A DNA stretch of 64,000 bases from Microbacterium aurugineum (GTDB lineage: Bacteria; Actinomycetota; Actinomycetes; Actinomycetales; Microbacteriaceae), in the NCBI RefSeq assembly GCF_023101205.1, contig NZ_CP078078.1, positions 2,985,411 through 3,049,410 on the forward strand, in the 5' to 3' direction. A model generated the notes under the pieces. That model did not search any database. It was given only the letters and a program-made list of their open reading frames with translations, and had not been told where the DNA came from. The number at the start of each line of letters is the position of its first letter. The stretch's first letter is position 1. The position numbers and the translations under genes are program-made. Shown in pieces: positions 1 to 64,000 of the stretch.

Positions 1-20
1 AGGTCGAGCATGATGTCCAT
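1..20 (-). CDS. Start of an unidentified gene, cut by the window edge
   Basis: Only six codons are visible (MDIMLD...). The ATG at 18-20 on the minus strand follows a strong purine-rich ribosome site (GGAGGGGGG, 30-36) and its own promoter (-10 at 78-83). It lies directly downstream of the EccC-like motor gene in the same direction. At comparable loci the gene next to the motor is often a WXG100-type substrate or small accessory protein, but six residues cannot show this, so the product is unknown. Confidence 0.5.
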
Positions 21-77
21 CTGGCGTCCCCCCTCCGGTCTTTCCTGCACGGCGACGGCGGCCGTCCCGGCTCCGAA

Positions 78-126
78 ACCCTAACAAGGCCTCGTGCGTT
101 CGGTCGATGGGGACAACTCCCCATCG
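78..126 (-). promoter_or_regulatory. Promoter with 23-bp palindromic operator
   Basis: The palindrome at 104-126 reads on the plus strand TCGATGGGGA-N6-CCCATCG. It lies inside a longer perfect 13-bp stem (101-113 with 118-130). On the minus strand it is followed after 20 nt by TAGGGT (78-83), a good TAnnnT -10 box, then about 57 nt to the ATG at 20. The same palindrome with the same 20-nt spacing to a TAGGAT box precedes the large FN3 gene at 22,438. There is no T-run after the stem, so it is more likely an operator than a terminator, although it could also slow transcription leaving the motor gene. Confidence 0.65.
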
Positions 127-131
127 ACCGC

Positions 132-3100
132 CTACTCCTCGACCAGCGGCAGCTGCACCGTGACCTGGCGTCCGGCCTGCACGAAGATGCCTCGTCCTTC
201 GGGGAAGTCGGTGCGCTTCACCTTCGGGAACGGCACCTTGAACACCGCATCGCCGTCGAAGGAGTCGGGCTTGAGGATGATGCCCTTACGCCCGGCTTTG
301 AAGTCTCCGATGAACCCGAAGCCGCTCGTGACCTGCGTGACGTCGGCGTCGCCGATGAGCAGATGGTCGCTGCGGTTGATCGCCTGGAAGAGGGCCTTCA
401 TCTCGCGCTCGGCCGGGCTGTCGGCGAACTGCGGCACGTCCTCGACCACGATCAGCACCCTCGTCGGGAGGGAGTCGTCGGCGATCAGCTCGGTGATCTC
501 CTTGGCGAGCTCCTTCGCATCGTCCGGCGTCACGGCGCTGCGTGTCCAGCTCGCGTAGTCCTTGAGCTGGGCACGTCGGCCTCCGAAGTGGAACAGCACG
601 GTCGCCGGGTCGAGTCGCCGCATCGAGGTGATGATCGACTTGAGGGCGTTGGTCTTGCCCGACGACGGCGGGCCGGCCACGACGAACGTGCCCACCGGGT
701 CGAAGTCGCGCGCCGCCAGGGTGTCCTCCGCGACCCCGAGTGCCGGGAACTCGCCGAGGCGATCGGGCAGATCGCGCACAGACAGACGGGTGGGCAGCGC
801 GCCGATCTCCGGCACCTCCCTCGCTCCGGCCGCACGGAGCCTCTCGGCGAGACCCTCGAGCAGCTTGGTCTGCTCGGCCACATTCGGAGTCCCGCCCAGC
901 GTCGCGATCTGCGTCTCGCGGCCGTCGATGATGGCGCGTCCCGGGGCTGACCGCTCGTCCAGCACATCCTTGGGCGCGTTCAGCATCGCGTATCCGGACT
1001 CATCCGAGAGACGCAGGACCACGCGCCGCGAGACGTTCGCGCTCACCGCCGTGGGGACAGAGCCCGAGCGGTCGGCGCTCGCGACGACGTGCACGCCGAG
1101 CGGGCGGCCCTCGCCGAGGATGCGCATGAAGATCTGATAGAAGGGCATCCGCGCCGTCGTCGACTCCCACTCTCCACGGAACTGCGGGAAGCCGTCGATG
1201 AGCAGGACGATGCGTGCCTCGTCCTGCCCGGTGAGCTCCCGGTACTCCGTGAGGCTGGAAGCGTTGGCGGCACTGAAACGCTTGCCACGGTCGTCGAGCA
1301 CCGCGGCCAGCGAACGCAGCACCCGCTGCACGCGTTCGGAGTCGTCGCCCGAGATGATCGAGCCGACGTGCGGCAGCATCTCCAGGCTCTTGAGCGAACC
1401 GGACCCGAAGTCGAGTCCGTACACCTCGACGTTCGAACGAGCGGGATCGAAACCCGCCGCGATCGCGATCGTGCGCAGCACCGTCGACTTGCCCGAACCG
1501 CTCGTCCCGTAGACGAGCAGCGAGCCGTCCTTGTCGGGGTGGAAGTAGGCCGGCTCCTGAAGCTGCCGTTCCGGGACATCCATCTTGCCGAGCAGCACCT
1601 GCCCGTCGCCGAGCACCGGGAGATCGCGCAGGTCGACCGCGCCCTCGAGGTCGTCGAGCCACGGCCGTCGGGGGGCGGGGATGCGGGCCTCGCGCGCCGC
1701 ATTCACGAGTGTCGCCACGATGCGCTTCTGGTCGTTGGGTCCGAGATCCTCGTCGTGCGAATCGGACTCCGGCGCCTGCTCGGCCTCCCAGGTCTGGATG
1801 GACCCGAAACGGAGCTCGGCGACCTTGACCTCGGCGACCTGGGCCTCGTCCGTGGTCCATCCGCCGGCGTACGCGGACTGGAACGGCACGAGTCGCCCGG
1901 GACCGGTCTTCGCGATACCGCGTCCCGGCAGCGAGGGCGGGAAGGTCGCCGCCACCGGGTCGTCGACGACGTCCTTGGAGTCGGACTCGTCAGCCATCCG
2001 CAGCGCGACGCGCAGGTTCGTGTTCGCGCGGAGGTTGTCCTTGATGACGCCGGCGGGACGCTGCGTCGCCATGATCAAGTGGATGCCGAGGGACCGTCCG
2101 CGCTGCGCGATGTCGACCACTCCGTCGACGAACTCCGGCACCTCTCCGGCGAGCGCCGCGAACTCGTCGATCACCAGCACCAGCGCGGGCGGCGTCTCCG
2201 GGTCGCGTCGCTTCTCGAGCTCGAGGAGGTCTTTGGCCTTCTTGCGGTTGAAGAGGTGCTCACGATGGTGCAGCTCGGCCCGCAGGCTCGTGAGCGCGCG
2301 GCGCACGAGGTGCGGGCTCAGGTCAGTGACGAGGCCGACGGTGTGGGGCAGGTCGACGCAGTCCGCGAAAGCCGAGCCGCCCTTGTAGTCGACGAACAGG
2401 AACGTGACCCGGTCGGGGCTGTGGGCGGCCGCCATGCCGAGCACCCATGCCTGCAGGAACTCGCTCTTGCCGGCACCGGTCGTCCCGCCGACCAGGGCGT
2501 GCGGCCCCTGGGTGCGCAGGTCGAGGGTCATCGCATCCGTCTGCGACTGTCCGATGATGGCGCGCAGGTTGCCGGCCTTTTTGAGCCGCGACTGCGGAGC
2601 GCCGGAACGGTCGATGATGGTGTTGTTCTGCCGCCAGCGATCGATCACCGCGCTGGCATCCTCGGCGACCTCGGTGCCCACGAGCGAAAGGAAGCTGACC
2701 GAGTTCGGGATGTCGGAGGAGTCCTCGATCACCGTGCTGGAATCGACGACCGGCGCCAGGCGCTTGGCGAACATCGTCATGTAGGCGTGCGAGACACCCT
2801 CGACCTGCACCCCGCGGTAGTCCACGCCGCTGCGGACGGTGCCGACCACGGCATCGGAGAGCCCGGCGCTCACGTCGACGAACGTGCGGCACGCCGCGGG
2901 CAGTGCCTCGACGACCGGAGCGACGAACAGGGCGTAGACGCCGACGTCCGCGCCGCGTTCCAGGATCTGGGTCAGTCTGGCCCGATCGACGGGGGCGTCG
3001 TTCGTGATGATCACCAGGATGGCCGTCTGGCCGGGGAACGTCGCCTCCTCGGCCGCGCGCTTGACGTCGGTGCCGTACCGCATCGGATCCCAGTCGGCTC

Positions 3101-4631
3101 CGTACGGGGGCCGCGCAGACTTCGACTCCCGCGAGCGGCGCAGGACGATCTCCTCGAGACCGCTGAGCAGGGCCGTCCCTGTCGAGGCGGAATCCGCTAG
3201 TGGCATCTCCTTGAACGGGTTCCGCTCGCTGGAGGTGTGGGGGAGCCACTTGAGCCAGTCGAGCTCGTTCGCCCACCCCGGTTCGGTCAGCGCCACGGTG
3301 ACGAGTTCGTTCGGGGAGTGCGTGCCGAACAGTTGGACGGCGATCCCCCGCAGCGCATCGCTGGCCAGCGACGTGGGACCGGCGACACCGACCGAGCCCA
3401 CGCTCTGGAGCGATTCCAGGATGGGGACGTCGTCGATCATCCGGTACCGCTCCTCCAGGCGATCGACGCGTTCGACGTATTCGACGAGCGCCTCCGGAGT
3501 CTCGGTGCGCTTGATGCGCGTGCGCGCTTCGGTCTCGCAGACCCCGAGACGCATCGCGAGGAAGTTCCAGTGCTCCGGTCGCCGGGTCCACAGCAGGGGA
3601 CCGAGACGCATGGCCTCATCGAACACCACGGCGACGGCGGGGACCTCGTTCTGCCGTACCTCGCGCTCCTTCGGACGCGAGTGGTACAGCGTCTCCTCCA
3701 GCCGCTCGAACTGCTCCTCGAACGACTCGGCCTCCTTGCGCAGCCGCTGACCGATGTTGGTCTTCTGCGAGATGAAGTTGCCGAACATCATCATCGGCGA
3801 CGCAGCCGCGATGAGCAGCGAAGCCGGACGCTGCGTGATGCTGAACATCGTCACGGCCAGGAGGATCGGCGCGACGAGCATGGGCCAGGGGAACAGCCGC
3901 GACGGCTGGTCGCGGGGATAGCGCGGCTCATCGAGATCCTCCCCGGTGTACCGCTCCTCGACACGGGGGCTGCGGTTGAACATGAGCGCTCCCCCGCGCT
4001 CGAGCACCGGGTCCCCCGTGGCTGAGCCGTCGAAGTCACTCACCATGTGCACGACGAACTCGCAGTCCCCGAGCACGAAGCTCTGCCCGGGGATCACACG
4101 GAGACGCTGCACGAGCCCGCCGTCGACGAGGATTCCGTTCGCCGAGTTCAAGTCGACCAGCTCGACGAACGTCGCGGCGACCTCGATCCTGGCGTGCCGC
4201 TTCGAGACGAGCGGATCAGCGATAGTGACGTCGTTCGCGGCGTCGCGTCCGATCAGGAAGTGACCGATCGGCAGCGGGAACTCCTGCCCGACCGCAGGGC
4301 CGGAGACCACCCGGAGGACGGCGGCGGGGCGCGCACCCACGGTGCCTGCGGCGGCACGGTTCGGGCCGACGTTGACCACCTCGGCGAGGAAGCCGGAGCC
4401 GAGCGGGGCGTCGCCGACGAGCAGGTCGGGATTGAGCATCGTGAGCTGCTCGCTCGTCGGAGGGGCGACGGAGAGCGTGAGCACGTCGGTCGGCGTCGCG
4501 ACGATGCTGCGCGCCGGGTCGGTGGTGGCGATCTGGCGCGCGACATCGGCGATGGTCGCTGTCGAGTCCGCCATCACGACGACGTCGGTCAGGGGTGCTG
4601 CGGGTCGACGCAGGGTCAGCTTGACTCTCAT
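132..4631 (-). CDS. FHA-containing FtsK/SpoIIIE ATPase, EccC/EssC-like secretion motor
   Basis: Predicted membrane-bound motor of a type VII-like secretion system that would thread small helical substrates across the membrane (family knowledge). The 1,499 residues show a short beta-grasp-like N-terminus (1-60), an FHA domain (about 105-195, with GRDAANDV and SKRHARIEV), two membrane segments (about 247-290), and three ATPase domains. ATPase 1 has Walker A GGTTGAGKS (about 714-722) and Walker B LVLVIDEF (about 820). ATPase 2 has GTSGSGKS (about 1045) but IDG in place of IDE. ATPase 3 has GPPSSGKT (about 1324). The layout, FHA plus membrane pair plus three ATPases, resembles EssC/EccC. No EccB, EccD, EccE or mycosin lies nearby. 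It is the last complete gene of the kinase/FHA operon, 43 nt after the RDD-FHA gene. The FHA domain suggests control by phosphothreonine. Confidence 0.88.
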   Translation of the reverse strand: MRVKLTLRRPAAPLTDVVVMADSTATIADVARQIATTDPARSIVATPTDVLTLSVAPPTSEQLTMLNPDLLVGDAPLGSGFLAEVVNVGPNRAAAGTVGARPAAVLRVVSGPAVGQEFPLPIGHFLIGRDAANDVTIADPLVSKRHARIEVAATFVELVDLNSANGILVDGGLVQRLRVIPGQSFVLGDCEFVVHMVSDFDGSATGDPVLERGGALMFNRSPRVEERYTGEDLDEPRYPRDQPSRLFPWPMLVAPILLAVTMFSITQRPASLLIAAASPMMMFGNFISQKTNIGQRLRKEAESFEEQFERLEETLYHSRPKEREVRQNEVPAVAVVFDEAMRLGPLLWTRRPEHWNFLAMRLGVCETEARTRIKRTETPEALVEYVERVDRLEERYRMIDDVPILESLQSVGSVGVAGPTSLASDALRGIAVQLFGTHSPNELVTVALTEPGWANELDWLKWLPHTSSERNPFKEMPLADSASTGTALLSGLEEIVLRRSRESKSARPPYGADWDPMRYGTDVKRAAEEATFPGQTAILVIITNDAPVDRARLTQILERGADVGVYALFVAPVVEALPAACRTFVDVSAGLSDAVVGTVRSGVDYRGVQVEGVSHAYMTMFAKRLAPVVDSSTVIEDSSDIPNSVSFLSLVGTEVAEDASAVIDRWRQNNTIIDRSGAPQSRLKKAGNLRAIIGQSQTDAMTLDLRTQGPHALVGGTTGAGKSEFLQAWVLGMAAAHSPDRVTFLFVDYKGGSAFADCVDLPHTVGLVTDLSPHLVRRALTSLRAELHHREHLFNRKKAKDLLELEKRRDPETPPALVLVIDEFAALAGEVPEFVDGVVDIAQRGRSLGIHLIMATQRPAGVIKDNLRANTNLRVALRMADESDSKDVVDDPVAATFPPSLPGRGIAKTGPGRLVPFQSAYAGGWTTDEAQVAEVKVAELRFGSIQTWEAEQAPESDSHDEDLGPNDQKRIVATLVNAAREARIPAPRRPWLDDLEGAVDLRDLPVLGDGQVLLGKMDVPERQLQEPAYFHPDKDGSLLVYGTSGSGKSTVLRTIAIAAGFDPARSNVEVYGLDFGSGSLKSLEMLPHVGSIISGDDSERVQRVLRSLAAVLDDRGKRFSAANASSLTEYRELTGQDEARIVLLIDGFPQFRGEWESTTARMPFYQIFMRILGEGRPLGVHVVASADRSGSVPTAVSANVSRRVVLRLSDESGYAMLNAPKDVLDERSAPGRAIIDGRETQIATLGGTPNVAEQTKLLEGLAERLRAAGAREVPEIGALPTRLSVRDLPDRLGEFPALGVAEDTLAARDFDPVGTFVVAGPPSSGKTNALKSIITSMRRLDPATVLFHFGGRRAQLKDYASWTRSAVTPDDAKELAKEITELIADDSLPTRVLIVVEDVPQFADSPAEREMKALFQAINRSDHLLIGDADVTQVTSGFGFIGDFKAGRKGIILKPDSFDGDAVFKVPFPKVKRTDFPEGRGIFVQAGRQVTVQLPLVEE

Positions 4632-4674
4632 CGCTCGTCCTCACCGCGCCGGGGGCGCATCTCACTTCTCCGGG

Positions 4675-6030
4675 TCATACCCACTCCACCTGCAGGAACC
4701 GATCGCCGAAGCGCACCGTGTCCCCGGTCCGCAGCTCGGCCGGGTGTCCGGCGGCCAGCGCGGTCTCGACACCGTCTCGGACGATCGCGCTGCCGTTGGT
4801 CGACGCGCGATCGACGATGAACACGCCCCGTCGAGCCGGCATCACCGCGATGTGCGTCTTGGACACCGAACGCGTGTCGTCGACGACCGGGACCAGGAGC
4901 GCTTCGCCCTCGCCGGCTGCCGCGCTCGGCGACCTCCCGAACAGCGTGGTGCCGCGCACCTCGACGCGCTCACCGGTGTCGAGCACGAGAATCGCCCGCA
5001 CTCCGACGGGAACGTTCGGAGCATCGGCGGGCACCGCCGGCACATCGGCGGGAACGGCGGCGGGAGCAGGGACCGGCGGCTCGGGGGCAGGAACCGGCTG
5101 TGCTGCGGGTGCGGGCGCGGGTGGCATCACGGGCGCGGGCGACGCCGCGGGAGCCGGCGCGGGAGCTGGCGGTGCGAACGAAGCCGGGGGCGCGGTGCCG
5201 GTGGCCAGGGAGGGCGGTGTCGACGACACGAGGGAGCCAGGAGCCGGAGTCTCCGGACGCTCAGGGGCAGGTCCCGCGGCGGACCGGTGCGCGCCGATGA
5301 CGCCTCCCGAGAGGCGCGCGCTCGGGACGTACTCGGCCGGAGCATCCCGGTGCACCGGGGTGGCGAGCGACGGGAGGGGCGCCTTCTCCTCGTGCTCGGG
5401 CGTCTTCACACGCTTGCGCGCGATACGCATCCGCTTCTGGTCATAGGGGTTCAAGCCGCCGCGCACGTCCACGAACCAGGTCGCGGCGGCGAGGTCGAGC
5501 CATCCGCGTCCTCGCCGCTCGATGTCGAAGAGCGGGGAGAGCATGATCACCAGTACCGGTCCGATGAGCGGAACGAGGAGCGAGGCGTACGCGACGAGGT
5601 AGCGCACGACCGCGCCCCGCCAGAAGCCGGGACGCTCGAGAGTCCGGACGTTCACGGAACGGATACCGCAGATCGCCTTGCCGAGCGTCACCCCCTTGCG
5701 GCCATGCAGGACGAGCTGGACGACGAGGTAGGCGATCATGAGCCCTTGGGACACCGCAGCGGCCACGATGAGCCACACCAGATCCTCCCGCGCGAAGAAC
5801 TCCTCCGCGTCGAACCGTCCTGACGCCGCCTGCACGAGCACCGGCGTCAGAGCGATGAGGGCCGGGAGGGCGATGATGACCGCCACCGTCCACTCGATGA
5901 GTGCGGCGAGCACACGCGCACCCCGTCCCGCGGGGCGCAGGCCGAGAGCCTCCGCGTACGCAGGGTCCGGGCGTCCGTGCGCGTCGAGTCCTTCGACCTC
6001 GGGCGCGCGGTCGTCGATCTCCCAGATCAC
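4675..6030 (-). CDS. RDD membrane protein with C-terminal FHA domain (first copy)
   Basis: A 451-residue membrane protein. Residues about 35-215 form an RDD domain with several hydrophobic segments and the typical polar start RGARVLAALIEW. A proline/alanine-rich linker follows (about 240-340). The C-terminal FHA domain (about 350-451) has LFGRSP, SKTHIAV and DRASTNGS, the phosphothreonine-recognition signature. RDD function is unsettled; the FHA end should bind phosphorylated partners at the inner membrane face. It starts inside the stop of the FHA-HTH gene (ATGA overlap, 6027-6030). The RDD-FHA gene at 10,421 has the same architecture, so the two are probably paralogues. Confidence 0.85.
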   Translation of the reverse strand: MIWEIDDRAPEVEGLDAHGRPDPAYAEALGLRPAGRGARVLAALIEWTVAVIIALPALIALTPVLVQAASGRFDAEEFFAREDLVWLIVAAAVSQGLMIAYLVVQLVLHGRKGVTLGKAICGIRSVNVRTLERPGFWRGAVVRYLVAYASLLVPLIGPVLVIMLSPLFDIERRGRGWLDLAAATWFVDVRGGLNPYDQKRMRIARKRVKTPEHEEKAPLPSLATPVHRDAPAEYVPSARLSGGVIGAHRSAAGPAPERPETPAPGSLVSSTPPSLATGTAPPASFAPPAPAPAPAASPAPVMPPAPAPAAQPVPAPEPPVPAPAAVPADVPAVPADAPNVPVGVRAILVLDTGERVEVRGTTLFGRSPSAAAGEGEALLVPVVDDTRSVSKTHIAVMPARRGVFIVDRASTNGSAIVRDGVETALAAGHPAELRTGDTVRFGDRFLQVEWV

Positions 6031-6764
6031 TCCTGCTCTCCCTCGACGTCGTCGATGGAATGCTCGGTGTCGAGCAGCGGCAGGTCGCTCTTGCCGACCA
6101 GGCGCGAGGCGATCACATGCTCGACCAGGCGTGCGCGCCTGTTGGTCGCGAAGCTGCGTTGCCCGCCGCGCATGCCGGGCACACCGACCCGGTCGAACTT
6201 GTCGCAGACGTTGTCGAGCTTGCGATTGAACCGGGTGACCGTCCAGCCCAGCCGCTCCGCCGCCTTCGCCGAGGTCGGGATCTCACTCATCCCGGTGCCG
6301 TCCCTGCGCAACTGGGGTTCGGCGAGCGCCAGGATGAGCAGCTTCTGGCTGAGGGTCAGCGGGACGTCGCCGATCGTGGACGCCCCGTCGTCGTCGTGCT
6401 CGCGCCTGGTCGCGCGAAACGTCGGCTCCGCCGCATGCAAGGTGAGCTCGTAGGTGGTCGGCCCCGCGCTGAAGACGATCGTCGTCTTCTCGAAGACGAG
6501 CGGGAGCCGAGCACCCGGCGCCAGCCACGCCTGCACGCCACCTGCCGAGTCGGTCACCGTCGCGGTGAGCCGGGTACCGACGTTCGACAGCCACCACAGC
6601 CCGTCGGAGTCGGTGATCTCCAGGAAGTGCCGATGCAGGAACAGATTGTCGTCGAGCTCGAGGTCGCCCTCGCGTCCCACGATGAATCGATCACCACGGC
6701 TCACGCGGAAGTACTCCCCCGCGAACTCGACGGTCACCCCTCCTGCACTCGTCACTCCACACAC
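6027..6764 (-). CDS. FHA protein with C-terminal helix-turn-helix region
   Basis: 245 residues, no signal peptide or membrane segment. Residues about 8-115 look like an FHA-type domain (FIVGREGDLELDDNLFLHRHFLEI). Residues about 137-205 look like a winged-helix DNA-binding domain: LTLSQKLLILALAEPQ followed by SAKAAERLGWTVTRFNRKLD. It overlaps the kinase gene by 13 nt and the RDD-FHA gene by 4 nt. An FHA sensor on a DNA-binding domain, next to a kinase and a phosphatase, makes it the obvious candidate to bind the palindromes at 104-126 and 22,540-22,562. That link is inferred. The ATG at 6764 is used; a GTG four codons in is also possible. Confidence 0.78.
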   Translation of the reverse strand: MCGVTSAGGVTVEFAGEYFRVSRGDRFIVGREGDLELDDNLFLHRHFLEITDSDGLWWLSNVGTRLTATVTDSAGGVQAWLAPGARLPLVFEKTTIVFSAGPTTYELTLHAAEPTFRATRREHDDDGASTIGDVPLTLSQKLLILALAEPQLRRDGTGMSEIPTSAKAAERLGWTVTRFNRKLDNVCDKFDRVGVPGMRGGQRSFATNRRARLVEHVIASRLVGKSDLPLLDTEHSIDDVEGEQE

Positions 6765-8380
6765 CCCCGCACGGTTTCCGAGGCACGACCGTCGTCGCGC
6801 CGCAGCATCACGTCGATGCAGACGGTGCCCGCCGCTGCGGGGACCGTCGCGGTCGCCTCCGGCGTCTGGTGCGGATCGACCTCTCCCGACACCGCGACCG
6901 GTGTCCAGATGAACGAGTCGCCCTCGAGCGGACTCGGATTGGTCCAGGTGAACACGATCCGATCGCCCTCGCGCGTCCCGGAGATCTCGGTGACCTTCGG
7001 CACGACGTCCGTGCCGACGTCCTTTGGCTCCACGGCCTGCTCGGTCTCCTGCGCTTCGGGGGTGACACCCGCCACCAGGAGGTTCATCCCGACGATCCCG
7101 CCGACCACGAGTACGACCGCGGCGGCAGCGAGCACGATCCAGAGGCCCTTGCGACTGCGCGGCGCCGGCGGCTCTCCCGGACCCGCGACAGGAGCAGCCG
7201 TCACGGCCGGAGGCGGCGTCGCCTCTTCCGGGGCGACCACCATCGGCGCTCGCGCGATGGTGCGGTCGTCGGCGGAGGGGGCGAGTGGAGCCGCGGCCGT
7301 CGGAGTCGGCGGGCGCAACTGGGTCTGCTCGACGAGCGGTTCCTCGGGCGTCGGGGCGTCGAATCGCGGAATGCCCGACAGCGGAACCGGCGGTTCCTTT
7401 CGCTGCGTCTGGGCTGAGGGGCGAGTGAACGATGCCAGTTCGGGGTCGATGCTGACGATCTCCCGCACGCGGGTCAGACCGTCGCCGTCGTCCTCCAGGT
7501 CTTCCGCCGGCGGATGGTCATCGACGATGTCGATCGGGGTCACCGAGTGGGAGAGCTCGATCTGCACCTTCTGCAGTGCCCGCGCGAATGCCACCGCACT
7601 CGGGAAGCGATCGGCGGGGTTCTTCGCCATCGACCGTTCGAGGAGCCTCTGCAGACTCTCCGGCGAATCCGGCCTCTTCAGTGAGGGGAGAGCGGCGCGC
7701 TCGATGCGCTCGATCAGATCGGCGCTCGAGTTGCGTTCGCCGGTCCGCTCGAAGGGCGAACGACCCGCCAGCAGCGTGTACAGCGTGGCGCCGAGCGCCC
7801 AGACATCGGTGCGCGGACCACTCTGCGGAGGCTCCGCGAACGACTCCGGCGGAGACCAGGGGATGGACATGCCGGAGGCCTCACCCGTCGCTCCGGTCGT
7901 CGATGCGATGCCGAAGTCGGTGAGGGCCGGCCGGTTGTACTCCGTGACGAGGATGTTGGCCGGCTTGATGTCGCGATGCAGCACGCCCGCCCGGTGCGCG
8001 GTCTCGACGGCTCCGGCGACCTGGATGCCGACGCGCAGAGCCTCGGCGACCGAGAACGGCTCCTTGCGGGAGCGGATCTGGAGGTTCGGCCGCGGGCAGT
8101 ACTCCATCACCAGGTAGGGGCGACCGTCGCCGGCGACACCCGCCTGGTAGATCGTGACGATGGCCGGATGCGTCGAGAGCATCGCCATCACGTTGGCCTC
8201 GTCGGCGAACTCCTGCGCCGCACCACTCGAGATGCGGTCGGCGACCAGCACCTTCACCGCGACTCGGCGACGCGGCATCTCCTGCTCGTACAGGAAGACA
8301 TCGGCGAAACCGCCGGTGCCCAGCGGCTCCACATAGGTGAAGCCCGGCAGATCGGGCGGCGGGGAGGGGCGACGCGTCAC
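6752..8380 (-). CDS. Transmembrane Ser/Thr protein kinase (Pkb2-like)
   Basis: 542 residues. The cytoplasmic kinase domain (about 10-270) has the glycine loop LGTGGFADV, the ATP lysine in VAVKVL, the catalytic HRDIKPAN (Asp near 137) and DFG. A proline/alanine-rich juxtamembrane region follows, one membrane segment (about 415-437, WIVLAAAAVVLVVGGIVG) and a roughly 100-residue outer domain resembling a single FN3-type beta sandwich, with no PASTA repeats. In bifidobacteria the kinase of the equivalent cluster is called Pkb2. It should phosphorylate the FHA proteins and other operon products, opposed by the PP2C gene at 9,606. The start overlaps the previous stop (ATGA). Confidence 0.93.
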   Translation of the reverse strand: MTRRPSPPPDLPGFTYVEPLGTGGFADVFLYEQEMPRRRVAVKVLVADRISSGAAQEFADEANVMAMLSTHPAIVTIYQAGVAGDGRPYLVMEYCPRPNLQIRSRKEPFSVAEALRVGIQVAGAVETAHRAGVLHRDIKPANILVTEYNRPALTDFGIASTTGATGEASGMSIPWSPPESFAEPPQSGPRTDVWALGATLYTLLAGRSPFERTGERNSSADLIERIERAALPSLKRPDSPESLQRLLERSMAKNPADRFPSAVAFARALQKVQIELSHSVTPIDIVDDHPPAEDLEDDGDGLTRVREIVSIDPELASFTRPSAQTQRKEPPVPLSGIPRFDAPTPEEPLVEQTQLRPPTPTAAAPLAPSADDRTIARAPMVVAPEEATPPPAVTAAPVAGPGEPPAPRSRKGLWIVLAAAAVVLVVGGIVGMNLLVAGVTPEAQETEQAVEPKDVGTDVVPKVTEISGTREGDRIVFTWTNPSPLEGDSFIWTPVAVSGEVDPHQTPEATATVPAAAGTVCIDVMLRRDDGRASETVRGCVE

Positions 8381-9606
8381 GGCAGCTCCTCGAACGCGAC
8401 GGTCACTCCGTCGCCGAGATCCACGACATCGCCGGACAGCACGAGCGTCTGCTCCCCGGGATGCAGCCGCACCGGGTCGGCACCGGGACGGAGCAGGGTG
8501 GAGCCGTTCGTGGTGTGCAGGTCGATGACCACGACGGTGTCACCTTCCGGCCGCACTTCGAGGTGGCTGCGCGAGATGTCCTGCTGCGGGCTCTCGACGG
8601 CGATCAGGTGCGGGAGGTTCGCACCGCTCGCACGGGTCGATCGCGGGCGTCGGCCGATGATGACCGTGCGATCGAGCGCCGCCACCTGACCGGTGGAGAG
8701 ACGCACGCGGCCCGTCGAAGCGATGGACGGCACCGGGGTCACGTCGAGCACGTCGGTCGCGACATCATCGGCGACGGGAGGCTGCTGGCGGAGCGCACGC
8801 AGGTCGGCCGCGGAGACGGTCGCCCCGTCATGATCGCCTTCGACCGGGACGGGGGTGGGCGCCGCGGCTGCGGCACCGACCGAGTGCACGGTCGCACCCC
8901 AGAGCTGATCGAAGTCGTCGTCGACGGGCGGTGCGAGCGTCACCTCGGTCGGTGGGAGGAACGCATCCTCGATGACCGGCGCAGGAGTCGGCTCGGGTTC
9001 GGGCGCAGGAGTCGGCTCGGGCTCGGGCGCCGGCTCGGGCTCCACGGCCGCCGGCTCCGGCGCCGGCTCGGGCTCCACGGCCACCGGCTCCGGGGCCTGC
9101 ACGGCTGCAGCGGGTTCGGCGAGCACGGGGGCCGGGCCGAGCGCACTGGTCAGCGGATCGGCGTCGCTCGGCTCGAGCTCGGCGCTCACCGCGGCAGCCC
9201 GCACGATCCCGCTCTGCACGGGGAGGCCGTCGGCCTCGGTCGTCGTCTCGACCGTGATGTCGATCGTCGTCGCGCCACCGAGGAACCGCTCGTTCCAGGT
9301 GGTGACGTCCGCCCCGGACAGCTCGAGGGATTCCGTCGCGGTCGTCACGTGTGCCGAGACGTCACCTCGGAGGGCGATGCGCACGTCTCCTCCCTCGGCG
9401 ACGGCGGCGACGAACGACGGCAACGACGTGAAGGACCGGCCCGCCTGCGTCGTCAGGAGATCGACGACGGTTGCGAGCGTCTTCGCCTCCGGCAGCCGTT
9501 CCCACAGCCGGGCGACGACATCGCCGGGGACATCGGGCGGGAGCGCGACGAGCGCGCCGGGGATGACGATCAGGTACCACTGTCCCGGTCGGTAGATGGT
9601 CTGCAT
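8377..9606 (-). CDS. FHA-domain protein with unknown N-terminal domain
   Basis: 409 residues, apparently cytoplasmic. Residues 1-150 form a compact domain I do not recognise (starts MQTIYRPGQWYLIVIPG) that recurs in actinobacterial kinase/FHA clusters. Residues about 160-220 are a low-complexity PEPEPAPEP linker. The C-terminal FHA domain (about 295-409) has VIIGRRP, ISRSHLEV and DLHTTNGS. The gene lies between the phosphatase (1-nt overlap, TGATG) and the kinase (4-nt overlap), so it is probably translated together with both and acts as their adaptor or substrate. Confidence 0.85.
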   Translation of the reverse strand: MQTIYRPGQWYLIVIPGALVALPPDVPGDVVARLWERLPEAKTLATVVDLLTTQAGRSFTSLPSFVAAVAEGGDVRIALRGDVSAHVTTATESLELSGADVTTWNERFLGGATTIDITVETTTEADGLPVQSGIVRAAAVSAELEPSDADPLTSALGPAPVLAEPAAAVQAPEPVAVEPEPAPEPAAVEPEPAPEPEPTPAPEPEPTPAPVIEDAFLPPTEVTLAPPVDDDFDQLWGATVHSVGAAAAAPTPVPVEGDHDGATVSAADLRALRQQPPVADDVATDVLDVTPVPSIASTGRVRLSTGQVAALDRTVIIGRRPRSTRASGANLPHLIAVESPQQDISRSHLEVRPEGDTVVVIDLHTTNGSTLLRPGADPVRLHPGEQTLVLSGDVVDLGDGVTVAFEELP

Positions 9607-10424
9607 CAGCGAACCCCTCCTGCTGTGGCTTCTCGTGGACGCGTGTCGGCGTCGATGTCGTCGTCGTCGGTGGCCGTCAGCGTTCCCGGCCGCGACGCGA
9701 CCGAGACCGCGTCCACGACGATCACGGTGATGTTGTCTCGACCCCCGGCGCTCACCGCATCGGCTGTCAAGGCGTCGGCGGCCTTCTGCGGATCGGATTC
9801 CGAGGCCAGCACCTCGCGGATACGCGTGTCCGGCACTTCGGAGGTGAGACCGTCCGAGCAGACGAGGATGCGATCGCCGAGTTCGGCGGGGAACATCCAG
9901 TAGTCGGCGTCGCCCGTGCTACTTGCACCGATGGCGCGGGTGATGATGTTCCGGCGGCGATCCGAGACGGCATCTTCGACGGAGAGCTCACCGGACTCGA
10001 TCAGCTCCTGCACCACGGAGTGATCGACACTGATCTGCTCCAGCTCGCCGTCGGCGAGACGATAGGTCCGGGAGTCTCCGATGTTGACCGCAAGCCAGTA
10101 CCCCATGCCGTCGACCGAGGCGATGACGACACCGCTGAGAGTCGTCCCGGCGCGTCCGTTGCCCGAGGTCGACAGATCCTCGACGCTCGTCCGTGAGACG
10201 GAGAGGGCGTGCCGGACGTCGTCGAGCTCGAGCGCCGGTCGGCCGATGTACCGGGCGAACTCGGCGATGACGGCGGCACTCGCACGCTCACCGGCCTCGT
10301 GCCCGCCCATCCCGTCGGCGACCAGGAACACCGGGGCCGAAGCCAGATGCGCGTCTTCGTTCAGCGCGCGCCGGAGCCCCGGATGCGTCGCCGACCCGGT
10401 GGAGACGATGAGCCCCGGCCTCAT
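9606..10424 (-). CDS. PP2C-family Ser/Thr phosphatase (PrpC-like)
   Basis: 272 residues, Mn/Mg-dependent protein phosphatase that would reverse the adjacent kinase. Visible metal-binding motifs are RALNEDAHLA, VADGMGGHEAG, CSDGLTSEV and GGRDNITVIVVD. There is no membrane segment. The open frame extends upstream to 10,508, but the ATG at 10,424 is chosen: it makes an ATGA overlap with the RDD-FHA gene, and the protein begins MRPGLIVSTGSATHPGLRRALNED, the normal PP2C start. Confidence 0.93.
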   Translation of the reverse strand: MRPGLIVSTGSATHPGLRRALNEDAHLASAPVFLVADGMGGHEAGERASAAVIAEFARYIGRPALELDDVRHALSVSRTSVEDLSTSGNGRAGTTLSGVVIASVDGMGYWLAVNIGDSRTYRLADGELEQISVDHSVVQELIESGELSVEDAVSDRRRNIITRAIGASSTGDADYWMFPAELGDRILVCSDGLTSEVPDTRIREVLASESDPQKAADALTADAVSAGGRDNITVIVVDAVSVASRPGTLTATDDDDIDADTRPREATAGGVR

Positions 10425-11704
10425 GCGTATCCGCCGATCGTCACGATGCGGTCGCCGATCTCGATCGCGTCGCCCAGACGCACCGGCACCCGCTGCCCCG
10501 CCGGGCACGCGATGCGCTGGCCGTCACGGACGATGGTCATCCCGTTGGTCGAGTGGCGATCCCGCACCCATCCGCCGGAGGTCTCGGCGGCCGCCTCGAA
10601 ATGCGTCTTGGAGAGCGACAGCGTCTCGTCGCGCACGGGCACGAGCGTCGCCCCCTCCTCCGGGGCGGGGTTGCGGCCGAAGATGGTCCGTCGCGAGACG
10701 GAGACCCGTGTGCCGTCATCCCACGTGAAGACCAGACGATGGCCGGGGACGCTGATCCGGGTCTCTTCGAGGTCGTCGTCCTGTTCGACGACCTCCGGCG
10801 CTGCCGGCGCGGGTGCCACCGGGAGCGGCGGGACCGGCGGAGCAGCGACCGGCGGAGCAGCGACCGGCGCCGGAGGGGCGGGCGGGACGGGCGACGTCAC
10901 GGGAGCCACGGGGTGCTGCTGGACGGTCGCGTCGAGTTCGGGCTCGGGCTCGGGCTGCGCGGGAGGCTCCGACCGCGACGGCGCATCCTGGGTGATGCCC
11001 GGGACGAAGGCGATGAGGGATCCGCTCTCGGCCACCGGCGCAGGGGGCGCAGCCGGCCGCGGCGGGAGCGACGAGGATGCCGGAGCAACGGGAGCAGCCG
11101 GGGCCGGAACGGCCGGAGCAGCCGACGCCGCCGAAGCAGCCGGAACGGACTGCGGGAGTCCGGGGATCGCCGGTCCGGTCGTCGGTGTAGCAAGGCCCGG
11201 CGCAGAGGCGGACGAGGAGGAAGTGGCCTCGGACGCCGATCCGACGGGACCCGTCTTCCGCGCATCCAGGATCAGAGAGCCTGCGACCTTGTCGTGCCAC
11301 CCCTGGAAGCGCCCCGACCCGTCGAAGAGCGGAGTGAAGTACCCCACCACGACGGCCGCGGCGAGGCCGAAGATCACGTTGCGCAGCAGTGCGCGCCCGA
11401 AGCCGAGCGGGCCGCCGTCCGCAGCGGCGACGAGCTGCACGCCCTGGGCGCGCATGCCGATCGAGCCGGCCCCTGCCTGCATGACGGTGTAGACCACGAA
11501 CCAGCCGAGCAGCACCAGGCTCACCACCGGACCGCCGACGAGGAGGACTCCCACCATCCCCTCGACACTGCCGGTGAGCGACGCGGCGACCAGGAGTCCC
11601 CCGCCGAGCACGATCGCGAGGCCCCCGGCGATCAGGGCATCGATGACATAGGCGACCGCGCGACGGGAGAGGGGCGCGATCTGATCGAGCGCAGGCTGCG
11701 TCAT
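10421..11704 (-). CDS. RDD membrane protein with C-terminal FHA domain (second copy)
   Basis: 427 residues with the same plan as the protein at 4,675: an RDD domain (about 10-165, PLSRRAVAYVIDALIAGG and several hydrophobic helices), a long alanine/proline linker (about 170-320), and a C-terminal FHA domain (about 330-427) with IFGRNP, LSKTHFEA and DRHSTNGM. Two copies at either end of the signalling block suggest two membrane docking points for phosphorylated partners. It overlaps both neighbours by 4 nt. Confidence 0.85.
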   Translation of the reverse strand: MTQPALDQIAPLSRRAVAYVIDALIAGGLAIVLGGGLLVAASLTGSVEGMVGVLLVGGPVVSLVLLGWFVVYTVMQAGAGSIGMRAQGVQLVAAADGGPLGFGRALLRNVIFGLAAAVVVGYFTPLFDGSGRFQGWHDKVAGSLILDARKTGPVGSASEATSSSSASAPGLATPTTGPAIPGLPQSVPAASAASAAPAVPAPAAPVAPASSSLPPRPAAPPAPVAESGSLIAFVPGITQDAPSRSEPPAQPEPEPELDATVQQHPVAPVTSPVPPAPPAPVAAPPVAAPPVPPLPVAPAPAAPEVVEQDDDLEETRISVPGHRLVFTWDDGTRVSVSRRTIFGRNPAPEEGATLVPVRDETLSLSKTHFEAAAETSGGWVRDRHSTNGMTIVRDGQRIACPAGQRVPVRLGDAIEIGDRIVTIGGYA

Positions 11705-14097
11705 GGGGTCTCACTCTCGGAGGACGGGGGCGTCGTGCTGTTCTTGATGGTGCCAGGTTCGCGGCGTACGCGCGCGGTCGCGGCGTCCTTGAGGCTCTGC
11801 AGGCCGTTCGAGATCGCGGTGCCGCCGACGAGCGAGCGAACGCTCAAGCGCGCCTTCACGCGCTTCCAGAAACCGGCGTCCTTGCCGAGACCGCCGACAA
11901 TGCCGTCGACCTCGTGCCAGAAGGACTCGACGTCTTGTGGGCTCGGCTCTGTGGGGCCGAACACCTCGGCGTCGGCCCGCTCGGCGAGCGCGGTGACCTG
12001 TGGAACCGTCAGCGCGGTGGCCACGACCTCGGCTTCCTCGGTCCGGGTGCCTCCGGGCGTGAGCCGCGCACCGTAGTCGATCGCGCGATCGGTCAGCTCG
12101 TCCCACCCGCCACTGATGCGGTCGGCGGTGCGCGCGGCGGCGCGGCGCGACCGACGCTTCGCCGCCTTCCAGGCGCCGATCACGATGAACGGCGACGCGA
12201 GGAGCGTGATCACCGCGAGCGAGATGCCACCGATCACGAGGATCGCACCGATGATGCCGGCGAGGTTCAGGCTCTCGTCCTCGGACTCCCGGTCGTCGGG
12301 AAGGGTGGGCGGCAGATCGACGGGTTCCTGCGGCGGGGGTGGCGGCTGCAGCACCTGCGGCTTCGGGTCGACGCGGGGCTTGGTGTTCTGGTCGTTCGGC
12401 ACCTGGTCTTCGGGCGGAGTCGGGTTGAAGGTCACCCAACCGATGCCCTCGAAGTTCACCTCGACCCAGGCGTGGACGTTGTCGCCGGTGGCGGTGAACA
12501 CCGCTTCCCCCGCCTGCTCCTCGTCGGGGTAGTACCCCATGACGACGCGCGCCGGGATGTCGAGCTGCCCCGCGAGCAGTGCCATCGCCACGGCATACTG
12601 CTCGTCGTCACCGATCATCTGGTCGGCACCGACCAACGTCGAGATGCGCTCGGCGGTGTGGCCCGCACGGGACAGCACCTCTCCCTCGAGCCCGTGGCTG
12701 AAGAAGCCGCCCTCGGAGAGGAAGTTCTCCAACGCCCGCACCTGCTCGATCGGCGTCTCCGCACCCGACACGGTCTCCGCCGCGAGCGAGGTGAGCTCTT
12801 CCGGCACGTTGCTCGACGTCGGCAGCGCCACCTTGCCGAACGGCACCTCGGCGAGCTGTTCGTCATCGGGGACGGCGGGCACGACGGCATCCACGACGTA
12901 CTCGTCACCCTGGGTGAGCTTCGGCGTCGCGACCGCGGTACCGGTCACGGTGTTGACGTACGTGCCACGACGCAGGTCTTCGGCGCGCGCTCCCTCGAAC
13001 CGGATCTCGGACAGCTCTCCGGCGGTCGGCATCCAGACACCGCGGTAGCCGTCGATCGCGAACTTCAGCGTGACCGGGACGCCCTCGGCATCCGGTGCCA
13101 TGTTGGAGCGCAACGGTGCGAACGCGCTCGACGACGTCGGGCCGCCGTCCGTGACGTTGTAGACCATGCCGTCGAACTGATCCATGACCGCGGTGCGGAC
13201 GCGTGCGCCCTGGGGGAGACCCTGCACCGTGAAGAGGGTCTCGGAGGCCTCGTCGCGCACGTTCTTTCGGAACGCCTGCAACGGGCTCGGGTAGTCGCGG
13301 ATGTCGAACGGCGGGATGATCACGTCGCGGAACACGTGCCGCGGCTGTGCCGGGTTCGCGACGGCGCTCGCGGCGACGCCGGTGCCTGCGGCGACGGCCA
13401 GCACGGCGACGCCCGCCAGCAGCCGTCGGGTGCGCATCTGCGTCGCACGCGAAGGGTCGACCTCGCTGACGGAGACGGCCATGTTCTGTGGTGCCCACAA
13501 TTGCCGCAGAGCGAGCCACGACATGCTCACCACGGCGAAGACGAGCCCCTGCACCAGAGGGAAGGCGGGCTCCGGTGTGCCGAGGGCGATGACGAGCATC
13601 AGCAGCACCCCGGCCGGGAGCAGTGCCCAGGCGACCTGTGGCAGCCGGAGCGCGAGAGACGCGGTGAGCGTGGTGACGACGAGCGCCAGCAGGAACGGGA
13701 CCACCAGGTGTCCGTCGACCGCAGCCACGGGGGCGACGGTGGTGAGCATCTGCTTCCAGGCGGTAACGGTCCCCACCGCGAGCTTCTGCAGCGTCTCGAT
13801 CGTCGGGATGACGCCGAGGATGGAGGTCTGCGGGAGCGCGAGGGCCCCGCCGAAGACGAAGTAGGCGGCGACCGTGAGCCCCGTCGTGATCAGGATGCCC
13901 CATCGTCGCCAGGTCGCGACGGCCGCGATCGCCAGCCCGATCAGGATGCCGCCGACGGCGGCCGGGAGAAAGGACGGACCGGCGAACGTCGGCCAGAAGC
14001 CGATCAGCGCGGTCGTCACGAGGAGTGCGGTCGCTCCCAGATCGAGGATCCATCGGCGCACGGCGAGACCCCCGGGGCCGGCGGCGGGCACGGTCAT
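11701..14097 (-). CDS. Transglutaminase-fold membrane protein, catalytic triad apparently lost
   Basis: 798 residues. The N-terminal third has about six membrane helices (to about 215), as in TgpA-type proteins. An outer region with a transglutaminase-like core follows (about 470-565), then a proline-rich stretch, one more membrane helix (about 620-655) and a cytoplasmic tail. The core aligns with the family motif around GDDEQYAVAMALLA...IPARVVMGYYP and DNVHAWVEV...GWVTFNPTP. The cysteine expected before EQ is Asp (498), His542 is kept, and the expected Asp is Asn (558). The nucleotide sequence confirms both changes, so transamidation or protease activity is unlikely and a binding or scaffold role is more probable. 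It overlaps the DUF58 gene by 4 nt, the usual MoxR-DUF58-transglutaminase order. Confidence 0.88.
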   Translation of the reverse strand: MTVPAAGPGGLAVRRWILDLGATALLVTTALIGFWPTFAGPSFLPAAVGGILIGLAIAAVATWRRWGILITTGLTVAAYFVFGGALALPQTSILGVIPTIETLQKLAVGTVTAWKQMLTTVAPVAAVDGHLVVPFLLALVVTTLTASLALRLPQVAWALLPAGVLLMLVIALGTPEPAFPLVQGLVFAVVSMSWLALRQLWAPQNMAVSVSEVDPSRATQMRTRRLLAGVAVLAVAAGTGVAASAVANPAQPRHVFRDVIIPPFDIRDYPSPLQAFRKNVRDEASETLFTVQGLPQGARVRTAVMDQFDGMVYNVTDGGPTSSSAFAPLRSNMAPDAEGVPVTLKFAIDGYRGVWMPTAGELSEIRFEGARAEDLRRGTYVNTVTGTAVATPKLTQGDEYVVDAVVPAVPDDEQLAEVPFGKVALPTSSNVPEELTSLAAETVSGAETPIEQVRALENFLSEGGFFSHGLEGEVLSRAGHTAERISTLVGADQMIGDDEQYAVAMALLAGQLDIPARVVMGYYPDEEQAGEAVFTATGDNVHAWVEVNFEGIGWVTFNPTPPEDQVPNDQNTKPRVDPKPQVLQPPPPPQEPVDLPPTLPDDRESEDESLNLAGIIGAILVIGGISLAVITLLASPFIVIGAWKAAKRRSRRAAARTADRISGGWDELTDRAIDYGARLTPGGTRTEEAEVVATALTVPQVTALAERADAEVFGPTEPSPQDVESFWHEVDGIVGGLGKDAGFWKRVKARLSVRSLVGGTAISNGLQSLKDAATARVRREPGTIKNSTTPPSSESETP

Positions 14098-15355
14098 GCG
14101 AGAACCTTCTGCAGAGCGAGCGGAATCTGTTCGAGCGCGCCGACGGTGACCACGTCCGCGTCACCGATCCGCCGAAGCGTCGGAGCGGACACGCTGGTGT
14201 CGGCGACGACGGCCAGCGCCTTCGCGCCGAAGGGCAGCCGCGAGCACGCGAGGCGCAGATCGTCGGAGCGCACCCGCGAGCCGCACACGAGCACCACCAC
14301 ACTGGCGAGAGGCATCGTGACCGACACGATCCCGGCGAGGTCGGCGATGCCGCCCTCGCGCGGCTTGCTGCCCTCGACGGCGGAGAGGGAGTCCAACAGC
14401 TGCTTTCCGGTGCCGGCCGGGAGCTCGCGCCCCTGCACGCGCACGTCGACGCGCTGCGAGTCGCGGAGCGCGCGGAGGCCGATCGAGCCCGCGGCCGAGA
14501 TACCGAGCTCGAAGTCCTCGGCGGTCGCGTAGTCGGACAGCGAGCGCGACAGACCGATCACGAAGTGGGAACGCCGCGTCTCCTCGTACTGGCGGACCAT
14601 CATCGTGCCGGTGCGGGCGGTCGAACGCCAGTGCACATGACGCAGGTCATCGCCCGGCTGATACTCCAGAAGCGCGTGGAAGGAGACGTCGTCGCGCGAG
14701 AGGTCCGTGGCCGGAAGCCCCTCCAGGTCGCGCAGGTAGCCGAGGGACTGTCCGTCGAACAGCACGGTGCGCGGATGCACGAACAGGTCCACCGGGTCGT
14801 CGCGGCGGTGCGCCCGTTCGAAGAGACCGAGCGGGTCTCCGCGCACGACACTCACGGGTCCGACCTTGACGACGCCGCGCTTCTGGGTCGGGATGGCGAA
14901 GAGCTCCTCCGCCTCCTCTCCGGGGGCCAGGCGCTGGATCCCGAACTCCCCACGACCGGCCCCCACCGGGAGCACCACGCGCGAGGGCAGGATCGCCCTG
15001 TTGCCACGGTTGGCGAGGGTGAGTGCGCCGACCGCGCGCTCGCCCACCACCACACGGGTGCGGGCGAGGTCGAGCGACACGTCGTAGGCGGTGCGGCCGA
15101 TGAGGAACAGCGCGCACAGGGTGACGGCGATCGCGATCACAACGGCGGCGACCGTGAACTCCGCCCAGCCGGCGATCTGTCCGAGCACCCAGAACACGAT
15201 GGCGAGGGACATCAGCACCCACGCGAGCGGACGGATCGCCGCGGTGATCTTCCGGAGGCGCGTCAGGGCACGGGCACCGAGGACGGCCGCGATGTCACGC
15301 CATCCGGCGTCGCGTTCCGTCGGCGGCGTCGACGCCTGAAGGGCCTCCGCGGTCA

Positions 15356-15356
<1 letters not shown>
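14094..15356 (-). CDS. DUF58 protein
   Basis: 420 residues. Two membrane helices near the N-terminus (about 43-90, PLAWVLMSLAIVFWVLG and FTVAAVVIAIAVTLCALFLIG), a beta-rich middle, then the DUF58 signature FHALLEYQPGDDLRHVHW followed by RSTARTGTMMVRQYEE (about 225-262) and a von Willebrand A-like C-terminal part. DUF58 proteins accompany MoxR ATPases and transglutaminase-fold proteins; they are thought to be part of an assembly or chaperone complex, with unknown substrate. It starts with a 1-nt overlap on moxR (15356) and overlaps the next gene by 4 nt. Confidence 0.9.
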
Positions 15357-16327
<971 letters not shown>

Positions 16328-16363
16328 GGGAGTACTGCTTCCTCTCGGATGGAAGGGGCGCCG

Positions 16364-19300
16364 CTACCAGGCACGGCGTTCGTAGTCGGTGTTGCCGATC
16401 GTGACCCACACCTCGTAGCCACGGCCACCCGCGCCGTGGAAGCAGCCGATCTCGATGGAACCGTTGGCGGGGATGTTCCAACTCGAGCCGCCCGCGAACT
16501 TCGGTCCTGCGAGTGGCGCATTGCTGTTGCACCAGACCTGGTACCTCCCGGCAGGGAAGTTCGAGGTGTTGATGACGAACTTCGCGCAGGTGCCGTCGGT
16601 GCACTGCCCTGGCCAGTTCCCGGCCGTGCCTCTCGTCACCCAGGCACGGGGCTGCGGCGGGGGCGAAGAGGTCGCGGATGCGGTCCCACTGGGATCGGAC
16701 CAGGCGCCCGTCGAGTCCTGCGCGCGGGCGCGGATCGAGTGCGTCTGGCTGTGCCCGTTCCCGACGTCGGTCGAGCCGGTCTTGCTCACGTTCTGCCAGC
16801 CGCCGCCATCGATGCTGATCTGCACGTTCTCGATGGGTCGTCCGTTGTCGGAACCGTTGGCGTTCCACTTCAGACGCACCTGGGTGGAGAGCGGATCCGC
16901 GCTGACCGACGGGGCGTGCGGCTTGCCGTACGGCTTGCCGCTGGCCGACTTCGATGCGGCTCCCGCGTACGTGGAGCCGCTGACGTTCGCGACGGCGCGC
17001 ACCTCGACACTGTAGGAGGTTCCGTTGGTCAGTCCACCGATCTTCTGGTTTCCGGGAAGGGCCGACCATCCGCCGCCGCCGTTCAGACGGTACTGGTAGC
17101 TGATCTCGTTGCTCGCCGCCCCACCGCTGGAACCGGCGTTGAAGGCGAGGGTGAGACTGCGATCCCCGTCCGTGACCTTCAGGCCCGTCGGCGCTCCCGG
17201 CGGGATGACCCCGCGGCGAGGGGCCGACTGCGCACTCATCTCGCCCCACCCGGCCTTGTTGTAGGCCTGGATGCGGTAGGTGTACGGGGTCTGGGAGGGT
17301 TGGACCTGGATGGCCTGGCTCCGCGCCTCGGGCCCGGGGGTCAGCGTGTTCACGACCTGGCCGCCCTGCAGGATCTCGAGACGGTATACCTGGATGGCGT
17401 CACCGTTGTTGTCGGGCGCGACCCAGTTCACCTGCATCTGGGCCTGGTCGCCGACCGGGGCGAGCTCGGTCGTCGTGGGCGCGGCGGGAGCCTTCGGCGG
17501 GCCGGCCGGGATCTCGGAGGCGGACCAGCCGCTCCAACTGGAGGGGTCGGGGGCCCTGTTGTGCGCCTGGACCCGCACCTGGTAGTCCGAGCCGTTCTCG
17601 AGCCCTTCCCACGTGGTGGAGTTGCCCGTGACCTCCTTCTGCGTGACGCCGGACGGCGGCGCGGGCGAGATCTCGAGCGTGTACCGCTCGACCGGCGAGC
17701 CCGGGGTGCTCGGCGTCTTCCAGGCCACCTTGAGGGACTTGTCCCCGAAGTCCAGAGAGGGCGGGTTCGGTGTGTCGGGACGCGCATCGGGCCGCGCCGG
17801 AGCGGAGGCCGCGGAGGGCTGCGACTCGCCCACACGGTTGGTCGCGGTCACCTGGAACGTGTATTCGACGTTGTTGGTGAGGCCGTCGAGCGTGCACGTC
17901 GTGGACTGGCACTCCTTGGTGTACGGGTTCCCGCCCACGGACCTCACGGTGTACTTCGTGATCTCGGCTCCGTTGTTCGACGGCGCGGAGAACGACACCA
18001 CGACCGTGCGGTCCTGCACGCTCGCGATGACCGGAACCCCGGGCGCGTCCGGAACGTCCTGCACCGTGACGACGATCTGTCCGTTGACCTCCCGATCGGG
18101 GTCCTCCGTCGCGTCCTGGATGCGATAGCGGACGACGAGCGTGCCCACGAACGACTTCGTCGGAGTGATGGTCACCTGGTCGTCGGTGAAGCCGACCTCG
18201 CCGCCGCCGGACTCGGTCACCGCGGACACGATCTTCAGCGGGGTCTCGGGGAACGGGTTGAAGTCGTTGGCGAGAGCGGGGACCGTGATGGTCTCGCCCG
18301 CATCCGCTTCGGAGATGGTGTCGGTGTTGGCCGCGGGCATGGGACGGGTCGATGCTGTGACGAGCACCGTGACGGTGCCCTCCACCGGCTCGGTCGTGCC
18401 GTCGGACACGCGGAGCTTCAGCGTGACCGTCGTCCCCTTCTTGGCGTTCGACGACGCTTCCACGCGGAGTTCGTCGCCGTCGACCCGCGCGGAGACGCCC
18501 TTGCCCTCGCCGCCGACGAGTGCGTAGTCGTGCTTCCCCTTGTCTTCGGGGTCGGGGTCGTCGGTCAGCGCGGCGAGGTCCAGCGCCACCGCCGATTCAC
18601 CGGGTGCCACGTTGACCTGTCCCTGGACGAACGTCGGCTGCTGGTTCTCCGGCGGCAGCACGTTGATGGGGATGCTGAGCGTGGCCTTGCGCCCCTCCGG
18701 GTCGTCGGGCCCATCGCCGTCCGTGACCTCGAACGTGAGCGCGTCGGGCCCGAAGTAGCCGTCGGCGGACGTGTAGACCAGTGTCTTCGCGTCTTGGAGG
18801 AGATCTGCGCCGTCGGCATGGCTCGCGCTGATCTTCGCCTTCTCGGTGATGACGACGTCGCCGCCGCCCGCCACCGTCACGTACTTCGACAGCGGCAGGA
18901 TCTCGGTCTCGCCACTGACCACTTCGAGCGGCTTCGTCGACGTGAGCGTCGGGCGAAGGTCTGCCCGCGAGGGGACGAAGATGAACGCCGACGCCTGCAG
19001 GTCGTCGCGGTCGGTGAGGGTGTACCGGATCAACTGCAGCTCGTCCGTGACGGTGACGCGCACCTTCCCGTTCTCGAGCCGTGTGCCGCCTTCGCCGACA
19101 TCGACCGTGAGCCGGTCGGTCGTGCCGTCCGGGTCTTCGTCATTGGCCAGGATGTCGAGGTCCGCGGTCAGTCCGCCGTCCTTCAGATCCGCGGGCTGCA
19201 ATCGGTCGTCGCGTGCGACGGGAGCTTGCAGGGGAACGTCTTCGTCGACCGTGATCTGCAGGGTCGCCATCGCCGTCGCCCCGCGGGAATCCGACACGGT

Positions 19301-22300
19301 GTACTGCAGCGAGGTCTCGGTGGGCGCGTCGGGTGCCTGAACGAGCACGCGGTCACCGGAGACCCGCGCATCCAACCCCTCCGGAAGCTCGAGCCCGTCC
19401 TTGACGAGGGAGACCTTGTCGCCCTCGGGATCGGAGTCGTTCGCGAGGACGGGCACGGCGATCTCACGCCCCGGTCGCACGACCACGGCGTCCTTCACCG
19501 CATACGGCGGCTGGTTGATCTCCTCCGCGGGGGCGATGCCGACGCGGATCGTGGCGACGCCCTCCTTGCCGAGGCGATCGCGCACGCGGTACTTGAACAC
19601 GTCGACGCCGGACGCCCCGTCGAACGCTTCGTACGTGAAGTAGTTCGGCCCGTTGAGCACCCGTCCCTTGCTCGGACTCGAATCGAGGCCGACCAGCTCC
19701 ACGGAGTCGCCGTCGGTGTCGATGCCGTCCAGCGGGACGGCGATGTTCACCTCGGTGCCGGCGAGCGTGCGCGCCACGAGGTCTTGAGGACGCGGAGCGG
19801 CGTTCTTCTCCTCGTCGATCGGCAGGATCTGGATGGTGACGTAGCCGGCGGCCTTCTGCTGGCGCGAGTCGACGACCTCATAGGTGAGGTACACCGTCTT
19901 GGCCTCCGGGCCCGCTTTGAAGCGCACCGCGTCCTGCGAGACGAACGCCTCGCCGTCCTCCGGGTCGACGAAGGGCTCGATGAGCTCCGGCTCGAGGTGC
20001 ATGACGTCGTCGCTGGGATGCGTGTCGTTGTCGAGCACCGGGATCGTGACCACATCGCCGGCGCGCACGGTCGCCGTATCCGGGTTGGCGATCGGCTGGA
20101 GGAGTTCGTCCGGCGCGGGGATGGGGATCACCACGACCTCACCCTCGGCCGACTTCGAGCCGTTCGAGATCCGGTACTTGATCCGCACCTGCTCCTCGAG
20201 CGCTCCCTGATCGGTGATGCGCAGCGTCTCGTGGTTGAGCACCGAGACCGAGATGCCGCTGTTCGGCTCCAGCGACACCGACTGCACCACGAGGATCCCC
20301 CCGCCGGGATCGGTGTCGTTGTTGAGCACGCCGAGCAGCACATCCCCGCCGGTGGGCAGGAGCGCGACGTCACGAACGGCGACCGGCGGGAGGTCGGTCT
20401 CCGATTCGGGCATCACGTCGACGCGGACGAGACCCTCGCCGTTCTTGGGCCCGGTGGTGACCTGGTACTGCACGTAGTAGACCCCGGCCTTCTCCGCCAT
20501 GAAGGAGAAGGTCTTGTTCGGGGTGTTCGGGATGATCGTCGCGCCCGGGGTGTCGAGAACCCGGCTGAGGCGCAGCGGCTCGCGGGAGGTGCTCGTGTCA
20601 TTCGCCGTCGGCGCGATGGTGACCTGCTCGCCCACCTTGGTGATGACGTGGTCGGCGTTGGTCTTCGGGTTGGTCGAGCCCTGCGGCCGGACATCGAGCG
20701 CGATCGTCGACGTGCCCAGCTTTCCGAAGGCGTCCGCCACGGTCACCTGCACGTCTTTGCGTCCTTGCAGGCTGGCGGTGGCCTTGTAGGTGATCTGACC
20801 GTCCTTGCTGAAGTCGACCTCGTCGCCGGGAGCCGCGATCACCTCCTTCAGATAGATGTCGTCGCCGTCAGGATCGATCCAGTCGGGGAGGATGTTGTAC
20901 GAGATCGTGCCGCCGGTCTCCACGGCGAGCGCGGTCTTGCGCTTGGGCGTCGGAGCGCCGTTCTCGTTCCAGTCGTGCACGGCGAGCGACACGACGGCCG
21001 TGTCTTTGCCCCCGCGTCCGTCGTCGACCTCATAGGTGAAACTCGCGGTACCGGAGGCCTTCTCTTCGACGGCGATCTGGAGCGAGCCGCCGTTGTTGAT
21101 CGGCTGGACGGTGCCGATCGCGGGCTGCGCCTCGGCGAGGGCCGCGACGAGCACATCCCCGTCGGGGTCGTTGTCGTTGTCGAGCACGGGGAGCAGCGTC
21201 GTGGCACCCGGCCGCACACCGTAGGAGTCGTCCTCCGCGATCGGCGGGGTGTTCTGCTCGCTGCGCTCCGGAAGGGTGGTCTCGACGGTCTCCTCGGTCG
21301 AGTCCTCCTCGTTCTCCGTCTCGCCCTCGGGCGGAGTCAGGTCGTTCCAGTTGTCGACGCGCTGCAGGCTCTCGTTGGCCATCCAGGCGGCACCGCCGAC
21401 GGCATCGTTGAGGATGATCACGTCCCGGTTCACGCGGAAGGTCAGGTTCGCGGAATCCTCTGCTCCCTCGATCGGGGAGTTCACGTCGTTGGAATCGCCG
21501 GGGCATTCCCGGATGAAGGTCGCCGAACCCGCCCAGGCACCGTAGGTGCAGCCGCGGAGCCAGACCGGTGCGGCGGCCGTACCCGCGCTCCCGGCCGAGG
21601 TCTCTTCGGGGTCGCTGCCGTCGAGCGGCACACGCACCAGAGCGGACGGGGTGGCGATCGCGACCGCGTCGTTCGCGGCGGACGCCTGTTGCAGCACGGC
21701 ATCCTTCGCGCCCGGGACCTCCGTGCGGAAGCCGCCCGGGGTCGTGACGACGCCCGCCGCCTCGTCGAACACCACGGGCGTGCGACCCACGGCGGTGATC
21801 GTCGGCTTCGCGGCCGCATCGACCTCGCCGACCGAAGCCGTGGAGGTGTCCCGCGGCGCACCTTCGTTGTCGACGGGAACGGTCACGACCTCGCCGCGCT
21901 CGGCGGAGAGTGCGAACACCGTGCCGTCATCGGCGACGGTGACGTCGGCGTTCTCGCCCAGCTCGGCGACGGGTTCCGCCGCCTCGATCTCGAACGACGC
22001 GATGCCCTTCACCGGGACGACCCAGAGATCTCCGGACTTCTCATCCAGGATCGCCGCCGTGTTCGCACCCATCGCGACCTTGGCGGTGGAGGGGATGATC
22101 GCCGAATCTCCGAGCGAGACCCGTGCCGGGTCGATCGCCGTCACGGTCGATGCACTCTCGTCGACGACGAGCACGTTCGCTGCGGCCTGGAGGATGTCGT
22201 AGTTCTCGCTCGTGGTGCGCAGACCGCCGTCGAGGACCGTGGACTCGTTGTTGAAATGCCCGACGAGCAGGCTCGAGGTCTTGGTGATCCAGACGCCGCC

Positions 22301-22438
22301 GTCGTTCAGGTCGACCTTGGTGGTCGGGAACCCTTCATACGTGAAGGCCATCGTGGTGAGGGCGATGACCCCGACCGTGACACCCGCCGCGGACGCCAGC
22401 GTCTTCGGTCGCGCGCGCATCCATGACAACGCCTTCAT
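16364..22438 (-). CDS. Giant membrane-anchored Ig-like/FN3 surface protein
   Basis: 2,024 residues. A short basic cytoplasmic start and one membrane helix (about 14-32, ASAAGVTVGVIALTTMAFT) anchor it facing out. Residues about 35-400 look like a beta-propeller. About eleven repeats of roughly 95 residues follow, each marked by a calcium-type loop such as DNDNDPDGD, NNDTDPGGG or ANDSDPEGD, as in cadherin-like/Ig-like bacterial repeats. Then come five FN3 domains (about 1460-1930). A C-terminal domain of about 95 residues carries four cysteines (QCTDGTC, YQVWCN, EIGCF). There is no LPxTG. It is the first gene of the operon and corresponds to the FN3 gene of the bifidobacterial PFNA cluster. Role inferred: adhesion, or an external scaffold for the secretion and signalling complex. 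Confidence 0.9.
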   Translation of the reverse strand: MKALSWMRARPKTLASAAGVTVGVIALTTMAFTYEGFPTTKVDLNDGGVWITKTSSLLVGHFNNESTVLDGGLRTTSENYDILQAAANVLVVDESASTVTAIDPARVSLGDSAIIPSTAKVAMGANTAAILDEKSGDLWVVPVKGIASFEIEAAEPVAELGENADVTVADDGTVFALSAERGEVVTVPVDNEGAPRDTSTASVGEVDAAAKPTITAVGRTPVVFDEAAGVVTTPGGFRTEVPGAKDAVLQQASAANDAVAIATPSALVRVPLDGSDPEETSAGSAGTAAAPVWLRGCTYGAWAGSATFIRECPGDSNDVNSPIEGAEDSANLTFRVNRDVIILNDAVGGAAWMANESLQRVDNWNDLTPPEGETENEEDSTEETVETTLPERSEQNTPPIAEDDSYGVRPGATTLLPVLDNDNDPDGDVLVAALAEAQPAIGTVQPINNGGSLQIAVEEKASGTASFTYEVDDGRGGKDTAVVSLAVHDWNENGAPTPKRKTALAVETGGTISYNILPDWIDPDGDDIYLKEVIAAPGDEVDFSKDGQITYKATASLQGRKDVQVTVADAFGKLGTSTIALDVRPQGSTNPKTNADHVITKVGEQVTIAPTANDTSTSREPLRLSRVLDTPGATIIPNTPNKTFSFMAEKAGVYYVQYQVTTGPKNGEGLVRVDVMPESETDLPPVAVRDVALLPTGGDVLLGVLNNDTDPGGGILVVQSVSLEPNSGISVSVLNHETLRITDQGALEEQVRIKYRISNGSKSAEGEVVVIPIPAPDELLQPIANPDTATVRAGDVVTIPVLDNDTHPSDDVMHLEPELIEPFVDPEDGEAFVSQDAVRFKAGPEAKTVYLTYEVVDSRQQKAAGYVTIQILPIDEEKNAAPRPQDLVARTLAGTEVNIAVPLDGIDTDGDSVELVGLDSSPSKGRVLNGPNYFTYEAFDGASGVDVFKYRVRDRLGKEGVATIRVGIAPAEEINQPPYAVKDAVVVRPGREIAVPVLANDSDPEGDKVSLVKDGLELPEGLDARVSGDRVLVQAPDAPTETSLQYTVSDSRGATAMATLQITVDEDVPLQAPVARDDRLQPADLKDGGLTADLDILANDEDPDGTTDRLTVDVGEGGTRLENGKVRVTVTDELQLIRYTLTDRDDLQASAFIFVPSRADLRPTLTSTKPLEVVSGETEILPLSKYVTVAGGGDVVITEKAKISASHADGADLLQDAKTLVYTSADGYFGPDALTFEVTDGDGPDDPEGRKATLSIPINVLPPENQQPTFVQGQVNVAPGESAVALDLAALTDDPDPEDKGKHDYALVGGEGKGVSARVDGDELRVEASSNAKKGTTVTLKLRVSDGTTEPVEGTVTVLVTASTRPMPAANTDTISEADAGETITVPALANDFNPFPETPLKIVSAVTESGGGEVGFTDDQVTITPTKSFVGTLVVRYRIQDATEDPDREVNGQIVVTVQDVPDAPGVPVIASVQDRTVVVSFSAPSNNGAEITKYTVRSVGGNPYTKECQSTTCTLDGLTNNVEYTFQVTATNRVGESQPSAASAPARPDARPDTPNPPSLDFGDKSLKVAWKTPSTPGSPVERYTLEISPAPPSGVTQKEVTGNSTTWEGLENGSDYQVRVQAHNRAPDPSSWSGWSASEIPAGPPKAPAAPTTTELAPVGDQAQMQVNWVAPDNNGDAIQVYRLEILQGGQVVNTLTPGPEARSQAIQVQPSQTPYTYRIQAYNKAGWGEMSAQSAPRRGVIPPGAPTGLKVTDGDRSLTLAFNAGSSGGAASNEISYQYRLNGGGGWSALPGNQKIGGLTNGTSYSVEVRAVANVSGSTYAGAASKSASGKPYGKPHAPSVSADPLSTQVRLKWNANGSDNGRPIENVQISIDGGGWQNVSKTGSTDVGNGHSQTHSIRARAQDSTGAWSDPSGTASATSSPPPQPRAWVTRGTAGNWPGQCTDGTCAKFVINTSNFPAGRYQVWCNSNAPLAGPKFAGGSSWNIPANGSIEIGCFHGAGGRGYEVWVTIGNTDYERRAW

Positions 22439-22513
22439 TCCCGGTTTCCCCCCCAGGGTGACACTCTGTGATCACTCGTGCGCGGGCCCGTCTGGCCGAC
22501 GACGCACCCGTTC

Positions 22514-22562
22514 ATCCTAACCGCGTGCCCGAGGACCGCTCGATGGGGAGTAGTACCCATCG
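22514..22562 (-). promoter_or_regulatory. Main operon promoter with 23-bp palindromic operator
   Basis: The palindrome at 22,540-22,562 (plus strand TCGATGGGGA-N6-CCCATCG) is identical in both arms to the one at 104-126. On the minus strand it is followed after exactly 20 nt by TAGGAT (22,514-22,519), a -10 box. The leader to the ATG at 22,438 is about 70 nt. With a start site near 22,507 the operator would span about -33 to -55, overlapping the -35 region, a position typical of activators that contact sigma. Confidence 0.7.
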
Positions 22563-22569
22563 CCGGAGC

Positions 22570-22592
22570 GGCGTCGAGTCGACCTCGGCGCC
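22570..22592 (-). terminator. Hairpin after the metallophosphoesterase gene
   Basis: GGCGTCGAG and CTCGGCGCC pair around a five-base loop (9 bp with one wobble). It lies 30 nt past the stop of the gene ending at 22,622 and just before the FN3 promoter. No T-run, as is common in high-GC actinobacteria. Terminator role is inferred. Confidence 0.4.
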
Positions 22593-22621
22593 GCCCCGGC
22601 GATAGGGGGAACGGAACGCTC

Positions 22622-25420
22622 TCAGCTGCCCGCGCGGCGCCTCCGGGCGAGGAGGAACCCGCCGAGCGCCGCGAGCAGCAGGCCGCCGCCGAGGAGGAAC
22701 CAGCCGGGCTCACCGCCGGTGGCCGCGAGTCCCCCGCCGGTCGACGGTGCATCCCCACCGCCGGAGCCCGGCGCGACGCCGCCCGGCCCCTCACCCGCCC
22801 CCGTGACGGTGAGCGGGGCGGTGACCTCGGTCCCGTCCGGCAGGATCACCGCCAGCGTGTGAGCACCCGCCGGCGTCGTCGAGGGGATCGTGACGGTCGT
22901 GCGGAACGCTCCGTCGACGTCGGCGGTCGCCACGCCCACCCGCACCGGTGTGGAGCGCAGCTCGATCTCGACCTCGGTGTCGGCAGGGAATCCGGTGGCC
23001 GCGATCGTGACCCGGCCGCCCGCTGCGACGCTCTGCGTGCTCAGTTCCAGGGTGGGATCGACCGGATCGACGGGATCGACGGGGTCGACCGGAGCCGCCG
23101 TCGGCCGCGGGACGTCGACGTGCTTGATCTCCGTCGCGCCGGTGGAGGAGAAGGAGTACACCGTGACCCGCACGCGGTCGTCGTACAGCGCGGCGCGCAG
23201 TCCGACCGGATCGGCACCGCCGACGGCCTTCTCCTCCCAGTCGCCGCTCGGCCCGTACATCGTGGTCACCGCTCCGGTGTTCACGACCGTCGGGGCATGG
23301 GCGAGGCTCGGATCCGTCCGCAGCTCGGCGCTCCAGTCATTCAGCGTCGGCGACCAGTGCGTGTGGCCGTTGAACATGATGACGTTCGGGTTCTGCGCGA
23401 GGAGCGCGGCGAAGCGAGCCTCTTCCTGGCCGTAGTCGTTCTTGTAGAACCGCGCGTACGACCCCGAGACCGAGTAGGGCAGCAGGTGGTGCGAGAACAG
23501 CAGCACCGGCCTGTCCTGGGCACGCCAGTGCGCGAGCCGGTCGCGCAGCCAGGTGAACTGCTCCTGGCTGAAGTCGATGAACGGGCCCGAGCCGGTCTTC
23601 GCCGCGTAGTCGTAGAACTCGCTCCCGATCCAGATCAGGGGAAGCTGCCCGTCGACGAGGACCTCTCCCCACAGTCCGCCCTGCCCGCCGACCTCACGCA
23701 TACCGGTCGAGTCGAGGAAGCGCTTCTGATACACCGCCGATCCCTCACTGCCGTAGTACTCGTGGTTGCCGATCGTCGAGACGACCGTGCCGTAGTCGCC
23801 CCCGCCCCCCGCGGCGAGCGCCGACAGATAGGAGGTGTAGTTGGCGGTCGACCCCGTGCTGACGAGATCGCCGTTCGACACCAGCACATCCGCCGCCTGC
23901 GGCATCGCACGGAAACCGGGAAGCACGTTCTGGCTCAGCCGGGTCGTCGCTCCCTGCACGTCGCTGAAGATGTCGACGACCGCGTCCGCCTCGACCCCCT
24001 CGGCGAGCGGGGTGAGCGGGCGCAGCACCTGCACGTCGTCGAGCATCCACGACCCCGCGGCGCTCGCGGCCTCGAACCCGAATCGAATGCTCATCGACGA
24101 CGCGCCCGCGGGCACCGCGACCGGCAGACGGAGTCGCGCGGACTCCTCATCCGCGTCGGAGAGCTCGCGCAGCACGGCCTCGGTCCCGTCGTCGAAGAGG
24201 GCCGTCACCGATCCCTGCTGTCCCCCGCCGCGCTTGCGGTAGTGGCTGTCGAGGCGCACCTCGAGCGTGTCCCCCGCCGTGACGGCGATCGGTGCCGATG
24301 TCAGGGTGCCCGAGAACGCCCCCTCCGTCGCTTCCGCCACCGCGATCCGTCCCGAGGCCCGGGTGAACGCGTGTCGGCGGTCGGTTCCGTACTGCCCGAC
24401 CACGCTGTCGAGAGTCGACAGCGACCACGCACCCGTCGTGATCCAGGTGTCCTTCTCGAAGCCGTCGAACCAGAGCAGCGGTTCGGTGGTCGCCGAGTCC
24501 GGATCGCCTGCCGCGAGCACCGTGATCTCGAGCGACGTCGAGACGATGCCGGCGCCTCCGAGCGACAGCGCCACGTAGCCGGGGGCGAGGTCTTGGGGCA
24601 GGGTGACGGAGAACGAGGTCTCCCCGGCGGCGTCGGCCACGGGGATACCCGGGATCGGAGTGGCGGAGTCCCCCCACGTCGCGGTCAGCTGCTGGCCGGG
24701 GCGGAGGCCGCCGATCGTGACCGGCACTGTCGCACCCGCCGTCGCGACGGGCTTGGACGCGGAGAGGATTCGCGGTGTCGAATCGGCCGGTGGCGCCTCG
24801 CTGATCTGCACGTCGTCGATCATCCAGAACCAGTTGTTGCTGCTCTCGGCATACGACCAGCCCACCGTGACGGCATCGACTCCCGCCGGCACCGGGATCG
24901 AGACATCCACCTGCTCGTCGAGCCGGTTCCGCGCGAACGACTCGACCACGACGGGCGCTTCGTCGTCGAACCGAGCCACCAGCTGAGCGGTCTGCGGTGC
25001 CTGTCCCTGCTTGTAGTGGCTGTCGAAGACCACCCGCACCGCCCCGTCGCCGCTCTGGAGGTCGACCTCGGGAGCCCACAGGACCGAGCTGAAGCGCCCC
25101 TGCGTCGGCCGGTTCGCGTCGGAGTGCACGACCGCGGTCATCCCCTCCGCGCGGGAGAAGGAACCGCGGTCTCCGCTGTTCCCCCACACGGACACGACCT
25201 CGGCCGGCGTGTGGAACGACCAGCCCTGCCACTCGGTGCGCATGCCGTCGACATTGGTGTTGTCGACCGACCACCCCGCCGGTGGCTGCGTCGCAGTGGC
25301 ATCGGCGAAGCCTTCGTCGAGCGGCGGGGCCGCGGCGAGCGCGGGCGTCGCCGCGGTCCCGCCGAGCAGGGTGAGGGCGCACGTCACCGCAAGGGCACCG
25401 ATTCCGCGTCTGGTTCTCAT
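22622..25420 (-). CDS. Secreted, sortase-anchored metallophosphoesterase
   Basis: 932 residues. Signal peptide (MRTRRGIGALAVTCALTLLGG...ALAAAP, about 1-30). Two related jelly-roll-like domains (about 32-205 and 295-470; compare DSHYKQGQ and DSHYRKRG, each ending WMIDDVQ or WMLDDVQ) flank an Ig-like domain. The calcineurin-type domain (about 485-740) shows SDVQG, NGDLV, IGNHEYY, FSHHL and FNGHTHW. The first metal motif has Gln where His is usual (DxH). An Ig-like domain and a glycine/proline stretch lead to LAATGG, a hydrophobic helix and RRRR, a class E sorting signal. Start: the ATG at 25,420 with GGAAGAG upstream; the open frame continues further but only this ATG gives a signal peptide. 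Likely a surface phosphatase or nucleotidase, probably controlled by the divergent GntR regulator. Confidence 0.9.
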   Translation of the reverse strand: MRTRRGIGALAVTCALTLLGGTAATPALAAAPPLDEGFADATATQPPAGWSVDNTNVDGMRTEWQGWSFHTPAEVVSVWGNSGDRGSFSRAEGMTAVVHSDANRPTQGRFSSVLWAPEVDLQSGDGAVRVVFDSHYKQGQAPQTAQLVARFDDEAPVVVESFARNRLDEQVDVSIPVPAGVDAVTVGWSYAESSNNWFWMIDDVQISEAPPADSTPRILSASKPVATAGATVPVTIGGLRPGQQLTATWGDSATPIPGIPVADAAGETSFSVTLPQDLAPGYVALSLGGAGIVSTSLEITVLAAGDPDSATTEPLLWFDGFEKDTWITTGAWSLSTLDSVVGQYGTDRRHAFTRASGRIAVAEATEGAFSGTLTSAPIAVTAGDTLEVRLDSHYRKRGGGQQGSVTALFDDGTEAVLRELSDADEESARLRLPVAVPAGASSMSIRFGFEAASAAGSWMLDDVQVLRPLTPLAEGVEADAVVDIFSDVQGATTRLSQNVLPGFRAMPQAADVLVSNGDLVSTGSTANYTSYLSALAAGGGGDYGTVVSTIGNHEYYGSEGSAVYQKRFLDSTGMREVGGQGGLWGEVLVDGQLPLIWIGSEFYDYAAKTGSGPFIDFSQEQFTWLRDRLAHWRAQDRPVLLFSHHLLPYSVSGSYARFYKNDYGQEEARFAALLAQNPNVIMFNGHTHWSPTLNDWSAELRTDPSLAHAPTVVNTGAVTTMYGPSGDWEEKAVGGADPVGLRAALYDDRVRVTVYSFSSTGATEIKHVDVPRPTAAPVDPVDPVDPVDPTLELSTQSVAAGGRVTIAATGFPADTEVEIELRSTPVRVGVATADVDGAFRTTVTIPSTTPAGAHTLAVILPDGTEVTAPLTVTGAGEGPGGVAPGSGGGDAPSTGGGLAATGGEPGWFLLGGGLLLAALGGFLLARRRRAGS

Positions 25421-25509
25421 GTCTCTTCCTTGGAGTTGGTCGACCGCACATCTCGGCCGAGGCAGGGTGGAGAATCTCCGGGTCTCTTCCGAGCATGCGG
25501 AGCGAAAGT

Positions 25510-25521
25510 AGTCATGACAAC
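25510..25521. promoter_or_regulatory. Candidate GntR operator, site 1
   Basis: AGTCATGACAAC with palindromic core GTCATGAC, in the divergent region between the metallophosphoesterase and the GntR gene, 90 nt upstream of its start. GT-N4-AC is the general shape of HutC-subfamily operators. An identical 12-mer occurs at 25,598. Confidence 0.5.
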
Positions 25522-25597
25522 TTTTTGCCGCAGTATTCTCGAAGTGTTCACCGACATGAGGCAGAGTGGCCCTGGCTGGCAGCGTCGAGGAGCGAGA

Positions 25598-25609
25598 AGT
25601 CATGACAAC
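25598..25609. promoter_or_regulatory. Candidate GntR operator, site 2, over the start codon
   Basis: A second AGTCATGACAAC. Its palindromic core GTCATGAC contains the ATG (25,602) of the GntR gene, so binding here would block the regulator's own expression. Autoregulation is inferred. Confidence 0.5.
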
Positions 25610-26372
25610 GGGAGCGAGGACGCGAATGCGCAGACCGCTGCACGAGCAGCTGTACGAACAGATGCGCGATCGCATCAGGAGCGGTGAGTGGCCCGAGGGC
25701 GAACGGGTGCCGAGCGAGCACTCCCTGATCGCCGAGTTCGGCACCTCGCGGGGGCCGATCAGGCAGGCGCTGGCGACCCTGCGCGCAGAGGGCGCCGTCG
25801 ACGGCGGACGGGGCGCACCGCCGCGTGTACGGCGACTCGTGCCGACGCAGTCCTTCCAATCGTTCGTCTCGTTCACCGACTGGGCACGGTCGATCGGCCG
25901 CCGCCCCGGACAGCGGGTCATCGAGGCCGCCCGGCGTCCGGCATCGGAAACCGTCGCCGACGATCTCGGCGTGGAACCGGGGGCGGCGATCGTGGAGATC
26001 GTGCGGTTGCGGCTGCTGGACGACGAGCCGGCGATGCTCGAGAGGTCGGCATTCCCGTTCGCCGTCGGAAAGCTGCTGTTGGCGGCCGACCTCGATACGG
26101 GGAGCATCTACCAGACGATGCAGGAGCACGGATGCGCACCCGTCCGCGCACGCCATGTCTTCGACGCCGTCCCCGCGGATGACCTCGATGCCGCGGCGCT
26201 CGCCGTCTCGGTGTCGACTCCGCTGCTGCGGGTGCGGCGAACGGCGTGGGCCGAGGACAGCTCCCTCGTCGAGGTCGCCGATGACCGCTACCTGCCGACG
26301 ATGGCCAGTTTCGCGGTCGAGAACACCTCCGACGCGCGCTCCGCACTCACGCGGGAGACCGGCGAACGCTGA
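25602..26372 (+). CDS. GntR-family regulator, HutC/UTRA type
   Basis: 256 residues. N-terminal winged helix (about 10-75: RPLHEQLYEQMRDRIRSGEW, then VPSEHSLIAEFGTSRGPIRQALATL) and a C-terminal UTRA effector domain (about 95-245). Start: ATG 25,602 with GAGGAG about 10 nt upstream; an in-frame ATG at 25,566 would remove that site. It is transcribed away from the metallophosphoesterase and is probably its regulator, with two identical candidate operators in and next to the shared promoter region. The effector cannot be deduced. Confidence 0.88.
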   Translation: MTTGARTRMRRPLHEQLYEQMRDRIRSGEWPEGERVPSEHSLIAEFGTSRGPIRQALATLRAEGAVDGGRGAPPRVRRLVPTQSFQSFVSFTDWARSIGRRPGQRVIEAARRPASETVADDLGVEPGAAIVEIVRLRLLDDEPAMLERSAFPFAVGKLLLAADLDTGSIYQTMQEHGCAPVRARHVFDAVPADDLDAAALAVSVSTPLLRVRRTAWAEDSSLVEVADDRYLPTMASFAVENTSDARSALTRETGER

Positions 26373-26390
26373 ACCTCGCGGTTCCGATGA

Positions 26391-26960
26391 TCAGGCGCGC
26401 CAGCACCCCGCGATGTGGTCGTCGACCATCCCCGCCGACTGCATCAGCGCATACATCGTCGTCGGACCGACGAAACGGAAGCCTCGTCGTCGCAGCTCCT
26501 TGCTCAGCGCCGTCGACTCCGGCGTGACAGCGGGGACGTCGCTGAACGACGCCGGTCGGGTACCGGATGCCGGCGGCGCGAACGACCACATCAGCTCGTC
26601 GAGCTCGCCTGTTCCCATCGAGCGGACCAGCTGGGCGTTGCCGATGGTCGCCTCGATCTTCGCGCGATTCCGGATGATTCCGGCGTCTCCCATCAGGCGC
26701 TCGACGTCGTCTTCGCCGAACTCCGCGACGATCTCGGGCTCGAACCCCGCGAAGACCTCACGGAACCGCGGGCGCTTGCGCAGAATCGTGATCCACGACA
26801 GTCCGGCCTGGAAGCCCTCGAGCGCCATCTTCTCGAACAGCGCGCGGTCGCCGTGCAGGGGCGTGCCCCACTCCTCGTCGTGGTAGCGGCGGTACTCGGC
26901 GTCGTCACCCACCCAGGCGCAGCGGTCACGGGCGTCGGGTCCGGTGAGGAGAGAGCTCAT
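26391..26960 (-). CDS. tag: DNA-3-methyladenine glycosylase I
   Basis: 189 residues, base-excision repair enzyme that removes 3-methyladenine. The family start CAWVGDDAEYRRYHDEEWG (about 14-32), FEKMALEGFQAGLSWITILRKR (about 42-63) and the C-terminal GFRFVGPTTMYALMQSAGMV with HIAGCW are present, including the Cys/His residues that bind zinc in this family. Length is normal. It converges on the GntR gene with an 18-nt gap. The CTGCCGC repeat stretch begins 40 nt upstream of its start. Confidence 0.95.
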   Translation of the reverse strand: MSSLLTGPDARDRCAWVGDDAEYRRYHDEEWGTPLHGDRALFEKMALEGFQAGLSWITILRKRPRFREVFAGFEPEIVAEFGEDDVERLMGDAGIIRNRAKIEATIGNAQLVRSMGTGELDELMWSFAPPASGTRPASFSDVPAVTPESTALSKELRRRGFRFVGPTTMYALMQSAGMVDDHIAGCWRA

Positions 26961-27000
26961 CCGTTCAGGCTATCCGCCAGGACCGACACCGCCACGGGCG

Positions 27001-27075
27001 CCTGCCGCCTGCCGCCTGCCACCTGCCACGTGCCGTCTGCCGCCCGCCGCCTGCCGCCTGCCGCCTGCCGCGCGC
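27001..27075. repeat. CTGCCGC-type simple repeat
   Basis: About ten imperfect CTGCCGC/CTGCCAC heptamers in a row, passing into TCCGYN and CACCGTCGACACCCCC repeats up to about 27,175. It lies between tag and the 153-bp repeats. No believable gene crosses it; open frames here are biased only by the repeats. Confidence 0.85.
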
Positions 27076-27182
27076 CGCCCCGGTCCCCGCTTCCGCGTCT
27101 CCGTCCCCGTCTCCGCTTCCGTTTCCGTCGACACCCCCACCCACCGTCGACACCCCCGTCCACCGTCGGCACCCCCTCTCAC

Positions 27183-27533
27183 TCGCGTGTCTCAGAGGAG
27201 GTCCCGACACGGAGAGGAGGCCTCGACAGCAAGAGGCCTGACGAGGCGAGCGGACCGTTCACCGCACACACACCTATCCACCGTCGACCCGACCAAACGC
27301 CGACGCCCCCGCCCACCGTCGATGCCCCCTCGTGCTCGCGCGTCTCAGAGGGGGTCTCGACACGGAGAGGGGGCCTCGACAGCAAGAGGCCTGACGAGGC
27401 GAGCGGACCGTTCACCGCACACACACCTATCCACCGTCGACACCGAGCCACCGCCGACGCCCCGCCCACCGCCGACGCCCCCTCTCACTCGCGTGTCTCA
27501 GAGGGGGTCCCGACACGGAGAGGGGGCCTCGAC
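27183..27533. repeat. 153-bp tandem repeat, about 2.3 copies
   Basis: Copies begin at 27,183, 27,336 and 27,489, exactly 153 nt apart. The first 105 nt of copies 1 and 2 are nearly identical (27,183-27,287 and 27,336-27,440); the rest of each unit is more variable. Copy 3 is cut after about 45 nt. The region 26,961-27,565 holds no supported gene. It follows the stop of the acyl-CoA oxidase-like gene. Confidence 0.88.
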
Positions 27534-27565
27534 GAGGAGAGGAGCGGGAGCGGGGGCGGGCGGGG

Positions 27566-29629
27566 TCAGCGCTTCTTCTTCAGGGCCTTCTCCTGGATGG
27601 GAGCCTGCCCGGTCGCCGCGAGGTCGGCATAGTATGCACGCGCCTCGTCCTGACGCTGCTTCTCGATGCCGCTCGCGATCGGTGCACGCACATGCTCCGG
27701 CTCATAGCCGAACGCGTTGATCAGGTCCAGGGCGTACGGGCGCAGCCGCGCGCACAGACGGTCGATGTAGCTCGACACGGCCGCTGCGCGCTGGGTCGAC
27801 AAGCGTCCGTTGATCAGGTGCCAGGCGAGGTGCTTCTCGATGAGCTGCAGCCCGAAAAGGTCACGCAGCCACGTGAGGACCTTCTTCGTGTCGGGGTCGT
27901 CCATCTGATGCACGGCGTCGGTGAACGCCTCCCACTGCAACAGCTCTCCGTGCGCACGAGCGGCTTCGATGAGTTCCGCCTGGTTCTCGTTGAACAGACG
28001 CGCGCCGAGCACCTTGTCCTTCGCCCCCGGACGCAGCCGAGCCGCGATGTCGGCGACCATCTGCTGCACGCGCCCGGCGAGCAGGTCGTGCTGCTGCTCC
28101 TCGCGCAGCCCCCGCTCGACCGAGCGACTCACCTGACCGAAGTCGGAGACGGCCTGGCCGAGCTGACGGAGCCCCGCGCCGTGGAACACCTTGCCCGCGG
28201 TCATTCCGACGGCGAACTTGGCCAGCGCCGCCGCGTCCTTGCCCTGGAACTGCTTGGCGTAGTCGGTGAGCAGGCGCTTGCCGACCAGCTGCAGGAGGAC
28301 GTTGTTGTCGCCCTCGAACGTGACGTAGATGTCGAGGTCCTGGCGAAGGCCGACCAGACGGTTCTCGAACATGAAGCCGGCCCCACCGGTGGCTTCGCGG
28401 GCCTCCTGCAAGGTGTCGAGCGCATGCCAGGTCGAGAGCGGCTTGAGGGCGGCCGCGAGCGTCTCGAGGTCCTCCCGGTCGGCGGGCGTGTCGGTGCGGC
28501 CGGAGAACACGCCGTCGAACTTCTGCAGGAACTCGTCGTGCGCGAAGATCTGCGCGTAGGTGGTCGCCAGGCGCGGGAGCAGACGGCGCTGGTGCTTGCC
28601 GTAGTCCATCAGCACGACTTCCTGGCCGTCCGCCCCGTCGAACTGACGACGCTGCGTGGCGTAGGTGATCGCGATGTGCAGGCCGAGCGCCGATGCCCAG
28701 GAGGCCGCGCCGTCGAGGGACACGCGCCCCTGGACGAGCGTGCCGAGCATCGTGAAGAAGCGGCGGCCGGGACTGTCGATCGCGCTGGAGTACGTCCCGT
28801 CGGCGGCGACGTCGCCGTAGCGGTTCAAGAGGTTGGTGCGCGGGATGCGCACGTGGTCGAACGACAGTCGTCCGTTGTCGATGCCGTTGAGTCCCCCCTT
28901 GAGCCCGTCGTCCTCGCGACCGATACCGGGGAGATCGTTGCCGTCCTCCCCGCGCAGCGGCACGTAGAAGCAGTGCACACCGTGGTTGACACCGTTCGTG
29001 ATGAGCTGAGCGAACACGGTCGCCGCGACGCCATGCAGTGCGGCGTTGCCCAGGTACTCCTTCGTCGCGCCCCGGAAGGGGGTGTTGATGACGAACTCCT
29101 CGGTCTCCGCGTCGTACGTCGCGGTCGTGCCGACGGCGGCGACGTCGGAGCCGTGTCCGATCTCCGTCATCGCGAAGGCACCGGGGATCGACAGGTCCAT
29201 CACGCCGGGGAGCCACTTCTCGTGGTGCTCCTTCGTGCCCAGCTGGAGGATCGCGGAGCCGAAGAGTCCCCACTGCACACCGGACTTGATCTGCAGACTC
29301 GGGTCGGCGACCACGAGCTCCTCGAAGCCGGCGATGTTGGCGCCGTTGTTCTCCTCACCACCGAGCGACTTGGGGAACGCACGGTGCACCGCCTTGTTCT
29401 CGACCAGCAGGTGCAGCTGGCTGAGCACGCGCTCGCGGTGCTCGTCCTTGCCGAGCTCATCCTTGCGCCAGAACGCCGAATCCTTGATCATCTCGCGCGC
29501 CTGGCGGCGGACGTCACCCCACGTGCCCATCAGGGCATCGTTCACTCGGGCGACGTCGATCTGCGGCGGGGCCGCGATCTCGTGTGATTCATCGGGTGTC
29601 GTCGAAGGACGGACGGCAGCGTCGACCAT
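27566..29629 (-). CDS. Acyl-CoA oxidase/dehydrogenase-like flavoprotein
   Basis: 687 residues, close to peroxisomal-type acyl-CoA oxidases and longer than ordinary acyl-CoA dehydrogenases. Visible: the FAD/substrate region AFAMTEIGHGSDVAAVGTTA (about 177-196), INTPFRGATKEYLGNAA, the late-domain GGAGFMFENRL and YVTFEGDNNVLLQLVGKRLL, where the catalytic Glu lies in FEGDN. Lysine-rich C-terminus (EKALKKKR). Start: ATG 29,629 with GGAGGAA upstream. Expected to catalyse the first step of fatty acid beta-oxidation; oxidase versus dehydrogenase cannot be settled from sequence. It is a single gene. Confidence 0.88.
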   Translation of the reverse strand: MVDAAVRPSTTPDESHEIAAPPQIDVARVNDALMGTWGDVRRQAREMIKDSAFWRKDELGKDEHRERVLSQLHLLVENKAVHRAFPKSLGGEENNGANIAGFEELVVADPSLQIKSGVQWGLFGSAILQLGTKEHHEKWLPGVMDLSIPGAFAMTEIGHGSDVAAVGTTATYDAETEEFVINTPFRGATKEYLGNAALHGVAATVFAQLITNGVNHGVHCFYVPLRGEDGNDLPGIGREDDGLKGGLNGIDNGRLSFDHVRIPRTNLLNRYGDVAADGTYSSAIDSPGRRFFTMLGTLVQGRVSLDGAASWASALGLHIAITYATQRRQFDGADGQEVVLMDYGKHQRRLLPRLATTYAQIFAHDEFLQKFDGVFSGRTDTPADREDLETLAAALKPLSTWHALDTLQEAREATGGAGFMFENRLVGLRQDLDIYVTFEGDNNVLLQLVGKRLLTDYAKQFQGKDAAALAKFAVGMTAGKVFHGAGLRQLGQAVSDFGQVSRSVERGLREEQQHDLLAGRVQQMVADIAARLRPGAKDKVLGARLFNENQAELIEAARAHGELLQWEAFTDAVHQMDDPDTKKVLTWLRDLFGLQLIEKHLAWHLINGRLSTQRAAAVSSYIDRLCARLRPYALDLINAFGYEPEHVRAPIASGIEKQRQDEARAYYADLAATGQAPIQEKALKKKR

Positions 29630-29763
29630 GGGGTTCCTCCAGGAAAGTAGGGAGACCACCATGGTAGGTCTGCGACAAACGTCGAGGAACTCCTCTGTAA
29701 GCATCCTCCAACGCGTTGCCGGGGCACCCCCGCCGCCGCTTGTCGCCTCGCGACAGGAACGGC

Positions 29764-29818
29764 CGAGCCTCCCTCCTGCCCACGACTCCGAGAGGGTCGC
29801 GGGCGGGAGGACGGCTCG
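29764..29818 (-). terminator. Long GC hairpin after the GH3 gene
   Basis: CGAGCC/GGCTCG outside and CCTCCTGCCC/GGGCGGGAGG plus CGAC/GTCG inside make a stem of more than 20 pairs with a few mismatches, around the loop CGAGA. It begins 8 nt past the GH3 stop and separates that operon from the acyl-CoA oxidase gene. Confidence 0.65.
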
Positions 29819-29825
29819 AGAGCGA

Positions 29826-31583
29826 CTACAGCGAGAGACCGTGGCCGAAGCGGAAGAGGGGATCCGCGGTGTCGAACGGGACATCGGGGCGTGAGGCTTC
29901 GACAGCGGCCATCGACCTCGGCAGATCGAACGGCAGTCTGCCCCGCGCCTCGACCGCACCGCTCAGCACGCCGAGCAGTGCGGCGCCGGACGCGCCCCAG
30001 TTGACGGTCACCGCAGCAGCCACCTCGGCGATGGGGGTGAGGATCGGCGGACGGTCGGCCAGCACATCGACGACGGTCGGGACCGCGTGTGCGACCTCAC
30101 GGACGTGGGCGACGAGCTCGGCGGGGAACTCCAGGGATCCCGCGTGGAAGAAGTTCTCGAACATCGTCGCGCGCTCTTCGAAAGGCGCCTGCAGGCGGAC
30201 GATCGCGAGGTCGGCCTCGGCAGGAGTGTCGACGACCTCGCCGAAGGCGGCCGCCACGTCCGCATCGATGCCCTCGAGGTAGAGCTTCGTCCCCCGCGCG
30301 AACGGCAGCGCACCGTCGTTGGACAGGACGGTGATCGAGGCGCGTTGCGCGTCCTCCCCCGCGGCGCGGAAGTCCGCGCGTCCGACGATCTCGTCGGCGG
30401 CGTCCTCATCCACGAAGGGGTTCTCGAAGAGACCGAGCTCGAACTTCTCCCGCAGGATCCGCCGCGCCGAGACGTCGAGTCGCTCTTCCGTGATCTCGCC
30501 GTCGGCGACGAGCTCGAGCAGCAGCTCCGGGTTCGCCTCGCCGCCGAACTGGTCGGCACCGGCATCCAGCACCTTCTTCATGCGCTCGCGGGGCGTGAGG
30601 TGTTCAACTCCCCAGGCGCGGGCGGAAAAGGGCTGCCCGAAGATCTCGGAGTCGCTGATCAGCCCCCAGTCGGTGCAGACCACCCCGTCGAACCCGTAGC
30701 GCTCCCGCAGCAACCCGGTGATGACCGACTTGTTGAAGCCGAAGCCGACCTCTTCATACTCGGTACCGACGGGCATGCCGTAGTACGGCATCATCTGGCG
30801 CGTGCCGGCGGCGAGCGCATCCTCGAAGGGCTTCAGGTGCAGCTCGAACTCTCCGCCGGGGTACACCTGCTCGCGCCCGTAGGAGAAGTGCGGGTCCTCG
30901 CCGTCCTTCTGCGGACCGCCGCCCGGGAAGTGCTTCGTCATGGTCGACACGGATCCGGGTCCGAACGAGGCGCCCTGGAAGCCGCGGATGTACGCGGCCC
31001 CGAGCCTGCCGGAGAGTTCCGCATCCTCTCCGAAGGTCGCGGTCTGCCGGGCCCAGCGCGGTTCGGTCGCGAGGTCGACCTGAGGGTGCAGCGCCACGCG
31101 GAGGCCGACCGCGGTGTACTCCTGTCGGGCGATGTCGGCGAATCGCTCCACGAGCGCCTCATCCCGCGTCGCGGCGAGCCCGAGCGTCTCGGGCCACTGG
31201 GAGAAGGGACCTGCGAGGATCGACGCCCCGGGGTTCTCACTGAACGAGTGGCGGGGGTCGGTCGACAGGGTGACCGGGATGCCGAGACCCGTGGATGCCG
31301 CGAGACGCTGCAGGGAGTTGTGCCAGGCCGCGATCTCGCGGCCTGTCGGTGCAGCCCCCAGCAGGTTGAAGTGGGTCATCCGCTTGCCCTCGAGGAACTC
31401 ACGGGCCGAGGGCGTCGCGAACGTGGGGTCGGACTCCTCGAGATCGCCGATCGCGATCATCGTGTGGAAGAGGAGGCCGGCCTTCTCCTCGATCGACATG
31501 GCATCCAGCAGCAGCTGCACGCGCTCGTCGACCGGGAGAGCGGCATCGAGCCAGGGACGGACGGTGGTGGCGGTATCGGTCAT
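29826..31583 (-). CDS. Glycoside hydrolase family 3 enzyme
   Basis: 585 residues. The N-terminal barrel has SIEEKAGLLFH, the substrate-side TKHFPGGGP (KH motif) and the nucleophile region GFDGVVCTDWG (Asp305). A shorter second domain follows (about 410-585). No signal peptide, so it acts inside the cell on imported sugars. Start: ATG 31,583 with GGGAG upstream, 2 nt after the stop of the MFS gene; the longer open frame overlaps that gene and is rejected. Likely a beta-glucosidase or beta-xylosidase; the substrate cannot be read. Confidence 0.92.
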   Translation of the reverse strand: MTDTATTVRPWLDAALPVDERVQLLLDAMSIEEKAGLLFHTMIAIGDLEESDPTFATPSAREFLEGKRMTHFNLLGAAPTGREIAAWHNSLQRLAASTGLGIPVTLSTDPRHSFSENPGASILAGPFSQWPETLGLAATRDEALVERFADIARQEYTAVGLRVALHPQVDLATEPRWARQTATFGEDAELSGRLGAAYIRGFQGASFGPGSVSTMTKHFPGGGPQKDGEDPHFSYGREQVYPGGEFELHLKPFEDALAAGTRQMMPYYGMPVGTEYEEVGFGFNKSVITGLLRERYGFDGVVCTDWGLISDSEIFGQPFSARAWGVEHLTPRERMKKVLDAGADQFGGEANPELLLELVADGEITEERLDVSARRILREKFELGLFENPFVDEDAADEIVGRADFRAAGEDAQRASITVLSNDGALPFARGTKLYLEGIDADVAAAFGEVVDTPAEADLAIVRLQAPFEERATMFENFFHAGSLEFPAELVAHVREVAHAVPTVVDVLADRPPILTPIAEVAAAVTVNWGASGAALLGVLSGAVEARGRLPFDLPRSMAAVEASRPDVPFDTADPLFRFGHGLSL

Positions 31584-31585
31584 GG

Positions 31586-32884
31586 TCACTTGACTCCCTT
31601 GATGCGGTAGACGAGGAGGGCACCGGCCAGCGCGACGAGCGCACCGAACAGATACCAGGCCGTGTAGCCGCCGAGCGGCGTGGCGGCGCCGAGCGCGATG
31701 ATGGCCGGGGCGATGGCCGGCGCGATCGACTGCGGCAGCGCGTTGGCGATGTTGAGCACCCCGAGGTCCTTGGCGGTGTCGGCGGGGTCGGGCAGCACCT
31801 CGGTGGCGAGGGCGAGGTCGACCGAGAGGAACGAGCCCGCACCGAGCCCGATGATCGCCTGCGCGGCGACGACCGTGGTGACGTCCGGAGCAACGGCCAG
31901 GATGACGAGACCGACCACCATGATCACACCGGCGACCGCGACGAACGGACGCCGCTTGCCGATCTTGTCGGAGAGGAAGCCACCGAGCGGCGAGGAGATC
32001 GCCATCGCCGCCATCGAGGCGAGGTTGGCCAAGAGGATCGTTCCGACCGCGCCCTGCTCGTCGAGGCCGAACTTGGTGATCAGGTACAGCGGAAGGTAGG
32101 TGGCGATGCCCGCGTAGCCGAACATCACGAAGAACTTGGTCAGCCACGTCCAGCCGAAGTCCGGGTGCTTGCGCGGATTGAAGACGAAGGAACCGAAGAA
32201 GGTGCCGACCGTGAAGCGCTCCGCCGGCTTCTCTGTGAGTCGACGGTCCTGGAGGACGAGGACGAACACGATCACCAGGATCAGCGCGATCACGGCGGGC
32301 ACGACGAAGCGCTCGAAGTCACCGGGGAGGAAGTTGACGATGAAGCTCCCGGCGAGGATGCCGATGGGGGTGGTGATACCGATGATGCCGGACACCTTGC
32401 CGCGGCTCGAGACGGGCACCTGATCGGGCAAGGTGGCGTTGGCTGCGGCGAGCACCGCGTTCATCGACGCCTGCACGAGGCACCAGGCGAGCAGGACCAT
32501 CCACACGGACGTGGCGACGCCGATGATCAGGAATCCGCCGAGGCCGACGATCGCGCCACCGAGGATCCACGGGCGACGCATGCCCCAACGCGAAGTGGTC
32601 CGGTCGGAGAGCCGACCCACCAGCGGGTTCGCCACGAGCGCGAACGCTGCGCCGATGCTCATCACCAGCCCCAGGCTCGCCTCCGTGCTGACCGGATCGA
32701 TGTGCTGGATCTTGAACGCCATCGACACCATGACCGGCGTGAGAAGCGCGAGGTACACGCCGAAGTTCACGGCGGCGAGGCCGGGCGTGTAGCCGCGCGG
32801 CGTCTTCGACGGCGTCGTTCCGGGCGCTTTGAACCCGGTGGTGCCGACCGCAGCCGCGTTCGCGGCGGATGACAACTCTGTCAT
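31586..32884 (-). CDS. MFS sugar transporter
   Basis: 432 residues, about twelve membrane helices. The MFS loop motifs NPLVGRLSDRTTSRWGMRRPW (helices 2-3) and GGFLSDKIGKRRP are seen. This loop pattern fits glycoside-type MFS carriers. Start: ATG 32,884 with AAAGGA upstream. First gene of a two-gene operon with the GH3 enzyme: it would import an oligosaccharide or glycoside that the hydrolase cleaves. The promoter faces the tandem-TetR gene across two operator copies. Confidence 0.88.
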   Translation of the reverse strand: MTELSSAANAAAVGTTGFKAPGTTPSKTPRGYTPGLAAVNFGVYLALLTPVMVSMAFKIQHIDPVSTEASLGLVMSIGAAFALVANPLVGRLSDRTTSRWGMRRPWILGGAIVGLGGFLIIGVATSVWMVLLAWCLVQASMNAVLAAANATLPDQVPVSSRGKVSGIIGITTPIGILAGSFIVNFLPGDFERFVVPAVIALILVIVFVLVLQDRRLTEKPAERFTVGTFFGSFVFNPRKHPDFGWTWLTKFFVMFGYAGIATYLPLYLITKFGLDEQGAVGTILLANLASMAAMAISSPLGGFLSDKIGKRRPFVAVAGVIMVVGLVILAVAPDVTTVVAAQAIIGLGAGSFLSVDLALATEVLPDPADTAKDLGVLNIANALPQSIAPAIAPAIIALGAATPLGGYTAWYLFGALVALAGALLVYRIKGVK

Positions 32885-32951
32885 GACAGTCCTTTCGAAT
32901 CTCCGCACGTCTTCGGGCGATGCGGCTCTCCGAAGAAGATACACGAATCCA

Positions 32952-32986
32952 GACCGATTGGTAAGTGAATACCGACCGAGTGGTAA
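32952..32986. promoter_or_regulatory. Pair of TetR-type operator sites
   Basis: GACCGATTGGTAA (32,952-32,964) and GACCGAGTGGTAA (32,974-32,986) are near-identical and 22 bp apart, about two helical turns, so they lie on the same DNA face. Each core ACC-N4-GGT is an inverted repeat. They lie between the divergent MFS and tandem-TetR genes. Confidence 0.62.
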
Positions 32987-33019
32987 TGAGCGAGGATAGA
33001 GAGCGGAGAGGAGGATGCG

Positions 33020-34297
33020 ATGACCACGACCGCACCGACGGGCTCGCGGCACGCCCGTGCCGCCGCCACACGGGAGCGCATCCTCGCTGCCGCCCACGAT
33101 CTGTTCATCTCCCGCGGCTATCGGTCGACCTCCCTGCGCGACATCGCCGCCGCCGCATCGGTCAGCCACCCCGGGCTGCTCGGGCACTTCGGCTCGAAGG
33201 ACGACCTGCTCGCCGAGGTCGTCGGCGCACTCGAGGCCGACAACGAGACGGTCTTCGCGGAGATCGCCGCCGCCTCCGAGCCCGGCGACCTCGTCTTCAC
33301 CCGACTCGCCGAGCGGAACGCCCACACCGAGGGATACCTCGAGCTCTTCGCCGCTCTCACCGGCGAGGCATCATCGCCCGGGCACCCGGCGCACGAGCGG
33401 ATGCGGGAGCGCTATGCGCGGCTGCGCGAACTCAGCGTCGACGTCCTGGAGGACGCCAAGCACCTCGGCGTGGTCGCCGCCGACCGCGATGTCGACGGTG
33501 AGATCGTGCGGCACACCGCCGGCTGGGACGGCTTGCAGCTGCTCTCGCAGTACCTGCCCGACCGTGTCGACGTGGTCGAGGAGCTCGAGGAGCGGGAGAA
33601 CCTGTGGGCCTTGCCGGTCGGCTGGCGCGACCCCGACGACGCGCCCGGCTCCGGCACCGGAACTTCCCGCACCCTCCCCGAACTCCGCACCGGGACCCTG
33701 GCGAACACCGATCCGGGGTACGCGGTCGGCCGCCGCCGCCGGGCGCAGATCGTCGCCGACGCGATGCGCCTGTTCTCGCGCGACGGCTACGGCGACACCA
33801 GCCTGCAGGACATCGCCACCGCCGTCGGCGTCTCGAAATCGACGCTGCTGCACCACTACCCCTCGAAAGAGCTGCTCCTCAGCGCCGTCCTCGCCGAACG
33901 CGACAAGGCGATCAGCGCGACCACGGAACTCTCCGAAGTCGGTTCGGCCGGCGCGCTGCTGCGAGGCATCCCGGACGGCGCGAGGGTCAACGCACGCAAC
34001 GAACCCGGCCTGATCGAGGTGTACGCGGTCCTGTCCTGCGAAGCCGTCCCGGCGACCCATCCGGCACACGACTACTTCGCCTCGCGGTTCACGAACGCCC
34101 TGGACCACTTCACCGAGCTCTTCCGCATGGCCCAGGAAGACGGCGACCTCCCGGCACACCGCGACCCCGCGCACGAGGCCACCTGGCTCATCGCGATGTG
34201 GGACGGCCTGCAGTATCAGTGGCTCTACGACCGGAATGCGGTCGACATCGCCGAACAGCTGCGAGCCCACCTCGCCGACGTGCTGCCCGCGCGCTGA
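33020..34297 (+). CDS. Regulator with two TetR modules in one chain
   Basis: 425 residues, about twice a normal TetR protein. Module 1 (about 12-205) has the helix-turn-helix TSLRDIAAAASVSHPGLLGH with FGSKDDLL. A linker of about 30 residues (DPDDAPGSGTGTS...) leads to module 2 (about 238-425), helix-turn-helix TSLQDIATAVGVSKSTLLHH with YPSKELLL. Both have a full ligand/dimer domain. There is no frameshift: one open frame from an ATG with GAGAGGAGG upstream. It faces the MFS-GH3 operon and the two matching operators, so it is probably its sugar-responsive repressor. TetR proteins act as dimers; here one chain could supply both halves. Confidence 0.9.
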   Translation: MTTTAPTGSRHARAAATRERILAAAHDLFISRGYRSTSLRDIAAAASVSHPGLLGHFGSKDDLLAEVVGALEADNETVFAEIAAASEPGDLVFTRLAERNAHTEGYLELFAALTGEASSPGHPAHERMRERYARLRELSVDVLEDAKHLGVVAADRDVDGEIVRHTAGWDGLQLLSQYLPDRVDVVEELEERENLWALPVGWRDPDDAPGSGTGTSRTLPELRTGTLANTDPGYAVGRRRRAQIVADAMRLFSRDGYGDTSLQDIATAVGVSKSTLLHHYPSKELLLSAVLAERDKAISATTELSEVGSAGALLRGIPDGARVNARNEPGLIEVYAVLSCEAVPATHPAHDYFASRFTNALDHFTELFRMAQEDGDLPAHRDPAHEATWLIAMWDGLQYQWLYDRNAVDIAEQLRAHLADVLPAR

Positions 34298-34314
34298 CGG
34301 ACAGGACGCAGTGC

Positions 34315-36360
34315 TCAGGCCGCGGCGATGACCGCGAGCACGCTCTCGCCGTAAGCCTCGCGCTTCTTCGCACCGATGCCGGTGATGCCGTCGAGGTCTG
34401 CAAGCGACGCCGGACGATGCTCGGCGAGAGCACGCAGGGTGGCATCGCCGAAGACGATGTACGCAGGAACCCCCTGCTCCCGTGCGGTCTCGGCGCGCCA
34501 GGCCCGCAGCGACTCGAAGAGCCCGCGATCCCTGGCGTCCAGCGCATCCGCGGCACTCGCCTTGCGGGCACGGCCGGACGAGACGGGACGGCCGATGGTG
34601 TCCTTGCGAAGTGGTACGGCGGTCTCTCCGCGCAGCACCCCGGCCGCCTGCTCGCCGGGGGCCAGCGTGCCGTAGTCGCCTTGGGCCACGAGGATGCCGC
34701 GGGCCAGGAGTTGCCGGACCACGCTGCGCCAGTCCTGATCGGACAGGTCGTGACCGATTCCGTAGGTCGCGAGCTTGTCGTGACCCTGCTGCCGGATGCG
34801 CTCGGTCGAGGCGCCGCGGAGGATGTCGATCAGGTGTCCGGCGCCGAACGCCTGGTTGCGCTCGCGCTGGAGTCGCACGATGGTCGACAGCAGCTTCTGC
34901 GCCGGAACGAGCCCGTCGAACGTCTCGGTGTCGTCGAGGCACGTGTCGCAGTTGCCGCAGGGCTGCGACTGCTGACCGAAATAGCCGAGCAGGTTCTGCC
35001 GACGGCACTCCACGGTCTCGCAGAGCGCGAGCATCGCGTCGAGGTGCTGCCCCATCCGCATCTTGAACGTGCGGTCGCCGGGGCTCTGATCGATGAGGCG
35101 GCGCTGCTGCACCACGTCGCCGAGTCCGTACGCCATCCACGCCACCGCCGGCTCGCCGTCACGACCGGCACGGCCGGTCTCCTGGTAGTACCCCTCCACG
35201 GACTTCGGCAGGTCGATGTGCGCGACGAAACGCACATCGGGCTTGTCGATCCCCATGCCGAACGCGATGGTCGCGACCATGACCACGCCGTCTTCCCGGA
35301 GGAAGCGGGCCTGATGAGCTGCACGCACCTCCGCGGGAAGGCCCGCGTGATACGGGAGCGCGTCGATCCCCTGAGCGGCGAGGGAGGTCGCCGTCTGCTC
35401 GACCGACTTGCGGCTGAGGGCGTAGACGATACCCGCCGCACCTTCCGGTTGCGACCGGATGAAGGCGACCAGCTGCTTACGGGGGTCGACCTTGGGCACG
35501 ATCCGGTACTGGATGTTGGGGCGATCGAAGCTCGCGACGAAGTGTGCGGCGGCCTCTCGTCCGCCCTGACCGTCGAGTCGCAGACGCTCGGTGATCTCCT
35601 TGTGCGTGGCCGCGGTCGCCGTCGCGGTGAGAGCCATGCGAGGGACCCCGGGGAACCGCTCGCCGAGGTCACCCAGCGCGAGGTAGTCGGGCCGGAAGTC
35701 ATGACCCCACTGAGACACGCAGTGGGCCTCGTCGATCGCGATCACGCTCAGCGTCCCGCGTTGCAGCAGCGCCGTGGTCTGAGCGTGGGAGAGCCGCTCG
35801 GGGGCGACGTAGAGGAGGTCGAGCTCACCGGCGACGTAGGCCCGCTCGACCTCTCGACGCTCGTCGATCGCCTGCGTCGAGTTGAGGTACGCGGCATTGA
35901 CGCCGTTGGCCCGCAGCGCATCGACCTGGTCGTGCATGAGCGCGATGAGCGGGCTGACCACGAGCCCCGTGCCCTCGCGCACGAGTGCCGGCACCTGGTA
36001 CGTGATGCTCTTGCCCCCGCCGGTCGGCATGAGGACCACGGCGTCGCCGCCCGCGATGACCTGTTCGACGATCTCGGCCTGGTCGCCACGGAACTCGTCG
36101 TAGCCGAAGACCGTGTGCAGCGCGTCGAGCGCGGTCGCGAACCGGCTCGGGGTCGCCCGCCGTGTAACCGACGCGGGGGTCGAGGCCGGCGATGCGACCG
36201 GCGTGACGGGCCCGGACCCCCAGTCGAGAGGCGGCTCGTATCCTGCTCCCTGTGGCTCCCAATCCATCGGCTCCGGCGGGGCGGACGGCTCCCAGCCATC
36301 GTCGTAGGGCTCGTCGGCGTACGGCAGGTCCGCGTACGGGTCACGGGGAGTCTGCGGCAT
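34315..36360 (-). CDS. recQ: RecQ-type ATP-dependent DNA helicase
   Basis: 681 residues. Acidic, aromatic and proline-rich N-terminal tail of about 65 residues. Helicase core: MPTGGGKSITYQ (motif I), IDEAHCVSQWGHDFR (motif II and the RecQ loop), ALTATAT, ATIAFGMGIDKPDVR and YYQETGRAGRDG. A zinc-binding region with four cysteines (CRRQNLLGYFGQQSQPCGNC, then DTC) and a winged-helix part follow, then an HRDC domain at the C-terminus (ARDRGLFESLRAWRAETARE). It unwinds 3'-5' in recombination and repair. The ATG at 36,360 has its GGAGG only 1 nt away, so a start slightly further in, or a leaderless message, is possible. Converges on the tandem-TetR gene. Confidence 0.94.
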   Translation of the reverse strand: MPQTPRDPYADLPYADEPYDDGWEPSAPPEPMDWEPQGAGYEPPLDWGSGPVTPVASPASTPASVTRRATPSRFATALDALHTVFGYDEFRGDQAEIVEQVIAGGDAVVLMPTGGGKSITYQVPALVREGTGLVVSPLIALMHDQVDALRANGVNAAYLNSTQAIDERREVERAYVAGELDLLYVAPERLSHAQTTALLQRGTLSVIAIDEAHCVSQWGHDFRPDYLALGDLGERFPGVPRMALTATATAATHKEITERLRLDGQGGREAAAHFVASFDRPNIQYRIVPKVDPRKQLVAFIRSQPEGAAGIVYALSRKSVEQTATSLAAQGIDALPYHAGLPAEVRAAHQARFLREDGVVMVATIAFGMGIDKPDVRFVAHIDLPKSVEGYYQETGRAGRDGEPAVAWMAYGLGDVVQQRRLIDQSPGDRTFKMRMGQHLDAMLALCETVECRRQNLLGYFGQQSQPCGNCDTCLDDTETFDGLVPAQKLLSTIVRLQRERNQAFGAGHLIDILRGASTERIRQQGHDKLATYGIGHDLSDQDWRSVVRQLLARGILVAQGDYGTLAPGEQAAGVLRGETAVPLRKDTIGRPVSSGRARKASAADALDARDRGLFESLRAWRAETAREQGVPAYIVFGDATLRALAEHRPASLADLDGITGIGAKKREAYGESVLAVIAAA

Positions 36361-36414
36361 TCCTCCAGCGTAACCACCCCCGCCGACGCGGGAGCCCCCC
36401 TCTCCACAGGGGCG

Positions 36415-36420
36415 TAGGTT
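36415..36420 (+). promoter_or_regulatory. -10 box for the GNAT-pirin pair
   Basis: TAGGTT, 27 nt upstream of the ATG at 36,448, which has its own AAGGAG. Matches the TAnnnT pattern of other promoters in this window. No clear -35. Confidence 0.4.
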
Positions 36421-36447
36421 GGAGGCAACCCGTTCGAAGGAGCTCCG

Positions 36448-36792
36448 ATGACCGACATCACCGTGACCCGCAACGAGGGCGAATCGCGCTACGAACTCCA
36501 CTCGGGCGACGTGCTCGCCGGCTTCGCGGCCTTCGACCTCCGTGCAGGATCCATCCGCTTCCTCCACACCGAGATCGACCCGGCGTTCCAGGGACAGGGA
36601 TTGGCCGGGAAGCTGGCCTCCGAAGCGCTGACGGATGCGGCCGGGCGCGGCGAGGCGATCGTGCCGCTGTGCCCGTACATCGCGAAGTACCTCGAGACGC
36701 ATGAGATCCCCGGTGCCGAGATCCGCTGGCCGAAGGCTCCCGAAGGTCACGCCGGATCCGCGGGCGAGGACCCGACCGGGCGGGCGGAATGA
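36448..36792 (+). CDS. Small GNAT-like N-acetyltransferase
   Basis: 114 residues, the short single-domain GNAT form (YjdJ-like, COG2388 type). The acetyl-CoA loop FQGQGLAGKLASEALTDA (about 52-69) and the C-terminal VPLCPYIAKYLETH are characteristic. Strong AAGGAG ribosome site. Overlaps the pirin gene by 4 nt (ATGA). Substrate unknown. Confidence 0.87.
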   Translation: MTDITVTRNEGESRYELHSGDVLAGFAAFDLRAGSIRFLHTEIDPAFQGQGLAGKLASEALTDAAGRGEAIVPLCPYIAKYLETHEIPGAEIRWPKAPEGHAGSAGEDPTGRAE

Positions 36793-37706
36793 TCGGGCAG
36801 CACCGCCTGATCCTGGAGCCGCGGGAGGTTCCGCTCGGCGGTGTGCGCGGGATGAACGTGCTGCGCGCCCTGCCGCACCGGAACCTGCCCACGATCGGCG
36901 CCTGGTGCTTCCTCGACCGGTTCGGTCCCGCCGATACGAAGATGCGGGTCGAGCCGCATCCGCACATCGGACTGCAGACCGTGACCTGGCCGCTCGTCGG
37001 GGAGATCCGCCACCGCGACTCACTGGGCAGCGATGCGGACCTGCGGCGCGGGCAGCTGAACCTGATGACGGCCGGGAACGGCATCTCGCATTCGGAGTAC
37101 TCGATCGGCGACGATCCCGTGCCGCTCGACGCACTGCAGCTCTGGGTGGTGCTGCCCGAATCCGCCCGCCACGGTTCCCCCGGCTTCGAGCGGCACACCG
37201 AACTGCCCGCGCTCACACTCCCTGCCGACGAGGGGGCAGCAGCCGAAGCCACCGTCGTGCTCGGTGACTTCGCCGGCGTGCGCTCGCCCGCCACCGTCCA
37301 CACGCCGATCGTGGGCGCGGAGATCGTCCTCTCCCCCGGCTGCCGCGTGCGTCTCCCCCTGCGGGCCGACTGGGAGCACGCGCTGATGCTCGTCGAGGGC
37401 GATGCGGTCGTGGCCGAGCATCCTCTCGACCGCAACGGCCTGCTCTACCTCGGCGACTCCCGCGAGAGCGTCGAGGTGTCGAGCGGCGAGGGGGCACTGC
37501 TGTTCCTCCTCGGCGGCGAGCCCTTCGAGGCCGACATCGTGATGTGGTGGAACTTCGCCGGCCGCTCGCACGACGAGATCGTCGACGCGCGCGAGGCCTG
37601 GGAAGCGGCATCCGACCGCTTCGGTGTCGTCGTCGGACACGACGTGCGCATCCCCGCTCCGCCGCTGCCACCCGTGCGGCTCATGCCGCGCAGCCGCAAG
37701 ATCTGA
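36789..37706 (+). CDS. Pirin-family protein
   Basis: 305 residues, two cupin folds. The N-terminal cupin has the metal-binding HPHIGLQTVTW (about 58-68) and LMTAGNGISHSEYS (about 92-105), giving the usual three His and one Glu. Pirins bind iron; some cleave quercetin, others act as redox sensors or regulate pyruvate metabolism. Translated together with the GNAT gene. Ends 16 nt from the convergent AidB-like gene, with no clear terminator between. Confidence 0.92.
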   Translation: MIGQHRLILEPREVPLGGVRGMNVLRALPHRNLPTIGAWCFLDRFGPADTKMRVEPHPHIGLQTVTWPLVGEIRHRDSLGSDADLRRGQLNLMTAGNGISHSEYSIGDDPVPLDALQLWVVLPESARHGSPGFERHTELPALTLPADEGAAAEATVVLGDFAGVRSPATVHTPIVGAEIVLSPGCRVRLPLRADWEHALMLVEGDAVVAEHPLDRNGLLYLGDSRESVEVSSGEGALLFLLGGEPFEADIVMWWNFAGRSHDEIVDAREAWEAASDRFGVVVGHDVRIPAPPLPPVRLMPRSRKI

Positions 37707-37722
37707 CGCGACACGGAGATCG

Positions 37723-39339
37723 TCACGCCCGGGCGGCGATGGCGGCGGCCTCGACGCCTTCGGGGAGTTCGCCGAACAGTCGCCCCATCCCCTCGCCGAG
37801 GCGCGCCGCGAGGAACCCCTCCGCGACGGCGGAAGGGGCGGTACGGATCAGAAGCGACGCCTCCAACGACAGCGCCAGGTCGGCGACCAGCCTCCGTGCC
37901 CGCGCCTCGGCCGCAGGATCCTCCGTGATGCGGCGAACGCGATCCCGCGTGCGGGCGATGTGCGCGTCGAGTCGGGGATCCTGCCCGGCGGCGAGCGACA
38001 CCTCGGCGTCGAACGCCTCGAAGGATTGCGGCTCGCGGGCCAGCGCACGCAAGACGTCGAGGGCGATGACGTTGCCCGACCCCTCCCACACTGCCATGAC
38101 CGGCTGCTCGCGGTAGCGCTGGGCGAGCGGGAAGTCTTCGGTGATCCCGTTGCCGCCGAGGCATTCGAGCGCTTCGGCCGCATGCGCGGGTCCGCGCTTG
38201 CAGACCCAGTACTTCATGACCGCGGTGCCGAGACGACGAAAAGCGGTCTCCTGCTCGTCGGCATCGGCGTCGTAGGCGCGCGCGAGTCTGAGCGCCGCAG
38301 CTGTGGCCCCCTCGGTCTCGAGCTGCAGGTCGGCGAGCACGGCGGTCATCGCCGGCTGGTCGATCAGCGTACGACCGAATGCAGAGCGATGACGCACGTG
38401 CCAGGCTGCTTCGGCGGTCGCCTGACGCATGCCTGCCAGCGAGCCCAGGATGCAGTCCAGCCGGGTGTGGGTGACCATCTCGATGATCGTGCGCACACCG
38501 CGCCCCTCCTCCCCGACGAGGTGGGCGACGGCGCCTTCGTACTCCACCTCGCTCGACGCGTTGGAGACGTTGCCGAGCTTGTCCTTCAGGCGCATGATCC
38601 GGATCTCGTTGCGCGTTCCGTCTTCGCGCAGGCGCGGGAGCAGGAAGCAGGAGAGGCCGCCCGGCGCCTGAGCGAGGACGAGGAAGGCGTCCGACATCGG
38701 CGCGGAGCAGAACCACTTGTGCCCCGTCAACGCGTAGCGTCCGCCCCCGAGCGGCGCGGCGACGGTCGTGTTCGAGCGCACGTCCGAACCGCCCTGCTTC
38801 TCGGTCATGGCCATGCCGAACAACGCGCCCGGCTTTCCGGGGGACAGGGTGGAGTCGTATCGGGTCGACAGGAGTCGCGGCATCCATTGCGCGGCCAGTT
38901 CCGGCTGCGCGGCGACGACCGGCAGGACGGAATGCGTCATCGACACCGGGCAGGCGTGCCCGGGCTCGACCTGCGCGAACAGCATGAACGATGCGGCACG
39001 AGCGACGTTCGCACCGGGCCGCGGGGCGGCGAAAGCCGAGGTGTGCGCCCCCGCCGCGACGGCCGCGCCGAGCACGCGGTGGTACGACGGGTCGTAGTCG
39101 ACCTCGTCGATGCGGTGCCCCCAGCGGTCGTGGGTGCGCAGGACCGGCTTGTTCCTGTTGGCCCGTCGCGCATCCTCCTGGAACTGCTCGCCACCCACAC
39201 GGACGCCGATCTCGTGCAGTCCCGGGTGCGCCCATGCGGCGTCATTGCGCTCGACCCCCTCGACGAGCGCCGTGTTCGTGCCGTACTCGTCCACGCCGAC
39301 GCGCTCCGGCGCCTGATTCGTGACCTGATGCGTGCTCAT
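37723..39339 (-). CDS. AidB-like acyl-CoA dehydrogenase
   Basis: 538 residues, the AidB length, longer than normal acyl-CoA dehydrogenases. Family marks: CPVSMTHSVLPVVAAQPELA, the FAD loop GMAMTEKQGGSDVRSNTT (about 178-195), TGHKWFCSAPMSDAFLVLAQ, and the catalytic-Glu segment VWEGSGNVIALDVLRAL. E. coli AidB is linked to alkylation damage; actinobacterial relatives often lie with lipid genes. Start: ATG 39,339, overlapping the TetR stop by 4 nt. The partner TetR and a divergent acyl-CoA ligase suggest acyl-CoA catabolism rather than DNA repair, an inference. Confidence 0.9.
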   Translation of the reverse strand: MSTHQVTNQAPERVGVDEYGTNTALVEGVERNDAAWAHPGLHEIGVRVGGEQFQEDARRANRNKPVLRTHDRWGHRIDEVDYDPSYHRVLGAAVAAGAHTSAFAAPRPGANVARAASFMLFAQVEPGHACPVSMTHSVLPVVAAQPELAAQWMPRLLSTRYDSTLSPGKPGALFGMAMTEKQGGSDVRSNTTVAAPLGGGRYALTGHKWFCSAPMSDAFLVLAQAPGGLSCFLLPRLREDGTRNEIRIMRLKDKLGNVSNASSEVEYEGAVAHLVGEEGRGVRTIIEMVTHTRLDCILGSLAGMRQATAEAAWHVRHRSAFGRTLIDQPAMTAVLADLQLETEGATAAALRLARAYDADADEQETAFRRLGTAVMKYWVCKRGPAHAAEALECLGGNGITEDFPLAQRYREQPVMAVWEGSGNVIALDVLRALAREPQSFEAFDAEVSLAAGQDPRLDAHIARTRDRVRRITEDPAAEARARRLVADLALSLEASLLIRTAPSAVAEGFLAARLGEGMGRLFGELPEGVEAAAIAARA

Positions 39340-39953
39340 CTCTCCCCCACAGCGCGCAGACACAGGGCCGTGATCGTCGCCACGACGGACTCGGGGTCGG
39401 GTGCGTCCTCGTCGCCGGAGACCGGGGAGAGCGGTCCGGTGAGCGCCTCACCGATCGCGCCGACGAGTCCCGCCGCCGTGATCGCCGGATCCTGCGGAGC
39501 GAAGACCTCAGAAGCGATCCCCTGTCGGACGATCTCATCGAGCAGGGCGGCGTAGCCGCGGCGGTAGGCGAGGCGCTCCTCATCGACGGCGCGGCCGACG
39601 GGCTCGGCGAGGAGCGCCCAGGCCAGTCGCCGGCCGCGGAGTGCGCGCGCCGCGAAGGTCTCGATCAGAGCGACCAGACGCGCACGAGCATCATCGGGCG
39701 CGGCGTGCACCGCATCGTCCACCGCCGTCAGCTCGGCCCCGGCGCACTGTCGGAAGACATCGGCGAGCAGATCGTCGACGCTGTCCACGTAGGTGTAGAG
39801 CAGGCCCGCGCTCATTCCCGCACGAGCGGTGATGGCCTTCACGGTCGCCGCGCCGAAGCCCTCCTCACGCACGATGCCGCTCGCGGCCTCACGCAGTTCG
39901 CGACGACGATCTCCGGCCACCACGTTCACGCGTCGGCGTCTCTGCTCCGCCAT
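39336..39953 (-). CDS. TetR-family regulator
   Basis: 205 residues. Helix-turn-helix AATVKAITARAGMSAGLLYTYVDSVDDLL (about residues 34-62), then an all-helical effector domain. Start: ATG 39,953 with GGGGAG upstream; the open frame reaches 40,055 but that part runs through the operator palindromes. First gene of an operon with the AidB-like gene, and divergent from the acyl-CoA ligase. It probably binds the TGAATC palindromes in the gap and responds to an acyl-CoA. Confidence 0.9.
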   Translation of the reverse strand: MAEQRRRRVNVVAGDRRRELREAASGIVREEGFGAATVKAITARAGMSAGLLYTYVDSVDDLLADVFRQCAGAELTAVDDAVHAAPDDARARLVALIETFAARALRGRRLAWALLAEPVGRAVDEERLAYRRGYAALLDEIVRQGIASEVFAPQDPAITAAGLVGAIGEALTGPLSPVSGDEDAPDPESVVATITALCLRAVGER

Positions 39954-39986
39954 ATCGTCTCCCCACCGGATGCGACTGTTCGAGTC

Positions 39987-40030
39987 GACTGAATCATGAT
40001 TCAATAGCCGCATTGAATCACGATTCAGTC
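39987..40030. promoter_or_regulatory. Two palindromic TetR operators in the divergent gap
   Basis: TGAATCATGATTCA (39,990-40,003, perfect 14-bp palindrome) and TGAATCACGATTCA (40,014-40,027, one central change). Their 19-nt flanked forms (39,987-40,005 and 40,012-40,030) are also inverted copies of each other. The TGAAT/ATTCA half-sites resemble those of the B. subtilis TetR-type FadR. Position explains joint control of TetR-AidB and the ligase. Confidence 0.78.
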
Positions 40031-40081
40031 GGCGCTGCAAGGCGCCGCCGGACACACCACGACGACGTGAGGAACCACTCC

Positions 40082-41593
40082 ATGAATCTGACCTGGATGC
40101 TCGAACGCTCCGCCCGGACCTTTCCGCACACGCAGGCGATCGTGTCCGATCTCGGCACGCTGGACTACTCGCAGCTGCTGTCGGCCTCTCGCCGCGCCGC
40201 CGCGGTCTTCCAGGCCGCAGGGGTCTCCGCAGGCGACCGCGTCGGGGTCATGACCTACAACACCCCCGCCTTCGCGATCGCGGCGTTCGGCCTCTGGCGC
40301 GCCGGGGCCACGCTCGTCCCGATCAACCACAAGTTCACGGCGCACGAGGTGGGATACGTCGCCGCGCACGCAGGACTCCGGTTGATCGTCACGGACGAGG
40401 ATCTCGCGCCCCGGGCAAGGGAGGGCGCCCCGTCCGCCCGCATCCTCACGACGACCGACGACGCCTCCGGAGAGTTCGATCAGCTCGTGGCGACGAGTGA
40501 GGAGTGGGACGGAGTCGAGGTCGAGCCCGACGCGATCGCCCAGGTGCTCTACACCTCCGGCACCACCAGCAGCCCCAAGGGGTGTCTGCACTCCCACGCA
40601 GGACTCGCGAACGTCCCGGCCTACACCACGGCGGCCGTAGGACTCCGACGGGACGACCGGTTCCTCATCGCCATGCCCATCTGGCACGCTTCACCGCTCA
40701 ACAACTGGTTCCTGTCGATGATCTACCTCGGCGGGACCGTGGTCCTCCTCAAGGAATATCACCCCGTCGGCTTTCTCGAGACCATCCAGAAGCACGGGGT
40801 GACCGCTTTCTTCGGCGCACCCATCGCCTACCTGGCCCCACTCAAGGTGTTGCCGACGGTCGGCGCGAGCCTGGCGGACTTCGATCTCTCGTCGGTCCGC
40901 TTGTGGGCCTACGGGGGTGCGCCGCTGGGAGCCGAGACCGTGAGCCTGCTCGAATCCGCCTACGGATCCGACTGCTTCTACCAGGTCTACGGGATGAGCG
41001 AGATGGGCCCCGTGGGCGCCGCCCTCTACCCCTCGGAGCAGCGGGTGCGGGCCGGCTCCATCGGCGCAGGCGGCATGCCGGGCGTCGACATCAGGGTCGT
41101 GGGTGCGGACGCGTCCGACGTCGCGGGAGGTGAGGTCGGCGAGCTGTGGATGCGCTCCGCCACCCGCATGATCGGCTATCTCGACGCTCCGGAAGCCACG
41201 GAGGCCGCGTTCGTCGGCGACTGGTACCGCACCGGCGACCTCGCACGTCTCGATGAGGACGGCTACCTCTACATCGTCGACCGGCTCAAGGATGTGGTGA
41301 TCTCCGGAGGAGAGAACGTCTACTCTCCCGAGGTCGAGGATGCGCTGCGCGCCCACCCGTCGATCACCGACTCCGCCGTGATCGGACGCCCGCATCCGGA
41401 ATGGGGAGAGACGGTCGTCGCCGTCCTGGAGGCGGCGGACGACGTGCTCCTCGACGACGTCCGGGAGTTCCTCGCCGACCGCCTCGCCCGCTACAAGATC
41501 CCCCGCGAGCTGATCGTCCGCGAGGCGCTGCCGCGCACCCCCTCCGGCAAAATCATGAAACACGTGCTCCGAGCCGAACTCGTCGACGCCTGA
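40082..41593 (+). CDS. AMP-forming acyl-CoA ligase (FadD/long-chain type)
   Basis: 503 residues, ANL superfamily. P-loop VLYTSGTTSSPKGCLHSHAG (about 155-174), YGMSEMGPVG (A5), YRTGDLARLDEDGYLYIVDR (A7-A8 hinge), DVVISGGENVYSPEVEDAL, and PRTPSGKIMKHVLR with the catalytic Lys. It activates a carboxylic acid as adenylate, then CoA thioester. Start: ATG 40,082 with GAGGAA upstream. Divergent from TetR-AidB with shared operators: ligase plus dehydrogenase would feed one acid into beta-oxidation-like breakdown. The acid is not known. Confidence 0.92.
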   Translation: MNLTWMLERSARTFPHTQAIVSDLGTLDYSQLLSASRRAAAVFQAAGVSAGDRVGVMTYNTPAFAIAAFGLWRAGATLVPINHKFTAHEVGYVAAHAGLRLIVTDEDLAPRAREGAPSARILTTTDDASGEFDQLVATSEEWDGVEVEPDAIAQVLYTSGTTSSPKGCLHSHAGLANVPAYTTAAVGLRRDDRFLIAMPIWHASPLNNWFLSMIYLGGTVVLLKEYHPVGFLETIQKHGVTAFFGAPIAYLAPLKVLPTVGASLADFDLSSVRLWAYGGAPLGAETVSLLESAYGSDCFYQVYGMSEMGPVGAALYPSEQRVRAGSIGAGGMPGVDIRVVGADASDVAGGEVGELWMRSATRMIGYLDAPEATEAAFVGDWYRTGDLARLDEDGYLYIVDRLKDVVISGGENVYSPEVEDALRAHPSITDSAVIGRPHPEWGETVVAVLEAADDVLLDDVREFLADRLARYKIPRELIVREALPRTPSGKIMKHVLRAELVDA

Positions 41594-41618
41594 TCTTCCG
41601 GACGGAGGCCCGGACGCA

Positions 41619-41656
41619 CACAGCGCCCCGCGGAAGGGAGACCGCGGGGCGCTGTG
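41619..41656. terminator. Bidirectional hairpin terminator
   Basis: CACAGCGCCCCGCGG and CCGCGGGGCGCTGTG make a perfect 15-bp stem with an 8-nt loop between two converging genes (ligase and subtilase). Confidence 0.8.
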
Positions 41657-41665
41657 CTGTGGGGG

Positions 41666-44600
41666 CTACTCCGGCTTGGCCGTCGGCGGAGCCTCCGTCT
41701 CGGGCGCCTCCGTCGGCGGCGCGTCCGTCTCGGGGGCCTCCGTCGGCGGAGCCTCCGTCTCCGGAGCGTCCGTCTCGGGCGCTTCGGTCGGCGGGACCTC
41801 GGCGTCGGGCGCTTCACCCGCCGGGACGGTGACCGTCACCACGGTGCGGACCTCGGAGTCGCCGTAGCGGACCAGCCCCAGGTACCGGGTACCGGCCGTG
41901 AGGCCCGTCCAGCTGAGCTCGTAGCTCGTCTTCTCGCCGCGAACGGCGGCGATCGGGTTCGGGGTCGCGGCGAACGCGCCCTCTCCGCCGGGCTGCACGT
42001 TGGCGTAGGTCATGTCCCACGTCATCGGACCCGTCGTCGAGTACATGTTCGCGACCACGAGGTAGGTCCCGGCGGTCGGTGCGGGGAGCGTGACCTGCTC
42101 GTCCGCCGAACCGGTCGCCGACTGCCACCGCTCGTAGTACCGCAGGTCGTCCGGGCTCACCACGCGGTACACGGTGAGGTCCAGGTCGCTGCCGTCGTCG
42201 TCCGAGGAGTCGAGGTCGAACCGCGAGAGGGTGGTCCCCTCCGGTACATCGACGATCCACGCCACGTCCTTGTTCGCGTCACCGGAGTTCTCGTCGCCCG
42301 AGTGCCCCTCGACCGGGTTGTCCGGGTCGCTGAGCAGGTCGAAGGCGGTGAGGCCCGAGAGGTCGAGCGCCAGGTCGCCGTCGAGACCGGGGGTGATCTC
42401 GACCGCCGTGCTGCCGTCCGCGCCGGTACCCGTGACCTCGGCCGGAGCGTCCGCCGTCACCGGGAACACCGCGATCGGGGAACGCACCGTGTTCTTCTTG
42501 CTCGTCCAGGTCAGCGTGCCGGTGGCCCACTGCTCCACCGGAGCATCGGTGTTGTCGAACGTGACCGTGAAGGTCTTCGTCTGCCCCGGCTTGTCGAAGG
42601 TCAACTGCGACGGGGTGACCTTGACGTGCACTCCGGGGACCGAGGCCTTCGCGGTGAACGTCCCCTTCTGGGTCGACGTGACCGACCGGGTGACGGTCTG
42701 CGCGCTGGCCAGTGAGCCGATCGAGATCGATGCCTGGTTCAGGTCGCTGCCGTCGATGGGATCGATGCCGGGGAAGTCCGACAAGCCCTTCCCGTCGAGG
42801 AACGCCGCCCAGTCCTTCACTCCGTTGAGGTAGAGCAGACCCGGGTTCAGGTACCGCGTCGCGTCGACCTGTCCCGCGCCCTGTTCGAACGGGTTCGTGT
42901 TCTTCGATCCGTCGGGCAGGACGGTGTCATAGGCGGTCGTCATCATCGCCGAACGGATCTCCGCCGGCGTCGCCTTCGGGTGCTCACCGAGGTAGAGCGC
43001 TCCGAGACCGGCGACGTGCGGTGAGGCCATCGACGTGCCGGAGAGGATGCCGAAGGTCGGCTTCTCGCCGGGGGCGTTGTTCGTCGCCGCGAGGATCGCG
43101 ACACCGGGGGCCGCCACGTCCGGCTTCAGCACATCGCTGCCGTCGGCGAGCATCGGTCCGCGGCTCGAGAAGCCCGCGATCTGCGGCGTGGGGGTGGTCA
43201 CACCCGTCGTGTTCTCACCGACCAGCGTGATCGGCCGATCGACGCCGCCCTGAACGTACGCGAGCACGGCTTCGCGGTACTCGGCGTTGAGGTGGACGGT
43301 CGGCACGGCGTGGAAGTCGTTGTCGAGCGAGTCCGCTCCACCGGGCACGTTCACGAGAACCATGCCGATACCGCCGGCGTCCTTCACGACCTGCGACTTC
43401 TCGGCACGCGCGTTGCTGCCGCGGTCGCACACGACGATGTGTCCGGCGACCTTGGCCGGGTCGAGGGTGCCGGGCAGGCAGAGCTGCGCGTCGACCGCTC
43501 CCGCCGCCCCGGCGTCGACCGCTGCGATGGACGGGCCGGTGACACTCTCGCCGAACGGCACGCTCACCGACGCTCCGGCCTGCTCGAACCCGTCGAACTG
43601 CACGGTGCCCTCCCAGGTGGGGATGGTGGAGGCGGCGACCGTCGTGTACCAGGGCGAGGCGTGGTCGGCGGTGACCGGGTCCGGACCGTCGTTGCCGGCG
43701 CTGGTCGCGACGAAGACACCCGCGGCCGCGGCGTTGAAGAACGCGAGGTCCTCGGGAGCCATCACCGTGCTGGCGGCACCGCCGCCGATCGAGTAGTTGA
43801 TCACGTCGACACCGTCGGCGACGGCCTGGTCGATCGCGGCGACGAGGTCGCTGAGGGCGCAGATGTCATCCGTGGTGACCGCAGGGTCGGGACCGACGTA
43901 GCAGGCCTTGTAGGCGGCGACCTTCGCGCCCGGCGCGACGCCGGACACCGTGCCGAAGTCGACATCCTCGATGGAGGCCTTGACCTTGAAGTTGCCCGCC
44001 GCGGTGCTCGCGGTGTGGGATCCGTGACCGTCGCCGTCACGCGGCGAGAGGTAGTCGTACTGGAAGTCGAAGCCGGCGGCTTCGGCTCCGGCGTAGAAGT
44101 ACTGGCCGCCGATCAGCTTCGAGGAGTAGTCGCGCTTGTCCCAGTCCTGGGCTTCGACCATCGCGGACTGGAACTGGCCGCCGTCGGACTTGTCGAAGTA
44201 GACGTACTTCCCGTCGGTGTAGGGCTGCTTGCCCTTGTGCCGGTCGTGCTGCTTCTTCTGCTTCTTGAGCTTCTTGCCGTCGAACGAGGGGTGCTCCGGG
44301 GCGATGCCGGTGTCGATCACACCCACCACGACGCCTTCTCCGGCCTTGTCTACGCCTCCGGTCTGCTGCCACACGCCGCCACGGCCCTTGCGGTCGTCGC
44401 CGAGACCGAGGGAGTCGGTCGACGTCTGCGCATCCGGGTGACGGATCTCATCGGGGTACACGCCCAGCACATCCTTCGACGCACGGAGCGCATCGACCTG
44501 TTCGCCGCTGAGGTCGGCGCTGAAACCGTTGAGCACGACCTGGTAGGTCGTGTCCGGGGTGACGCCGATATCGCTGACGAGGTCGGTCTGCTTGGATTCG

Positions 44601-44869
44601 AGGTGCTTGACGTACCGCTGCGAGTCCTGCGATTGGGTCTCGAGCTGCTCACCCTCGGCGGGTTTCGTCGCCTTCAGGCCCTTGACGTCGCCCTCGTAGG
44701 TGGCGAGGGGGTCTGCTTTCATGACCACGATGTAGTGCCCTGGGGTGCCGGCGACCGGAACGGGGTGCGTCACCTCCTCGGTCGCCGCGAAACCGGTGGT
44801 TGCCGTGGATGCGATGAACAGCGTCGCCAGGGTGGTGGCTGCTGCCATCCGGAGGGGTGTTCGACCCAT
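41666..44869 (-). CDS. Secreted subtilisin-like serine protease (S8)
   Basis: 1,067 residues. Signal peptide (MGRTPLRMAAATTLATLFIASTATTGFAAT), I9-type propeptide (about 40-145), then the S8 domain with Asp186 (VVVGVIDTGIAPEHPS), His285 (GDGHGSHTAS) and Ser613 (SGTSMASPHVAG). A protease-associated insert lies at about 440-560. FN3-like domain and a prepeptidase-type C-terminal domain follow (about 880-1000). The tail is a repeat of PPTEAPETDA units ending PPTAKPE, with no LPxTG, membrane helix or charged tail, so release to the medium or loose wall binding is likely. A Lys-rich insertion (KKLKKQKKQHDRHKGKQ) follows the catalytic Asp. Start: ATG 44,869 with GGGAG. Confidence 0.94.
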   Translation of the reverse strand: MGRTPLRMAAATTLATLFIASTATTGFAATEEVTHPVPVAGTPGHYIVVMKADPLATYEGDVKGLKATKPAEGEQLETQSQDSQRYVKHLESKQTDLVSDIGVTPDTTYQVVLNGFSADLSGEQVDALRASKDVLGVYPDEIRHPDAQTSTDSLGLGDDRKGRGGVWQQTGGVDKAGEGVVVGVIDTGIAPEHPSFDGKKLKKQKKQHDRHKGKQPYTDGKYVYFDKSDGGQFQSAMVEAQDWDKRDYSSKLIGGQYFYAGAEAAGFDFQYDYLSPRDGDGHGSHTASTAAGNFKVKASIEDVDFGTVSGVAPGAKVAAYKACYVGPDPAVTTDDICALSDLVAAIDQAVADGVDVINYSIGGGAASTVMAPEDLAFFNAAAAGVFVATSAGNDGPDPVTADHASPWYTTVAASTIPTWEGTVQFDGFEQAGASVSVPFGESVTGPSIAAVDAGAAGAVDAQLCLPGTLDPAKVAGHIVVCDRGSNARAEKSQVVKDAGGIGMVLVNVPGGADSLDNDFHAVPTVHLNAEYREAVLAYVQGGVDRPITLVGENTTGVTTPTPQIAGFSSRGPMLADGSDVLKPDVAAPGVAILAATNNAPGEKPTFGILSGTSMASPHVAGLGALYLGEHPKATPAEIRSAMMTTAYDTVLPDGSKNTNPFEQGAGQVDATRYLNPGLLYLNGVKDWAAFLDGKGLSDFPGIDPIDGSDLNQASISIGSLASAQTVTRSVTSTQKGTFTAKASVPGVHVKVTPSQLTFDKPGQTKTFTVTFDNTDAPVEQWATGTLTWTSKKNTVRSPIAVFPVTADAPAEVTGTGADGSTAVEITPGLDGDLALDLSGLTAFDLLSDPDNPVEGHSGDENSGDANKDVAWIVDVPEGTTLSRFDLDSSDDDGSDLDLTVYRVVSPDDLRYYERWQSATGSADEQVTLPAPTAGTYLVVANMYSTTGPMTWDMTYANVQPGGEGAFAATPNPIAAVRGEKTSYELSWTGLTAGTRYLGLVRYGDSEVRTVVTVTVPAGEAPDAEVPPTEAPETDAPETEAPPTEAPETDAPPTEAPETEAPPTAKPE
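41678..41806. repeat. In-gene repeat coding the PPTEAPETD tail
   Basis: About eight imperfect 15-nt units alternating PPTEA and PETD/EA in the 3' end of the subtilase gene. Copy number could vary between strains. Confidence 0.75.
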
Positions 44870-44917
44870 GTGGTGCTCCCGATGATCACGATGCAGCCGC
44901 GTTGCTGCACCGCGGCC

Positions 44918-44923
44918 AACATA
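44918..44923 (-). promoter_or_regulatory. Possible -10 box of the subtilase gene
   Basis: TATGTT on the minus strand, about 49 nt upstream of the start codon; the leader holds a small TGCAGC/GCTGCA hairpin. Only one element is recognised. Confidence 0.35.
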
Positions 44924-45024
44924 GCCCCGCTCCTCACCTGCGGAGACAGAACTGGTCGATGGTCGAATCCGGCTTCGCCGATACGCCAGGATTTTGCACG
45001 GCAGGGCTCCCGATAGGTCGACAG

Positions 45025-45030
45025 TAAGCT
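45025..45030 (+). promoter_or_regulatory. -10 box for a leaderless start
   Basis: TAAGCT followed by six bases and then the GTG at 45,037, so transcription should begin at or near the start codon. The same TAnnnT-N6-start arrangement occurs at 53,756 and 57,177. Confidence 0.5.
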
Positions 45031-45036
45031 GGAGAC

Positions 45037-45582
45037 GTGGCCCGCACCTCCGTCCTGACGACTCGAGTCCTGCTCGTCTGCGCAGCGATCGGCGTCGCGA
45101 CGGGCATCCTCGCGGGCATCGCCGGATGGGTGACGCCGGTCCTGCTGGCGAGCCCTCTGCTGTTCCTCTACGGCCTCGTGCTCGGCTCGCACGTGCTCCC
45201 GGGGATCATCGCCCAGGAGGTGCTGCGCCTTCGCCTCGTCGCCCTGATCACGCATGTGTTCGCAGCGCTGATCGCGAGCGCCTTCAACCCGGCCTGGGCC
45301 CTGCGGTTCATCGGCACGGCCCTGCTGTTCGGCCTGATCCAGGAGGGAGTGGCTGCGCTCACGCGCTACCGCTCCTGGGGTCCGTGGCGCTTCTTCCTCT
45401 CGGCCGCGATCATCGGGATCTTCGTGGCGGTCGTCGTGTTCTTCGCCGCCCATCTCTCGGTCATGCCGCTGTGGGCGCAGATCCTGTACCTCGCGATCTC
45501 GGTGCTGGGCCCGGTCGCCTGGACCGCGATCGGGCTCGCCATCGGTTCCGCGCTGCGCCGGGCCGGAGTCGCCCGACGCTGA
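45037..45582 (+). CDS. ECF transporter substrate-binding (S) component, YkoE-like
   Basis: 181 residues, about five or six membrane helices and few charges (VLLVCAAIGVATGILAGIAG; AWALRFIGTALLFGLIQEGV). Size and layout fit S components of energy-coupling factor importers, nearest in style to YkoE. The next genes are a fused ATPase and a T protein, completing the set. YkoEDC systems carry a thiamine precursor and usually have a TPP riboswitch; none is visible in the 167 nt upstream. The linked siderophore-interacting protein and iron box instead suggest an iron-related cargo. Start: GTG 45,037, leaderless. Confidence 0.78.
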   Translation: MARTSVLTTRVLLVCAAIGVATGILAGIAGWVTPVLLASPLLFLYGLVLGSHVLPGIIAQEVLRLRLVALITHVFAALIASAFNPAWALRFIGTALLFGLIQEGVAALTRYRSWGPWRFFLSAAIIGIFVAVVVFFAAHLSVMPLWAQILYLAISVLGPVAWTAIGLAIGSALRRAGVARR

Positions 45583-45627
45583 CCGGGCTCGATCCGGCGC
45601 ACTCCGTCACCCCCGCTCGATGGCGGA

Positions 45628-45646
45628 TCAGGTAAGGCTCAGCTAA
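45628..45646 (+). promoter_or_regulatory. Iron-box-like operator (DtxR/IdeR type)
   Basis: TCAGGTAAGGCTCAGCTAA matches 15 of 19 positions of the DtxR/IdeR box TTAGGTTAGGCTAACCTAA by hand alignment. A TAAGTT -10-like hexamer (45,644-45,649) overlaps its end, so a bound repressor would block the promoter. It lies between the S gene and the ATPase gene, 38 nt before the GTG at 45,684. Confidence 0.6.
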
Positions 45647-45683
45647 GTTAGAAGTCCACGATCCGACGACCCGGGACCCCGCC

Positions 45684-47378
45684 GTGCGCCCATCCGCGCC
45701 TCTGCTCCGCGTGCGTGACCTCTCCCTCACCCACGCCGATGCCGCGCACCCCTCTCCCCGTGACGTCACGTTCGACATCCACCCCGGAGAAGTGGTCCTG
45801 CTGCTCGGACCGTCCGGATCCGGCAAGTCGACACTGACCCTCGCGCTCAACGGCCTGATCCCTCATGCGCTGCCCGCGAGCATGGTCGGCACGGTCGAGG
45901 CCGGTGGCATCGACTCGGCGAGCGCAGAGACCGCGACACTCAGCACGCAGGTGGCGATGGTGTTCCAGGATCCGGACACGCAGATCGTCACGGGCACGGT
46001 CTACGACGAGGTCGCGTTCGGACCCGAGAACCTGCTCCTCGACGTCGACGTCGTCCGCGACCGGGTCGAAGCCGCTCTGCGGCGCGTCGGGCTCTGGGAT
46101 CGCCGCGACGAGAACCCCGATCACCTCTCGGGTGGAGGGAGGCAGCGACTCGCGATCGCCTGCGCCCTCGCGATGGGCTCCCCGCTGATCGTGCTCGACG
46201 AACCGACCGCCAACCTCGACCCGCAGGGCGTCGACGACGTATACACGGCGCTGGCGGATGTCGTCGCCGCCGGTGACCGGGCGATCCTCCTCGTCGAGCA
46301 CAACCTCGATGCAGCGATGGACTTCGTCACCCGCACGCTCGTGCTCGACCGCGAAGGGACGGTCGTCTTCGACGGCCCCGCGGCGGAGATCATCCGCGAG
46401 CACGCCGACGAACTCGTGTCGATGGGCGTGTGGCTTCCGGGAGCCACGCTCGCCGCACTCCGGCTGCGGGACGAGGGCCGGAGACTCGATCCGCTCCCCC
46501 TCACACCGCACGAGCTCGCTGACGCGCTCGCCCAGGAGGCACCGCACTCCCCCGCGACGGCGGCGGCCATCCCCGCACCGCGTGAAGAGGACCGCGATGC
46601 ACGCGCACACACCGGCCAGGAGATCATCCGCGCGCGCGGGCTCTCCGTCAAGAAACGGCGCACCGAGATCCTGCACGGGATCGATCTCGTTCTGGAGGCG
46701 GGGAGCCTCACGGCGATCGTCGGGGCGAACGGAGCGGGCAAGACCACGCTGATCCAGGCGCTCGCCGGCGTCGTGCCGCCGCCTCGAGGCCAGGTCACGG
46801 TCGACGGCATCGACCCGGGCGTCGCCTCACCACGTGACCTCGCCGCACGGGTCGGATTCGTGTTCCAGAACCCGGAGCACCAGTTCATCGCGCACACGGT
46901 GTTCGACGAGCTGGCTCACGGCCTGCGACTGCGCCAGGTTCCGGACGCCGAGATCACCGTGCGCGTCGACGACATGCTCACGCGCTTCGGGCTCGCGCAC
47001 AAGGCGGAGGTGCATCCGTTCCTGCTCTCCGGCGGCGAGAAGCGGCGTCTGTCGGTGGGCACCGCACTGATCACCCGGCCGCGGGTCCTCGCTCTGGACG
47101 AGCCCACCTTCGGTCAGGACCGCGCCAGGGCGGCCGAGCTCCTCGACCTGCTGCAGGAGCTGCGCACCGAGGGCACCACCATCGTGATCGTCACGCACGA
47201 TCTGCAGCTCGTGGCAGAGCACGCCTCCCACGTCGTGGTGCTCGCGGGCGGGCGGGTGCGAGCGAGCGGCCCGACATCGACACTGTTCCAGGACGAGCGG
47301 CTGCTCGCCGATGCGGGGCTCTGCCTGCCCGCTCTGCAGCGTGTCCTTTCGTCTGCCGGGCTCGGGGTGCACCGGTGA
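45684..47378 (+). CDS. ECF transporter ATPase, two ABC domains fused (A-A')
   Basis: 564 residues. Domain 1 (about 1-235) has LLGPSGSGKSTLTLALNG, signature LSGGGRQRLAIA and LIVLDEPTANLDPQG. Domain 2 (about 310-560) has VGANGAGKTTLIQALAG, signature LSGGEKRRLSVG and VLALDEPTFGQD. Both have the Q-loop form FQDPDTQIV or FQNPEHQFI typical of ECF ATPases. Domain 1 has a slightly altered signature (SGGGR). Start: GTG 45,684, with a weak ribosome site, just after the iron box. Overlaps the T gene by 4 nt. Confidence 0.92.
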   Translation: MRPSAPLLRVRDLSLTHADAAHPSPRDVTFDIHPGEVVLLLGPSGSGKSTLTLALNGLIPHALPASMVGTVEAGGIDSASAETATLSTQVAMVFQDPDTQIVTGTVYDEVAFGPENLLLDVDVVRDRVEAALRRVGLWDRRDENPDHLSGGGRQRLAIACALAMGSPLIVLDEPTANLDPQGVDDVYTALADVVAAGDRAILLVEHNLDAAMDFVTRTLVLDREGTVVFDGPAAEIIREHADELVSMGVWLPGATLAALRLRDEGRRLDPLPLTPHELADALAQEAPHSPATAAAIPAPREEDRDARAHTGQEIIRARGLSVKKRRTEILHGIDLVLEAGSLTAIVGANGAGKTTLIQALAGVVPPPRGQVTVDGIDPGVASPRDLAARVGFVFQNPEHQFIAHTVFDELAHGLRLRQVPDAEITVRVDDMLTRFGLAHKAEVHPFLLSGGEKRRLSVGTALITRPRVLALDEPTFGQDRARAAELLDLLQELRTEGTTIVIVTHDLQLVAEHASHVVVLAGGRVRASGPTSTLFQDERLLADAGLCLPALQRVLSSAGLGVHR

Positions 47379-48238
47379 GCGCCGAAGCCACGGACCGCGT
47401 GGTCCCCGGCACTGCGGCCGCCACCGGTCCGGGTTTCGACCCCTACGCCCGGATGACGGCGTCCTCCCCGCGGCAATTCCTCTACGCCCTGAACCCGCTC
47501 GCCAAGGTGGCCGGGTTCGCGCCCGCGATGCTGCTGCTCGTGTTCGTCCGCGACCTCGCCACCCCGGCCGCGTTCCTCCTGCTCGCGTATGCCCTGATCC
47601 TGCTCGGCGCGCGGCTGACCGGACGCCTCCTGGCCCTCCTGCTGCTCGCCCTCCCCGCCGGGATGCTGCTGATCGGTATCGGCTTCTCGGTCTGGGTCGA
47701 CACCGCGATCGTCGCCGACACCACCCCCGTCGTGCGCATCGGCGACTGGACGCTCTACAGCGGTGCCCTGCTGCTCGGCTTCGCCACGGCCCTGCGTCTG
47801 GGCGCCATCGTCTCCCTCGCCCTCGTCGGCGGTCTCACCACCAGCGGCCCCGACCTCGTCCGTGCCGGCGTGCAGCAGCTGAGGGTCCCGTACCGGATCG
47901 GGTATACGGCGCTCGCAGCCTTCCGTTTCGTGCCACGGTTCGGACACGAGCTCGCCGTCATCCGGGCGGCTCATCGGGTGCGCGGCTACCACGGCGGACG
48001 CGGACCCTTCGCCCGCATCGCCCGCGGCTGGGGTTACATCGTTCCGCTGCTCGCCGGCGCGATCCGCCACGCCGAACGCGTGGCCCTGGCGATGGACTCG
48101 CGGGCCTTCGGCGCGCACCCCACCCGCACGGAACGACACCTGGTGCCGTTCCGCACCCGGGACACCGTCTTCACCGCGGCGATGCTGTTGGTCTCCGCCG
48201 CGCTCTTCGTGGTGTTCTTCCCCTGGCAGCTTCCCTGA
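47375..48238 (+). CDS. ECF transporter transmembrane (T) component
   Basis: 287 residues with about six membrane helices. The coupling-helix motif ALAMDSRAFGA (about 238-248) is the Ala-Arg-Gly-type box of EcfT that docks on the ATPases. GTG start overlaps the ATPase stop (GTGA). The SIP gene follows after 9 nt, so A-A', T and SIP should be one message. Confidence 0.9.
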   Translation: MSAEATDRVVPGTAAATGPGFDPYARMTASSPRQFLYALNPLAKVAGFAPAMLLLVFVRDLATPAAFLLLAYALILLGARLTGRLLALLLLALPAGMLLIGIGFSVWVDTAIVADTTPVVRIGDWTLYSGALLLGFATALRLGAIVSLALVGGLTTSGPDLVRAGVQQLRVPYRIGYTALAAFRFVPRFGHELAVIRAAHRVRGYHGGRGPFARIARGWGYIVPLLAGAIRHAERVALAMDSRAFGAHPTRTERHLVPFRTRDTVFTAAMLLVSAALFVVFFPWQLP

Positions 48239-48247
48239 AAGGCGCGC

Positions 48248-49066
48248 ATGGCATACAGCAAGATGGTCAAGCCCGAGAGCGCCGAGCTCCTCCACCTCAC
48301 GGTGCTGCGCACGCAACGACTCTCGGCGCACTGGTCCCGGGTGACGCTCGGCGGTGGTGAGATCGAGAAGTTCCGCCCGATGGGGTTCGATCAGTGGTTC
48401 CGGCTGTTCCTGCCGATCGGTGGCGACGCGGGACTCGACCGCGTGCCCGCGAAGGCGAACAAGATGTTCGGCTACCTGAAGTTCCTGCGCATCCCCGACG
48501 ACGAGCGCCCCGTGATGCGGAACTACAGCGTGCGCGCCTACCGCGCGGCCACGGCGGACGCCGGTGCGGAGATCGATGTGGACTTCGTGCTGCACGGATC
48601 GGCGGCAGGGGGCACGGCCGGCCCGGCATCGCACTGGGCCGAGACCTGCCAGCCCGGCGAACACGTGCTCATCATCGATGAGGGGCTCACCTTCAACCCG
48701 CAGCGCGGCACCGAACGCGTCCTCCTCGTCGGCGATGAGACCGCCCTCCCCGCGATCACCTCGATCAGCGCATCGCTGGCGGAGGACGCCGTCGGCACCG
48801 TGATCGTCGAAGTGCCGTCCGACGAGGACGCCCTGCCGTTCCCGCATCCTCCGGGGATCGAGATCGTCTGGCTCGTGCGTCCGCACGACACGGCTCCCGG
48901 GGTTCTCGCTCTCGAGACGCTCGGCCGTACGGCGCTACCCGCCGCTCCGTTCCACGCGTATGCGGCGGGAGAGCAGGCACTGGCCTCCGGGGTCCGCAAG
49001 CACCTCGTCGGCGAACGCGGGGTCGACAAGAACGCGGTCAGCTTCTGCGGCTACTGGAAGCGCTGA
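48248..49066 (+). CDS. Siderophore-interacting protein (ViuB/SIP flavoprotein)
   Basis: 272 residues, FAD-binding ferric-siderophore reductase family. FAD site RNYSVRAYR (about 97-105), ASHWAETCQPGE, NAD(P)H-side LLVGDETALPAI (about 158-169) and the family C-terminus VSFCGYWKR. It releases iron from siderophores in the cytoplasm by reduction. Last gene of the ECF operon, 9 nt after the T gene, GAAAGG ribosome site. Its place with an ECF importer rather than a FecCD-type siderophore ABC system is unusual. Read-through ends at the palindrome at 49,086. Confidence 0.9.
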   Translation: MAYSKMVKPESAELLHLTVLRTQRLSAHWSRVTLGGGEIEKFRPMGFDQWFRLFLPIGGDAGLDRVPAKANKMFGYLKFLRIPDDERPVMRNYSVRAYRAATADAGAEIDVDFVLHGSAAGGTAGPASHWAETCQPGEHVLIIDEGLTFNPQRGTERVLLVGDETALPAITSISASLAEDAVGTVIVEVPSDEDALPFPHPPGIEIVWLVRPHDTAPGVLALETLGRTALPAAPFHAYAAGEQALASGVRKHLVGERGVDKNAVSFCGYWKR

Positions 49067-49085
49067 ATCCCCCTGCGTGCGGCCG

Positions 49086-49147
49086 GCGTGCGGGATCAAA
49101 AACGCGCCTCAGGTGCTTCCCGCAGGGGCGTTTTCGATCCCGCACGC
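49086..49147. repeat. Type A palindrome, copy 1 (terminator-like)
   Basis: Arms GCGTGCGGGATCAAAAACGC (49,086-49,105) and GCGTTTTCGATCCCGCACGC (49,128-49,147) pair over 20 bp with one mismatch. It lies between convergent genes and overlaps the last codons of the serine hydrolase. GGGATCAAAAACG is shared with copies at 50,311 and 62,134. Confidence 0.8.
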
Positions 49148-50257
49148 GGGGTCAGCGACCCGCTGGACGTCTCGAAACAAGCCCATGACCTCCGGGCCCA
49201 TCTCGACCTGGCTCAGCACGATGCCGAACGAACCGTCGGGGTTGATCCAGAAGTCCGTCCCCTGCCCGCCTGACCATCCGTAGCGACCGGCGTTCGCCCC
49301 GGAGGTCTGCATCGCGGCGCCGAAACCCCACCCCGTGCCGTCCCAGAACCCCGGGAAGAAGCTGTCGTCGGTCTTCGCGCTCGCAGGCACCTGGTCCGTG
49401 CGCATCGCCGCCAGCAGTTCGGGGTCGAGGACGACCTTTCCGTCATGCCGTCCGCCGGTCGCCAGCATCCGCGCGAAGGCCGCATAGTCGGCAGCGGTCG
49501 ACACGAGTTCGGAGTGACTGAGGTCGAAGGGCGCCGGCGCGACCGAGAAACCCTCACCCGCAGGCTCTACCTCGACCAGTCCGCCCTCCGTGTGCCGGTT
49601 CGCAGCGGGCAGCCGGTGCGCCTGCTCGAGCGGAACCGTGTACCCGGTGTCGACCATGCCCAACGGCTCGAAGAGGTCACGCCGAAGGTGCTCCTCCAGC
49701 GACCCGTCGACCACGCGCGAGAGGAGCACCCCGAGGATGCCGAAGGAGTGGTGGTAGCGCCACCCGGAGCCGGGTTCGAACGCCAGCGGAAGTGCGGCCA
49801 GCGCGTTGATCCACTCCGGAGCGCCCATCGCCACCGGCTCCTGCCCCGCGGCCGTCCTGTTCCCGATCATCGCCATCGCCAGCGGAGACGGCACGACCTG
49901 CACGCCGTACCCGGAGGTGTTGGTGAGCAGATGGCGCAACGTAATGGGTGTCGTCGCCGGACGGACATCGTCGATCGGCGCGTCCGGCGTGCGCAGCACC
50001 CGGCGGTCGGCGAGCTCCGGCAGCCAGCGCTCCACGGGATCGTCGAGTCGGAGGCGCCCGTCCTGCACGAGACGCAGTGCCGCAACGGCGAGGATCGGCT
50101 TCGTCATGGACTGGATGCGCACGATCGCATCCGCCGGGAGATCACCGGCCGTGACGATCGCGGTAGACCCGTCGGGGGCGCCGAGCACGCCGATGATCCC
50201 CGGTGCCGTGCCGCGCGCGACGTGCTCATCCAGGATCTCCAGGAGCGAGGTCGTCAT
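49109..50257 (-). CDS. Beta-lactamase-fold serine hydrolase (class C/EstB-like)
   Basis: 382 residues, no signal peptide. Nucleophile motif SMTK (Ser50, Lys53). The second-motif region reads GWRYHHSFGILG, where Tyr is kept but the usual Asn is not. GWSGGQGTDFWINP replaces the KTG box. Such proteins are mostly esterases or peptidases, not lactamases. The C-terminus (ACGIENAPAGST) is coded by the right arm of palindrome copy 1, so the end of the protein is repeat-derived. Start: ATG 50,257 with CGAGG upstream; a start 12 codons earlier is possible. Confidence 0.86.
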   Translation of the reverse strand: MTTSLLEILDEHVARGTAPGIIGVLGAPDGSTAIVTAGDLPADAIVRIQSMTKPILAVAALRLVQDGRLRLDDPVERWLPELADRRVLRTPDAPIDDVRPATTPITLRHLLTNTSGYGVQVVPSPLAMAMIGNRTAAGQEPVAMGAPEWINALAALPLAFEPGSGWRYHHSFGILGVLLSRVVDGSLEEHLRRDLFEPLGMVDTGYTVPLEQAHRLPAANRHTEGGLVEVEPAGEGFSVAPAPFDLSHSELVSTAADYAAFARMLATGGRHDGKVVLDPELLAAMRTDQVPASAKTDDSFFPGFWDGTGWGFGAAMQTSGANAGRYGWSGGQGTDFWINPDGSFGIVLSQVEMGPEVMGLFRDVQRVADPACGIENAPAGST

Positions 50258-50310
50258 GCCTCGATTCAACCCGGCGACGGCGGCCTTGTCCACGGTCCGA
50301 CCGCGCGTGT

Positions 50311-50360
50311 GGGATCAAAAACGCACCCCCGGAGCATTCCGGAGGTGCGTTTTTGATCCC
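50311..50360. repeat. Type A palindrome, copy 2 (terminator-like)
   Basis: Two 23-nt arms (50,311-50,333 and 50,338-50,360; starting GGGATCAAAAACGCACC) pair with one mismatch around the loop GCAT. It lies 14 nt past the stop of the acyl-CoA dehydrogenase, upstream of the serine hydrolase. TTTTTGATCCC arm ends give a T-run in either direction. Confidence 0.85.
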
Positions 50361-50373
50361 GCGCGGGAAGGTG

Positions 50374-51537
50374 TCAGCGCTTGCCGGCGATCTGACGGCC
50401 GACGAGATCGCGCATGATCTCGTTCGTGCCGCCGTAGATGCGGTGCACCCGAGCATCGGTGAAGGCGCGGGCGATCGGGTACTCCATGATGTAGCCGTAC
50501 CCGCCGTGCAGCTGCACGCCCGTGTCGAGCACCTCCCACTCGCGCTCGGTCGCCCAGAACTTGACCTTGGCGGCGTCCTCGGCGGTCAGCGTGCCGTCCT
50601 TGTAGGCGAGCAGCGCGCGGTCGATGTACGCCCACATCGCATCGGTGGTCGCCGACATGTCGGCGAGGCGGAAGCGGGTGTTCTGGAAGTCGGCGATGCG
50701 CTCGCCGAATGCCTCGCGGTCCTTCGTGTAGGCGACGGTCCAGTCGAGGGCGGCCTGCGCAGCGGCGGCGGCCGCGACACCGATCGAGAGACGCTCGAGC
50801 GGGAGGTTGAGCATCAGCTGGATGAAGCCCTGGCCCTCCTTGCCGCTGATGAGGTTCTCTTCAGGGATGAACACGTCGGTGAAGCTGAGCTCGGCCGTGT
50901 CCCAGCCGTGGAAGCCCATCTTGCTGAGCTTCTTCCCCTGGTCGAAGCCCTCCATGCCCTTCTCCACGAGCAGCAGACTGAACGCGTCGGGACGGTTGCC
51001 CTCGCCGGTCTTCACGAAGGTCACGACGACGTCGGCCGTGGTGCCCGAGGAGATGAACGTCTTCGCGCCGTTGAGGATGTAGCCGCCGTCGACCTTCTTG
51101 GCGTTGGTCTTGATGCCGCGCAGATCCGAACCCGCTCCGGGATCGGTCATGGCGAGCGCACCGAGCACTTCGCCCGTGGCCATGCGCGGCAGCCACTTCT
51201 CCTTCTGCTCCTGGGTCCCCATGTGCACGAGGTAGGGCACGGCCAGGTCGTCCTGGATGCCGAAGGCCCCTGCCAGCGACCCCGCACCGGCGGCGATGAC
51301 CTCTTCCATGACGATCGTGCGGAAACGGTAGTCCTGCAGCATCCCGGCGCCGCCGAACTCCTCGGGGACCGACAATCCGATCAGACCCGCCTCGCCGGCA
51401 GCCAGCATCGTGGCCCGGTCGATCTCCCCCGCGGCATCCCACCGCTCGATCGCTTCGCCCGTCACGTGGCGCTTGACGAAGTCCTTGACCAGGTCTCGGA
51501 ATGCCTCGTGATCCTCGTCGTAGATGTCGCGTTCCAT
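50374..51537 (-). CDS. Acyl-CoA dehydrogenase
   Basis: 387 residues, the normal family length. FAD loops GALAMTDPGAGSDLRGIKT and YILNGAKTFISSGTTADVVV, then LNLPLERLSIG, where Glu of ERL is probably the catalytic base, as in long-chain and isovaleryl enzymes: the other possible place reads RIYGGTNEIMRDLVGRQI with Gly instead of Glu. Start: ATG 51,537 after AGGAGGA. Acts in fatty acid beta-oxidation; chain length cannot be told. Single gene. Confidence 0.93.
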   Translation of the reverse strand: MERDIYDEDHEAFRDLVKDFVKRHVTGEAIERWDAAGEIDRATMLAAGEAGLIGLSVPEEFGGAGMLQDYRFRTIVMEEVIAAGAGSLAGAFGIQDDLAVPYLVHMGTQEQKEKWLPRMATGEVLGALAMTDPGAGSDLRGIKTNAKKVDGGYILNGAKTFISSGTTADVVVTFVKTGEGNRPDAFSLLLVEKGMEGFDQGKKLSKMGFHGWDTAELSFTDVFIPEENLISGKEGQGFIQLMLNLPLERLSIGVAAAAAAQAALDWTVAYTKDREAFGERIADFQNTRFRLADMSATTDAMWAYIDRALLAYKDGTLTAEDAAKVKFWATEREWEVLDTGVQLHGGYGYIMEYPIARAFTDARVHRIYGGTNEIMRDLVGRQIAGKR

Positions 51538-51647
51538 GCCGTCCTCCTGAACGTCTCATGCATCGTTGCTCCGGAGATTCTACGTCCCCGCAGGCGGGTG
51601 AGACAGCACGTTGTGAGAATGCATCCCATATATCGTGACACTGGGTA

Positions 51648-51678
51648 CCGCGGTTGTCGGATGCCGCAACGACCGCGG
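51648..51678 (-). terminator. Hairpin after the carboxypeptidase gene
   Basis: CCGCGGT and ACCGCGG with partly paired inner bases (GTCGG/CCGCAAC) form a stem 12 nt past the stop of the gene ending at 51,690. Confidence 0.55.
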
Positions 51679-51689
51679 ATGGCCATGAT

Positions 51690-52619
51690 TCAGTGCCCGT
51701 AATCGGGGGCCGCCGGGAGCCCGAAGAACTCCTCCAGCGTGTGATATCCGCCATCGTGATACGCCGCGGCGAGGTCGACGCCGACGTAGCGGAGATGCCA
51801 GGGCTCCGGCGCATAACCGGTCACCGGCGTGCCGACCTGTTCGTAGCGGACGATGAACCCGTACTCCCAGGCGTGCGCGGCGACCCAGTCGCTCTGCGCC
51901 GTCCCGCCGAAACCGTCCAGGCCCCCGCAGCCGGAACCGCAGGCCACCACGTCGATGGCCAGACCCGTCTGATGCTCGCTGTGCCCCGGGCGGGCCGACC
52001 CCGCATCCGCGCCCTGCTGACCCTGCGCACGCACGTGCGAGTCGTACGTCGACACCTGCAGTCCGTACGAGCGGTAGCCGTTGTTCGCGCCGATGCGGCC
52101 GACCCCCGCCTCGACCGCCGCATCCGCCATCGCGCCGACAGCAGCGGCCACCTCGGTGCGCACCCGACCGGACGGCGTCGTCATCTGCAGCGGCACGGAG
52201 GCGAGATCCGAGGGCTCGTACTCGGGTGGGTCCAGCGGAAGCGACTTATTCACCACGACCCAGAGACGTGCCGGGTCGGTGAGCGAGACGCAGGGGGCGT
52301 TGCCCGCGACGACCGCATCGCGAAAAGCCCGCCCACCCCCGAAGCCCGCGATCGTAGCCACATCGTCACCGTCGGCGACCGCCTCTTGCACAGTCGGGTC
52401 CGCACACGGGTCCGCGGCCGTCGTCGCCCCCACCTGCACGGTCGGCACCTGCAGCACCGCGACCGGCTCCGGCATCGGGACGGCGTCCGATGACGCCGAC
52501 GGTAGGGACCCGATGGACAGCAGCACGCCGATCGCGGTCACCGCCACCCCGATCGGCAGTGCAGGACCCCGGATCGGGGACCGCGGCGCCGCATGCTGAG
52601 CGTGCGGCAGAACGGGCAT
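51690..52619 (-). CDS. D-alanyl-D-alanine carboxypeptidase, VanY/M15B type
   Basis: 309 residues. N-terminal membrane anchor (about 18-42, GPALPIGVAVTAIGVLLSIG), outer linker, then the M15 domain (about 160-300): NNGYRSYGLQ, the zinc motif GHSEHQTGLAIDV (His and Asp ligands) and EPWHLRYVG (third zinc His). Trims the last D-Ala from peptidoglycan stem peptides. Cysteines around 225-235 (CGSGC) may form a disulfide. Divergent from the radical SAM gene with a 74-nt gap. Confidence 0.92.
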   Translation of the reverse strand: MPVLPHAQHAAPRSPIRGPALPIGVAVTAIGVLLSIGSLPSASSDAVPMPEPVAVLQVPTVQVGATTAADPCADPTVQEAVADGDDVATIAGFGGGRAFRDAVVAGNAPCVSLTDPARLWVVVNKSLPLDPPEYEPSDLASVPLQMTTPSGRVRTEVAAAVGAMADAAVEAGVGRIGANNGYRSYGLQVSTYDSHVRAQGQQGADAGSARPGHSEHQTGLAIDVVACGSGCGGLDGFGGTAQSDWVAAHAWEYGFIVRYEQVGTPVTGYAPEPWHLRYVGVDLAAAYHDGGYHTLEEFFGLPAAPDYGH

Positions 52620-52632
52620 TACCCCATTGTCT

Positions 52633-52688
52633 CATTCGAAGATAAGTCGCAGAGTCTCTTGCATTGCATTCGTTCTTCTGTTCGAATG
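52633..52688. promoter_or_regulatory. Inverted repeat in a divergent promoter
   Basis: CATTCGAA (52,633-52,640) and TTCGAATG (52,681-52,688) are inverted copies 40 nt apart between the carboxypeptidase and radical SAM starts. Possible shared operator; the site fits no regulator I know. Confidence 0.35.
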
Positions 52689-52693
52689 GGGAG

Positions 52694-53740
52694 ATGCGGT
52701 GGCAGGGACAGAAGCTCGGAGAGGTGGATGCCTCAGCGCTGCCGGGGATGGAAGATCGCAGCAACGTGCTGCGCACGGTGACGACTCCCGAGTTCGCGGG
52801 CATGACGTTTCACGAGGTTCTGTCGAAGTCGGCCCTGAACCACGTGCCCGGTGCCTCCCGGATGCCCTTCGCCTGGACGATCAACCCCTACCGCGGATGC
52901 AGTCATGCCTGCGTCTACTGCTTCGCCCGCGGCACGCACGAGTATCTCGACCTGGACGGCGGCTCCGACTTCGACTCGCAGATCGTCGTCAAGGTCAACG
53001 TGGTGGAGGTGCTCGAGAAGGAGTTGCGAAAGGGGAGCTGGGAGCACGAGACCGTCGCCCTGGGCACCAACACCGATCCGTATCAGCGCGCCGAAGGGCG
53101 ATACAAGCTCATGCCGGGCATCATCGAGACGCTCGCCGCCTCGGGTACGCCGATGTCGATCCTCACCAAAGGCACGTTGATCCGCCGCGACATCCCCCTG
53201 CTCGTGAAGGCCGCTGAGCGGGTGCCCGTCGACGTGCAGATGTCCATCGCGATGTACGACGATGAATTGCAGAAGGCGATCGAACCCGGCACCCCGACCA
53301 CGCAGGCCCGTCTCGACACGGTGCGTGCACTGACGGATGCCGGTTTCCGCGTCACCGTCTTCCTGATGCCGATCATGCCGCATATGACCGACTCACTCAA
53401 GGCGATCGACAACGCGCTCCTGCGCATCAAGGAGGCCGGGGCTCGCAGGGTCGTCTACGGCGCCCTGCACCTGCGACCGGGCGTGAAGCCGTGGTTCTTC
53501 CAGTGGCTCGACACTCACCGGCCCGACCTGGTCTCCTCGTATCGCGGCCTCTATCCGGGGGCCTCCGTCGAGGCTCCGAAGCCGTACCGGCAGTGGCTCG
53601 CCAAACGCGCGCGTCCCCTCATCCGGATGCACGGGCTCGATGGCCGTCATGAAGACGACTATCCCCGGCGCGACCGCCCGACGTTCACACCGTCACCGGC
53701 CAGGACGGCCGCACCCGAGCCGCAGCCGATGCTCTTCTGA
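52694..53740 (+). CDS. Rv2578c-family radical SAM protein
   Basis: 348 residues. The radical SAM cluster motif is CSHACVYCFAR (CX3CX2C), preceded by NPYRGC. Further family marks: GTNTDPYQRAEGRYKLMPGI and SILTKGTLIRRDIPLL. It resembles spore photoproduct lyase-like SplB proteins; the reaction of the Rv2578c group is unknown. Start: ATG 52,694 (MRWQGQKL, the usual family start). A TTG ten codons earlier is less likely. No spaced ribosome site, so the message may be leaderless. Acid-proline C-terminus. Confidence 0.88.
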   Translation: MRWQGQKLGEVDASALPGMEDRSNVLRTVTTPEFAGMTFHEVLSKSALNHVPGASRMPFAWTINPYRGCSHACVYCFARGTHEYLDLDGGSDFDSQIVVKVNVVEVLEKELRKGSWEHETVALGTNTDPYQRAEGRYKLMPGIIETLAASGTPMSILTKGTLIRRDIPLLVKAAERVPVDVQMSIAMYDDELQKAIEPGTPTTQARLDTVRALTDAGFRVTVFLMPIMPHMTDSLKAIDNALLRIKEAGARRVVYGALHLRPGVKPWFFQWLDTHRPDLVSSYRGLYPGASVEAPKPYRQWLAKRARPLIRMHGLDGRHEDDYPRRDRPTFTPSPARTAAPEPQPMLF

Positions 53741-53755
53741 GGGAGGCACCCGCGC

Positions 53756-53761
53756 TACGGT
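53756..53761 (+). promoter_or_regulatory. -10 box for a leaderless start
   Basis: TACGGT followed by six bases and the ATG at 53,768. Confidence 0.45.
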
Positions 53762-53767
53762 GGACGC

Positions 53768-53977
53768 ATGTTCCGTGGATTCGTGGCCCTGTTGTTCCTC
53801 GGCGGTCTGGCAGCCGCTGTCGTCGGAACTCTCCTCCCGCTCGGCGGAGGCACCACTCTGTCGCTGCTGGGAGCCGCGGCGTTCGGGGCATCCTTGGTAC
53901 TCATCGGCATGGTGCTGCTCCGCGACCGCGACGAGCAGCGGGCCGGGCTTCCCGAGAAGGTCGACGCCTCGCGCTGA
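53768..53977 (+). CDS. Small membrane protein with two helices
   Basis: 69 residues, not recognised as a known family. Two hydrophobic helices (about 3-24, FRGFVALLFLGGLAAAVVGTLL, shown in part; and about 29-50, TLSLLGAAAFGASLVLIGMV) and a short charged tail (RDRDEQRAGLPEKVDASR), so both ends probably lie in the cytoplasm. It has codon use like its neighbours and a good -10 box, which favours a real gene. 27 nt after the radical SAM gene. Confidence 0.65.
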   Translation: MFRGFVALLFLGGLAAAVVGTLLPLGGGTTLSLLGAAAFGASLVLIGMVLLRDRDEQRAGLPEKVDASR

Positions 53978-54035
53978 TCGCCTTCGCCGGGGTCGCGGTC
54001 GGGGCCCCGCTCCCAGCCGCGTAGGCTCGGTGATC

Positions 54036-54575
54036 ATGGCGATCGGTTCCACAGTCCACACATTCGAGGTGCAGCTCGCTGACACCGATCGCGGCGTCTA
54101 CGAGGACTACTCCCTGCGCGTGGCGCGGCATCCGTCCGAGACCGACGCGTACATGCTCACCCGCGTGCTCGCCTACGGGCTCGAGTTCGCGGAGGGCATC
54201 GCGTTCGGCGGCAGCATCTCATCGACCGAGGAGCCCGCCGTTCTCGTGCGCGACCTCACCGGCCTCATCACCACCTGGGTCGAGATCGGTGCGCCGGACG
54301 CCGAACGACTTCACTACGGCAGCAGACTCGCCGAGCGCACCGTCGTGTACACCCACCGCGACCCCGCCAAAGTGATGGCACCGTGGGCGGACAAGCGCAT
54401 CCACCGCCGAGAGGACCTCCGCGTCCACAGCTTCGACCCCGGCTTCATCGACACCGCGGCCGCCCTGATCGAGCGCCGGAACACGATGACCCTGACCGTG
54501 ACCGAGGGCGTCCTCTACCTCGACCTCAACGGCACGAACCTCACCTCGACCGTGCACGTGCACGAGCTGGCCTGA
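54036..54575 (+). CDS. yaeQ: YaeQ family protein
   Basis: 179 residues, the standard length. Family start GSTVHTFEVQLADTDRGVYE, then RVLAYGLEFAEGIAFGGSISSTEEPAVL, and C-terminal MTLTVTEGVLYLDLNG. The fold resembles a PD-(D/E)xK nuclease, but the role is not established. Start: ATG 54,036, 8 nt after a TAGGCT box, so the message may have almost no leader. Confidence 0.92.
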   Translation: MAIGSTVHTFEVQLADTDRGVYEDYSLRVARHPSETDAYMLTRVLAYGLEFAEGIAFGGSISSTEEPAVLVRDLTGLITTWVEIGAPDAERLHYGSRLAERTVVYTHRDPAKVMAPWADKRIHRREDLRVHSFDPGFIDTAAALIERRNTMTLTVTEGVLYLDLNGTNLTSTVHVHELA

Positions 54576-54597
54576 CTCCGCCGTCGCTCTCGCCGCT

Positions 54598-54693
54598 CGG
54601 CCGTTCACAACTCAGGAAGAATGACGCCGAAAGGCCCCGGAAACCGTGTTCCCGGGGCCTTTCGGCGTGTTTTTGCGGAGTTGTGAACGGCCG
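54598..54693. repeat. Type B nested palindrome, copy 1 (terminator)
   Basis: Outer arms CGGCCGTTCACAACTC (54,598-54,613) and GAGTTGTGAACGGCCG (54,678-54,693), perfect. Inner arms ACGCCGAAAGGCCCCGG (54,624-54,640) and CCGGGGCCTTTCGGCGT (54,652-54,668), perfect, followed by GTTTTT on the plus strand, a classic rho-independent terminator for yaeQ. Lies between two converging genes. Copy 2 is at 58,114. Confidence 0.88.
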
Positions 54694-54713
54694 CAGCTCG
54701 CGACCGCCCCGAC

Positions 54714-56906
54714 TCAGGCAGTCAGGTCGGCCGCTGTCGGCACGCGGCCGGCGATCTCCTCGATGATGTCGTCGTCGAGGCGCGCGTTCTCGAACGGCGC
54801 GTCGATCTCGGCACGGTCGAGCAGCTCGGTCATGCGACGCTGGCGCTGACGCGTGATCAGCGTCACGACGCGGCCCGAACGACCCGCTCGCCCGGTACGA
54901 CCCGAACGGTGCAGGTACGTCTTGTACTCGTCCGGGGCATCGGCCTGCACGACCAGGTCGATGTCGTCGACGTGGATGCCGCGGGCGGCGACGTCCGTCG
55001 CGACGAGCACGTTCACGCGGCCCGAGGTCAGACGCTCCAGGTTGCGCGTGCGCTTCGCCTGGTTCAGGTCACCGTGCAGCGAGACCGCGGGGATGCCGGC
55101 GTCGTCGAACTGCTCGGCCAGCATGTCGGCGTAGGCACGGGTGCGAGCGAAGACGAGGGTCTTGCCCGCGCGGTCGACGAGCGACGTGAGGATGTCGGCT
55201 TTGTCACGGTGCTCGATCACGAGCACCCGGTGCTCGATCGTGCTGGAGTCCTGGTCCTCCCCGGCGACCTCGTACACGGCGGGGTCCACGAGGAACTCGT
55301 CGACGAGCGCCGCGACCTCACGGTCGAGCGTGGCCGAGAACAGGAGCTTCTGGCTGCCGTCCGCAGCGTGACGCAGGATGCGCTGCACGGGCTCGACGAA
55401 TCCGAGCTCGCACATGTGGTCGGCCTCGTCGAGCACCGCGATGCGGCAGTCCGAGAGGTCGAGCTTGCCCTGGTTGATGAGGTCTTCGATACGACCGGGC
55501 GTGCCGATGACGATGTCGACGCCCTTCTTGAGCGCGCCCACCTGGCGGCCCTGCGGCACACCACCGTAGATCTGCGTGGTGAACAGGCCGACGCTGCGGG
55601 CGATGGGCTGGATCGTACGGTCGATCTGCAGCGCGAGCTCGCGCGTCGGCGCGAGGATGATCGCGCGCGGCGACCGTCCGAACTCACGCCGCTTGCCGGC
55701 CTGCGACTGCAGCACGCGCTCGACGAGCGGGGCGCCGAAGGCGATGGTCTTGCCCGAACCGGTGCGCCCGCGAGCGAGCACGTCGCGACCGCCGAGCACG
55801 GCCGGGATGCTGGCCGCCTGGATCGGGAACGGCGTCGCCGCCCCCATGCCGGCGAGGGTCTCGACGATGTTCGAGCCGAGACCGAGGTCACCGAAGGTCA
55901 CGCCGTCGACCTCGACCGCAGCGACGGACTTCGCCTCGAGGCGCTCATGCACCACGTCGTCACCCGGCGCGAACTTGGCTCCGGTGGAGGCCGGGCGGCC
56001 GGTGGCGTTCCAGTCGTTGCGGCTCGGACGCTCGTTGCGCGCCGGACGCCCCCGCGTGTCCGAGGTCAGCGGGCGCGGACGCTCGGTGCGGTAGGCCCCA
56101 CCGGTCGACGGACGCGACCGCTCATCGCGGCCCCCCTCGTACGAACGCTGCGTGCGGTCGCGGTCGAAGGCACGGCGTGCGCGGTCGGCGTCATAGGAAC
56201 GCTCGGCCCCACGGTCGTCACGGCGCGGACGCTCGTCACGGTCGTACCGGGGACGCTCAGCGCCACGGTCGCTGTTGTACCGGGGACGCTCGGCACCGCG
56301 GCGGTCGTCGCGGCCAGGGCGCCCACCGTCGCGGTGGTCGTTGTCACGGAAGCCCTGACGCTGAGTGCCTGCGCGGTCGTCACGGCGCGGACGGTCACCG
56401 CCGCGGTCATCGCGGTAGGTTCCGGGACCGGTGGGGCGCTGTCCGCCACGGTCGTCACGCCGCGGACGGTCGTCGAACCGTCCGCCGGAGCTGGGCCGGT
56501 CGTTGTACCGCGGACGGTCGGAGCGCTCGTCGAAGCGGGGGCGCTCGTTGCGGTGGTGCGGGGCCTCGCGACGCCCGGACTCGGCGCGGTTGCGGATGCC
56601 ACGGGCTTCATCGCGGCCCGCGCGCTCGGATGCGCTCCAGCGCTGCTTGGGCGCACCCGTCTCGGCCTCGGCCGGACGGTAGCCGCGGTGGCCGGCGCTG
56701 CGGCTACCGGGACGCCGGTCGTAGCCACCGGCGGCGGGCGCGGAGCGACGCTCCCCGGCATCCGATCGTCCACCACGCTCGGTGCGCGCCCCGTCACGGG
56801 CGGGCCCACCGTTGTGGCGATCGTGGAAGGAGGTCTTCTTCGCGCCGTAGCGCGGCTCGAAGTTCGCGGACGGGCGTCCGCCCTTGGGCTTCTTGTTCTT
56901 CGGCAT
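54714..56906 (-). CDS. DEAD-box RNA helicase with long basic N-terminal tail
   Basis: 730 residues. The helicase core lies at about 330-700: Q motif FPIQAASIPAVL, ARGRTGSGKT, APTRELALQ, GTPGR, VLDEADHM, SAT, VATDVAARGIHVDD and HRSGRTGRAGRSG. Residues 1-320 are disordered and made of RDDRG, ERPRY, RPRRDD units, rich in Arg, Asp and Gly. In most bacterial relatives such a tail is C-terminal; here the C-terminus is short (about 30 residues). The tail should bind RNA and could drive condensates. Start: ATG 56,906 with AGGAAG. The 282 nt before the divergent epimerase hold no gene; a long leader, as in cold-induced helicases, is possible. Confidence 0.93.
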   Translation of the reverse strand: MPKNKKPKGGRPSANFEPRYGAKKTSFHDRHNGGPARDGARTERGGRSDAGERRSAPAAGGYDRRPGSRSAGHRGYRPAEAETGAPKQRWSASERAGRDEARGIRNRAESGRREAPHHRNERPRFDERSDRPRYNDRPSSGGRFDDRPRRDDRGGQRPTGPGTYRDDRGGDRPRRDDRAGTQRQGFRDNDHRDGGRPGRDDRRGAERPRYNSDRGAERPRYDRDERPRRDDRGAERSYDADRARRAFDRDRTQRSYEGGRDERSRPSTGGAYRTERPRPLTSDTRGRPARNERPSRNDWNATGRPASTGAKFAPGDDVVHERLEAKSVAAVEVDGVTFGDLGLGSNIVETLAGMGAATPFPIQAASIPAVLGGRDVLARGRTGSGKTIAFGAPLVERVLQSQAGKRREFGRSPRAIILAPTRELALQIDRTIQPIARSVGLFTTQIYGGVPQGRQVGALKKGVDIVIGTPGRIEDLINQGKLDLSDCRIAVLDEADHMCELGFVEPVQRILRHAADGSQKLLFSATLDREVAALVDEFLVDPAVYEVAGEDQDSSTIEHRVLVIEHRDKADILTSLVDRAGKTLVFARTRAYADMLAEQFDDAGIPAVSLHGDLNQAKRTRNLERLTSGRVNVLVATDVAARGIHVDDIDLVVQADAPDEYKTYLHRSGRTGRAGRSGRVVTLITRQRQRRMTELLDRAEIDAPFENARLDDDIIEEIAGRVPTAADLTA

Positions 56907-57176
56907 TGCGGTGTCTTCCTGTGTTCTCGCACGAGAACAGCGCCGCGCGCACGCGCGAGCACCCTGCGCCTGATCGGGCTCGATCAGCGGGGTTCCGGAC
57001 TGTCAGCGGCCGGGGCCATTCATGTGATGGTTGATTAGCGTCGAGCGACGCTCACCATCGGCCCCTGGACTCACACTTCATACACAGAAAACGTCCGCGC
57101 CAACGCGCGGGTGTCCGAAGCCGACCGTCCGATACTACCGGACGCACCTGAGAGAGTGCTGCCGCAGGCGTGGCCG

Positions 57177-57182
57177 TACGAT
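57177..57182 (+). promoter_or_regulatory. -10 box for a leaderless start
   Basis: TACGAT, six bases, then the GTG at 57,189. This decides the start of the epimerase gene. Confidence 0.5.
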
Positions 57183-57188
57183 GTCGAG

Positions 57189-58085
57189 GTGAGTACCGCT
57201 TCCCCCACCGGCACCCAGATCACCCTCCGACGCGGCGAGGTGGATGCGCAGATCGCCCAGGTCGGTGCGTCCCTGCGTTCGCTGCGCATCGGCGGTGTCG
57301 ATCTCGTGCCGCCGTATCCCCTCGACCTGCCGACTCCCGCGTGTTCCGGTGTGGTGCTCGTGCCGTGGCCGAACCGGGTGCGCGACGGACGCTGGGATGA
57401 CGACGGCACCGCGCGAGCGCTCGCGATCACCGAGCCGAAGTTGAACAATGCGAGCCACGGACTGCTGCGCTTCACCTCCTACGAGGTGTCGCAGACCGAC
57501 ACCGAAGCCGTGCTGCGAGCGACCATCGTGCCGCAGACCGGCTATCCGTATCTGGTCGAGACCGCGGTGACCTACACCCTCGCTTCCGACGGCATCCAGG
57601 TCGCGCACGCCCTCACCAACCACTCGGACACCCCGGCGCCGGTCGCGCTGGGCACGCATCCGTTCGTCACGATCGGCGATGTCGACCCGCACGACCTCAC
57701 GCTGAGGATCCCCGCGAAGACCGCGTTCGAGACCGATGAGCGGATGCTGCCGACCGGGACGCGTCCGGCGGATACCGCGCTGCGGGATGGCGTCCGCCTG
57801 GGAGACGTGAGCCTCGACACCGGCTTCACCGATCTCACGCGCGACCCGGACGGGCGGGTACGCCACTCGCTCACCGCACCGGACGGCCGTCGCGTGACCC
57901 TGTGGCAGGGTGAGGGCTTCGACTACGTGCAGGTGTACACCACACCCGCTTATCCCGGACAGAGCCTCGCGGTCGCGATCGAGCCGATGACCGCGCCCGC
58001 CGATGCGCTCAACAGCGGCCTCGGCATCCGCCGCCTCGCCCCGGAAGAGACCTGGACCCTGCACTGGGGCATCACGTTCAGCTGA
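57189..58085 (+). CDS. Aldose 1-epimerase family protein
   Basis: 298 residues, galactose-mutarotase-like beta sandwich. Recognisable: VLVPWPNRVRDGRW, NNASHGLLRF (catalytic His), ALGTHPFVTIGD (second His), and the late IEPMTAPADALNSG with Glu in the position of the catalytic base. Interconverts alpha and beta anomers of a hexose or a phosphosugar. The open frame extends to a GTG at 57,111, but the extra 26 residues are not family-like and the TACGAT box would lie inside it, so 57,189 is chosen. Confidence 0.9.
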   Translation: MSTASPTGTQITLRRGEVDAQIAQVGASLRSLRIGGVDLVPPYPLDLPTPACSGVVLVPWPNRVRDGRWDDDGTARALAITEPKLNNASHGLLRFTSYEVSQTDTEAVLRATIVPQTGYPYLVETAVTYTLASDGIQVAHALTNHSDTPAPVALGTHPFVTIGDVDPHDLTLRIPAKTAFETDERMLPTGTRPADTALRDGVRLGDVSLDTGFTDLTRDPDGRVRHSLTAPDGRRVTLWQGEGFDYVQVYTTPAYPGQSLAVAIEPMTAPADALNSGLGIRRLAPEETWTLHWGITFS

Positions 58086-58113
58086 CCCGTTCCAACCCGT
58101 CGCAGCGTCGGGC

Positions 58114-58201
58114 CGTTGACAACTCCTCAAGGATCGACTCGAAAGGCCCCGGATCACGCATCTGCCTGCGGATCCGGGGCCTTTCTGCGGAGTTGTGAAC
58201 G
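58114..58201. repeat. Type B nested palindrome, copy 2 (terminator)
   Basis: Outer arms CGTTGACAACTCC (58,114-58,126) and GGAGTTGTGAACG (58,189-58,201), one mismatch. Inner arms GAAAGGCCCCGGATC (58,141-58,155) and GATCCGGGGCCTTTC (58,171-58,185), perfect. Between convergent genes, as is copy 1. The outer GTTCACAACTC and inner GAAAGGCCCCGG are common to both copies. Confidence 0.87.
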
Positions 58202-58247
58202 CGCGTGAGTTGTAACCGTCCGCCGGAACCCCCGCCGGACGGACCCG

Positions 58248-61200
58248 CTACTCCCGGTCGCGCAGTTCGCGCCGGGTGAGCTGCCGTGCGTGCGGCAGAC
58301 CAGACGTGTCGATCAGCACCGAACCGGCCGGAGCTGCTGCAGCGCCCGACGCATCGGGATCGACCGGAGCATCCGGCTCGGGCGCCCCGCCGGCATCCGA
58401 CCCGCCCGCCTTGCGCGCAGCCCGCCGCTCCTTGGCACCCTCGACGAGGTTGTAGAGCGTCGGCAGCACGATCAGTGTCAGCACGGTCGAGGACAGGAGT
58501 CCGCCGATCACGACGATCGCCAGCGGCTGGGAGATGAACCCGCCGTGCCCGGTGATGCCGAGCGCCATCGGGGTGAGGGCGAGGATCGTCGCGAGCGCGG
58601 TCATGAGGATCGGACGCAGACGCTTCTCCCCACCGGCCTTGACCGCCTCGACGGTCGACAGTCCCTTCTCCCGGTACTGGTTCACCAGGTCGACGAGCAC
58701 GATCGCATTCGTCACCACGATGCCGATCAGCATCAGCACACCGATCAGCGAGGCGACACCGAGCGGCACTCCCGTGACGATCTGCAGCAGGATCGCGCCG
58801 GTCGCCGCGAACGGCACCGAGACGAGCAGCAGCAGCGGCTGACGCAGCGACTTGAAGGTCGCGACCATCACCACGTAGACGATCAGGATCGCCGCGAGCA
58901 TCGCGAGGCCCAGCTGCGAGAACGAGTCCGCCTGCTGCGACGCCACGCCACCGACCTCGGCGGAGGCACCGTCGGGCAGGTCGACCGCGGCGAGCGCCTC
59001 GTTCACCGACTGTGTGGCGGTGGCGAGGTTGTCGGATGCAGGCGGCACCGTGATCGTCGAGGTGCGCCGCCCCTGCTCGGTCGTGATCGACGTCGGGCCG
59101 TTGCGCTGCTCGACGGTCGCGATGTCCTGCAGCTGCACCACGCCGAGCGGCGTCGGGATCGCCAGCTCCTTGAGCGCCTCGACCGTGGTCGGCGGCTCGG
59201 GCGTGACGATGTAGACGGTCAGCGCGGTGTCGTCGATCTCGACGGAACCGGCCTGCTGCGGACGCATGGTGTTCGACACGATCGAGCCGACCGCGACCTC
59301 GGAGAGCCCGCGCTGAGCGGCCGCTTCGCGATCGACCACGACCGCGATGTACGGCAGCGATGCGGCGAGGTTGTCGGTGACCTGACCCACTCCGTCCCGG
59401 CCGTCGAGCTCGTCGACGAGTGCCGTGGTCGCGGTCTGCAGGTCATCGGAGTTCGGTGCGCTGACCGTGATCTCGATGTCGCTCGAGCCGAATCCCGCGG
59501 AGGCGGACACGGCCACATCGCCGACCTCGTCACCGAGTCCGTCGATCGCGTCCTGCACATCGGCGCGGAGCTTCTCCTGGTCGGCGTCGGAGTCGGTCAG
59601 CACCGAGTACGTGACACCCGCTCCGCCCGAGAAGGCATCGCTGAGTGCCGAGCCGCTGGTGCCGATCGAGGCCTGCACGTGCTCGATGCCGTCGATGTCG
59701 AGCAGGGCGTCCTCGACCGCGACGGCCGCATCCGACTTCGCCTGCAGGCTCGCCGACGGACCGAGGTCCTGCGTGATGGTCATGGTGTTCTGCCCGGAGT
59801 CTCCGAGGAAGTTGACCTTCATCAGCGGTGCCGCGGCGAGCGTGGCGCCGAGCACCACGACAGCCAGGATGACCGTGACACCCGAGTGCTTCAGCGTCCA
59901 GGCGAGGATCGGCCGGTACACGCGCTGGAGCTGCGTCGGCGGAGCATCGGGGTGCTCGGGGTCGATCGGCGTTCCATGCTCGTCGAGCAGCGGCTTGCCG
60001 GGCTTCAGGAACCAGTAGGCGAGCACAGGCACGATGGTGAGCGCGACCAGGAGCGAGGCCACCATCGCGATCGTCACCGTCATCGCGAACGGTCGGAACA
60101 GCTCGCCGACCATGTCGCCGACGAAGACGATCGGCAGGAACACGGCGACGGTCGTGATCGTCGAGGCGGTGATCGCCATCGCGACCTCGCGCACGGCGAG
60201 ACGGATCGCATCGCCCTTGTCGGCATCGCCGACGTAGTGACGTTTGATGTTCTCGATCACCACGATGGAGTCGTCGACCACTCGACCGATCGCGATCGTG
60301 AGCGCGCCGAGCGTCAGCACGTTCAGCGAGTAGCCGAACGCCTGCAATCCGATGAACGTGATGAGCACGCTGGTCGGGATCGAGATCGCCGTCACGAGGG
60401 TCGAGCGGATCGAGAGCAGGAAGACCAGGATGACGATCACGGCGAAGACGAGGCCGAGCAGACCCTCCGTCGCGAGCGTCTCGATCGACTGCACGATGAA
60501 GGGCGCCTGGTCGAAGATCACGGTGAACTCGGCATCGGGGAATGCCTTGCCGATCTCGTCGAGGGCCGCGATCACGCCGTTGGACACCTCGACAGTGTTG
60601 GCGGCGGGCAGCTTCGTGATCGAGATCGACAGCGCATCCTTGCCGTCGACACGTGAGATCGAGGTGACGGGGTCGGACTCCTGCACGACGCTGGCCACAT
60701 CGCCGATGGTGAGGTCGGTGCCCACCAGCGGAAGCGCGGCGATCTCCTCGACCGAGGCGATCTTGGCCCCGGTCTGCACCGTGAGCGTCTGGCCGTCCTC
60801 CGTGATGTCGCCACCCGGGAACAGGGTGCCGTTCTGCTGCAGCGCCGAGCTGATGGCCTGTGTGCTCAGACCCGCGGCGGCGAGCTTCGCCGTGTCGGGG
60901 GTGATGCTGATGCGCTGTCCGACGCCACCGACGATCTCCGCGGCGTTGACCCCGTCGACGTCCTCGAGGTCGGGGATCGCGACGGATTCGAGCTCGGCCT
61001 GGGCGTTGTCGGCATCCTCGAATCCGGTGACGGCGACCTGGATCACGGGGAAGTCATCGATCGACACCGACAGCACCTGCGGGCTGACGTCTTCGGGCAG
61101 CTGCGAGGAGATCCGGTTGATCGCCTGCTGGATCTTCTGCTCGGCCGTGGCGAGGTTCGTACCGTAGGCGAACATCGCCTGCACGATCGAGGCGTTCGTG

Positions 61201-61457
61201 GTACTGGTCGCGGTGGTCGACTCGAGCCCGGGGACGCCCTGGATCGCCGACTCGACCGGCGTGGACACGTCGTTCTCGACCACCTCGGGCGAGGCCCCGG
61301 GATAGGTCGTCATGACGACGAGCGCCGGCAGCTCGAGCGAAGGGATGAGCTCCTGCTTGAGGTTCGTGAGCGCGAGCCCGCCGAACACCGCCGCGACGAT
61401 GGTGATGAGGGCGATGAGCGCACGGTTCTTGAGGCTCAGGATGGCGAGTTTCGACAA
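58248..61457 (-). CDS. RND efflux transporter (AcrB/SwrC type)
   Basis: 1,069 residues, the full RND length with twelve membrane helices and two large outer loops. N-terminal helix KLAILSLKNRALIALITIVAA, porter start LIPSLELPALVVMTTYPGASPE, helix-4 relay GRVVDDSIVVIENIKRH with the paired aspartates, and helix-10 LMLIGIVVTNAIVLVDLVNQ. Gram-positive RND pumps of this kind act without an outer-membrane channel and export lipids or amphiphilic drugs. The best start is TTG 61,457 (ribosome site GAGGAAAA); no ATG fits. 16 nt after a TetR gene, so probably a regulator-pump operon. C-terminal acidic, proline-rich tail. Confidence 0.92.
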   Translation of the reverse strand: MSKLAILSLKNRALIALITIVAAVFGGLALTNLKQELIPSLELPALVVMTTYPGASPEVVENDVSTPVESAIQGVPGLESTTATSTTNASIVQAMFAYGTNLATAEQKIQQAINRISSQLPEDVSPQVLSVSIDDFPVIQVAVTGFEDADNAQAELESVAIPDLEDVDGVNAAEIVGGVGQRISITPDTAKLAAAGLSTQAISSALQQNGTLFPGGDITEDGQTLTVQTGAKIASVEEIAALPLVGTDLTIGDVASVVQESDPVTSISRVDGKDALSISITKLPAANTVEVSNGVIAALDEIGKAFPDAEFTVIFDQAPFIVQSIETLATEGLLGLVFAVIVILVFLLSIRSTLVTAISIPTSVLITFIGLQAFGYSLNVLTLGALTIAIGRVVDDSIVVIENIKRHYVGDADKGDAIRLAVREVAMAITASTITTVAVFLPIVFVGDMVGELFRPFAMTVTIAMVASLLVALTIVPVLAYWFLKPGKPLLDEHGTPIDPEHPDAPPTQLQRVYRPILAWTLKHSGVTVILAVVVLGATLAAAPLMKVNFLGDSGQNTMTITQDLGPSASLQAKSDAAVAVEDALLDIDGIEHVQASIGTSGSALSDAFSGGAGVTYSVLTDSDADQEKLRADVQDAIDGLGDEVGDVAVSASAGFGSSDIEITVSAPNSDDLQTATTALVDELDGRDGVGQVTDNLAASLPYIAVVVDREAAAQRGLSEVAVGSIVSNTMRPQQAGSVEIDDTALTVYIVTPEPPTTVEALKELAIPTPLGVVQLQDIATVEQRNGPTSITTEQGRRTSTITVPPASDNLATATQSVNEALAAVDLPDGASAEVGGVASQQADSFSQLGLAMLAAILIVYVVMVATFKSLRQPLLLLVSVPFAATGAILLQIVTGVPLGVASLIGVLMLIGIVVTNAIVLVDLVNQYREKGLSTVEAVKAGGEKRLRPILMTALATILALTPMALGITGHGGFISQPLAIVVIGGLLSSTVLTLIVLPTLYNLVEGAKERRAARKAGGSDAGGAPEPDAPVDPDASGAAAAPAGSVLIDTSGLPHARQLTRRELRDRE

Positions 61458-61473
61458 GGCGTTTTCCTCGGTG

Positions 61474-62061
61474 TCAGGGTGTGGCTGTCGTTGCGGTCGG
61501 AGTGGAGACGGAATCTCCGAGGATCCGCGCCAGTGCGGTCTCGATGAAGGGCTGTGCAAGGCGGTCGTCGCGGATCTGCATGTTCCACATGACGCCGTCG
61601 ATGAAGATCATCGCTGCACGGGCCCGATCTTCACCATAGGTCGGTTCGAGGAGTTCCACGAGCCGGTCGGAGAGGTGACGAGCGAGTTCGCGCAGCCGCG
61701 GATCGTGCACGGCTGCGGTCACCACCGCGCGGTCGGCCTGGACGGCGTGCGCGTCCTCCATGCTGTCGGCGATCAGGGTGGCGATCGTGTGCGGCGAGAC
61801 GCCGCGCTCGGTGAGCGTCTGACGGACACCGTCGAGGCGCGCGTCAACCTCTTCGGCAAGCGCGCGGAAGGCCGCAGCACGGAGGTCGTCGAGGGTGTCG
61901 AAGTACTGAGTCGTCGCACCGAGGGGCACGCCGGCGCGGGCGGCCACCATACGGTGCGTGACGGCCTCGGCGCCCACCTCGACGATCAGTTCCGCCGCGG
62001 CGGTCACGATCTCCCGGCGGCGCGCCTCAGGGTCACGTCGCCGACGCGCACCATGCTTCAT
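61474..62061 (-). CDS. TetR-family regulator of the RND pump
   Basis: 195 residues. Helix-turn-helix AVTHRMVAARAGVPLGATTQ then YFDTLDDL (about 31-60), and a helical ligand domain. Start: ATG 62,061 with GGGGGG upstream; an ATG at 62,079 is also in frame but lies next to the operator. Directly upstream is the palindrome TGTAC-N4-GTACA (62,087-62,100), so it likely represses itself and the RND gene. Confidence 0.88.
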   Translation of the reverse strand: MKHGARRRRDPEARRREIVTAAAELIVEVGAEAVTHRMVAARAGVPLGATTQYFDTLDDLRAAAFRALAEEVDARLDGVRQTLTERGVSPHTIATLIADSMEDAHAVQADRAVVTAAVHDPRLRELARHLSDRLVELLEPTYGEDRARAAMIFIDGVMWNMQIRDDRLAQPFIETALARILGDSVSTPTATTATP

Positions 62062-62081
62062 CCCGCCCCCCTTGGACATCC

Positions 62082-62100
62082 GTACATGTACTTTTGTACA
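62082..62100. promoter_or_regulatory. TGTAC palindromic operator
   Basis: TGTACTTTTGTACA (62,087-62,100) is a palindrome with half-sites TGTAC/GTACA, overlapped by GTACATGTAC (62,082-62,091). Three half-sites in 19 bp right before the TetR gene. Confidence 0.6.
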
Positions 62101-62133
62101 TTTCGGGATTGTGAGGATGCTGGGAGCGGGCCG

Positions 62134-62189
62134 TGCGGGATCAAAAACGGACCGGGCGTCGCGTGTTCCGGCCCCTTTCTGATCCCGCA
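62134..62189. repeat. Type A palindrome, copy 3 (degenerate)
   Basis: TGCGGGATCAAAAACGGACC... (62,134-62,155) pairs with ...GGCCCCTTTCTGATCCCGCA (62,168-62,189) over 22 bp with three mismatches. It contains the stop codon and last 17 codons of the EamA gene. Its outer arms match copies 1 and 2. Confidence 0.75.
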
Positions 62190-63154
62190 ACATTCGATGG
62201 ATGGAACTTCATGCGGATCACGGCGAGCATGCCCGCGAGGGTGAGGACGATGCCCCCCGCCTGCATGGGCCCCGGCAGCGGGGAGAGACCGACGGCAGCA
62301 GAGGCGACGCCGACGACCGGCGGTACGGCCAGGCCGAGAAGCGCAGCATAGGCGGGGCCCGCGGTCAGAATGATGCGGTGCTGCACCACGTAGGCGGGCA
62401 CGTAGATCCCCAACCCCAGCACCAACAGGGCGATGAGCGTGACCAGCGCCACCGGCCCGCCGCCGCTCACCTCCGCGGCCGCCCACACCACCAGCGGCAT
62501 GCTCCCCAGGGTGAAGACGGGCAGGATGCGCGGGGTCATCGGGCCGCGGTAGCCCCGATTGACGTGGGCGAAGTAGAGCCCGTAGACGGCCATCGAGAGC
62601 ATCGCGCCGACGGCCGCCAGCACCCCCCAGACGAGGCCGGGCTCTGCGGCACCGCGCAGGCGAGGAACGATGTACAGCACGGCACCAGCGATGGCGATGA
62701 CGGTCGCTACCAGTACGAGGGGCCGAACCCGAGCTCTCGTCAGCAGGCTCTCCAGAAGAAGCACGACGACGGGGGACAGCGCGAGGATGAGGCTGGGGAT
62801 GGTGGGCCCGGCGAACGCGATCGCGATGGTCGAGAGCATCGTGTAGCCTGCGACGCCGGTGAAGGCGAGCACCCCGAGCTGCCACCAGGTGTAGCGGCGA
62901 GCGGAGACGGGCGGGTGCGTCGGCGCGGATCGCCTTCCGCCCCCGTGCGACAGCAGCGCGAGCAGCAGGAGTCCGAGCGCCGCGAAGCCGGTGCGCCCTG
63001 CAGACACCACGCCGACGCCGGCTCCCTCCAGCGTGTATCCCGCGACGACCCAGGTCGCCGCGAGGAGCACGACCAACGCGAGGGATTCGAGCGCGAGCCG
63101 CACGCGATCGGTGCTCGATGAGACCGATCTCGTGGCGACCCGCGGTGCACTCAT
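62141..63154 (-). CDS. EamA/DMT-family transporter
   Basis: 337 residues, about ten membrane helices in two EamA halves (AGRTGFAALGLLLLALLSH and GPTIPSLILALSPVVVLLLE in the first; AYVVQHRIILTAGPAYAALL in the second). Exporters of amino acids or metabolites are the usual members. Overlaps the oxidoreductase gene by 4 nt (ATGA, 63,151-63,154). The last residues (AGSERGRNTRRPVRF) are coded within palindrome copy 3 and are not part of the family fold; the stop TGA comes from its TTTTTGATCCC arm. Confidence 0.88.
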   Translation of the reverse strand: MSAPRVATRSVSSSTDRVRLALESLALVVLLAATWVVAGYTLEGAGVGVVSAGRTGFAALGLLLLALLSHGGGRRSAPTHPPVSARRYTWWQLGVLAFTGVAGYTMLSTIAIAFAGPTIPSLILALSPVVVLLLESLLTRARVRPLVLVATVIAIAGAVLYIVPRLRGAAEPGLVWGVLAAVGAMLSMAVYGLYFAHVNRGYRGPMTPRILPVFTLGSMPLVVWAAAEVSGGGPVALVTLIALLVLGLGIYVPAYVVQHRIILTAGPAYAALLGLAVPPVVGVASAAVGLSPLPGPMQAGGIVLTLAGMLAVIRMKFHPSNVAGSERGRNTRRPVRF

Positions 63155-64000
63155 ACCAGTGCGGCCTCGACCTGACCCCGCTCGAAGTAGGCGACGAGGT
63201 CGGGATCCAGCGGGGGGATCTCGATCGCCGAGCCGTCGCCCCGAAGGGACGCGGTGGCGAGGATGCCGGCGGCGACGGCCTCGCGCGCCGCGATCGGTGA
63301 CGTCGCCGTCAGACCACCGTGCCGCACGAACCGCAGGAACTCGGCGACGAGCAGCGCATCGGCGCCGTCGTGCCCCGCGTCCGGGACCTCGGGAACGATG
63401 AAGGTCTCGTCGGCGTCGGCCGCGCCCGCATGCCTCCGATTCCACAGCTTGACCTCGCTGCCGGCCACGTCGCCGAAGTTCTCGATGCGCCCCTCGGTGC
63501 CGATCACGGTGTAGTTGCGCCAGTAGTCGGGCGTGAAGTGGCACTGCTGGTACGACGCGAAGATCCCGCCCTCCAGCTGCATGTTCACCATCGAGATGTC
63601 CTCGACGTCGACCACCGGGTGCAGGCCGGTGAGCGCGGTCGGCGGCCAGTTGTCCATGCTGAACCAGTCCGGCATCCGCTCCCCCGTCCGGTCACGCCGG
63701 TCGGTGATCTCGCCGTACACGCTCAGCGCCCCCATCGCGGAGACCCTCTCGCTGTACGCGCCGGCGAGCCAGTGGATGATGTCGATGTCGTGCGCGCCCT
63801 TCTGCAGCAGCAGTCCCGTGGTGCGGCGGCGGTCGGCGTGCCAGTCCTTGAAGTAGAAGTCGCCTCCGTGGCCGACGAAGTGCCGCACCCACACGGCCTT
63901 GACCTGTCCGATGCGCCCGGTCTGGATGAGTCCGCGCATGAGGGTGATCACGGGCATGTGCCGCATGTTGTGGCCGATGTAGAGCCCGGTGCCGGTGCGG
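63151..64000 (-). CDS. Gfo/Idh/MocA-family oxidoreductase, 5' end missing
   Basis: At least 283 residues; the N-terminal NAD(P)-binding part lies beyond the window. The visible part starts in GLYIGHNMRHMPVITLMRGL, then GLLLQKGAHDIDIIHWLAG with the catalytic-type His/Asp and WRNYTVIGTEGRIENFGD, typical of the C-terminal domain. Sugar or inositol dehydrogenase type; substrate unknown. Translated together with the EamA transporter (ATGA overlap). Confidence 0.9.
   Translation of the reverse strand, partial: RTGTGLYIGHNMRHMPVITLMRGLIQTGRIGQVKAVWVRHFVGHGGDFYFKDWHADRRRTTGLLLQKGAHDIDIIHWLAGAYSERVSAMGALSVYGEITDRRDRTGERMPDWFSMDNWPPTALTGLHPVVDVEDISMVNMQLEGGIFASYQQCHFTPDYWRNYTVIGTEGRIENFGDVAGSEVKLWNRRHAGAADADETFIVPEVPDAGHDGADALLVAEFLRFVRHGGLTATSPIAAREAVAAGILATASLRGDGSAIEIPPLDPDLVAYFERGQVEAALV

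Follow-up and report, generated by a model that had tools for sequence, protein, structure and literature searches.

EmbR of Mycobacterium tuberculosis is a transcription regulator with an FHA domain that is linked to the Ser/Thr kinase PknH, and DegU of Bacillus subtilis carries a receiver domain. The locus described here encodes an FHA-HTH protein that parallels EmbR in placing an FHA domain in a putative transcription regulator next to a Ser/Thr kinase, whereas EmbR has a different DNA-binding domain and different target genes. DegU works with DegS as its partner (PMC3701619), while here the N-terminal domain is predicted to be FHA and the would-be partner is a Ser/Thr kinase. Another parallel is EspM, a mycobacterial ESX-1 regulator that also combines an N-terminal FHA domain with a C-terminal HTH and controls a type VII secretion system. 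In contrast to the FHA-HTH protein, EspM is described in PMC7002343 and PMC11005418 as a longer protein, of 363 aa, that contains a helical bundle and two HTHs and represses whiB6; the text of PMC7002343 nowhere uses the word palindrome.

At the level of gene content, the locus resembles the PFNA operon of Bifidobacterium, which comprises a kinase, an FN3 protein, an AAA ATPase, a DUF58 protein, a transglutaminase, a phosphatase and an FHA protein. However, the accessible text of the source does not mention EccC/EssC-like motor and WXG100 genes (PMC8430577), nor is a promoter mentioned there. Pfam places the PFNA set of kinase, fn3, AAA ATPase, DUF58 and transglutaminase together in the row of eleven genes analyzed here (Table 1), which is probably transcribed as one operon. 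The motor scored under the NCBIfam cut-offs for EssC (556.8 against 778.4 bits), EccCa (343.8 against 509.15) and EccCb (336.5 against 346.55), and by these cut-offs it is not a curated member of T7SSa (EccC) or T7SSb (EssC). In the open-licence literature, we found no described regulator of these secretion clusters.

Table 1. Palindrome copies, associated hexamers and genes of the locus. Positions refer to the window, the whole 64,000-nt stretch of DNA analyzed, unless prefixed L007.
Feature	Position	Strand	Basis or remark
Palindrome copy 1, 24 bp, perfect dyad, TCGATGGGGACAACTCCCCATCGA	104-127, core 107-124	minus	
-10-like hexamer of copy 1, TAGGGT	78-83	minus	23 nt past 18-bp core
Palindrome copy 2, imperfect dyad, TCGATGGGGAGTAGTACCCATCG	22540-22562, core 22543-22560	minus	
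-10-like hexamer of copy 2, TAGGAT	22514-22519	minus	23 nt past core
2024-aa protein, Big_9/cadherin-like and fn3 domains, first operon gene	16364..22438	minus	Pfam
MoxR-type AAA ATPase	15356..16327	minus	Pfam AAA_3 1e-62
DUF58 protein	14094..15356	minus	Pfam
Transglutaminase-like membrane protein (TgpA_N, Transglut_core)	11701..14097	minus	Pfam
RDD membrane protein	10421..11704	minus	Pfam
PP2C phosphatase	9606..10508	minus	Pfam
FHA-domain protein	8377..9606	minus	Pfam
Ser/Thr protein kinase	6752..8380	minus	Pfam Pkinase 2.9e-41
FHA-HTH protein, 245 aa, proposed palindrome binder	6027..6764	minus	co-occurrence and predicted fold
RDD-FHA membrane protein	4675..6030	minus	Pfam
EccC/EssC-like motor, 1499 aa, FHA-like N terminus, FtsK/SpoIIIE domains	132..4631	minus	Pfam PF01580 4.2e-59
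WXG-like ORF, 119 aa, first gene behind copy 1	L007:17102-17461		
453-aa protein, second gene behind copy 1	L007:15816-17177		

The palindrome and its promoter spacing

Both copies of the palindrome were found where the first-pass annotation had placed them, at 104 and 22540, the first being 1 bp longer than annotated. The TAGGRT hexamers it had noted are also present, and the distance from core to hexamer on the minus strand is the same at both copies. A search of the window allowing up to three mismatches recovered only these two places, each matched on both strands, for a total of four matches; shuffled windows gave a mean of 0.67 matches, and none of 100 reached four. No third copy with up to five mismatches and a TANNNT at offset 22 or 23 was found in the 64,000-nt window, and the mismatch scans thus bear out the claim that it holds no further intergenic copy. 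Two other descriptions required adjustment. The annotation gave six variable central bases for the two copies, but across the larger set of sites the variable center is four bases, with an 18-bp consensus core of ATGGGGA-N4-TCCCCAT. Similarly, the two copies do not bound a single unit, and their location at both ends of the operon is in part an effect of the window: each copy heads its own minus-strand unit, copy 2 lying upstream of the fn3...eccC operon and copy 1 upstream of a unit that starts beyond the left edge. Three extra copies lie within 9.2 kb to the left of the window (cores at L007 8378, 11454 and 12484), two of them preceding near-identical WXG100 genes. Two WXG100 genes match PF06013 (3.8e-10); WXG100 genes neighbor the FtsK/SpoIIIE motor, as expected of type VII-like secretion.

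From the genome sequences of Microbacterium and close kin, we collected 172 sites by the palindrome alone, with the minus-10 playing no part in the selection. Part of them came from 46 of the 75 matching genus genomes, as a subset of the sites among the matches listed; 25 named motor loci (Microbacterium, Agrococcus and two labelled Actinomycetota) contributed as well, and so did the genome under study, through the window, L007 and L008 and through three further regions. Duplicates with identical 318-bp context were removed. A TANNNT lies 22 or 23 nt from the palindrome at 143 of the 172 sites, while any other distance accounts for seven sites at most; thinning by flank similarity leaves 117/140. 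Most genes called behind these promoters encode WXG100 proteins, WXG-like proteins or larger type VII substrates, and the FN3 operon is also among them. Each call takes, of the reading frames that begin within 350 nt, the one with the best score, by which a short first gene may be missed, as at L007 17518, and 23 of the 143 promoters received no call. The prediction that hits in related genomes would precede FN3 and WXG100-type genes at a fixed distance from a -10 is thus upheld by both the spacing and the downstream calls. As a detector, the exact 20-bp palindrome was discarded because it missed variant sites; ATGGG-N8-CCCAT combined with a -10 performs better.

The same palindrome also occurs at flagellar loci and next to a DUF2510 gene, where the usual spacing is absent.

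The FHA-HTH protein and its co-occurrence with the palindrome

Among the eleven genes at 132-22438, only that of the FHA-HTH protein has a visible candidate sequence-specific DNA-binding domain. In the predicted model, the beta domain at residues 10-111 has its best structural match in the FHA domain of 6ccd (E 6.6e-5), and a helical domain begins at residue 138. The C-terminal domain resembles LuxR/NarL HTHs by fold, as a LuxR-type helical DNA-binding domain would, and the predicted layout of N-terminal FHA and C-terminal HTH is EspM-like; prediction thus supports both folds. By sequence, the protein has no Pfam match at 1e-3 and no NCBIfam family at E<=0.01, including the EspM model NF052403, whose weak match belongs instead to the FHA region of the motor. 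Pfam GerE was absent from the seven FHA-HTH proteins scanned, in which the sole HTH matches were to HTH_8 at 0.017 and 0.25, under the cut-off, and searching the PDB by sequence with the protein and its C-terminal domain returned nothing useful. The N-terminal half is FHA by fold, and no receiver domain was found at this terminus. Compared with DosR/NarL-type binding sites and the DosR and NarL structures, the locus differs both in the ATGGGGA arm and in a candidate regulator that lacks a receiver domain.

Within the genus, 86 of the 96 genomes that encode the FHA-HTH protein contain promoters combining the palindrome and a minus-10, versus 3 of the 53 that lack it; the corresponding figures are 86/106 versus 2/187 for the other sampled Microbacteriaceae, and 74/114 versus 6/160 for genomes from other families of the order (74/107 for the positives when seven weak regulator matches, with E 1e-11 to 1e-18, are subtracted). 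These are plain genome counts from hand-copied lists, with totals that match the tallies where available. The motor was considered as a predictor of the promoters and rejected as weaker than the FHA-HTH protein, since in the genus they occur in 72 of 83 genomes with a motor of at least 40% identity, a set chosen manually from match rows, versus 17 of 66 without. Outside the genus, sites and FHA-HTH genes are also physically linked, in a sample of 137 sites and 59 regulator places among the matches listed, with two G198 sites excluded. Physical linkage, together with co-occurrence both within the genus and beyond it, supports the FHA-HTH protein as the binder suggested by the first-pass annotation. 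Because the element is seen mostly where the same-operon FHA-HTH protein is present, this protein is probably its switch.

Proposed mechanism and competing explanations

We consider it likely that the palindrome serves as operator for a dedicated FHA-HTH regulator that activates a type VII-like secretion machine and its cargo genes. An FHA-HTH dimer would bind ATGGGGA-N4-TCCCCAT through its LuxR/NarL-like C-terminal domain, sit beside a weak -35 with its center near -44 (counting the first T of the hexamer as -12 puts the core at roughly -53 to -36), and recruit the housekeeping RNA polymerase to the TAGGGT-like -10. One copy would drive the operon encoding regulator, kinase, phosphatase and motor, creating feedback, while the other copies would drive WXG100 and larger substrate genes, such that machine and cargo are co-produced. 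The N-terminal FHA domain probably ties this switch to Ser/Thr phosphorylation by the kinase and PP2C phosphatase of the operon.

It is unlikely, in our judgment, that the same regulon operator is bound by a regulator encoded elsewhere, with the FHA-HTH protein traveling with the cluster for other reasons. Genomes G037 and G111 do retain sites, and a profile search found no FHA-HTH protein in either; moreover, palindromes with unusual spacing at flagellar loci and the DUF2510 gene are what a broader regulator would give. Against this stand the concurrence of three nested samples on FHA-HTH co-occurrence, the presence of promoters in 0/6 motor-positive, FHA-HTH-negative genomes, and the absence of another candidate DNA-binding protein among the eleven genes. 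Quite unlikely is that the FHA-HTH protein binds as a repressor, for which EspM, an FHA and HTH regulator of a type VII system that represses whiB6, offers a precedent (PMC7002343, PMC11005418). With the hexamer as -10, however, 143/172 sites have their core upstream of the -35, rather than over the -10 or the start. In addition, the -35 region is CGACGG-like and far from TTGACA, and therefore the unaided promoter should be weak; as judged from sequence, this geometry and the poor -35 fit an activator role. Finally, the tight 22/23 spacing could suggest an alternative sigma factor promoter with the right arm as its -35, a very improbable reading that we rejected because searches with the right arm and -10 recover the far arm too (6 or 7 of 7 bases in 124/140) and TANNNT is a housekeeping-type hexamer.

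Beyond activation by the FHA-HTH protein at this locus, it is a tentative but real possibility that FHA-HTH proteins form a large class of transcription factors that depend on Ser/Thr phosphorylation, with FHA in the place of the receiver, and that throughout the order they govern a conserved type VII regulon whose members share an 18-bp operator; the flagellar-locus sites would then tie secretion to motility.

Judged by its sequence contexts, a short element, usually at one fixed promoter distance, is a mark of type VII-like secretion genes in many actinobacteria. For these secretion clusters, the element offers a promoter code that can be read from sequence and the FHA-HTH protein a named candidate for their regulator, enabling genome-wide prediction of substrates, including genes far from the motor. 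The proposed switch would link Ser/Thr kinase signaling to type VII secretion through a directly testable protein-DNA contact.

A palindrome at fixed distance from a -10-like hexamer

The first-pass annotation described a palindrome followed at constant distance by a -10 box at both ends of the fn3 operon, a minus-strand unit running from the fn3 gene through kinase, phosphatase and FHA-HTH genes to an EccC/EssC-like motor, and both palindromes and their hexamers lie exactly where it placed them. The window occupies 2,985,411-3,049,410 of a 3.63-Mb single-contig genome, and the nearest named motor loci are from Microbacterium (sp. CBA3102, 100%; M. paraoxydans, 98%; best segment). A 22-bp pattern with up to three mismatches matches 10 places in this genome, vs 1 for the reversed pattern. 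Five of the ten fall within 2,976,375-3,007,972, the secretion region. On the minus strand, each of these five has a TANNNT hexamer 23 nt after its 18-bp core (ATGGGGA-N4-TCCCCAT); the hexamer is TAGGGT in three, TAGGAT in one and TATCGT in one. Four precede WXG100 genes or WXG-like units in L007, a locus left of the window, and the fifth precedes the fn3 operon inside the window. The larger proteins of both WXG-like units belong to one family; the small WXG-like genes have no Pfam match. The two WXG100 genes, about 4 kb apart, share 287 of 288 bases and near-identical promoters, and by this likeness appear to be the product of recent duplication or conversion.

Features of the secretion region (window coordinates unless prefixed by L007)
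Feature	Location	Strand	Remarks
Palindrome, with TAGGGT	104-127; 78-83	-	
Motor	132-4631	-	EccC/EssC-like
FHA-HTH protein	6027-6764	-	
fn3 gene	16364-22438	-	first in operon
Palindrome, with TAGGAT	22540-22562; 22514-22519	-	
Phosphoesterase	22622-26107	-	large, predicted calcineurin-like; directly upstream of the fn3 operon promoter
155-aa protein	L007:7485-7952		weak resolvase N-terminal match; far end of substrate region; its cluster is present in 11 loci
WXG100 gene	L007:8007-8294		palindrome upstream
WXG100 gene	L007:12113-12400		palindrome upstream
WXG-like unit, small gene then larger protein	L007:11043-11399; 9717-11033		palindrome-preceded
WXG-like unit, small gene then larger protein	L007:17102-17461; 15816-17177		palindrome-preceded

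Across the genus, a 20-bp pattern (at most one mismatch) was found in 75 of 149 Microbacterium genomes and its reversed control in 1. Among 172 sites collected with their flanks by palindrome alone, the distance from the core to the start of TANNNT was 22 nt in 49 cases and 23 nt in 92. No other offset up to 69 accounted for more than 7 sites; a minor second group fell at 29-33. This hexamer oriented 143 sites, none ambiguously, and left 29 unoriented; it was present at 117 of 140 once sites of at least 60% flank identity were removed. Since both arms served to select these sites, their conservation proves little, and we therefore ran the reverse test, in which a place needed just TCCCCAT followed by a -10 at 22/23. 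It covered the fetched loci, most of which had been fetched for their palindromes. At 124 of 140 places at least 6 of the 7 left-arm bases matched, vs 0 of 140 at a control position 20 nt further upstream. If the first T of the hexamer is -12, the core covers about -53 to -36, and the bases after it (CGACGG-like) make a poor -35. This layout is that of a dimeric activator, which we infer would contact polymerase next to the -35.

Genes downstream and palindromes in other contexts

A downstream gene could be called for 120 of the 143 promoters. WXG100 proteins of about 98 aa were the most frequent (52), followed by WXG-like proteins of about 112 aa (17), proteins of about 470 aa (16; a same-cluster relative matches Pfam T7SS_signal at 3.1e-8), proteins of about 565 aa (7; an alpha/beta hydrolase domain in the one scanned), a family of 5 (WXG100_2 in the two scanned) and FN3 (3). 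Two further families had 4 and 3 members, and some of the 13 single calls are probably wrong frames.

In five genomes a palindrome is flanked by a DUF2510 gene on one side and an ABC-ATPase/FtsX pair on the other (L008 at ~4943; L120, L129, L135 and L162 at ~4001), with a conserved TATACAT about 10 bases beyond the usual -10 position; these constitute a second spacing class. Palindromes also occur at flagellar loci (L074 at ~4000; L133, L159 and L164 at ~4001), preceding, in the genome of the window, a sigma-70 factor gene that neighbours flagellin, and elsewhere adjoining an flhA-like gene, together with flgN-flgK-flagellin in two of three. A link between secretion and motility is possible.

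Co-occurrence with the FHA-HTH protein

The 245-aa FHA-HTH protein encoded in the fn3 operon is present in 96 of 149 genus genomes, and the promoter pattern ATGGG-N8-CCCAT-N22/23-TANNNT in 89 (reversed control, 1). The pattern accompanies the protein in 86/96 genomes vs 3/53 without it, and the motor (at least 40% identity, fragments included) in 72/83 vs 17/66. Taking both genes together, it occurs in 72/77 genomes with both, 14/19 with FHA-HTH only, 0/6 with motor only and 3/47 with neither. In other genera of the family the figures are 86/106 with FHA-HTH vs 2/187 without (31/37 vs 1/47 per genus, counted by hand), and outside the family 74/114 vs 6/160, where four of the six FHA-HTH-negative matches are one similar sequence from one genus, unlike the consensus. 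Among the family matches listed, 56 of 137 sites lie no more than 25 kb from the gene for FHA-HTH, the putative regulator (about 2 expected), many of them 4-5 kb away, and such a site is present in 44 of 59 genomes. The association is strong, yet short of proof since the genomes share ancestry and further genes of the cluster co-travel. A single stop codon interrupts the regulator's matched frame in several genomes from other genera and families, including G157, G221, G334, G418, G653, G722, G582 and G694.

Clusters with regulator and motor apart bear on the same question. We took flanking stretches to either side of the regulator in 20 genus genomes, 18 of them without a match to the 20-bp pattern. 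In 18 of 20, the motor was absent from the stretch downstream of the regulator, which covered about 15 kb (7 kb for G009). In G005, G022, G043, G078, G099 and G116 the motor lay 7-20 kb away in the opposite direction, and in others it was on another contig, far off, or not found. Variant palindromes with the usual spacing are also present near these regulators. Reading both strands gave 24 instances of the exact ATGGG-N8-CCCAT core, some places recurring because stretches overlap; TANNNT accompanied them at 22/23 on 12 occasions and at another distance on one. Nine stretches matched the fn3 N-terminus: four had a usually spaced site 100-220 bp before fn3 (G017, G068, G083 and G110, with the motor elsewhere or not found), G007 and G113 a palindrome without that spacing, and G008, G015 and G119 no site by the criteria used. 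A site before fn3 is thus not general, which slightly lowers confidence in the proposed regulation. G068 has another site about 20 bp past its motor, on a different contig, so the element lies at loci that are not linked to each other, which is what regulation in trans would require.

Two genomes count against the FHA-HTH protein as binder: each of G037 and G111 carries three promoter matches, and even a profile search detected no FHA-HTH protein, nor was the motor found. Both fetched promoter matches of G037 precede substrate-like genes, and one of G111 precedes a WXG100_2 protein. Of their five fetched palindromes (L117 and L118; L170, L171 and L172), four have the usual -10 and three precede T7SS-like substrate genes. 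Two G111 palindromes are no further than about 250 bp from a contig end, where sequence may be missing. Also counting against it are 10 FHA-HTH-positive genus genomes without the exact promoter pattern.

Known relatives and proposed regulation

We found no description of the motif or its regulator in the open-licence literature. The nearest described regulator is EspM, which according to PMC7002343 and PMC11005418 combines FHA and HTH, represses whiB6 and is part of ESX-1 control; the FHA-HTH protein does not match EspM's NCBIfam model. In B. subtilis, the Ess system needs DegU~P (PMC3701619). The fn3 operon itself resembles the bifidobacterial PFNA cluster with an EssC-like motor added. In the FHA domain of the regulator, the usual phosphothreonine-pocket residues are, by eye, only partly present. 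Most likely, a regulator dimer would sit just upstream of the weak -35 and activate transcription, and the fn3 operon that it would drive encodes the regulator itself along with the kinase, phosphatase and motor.
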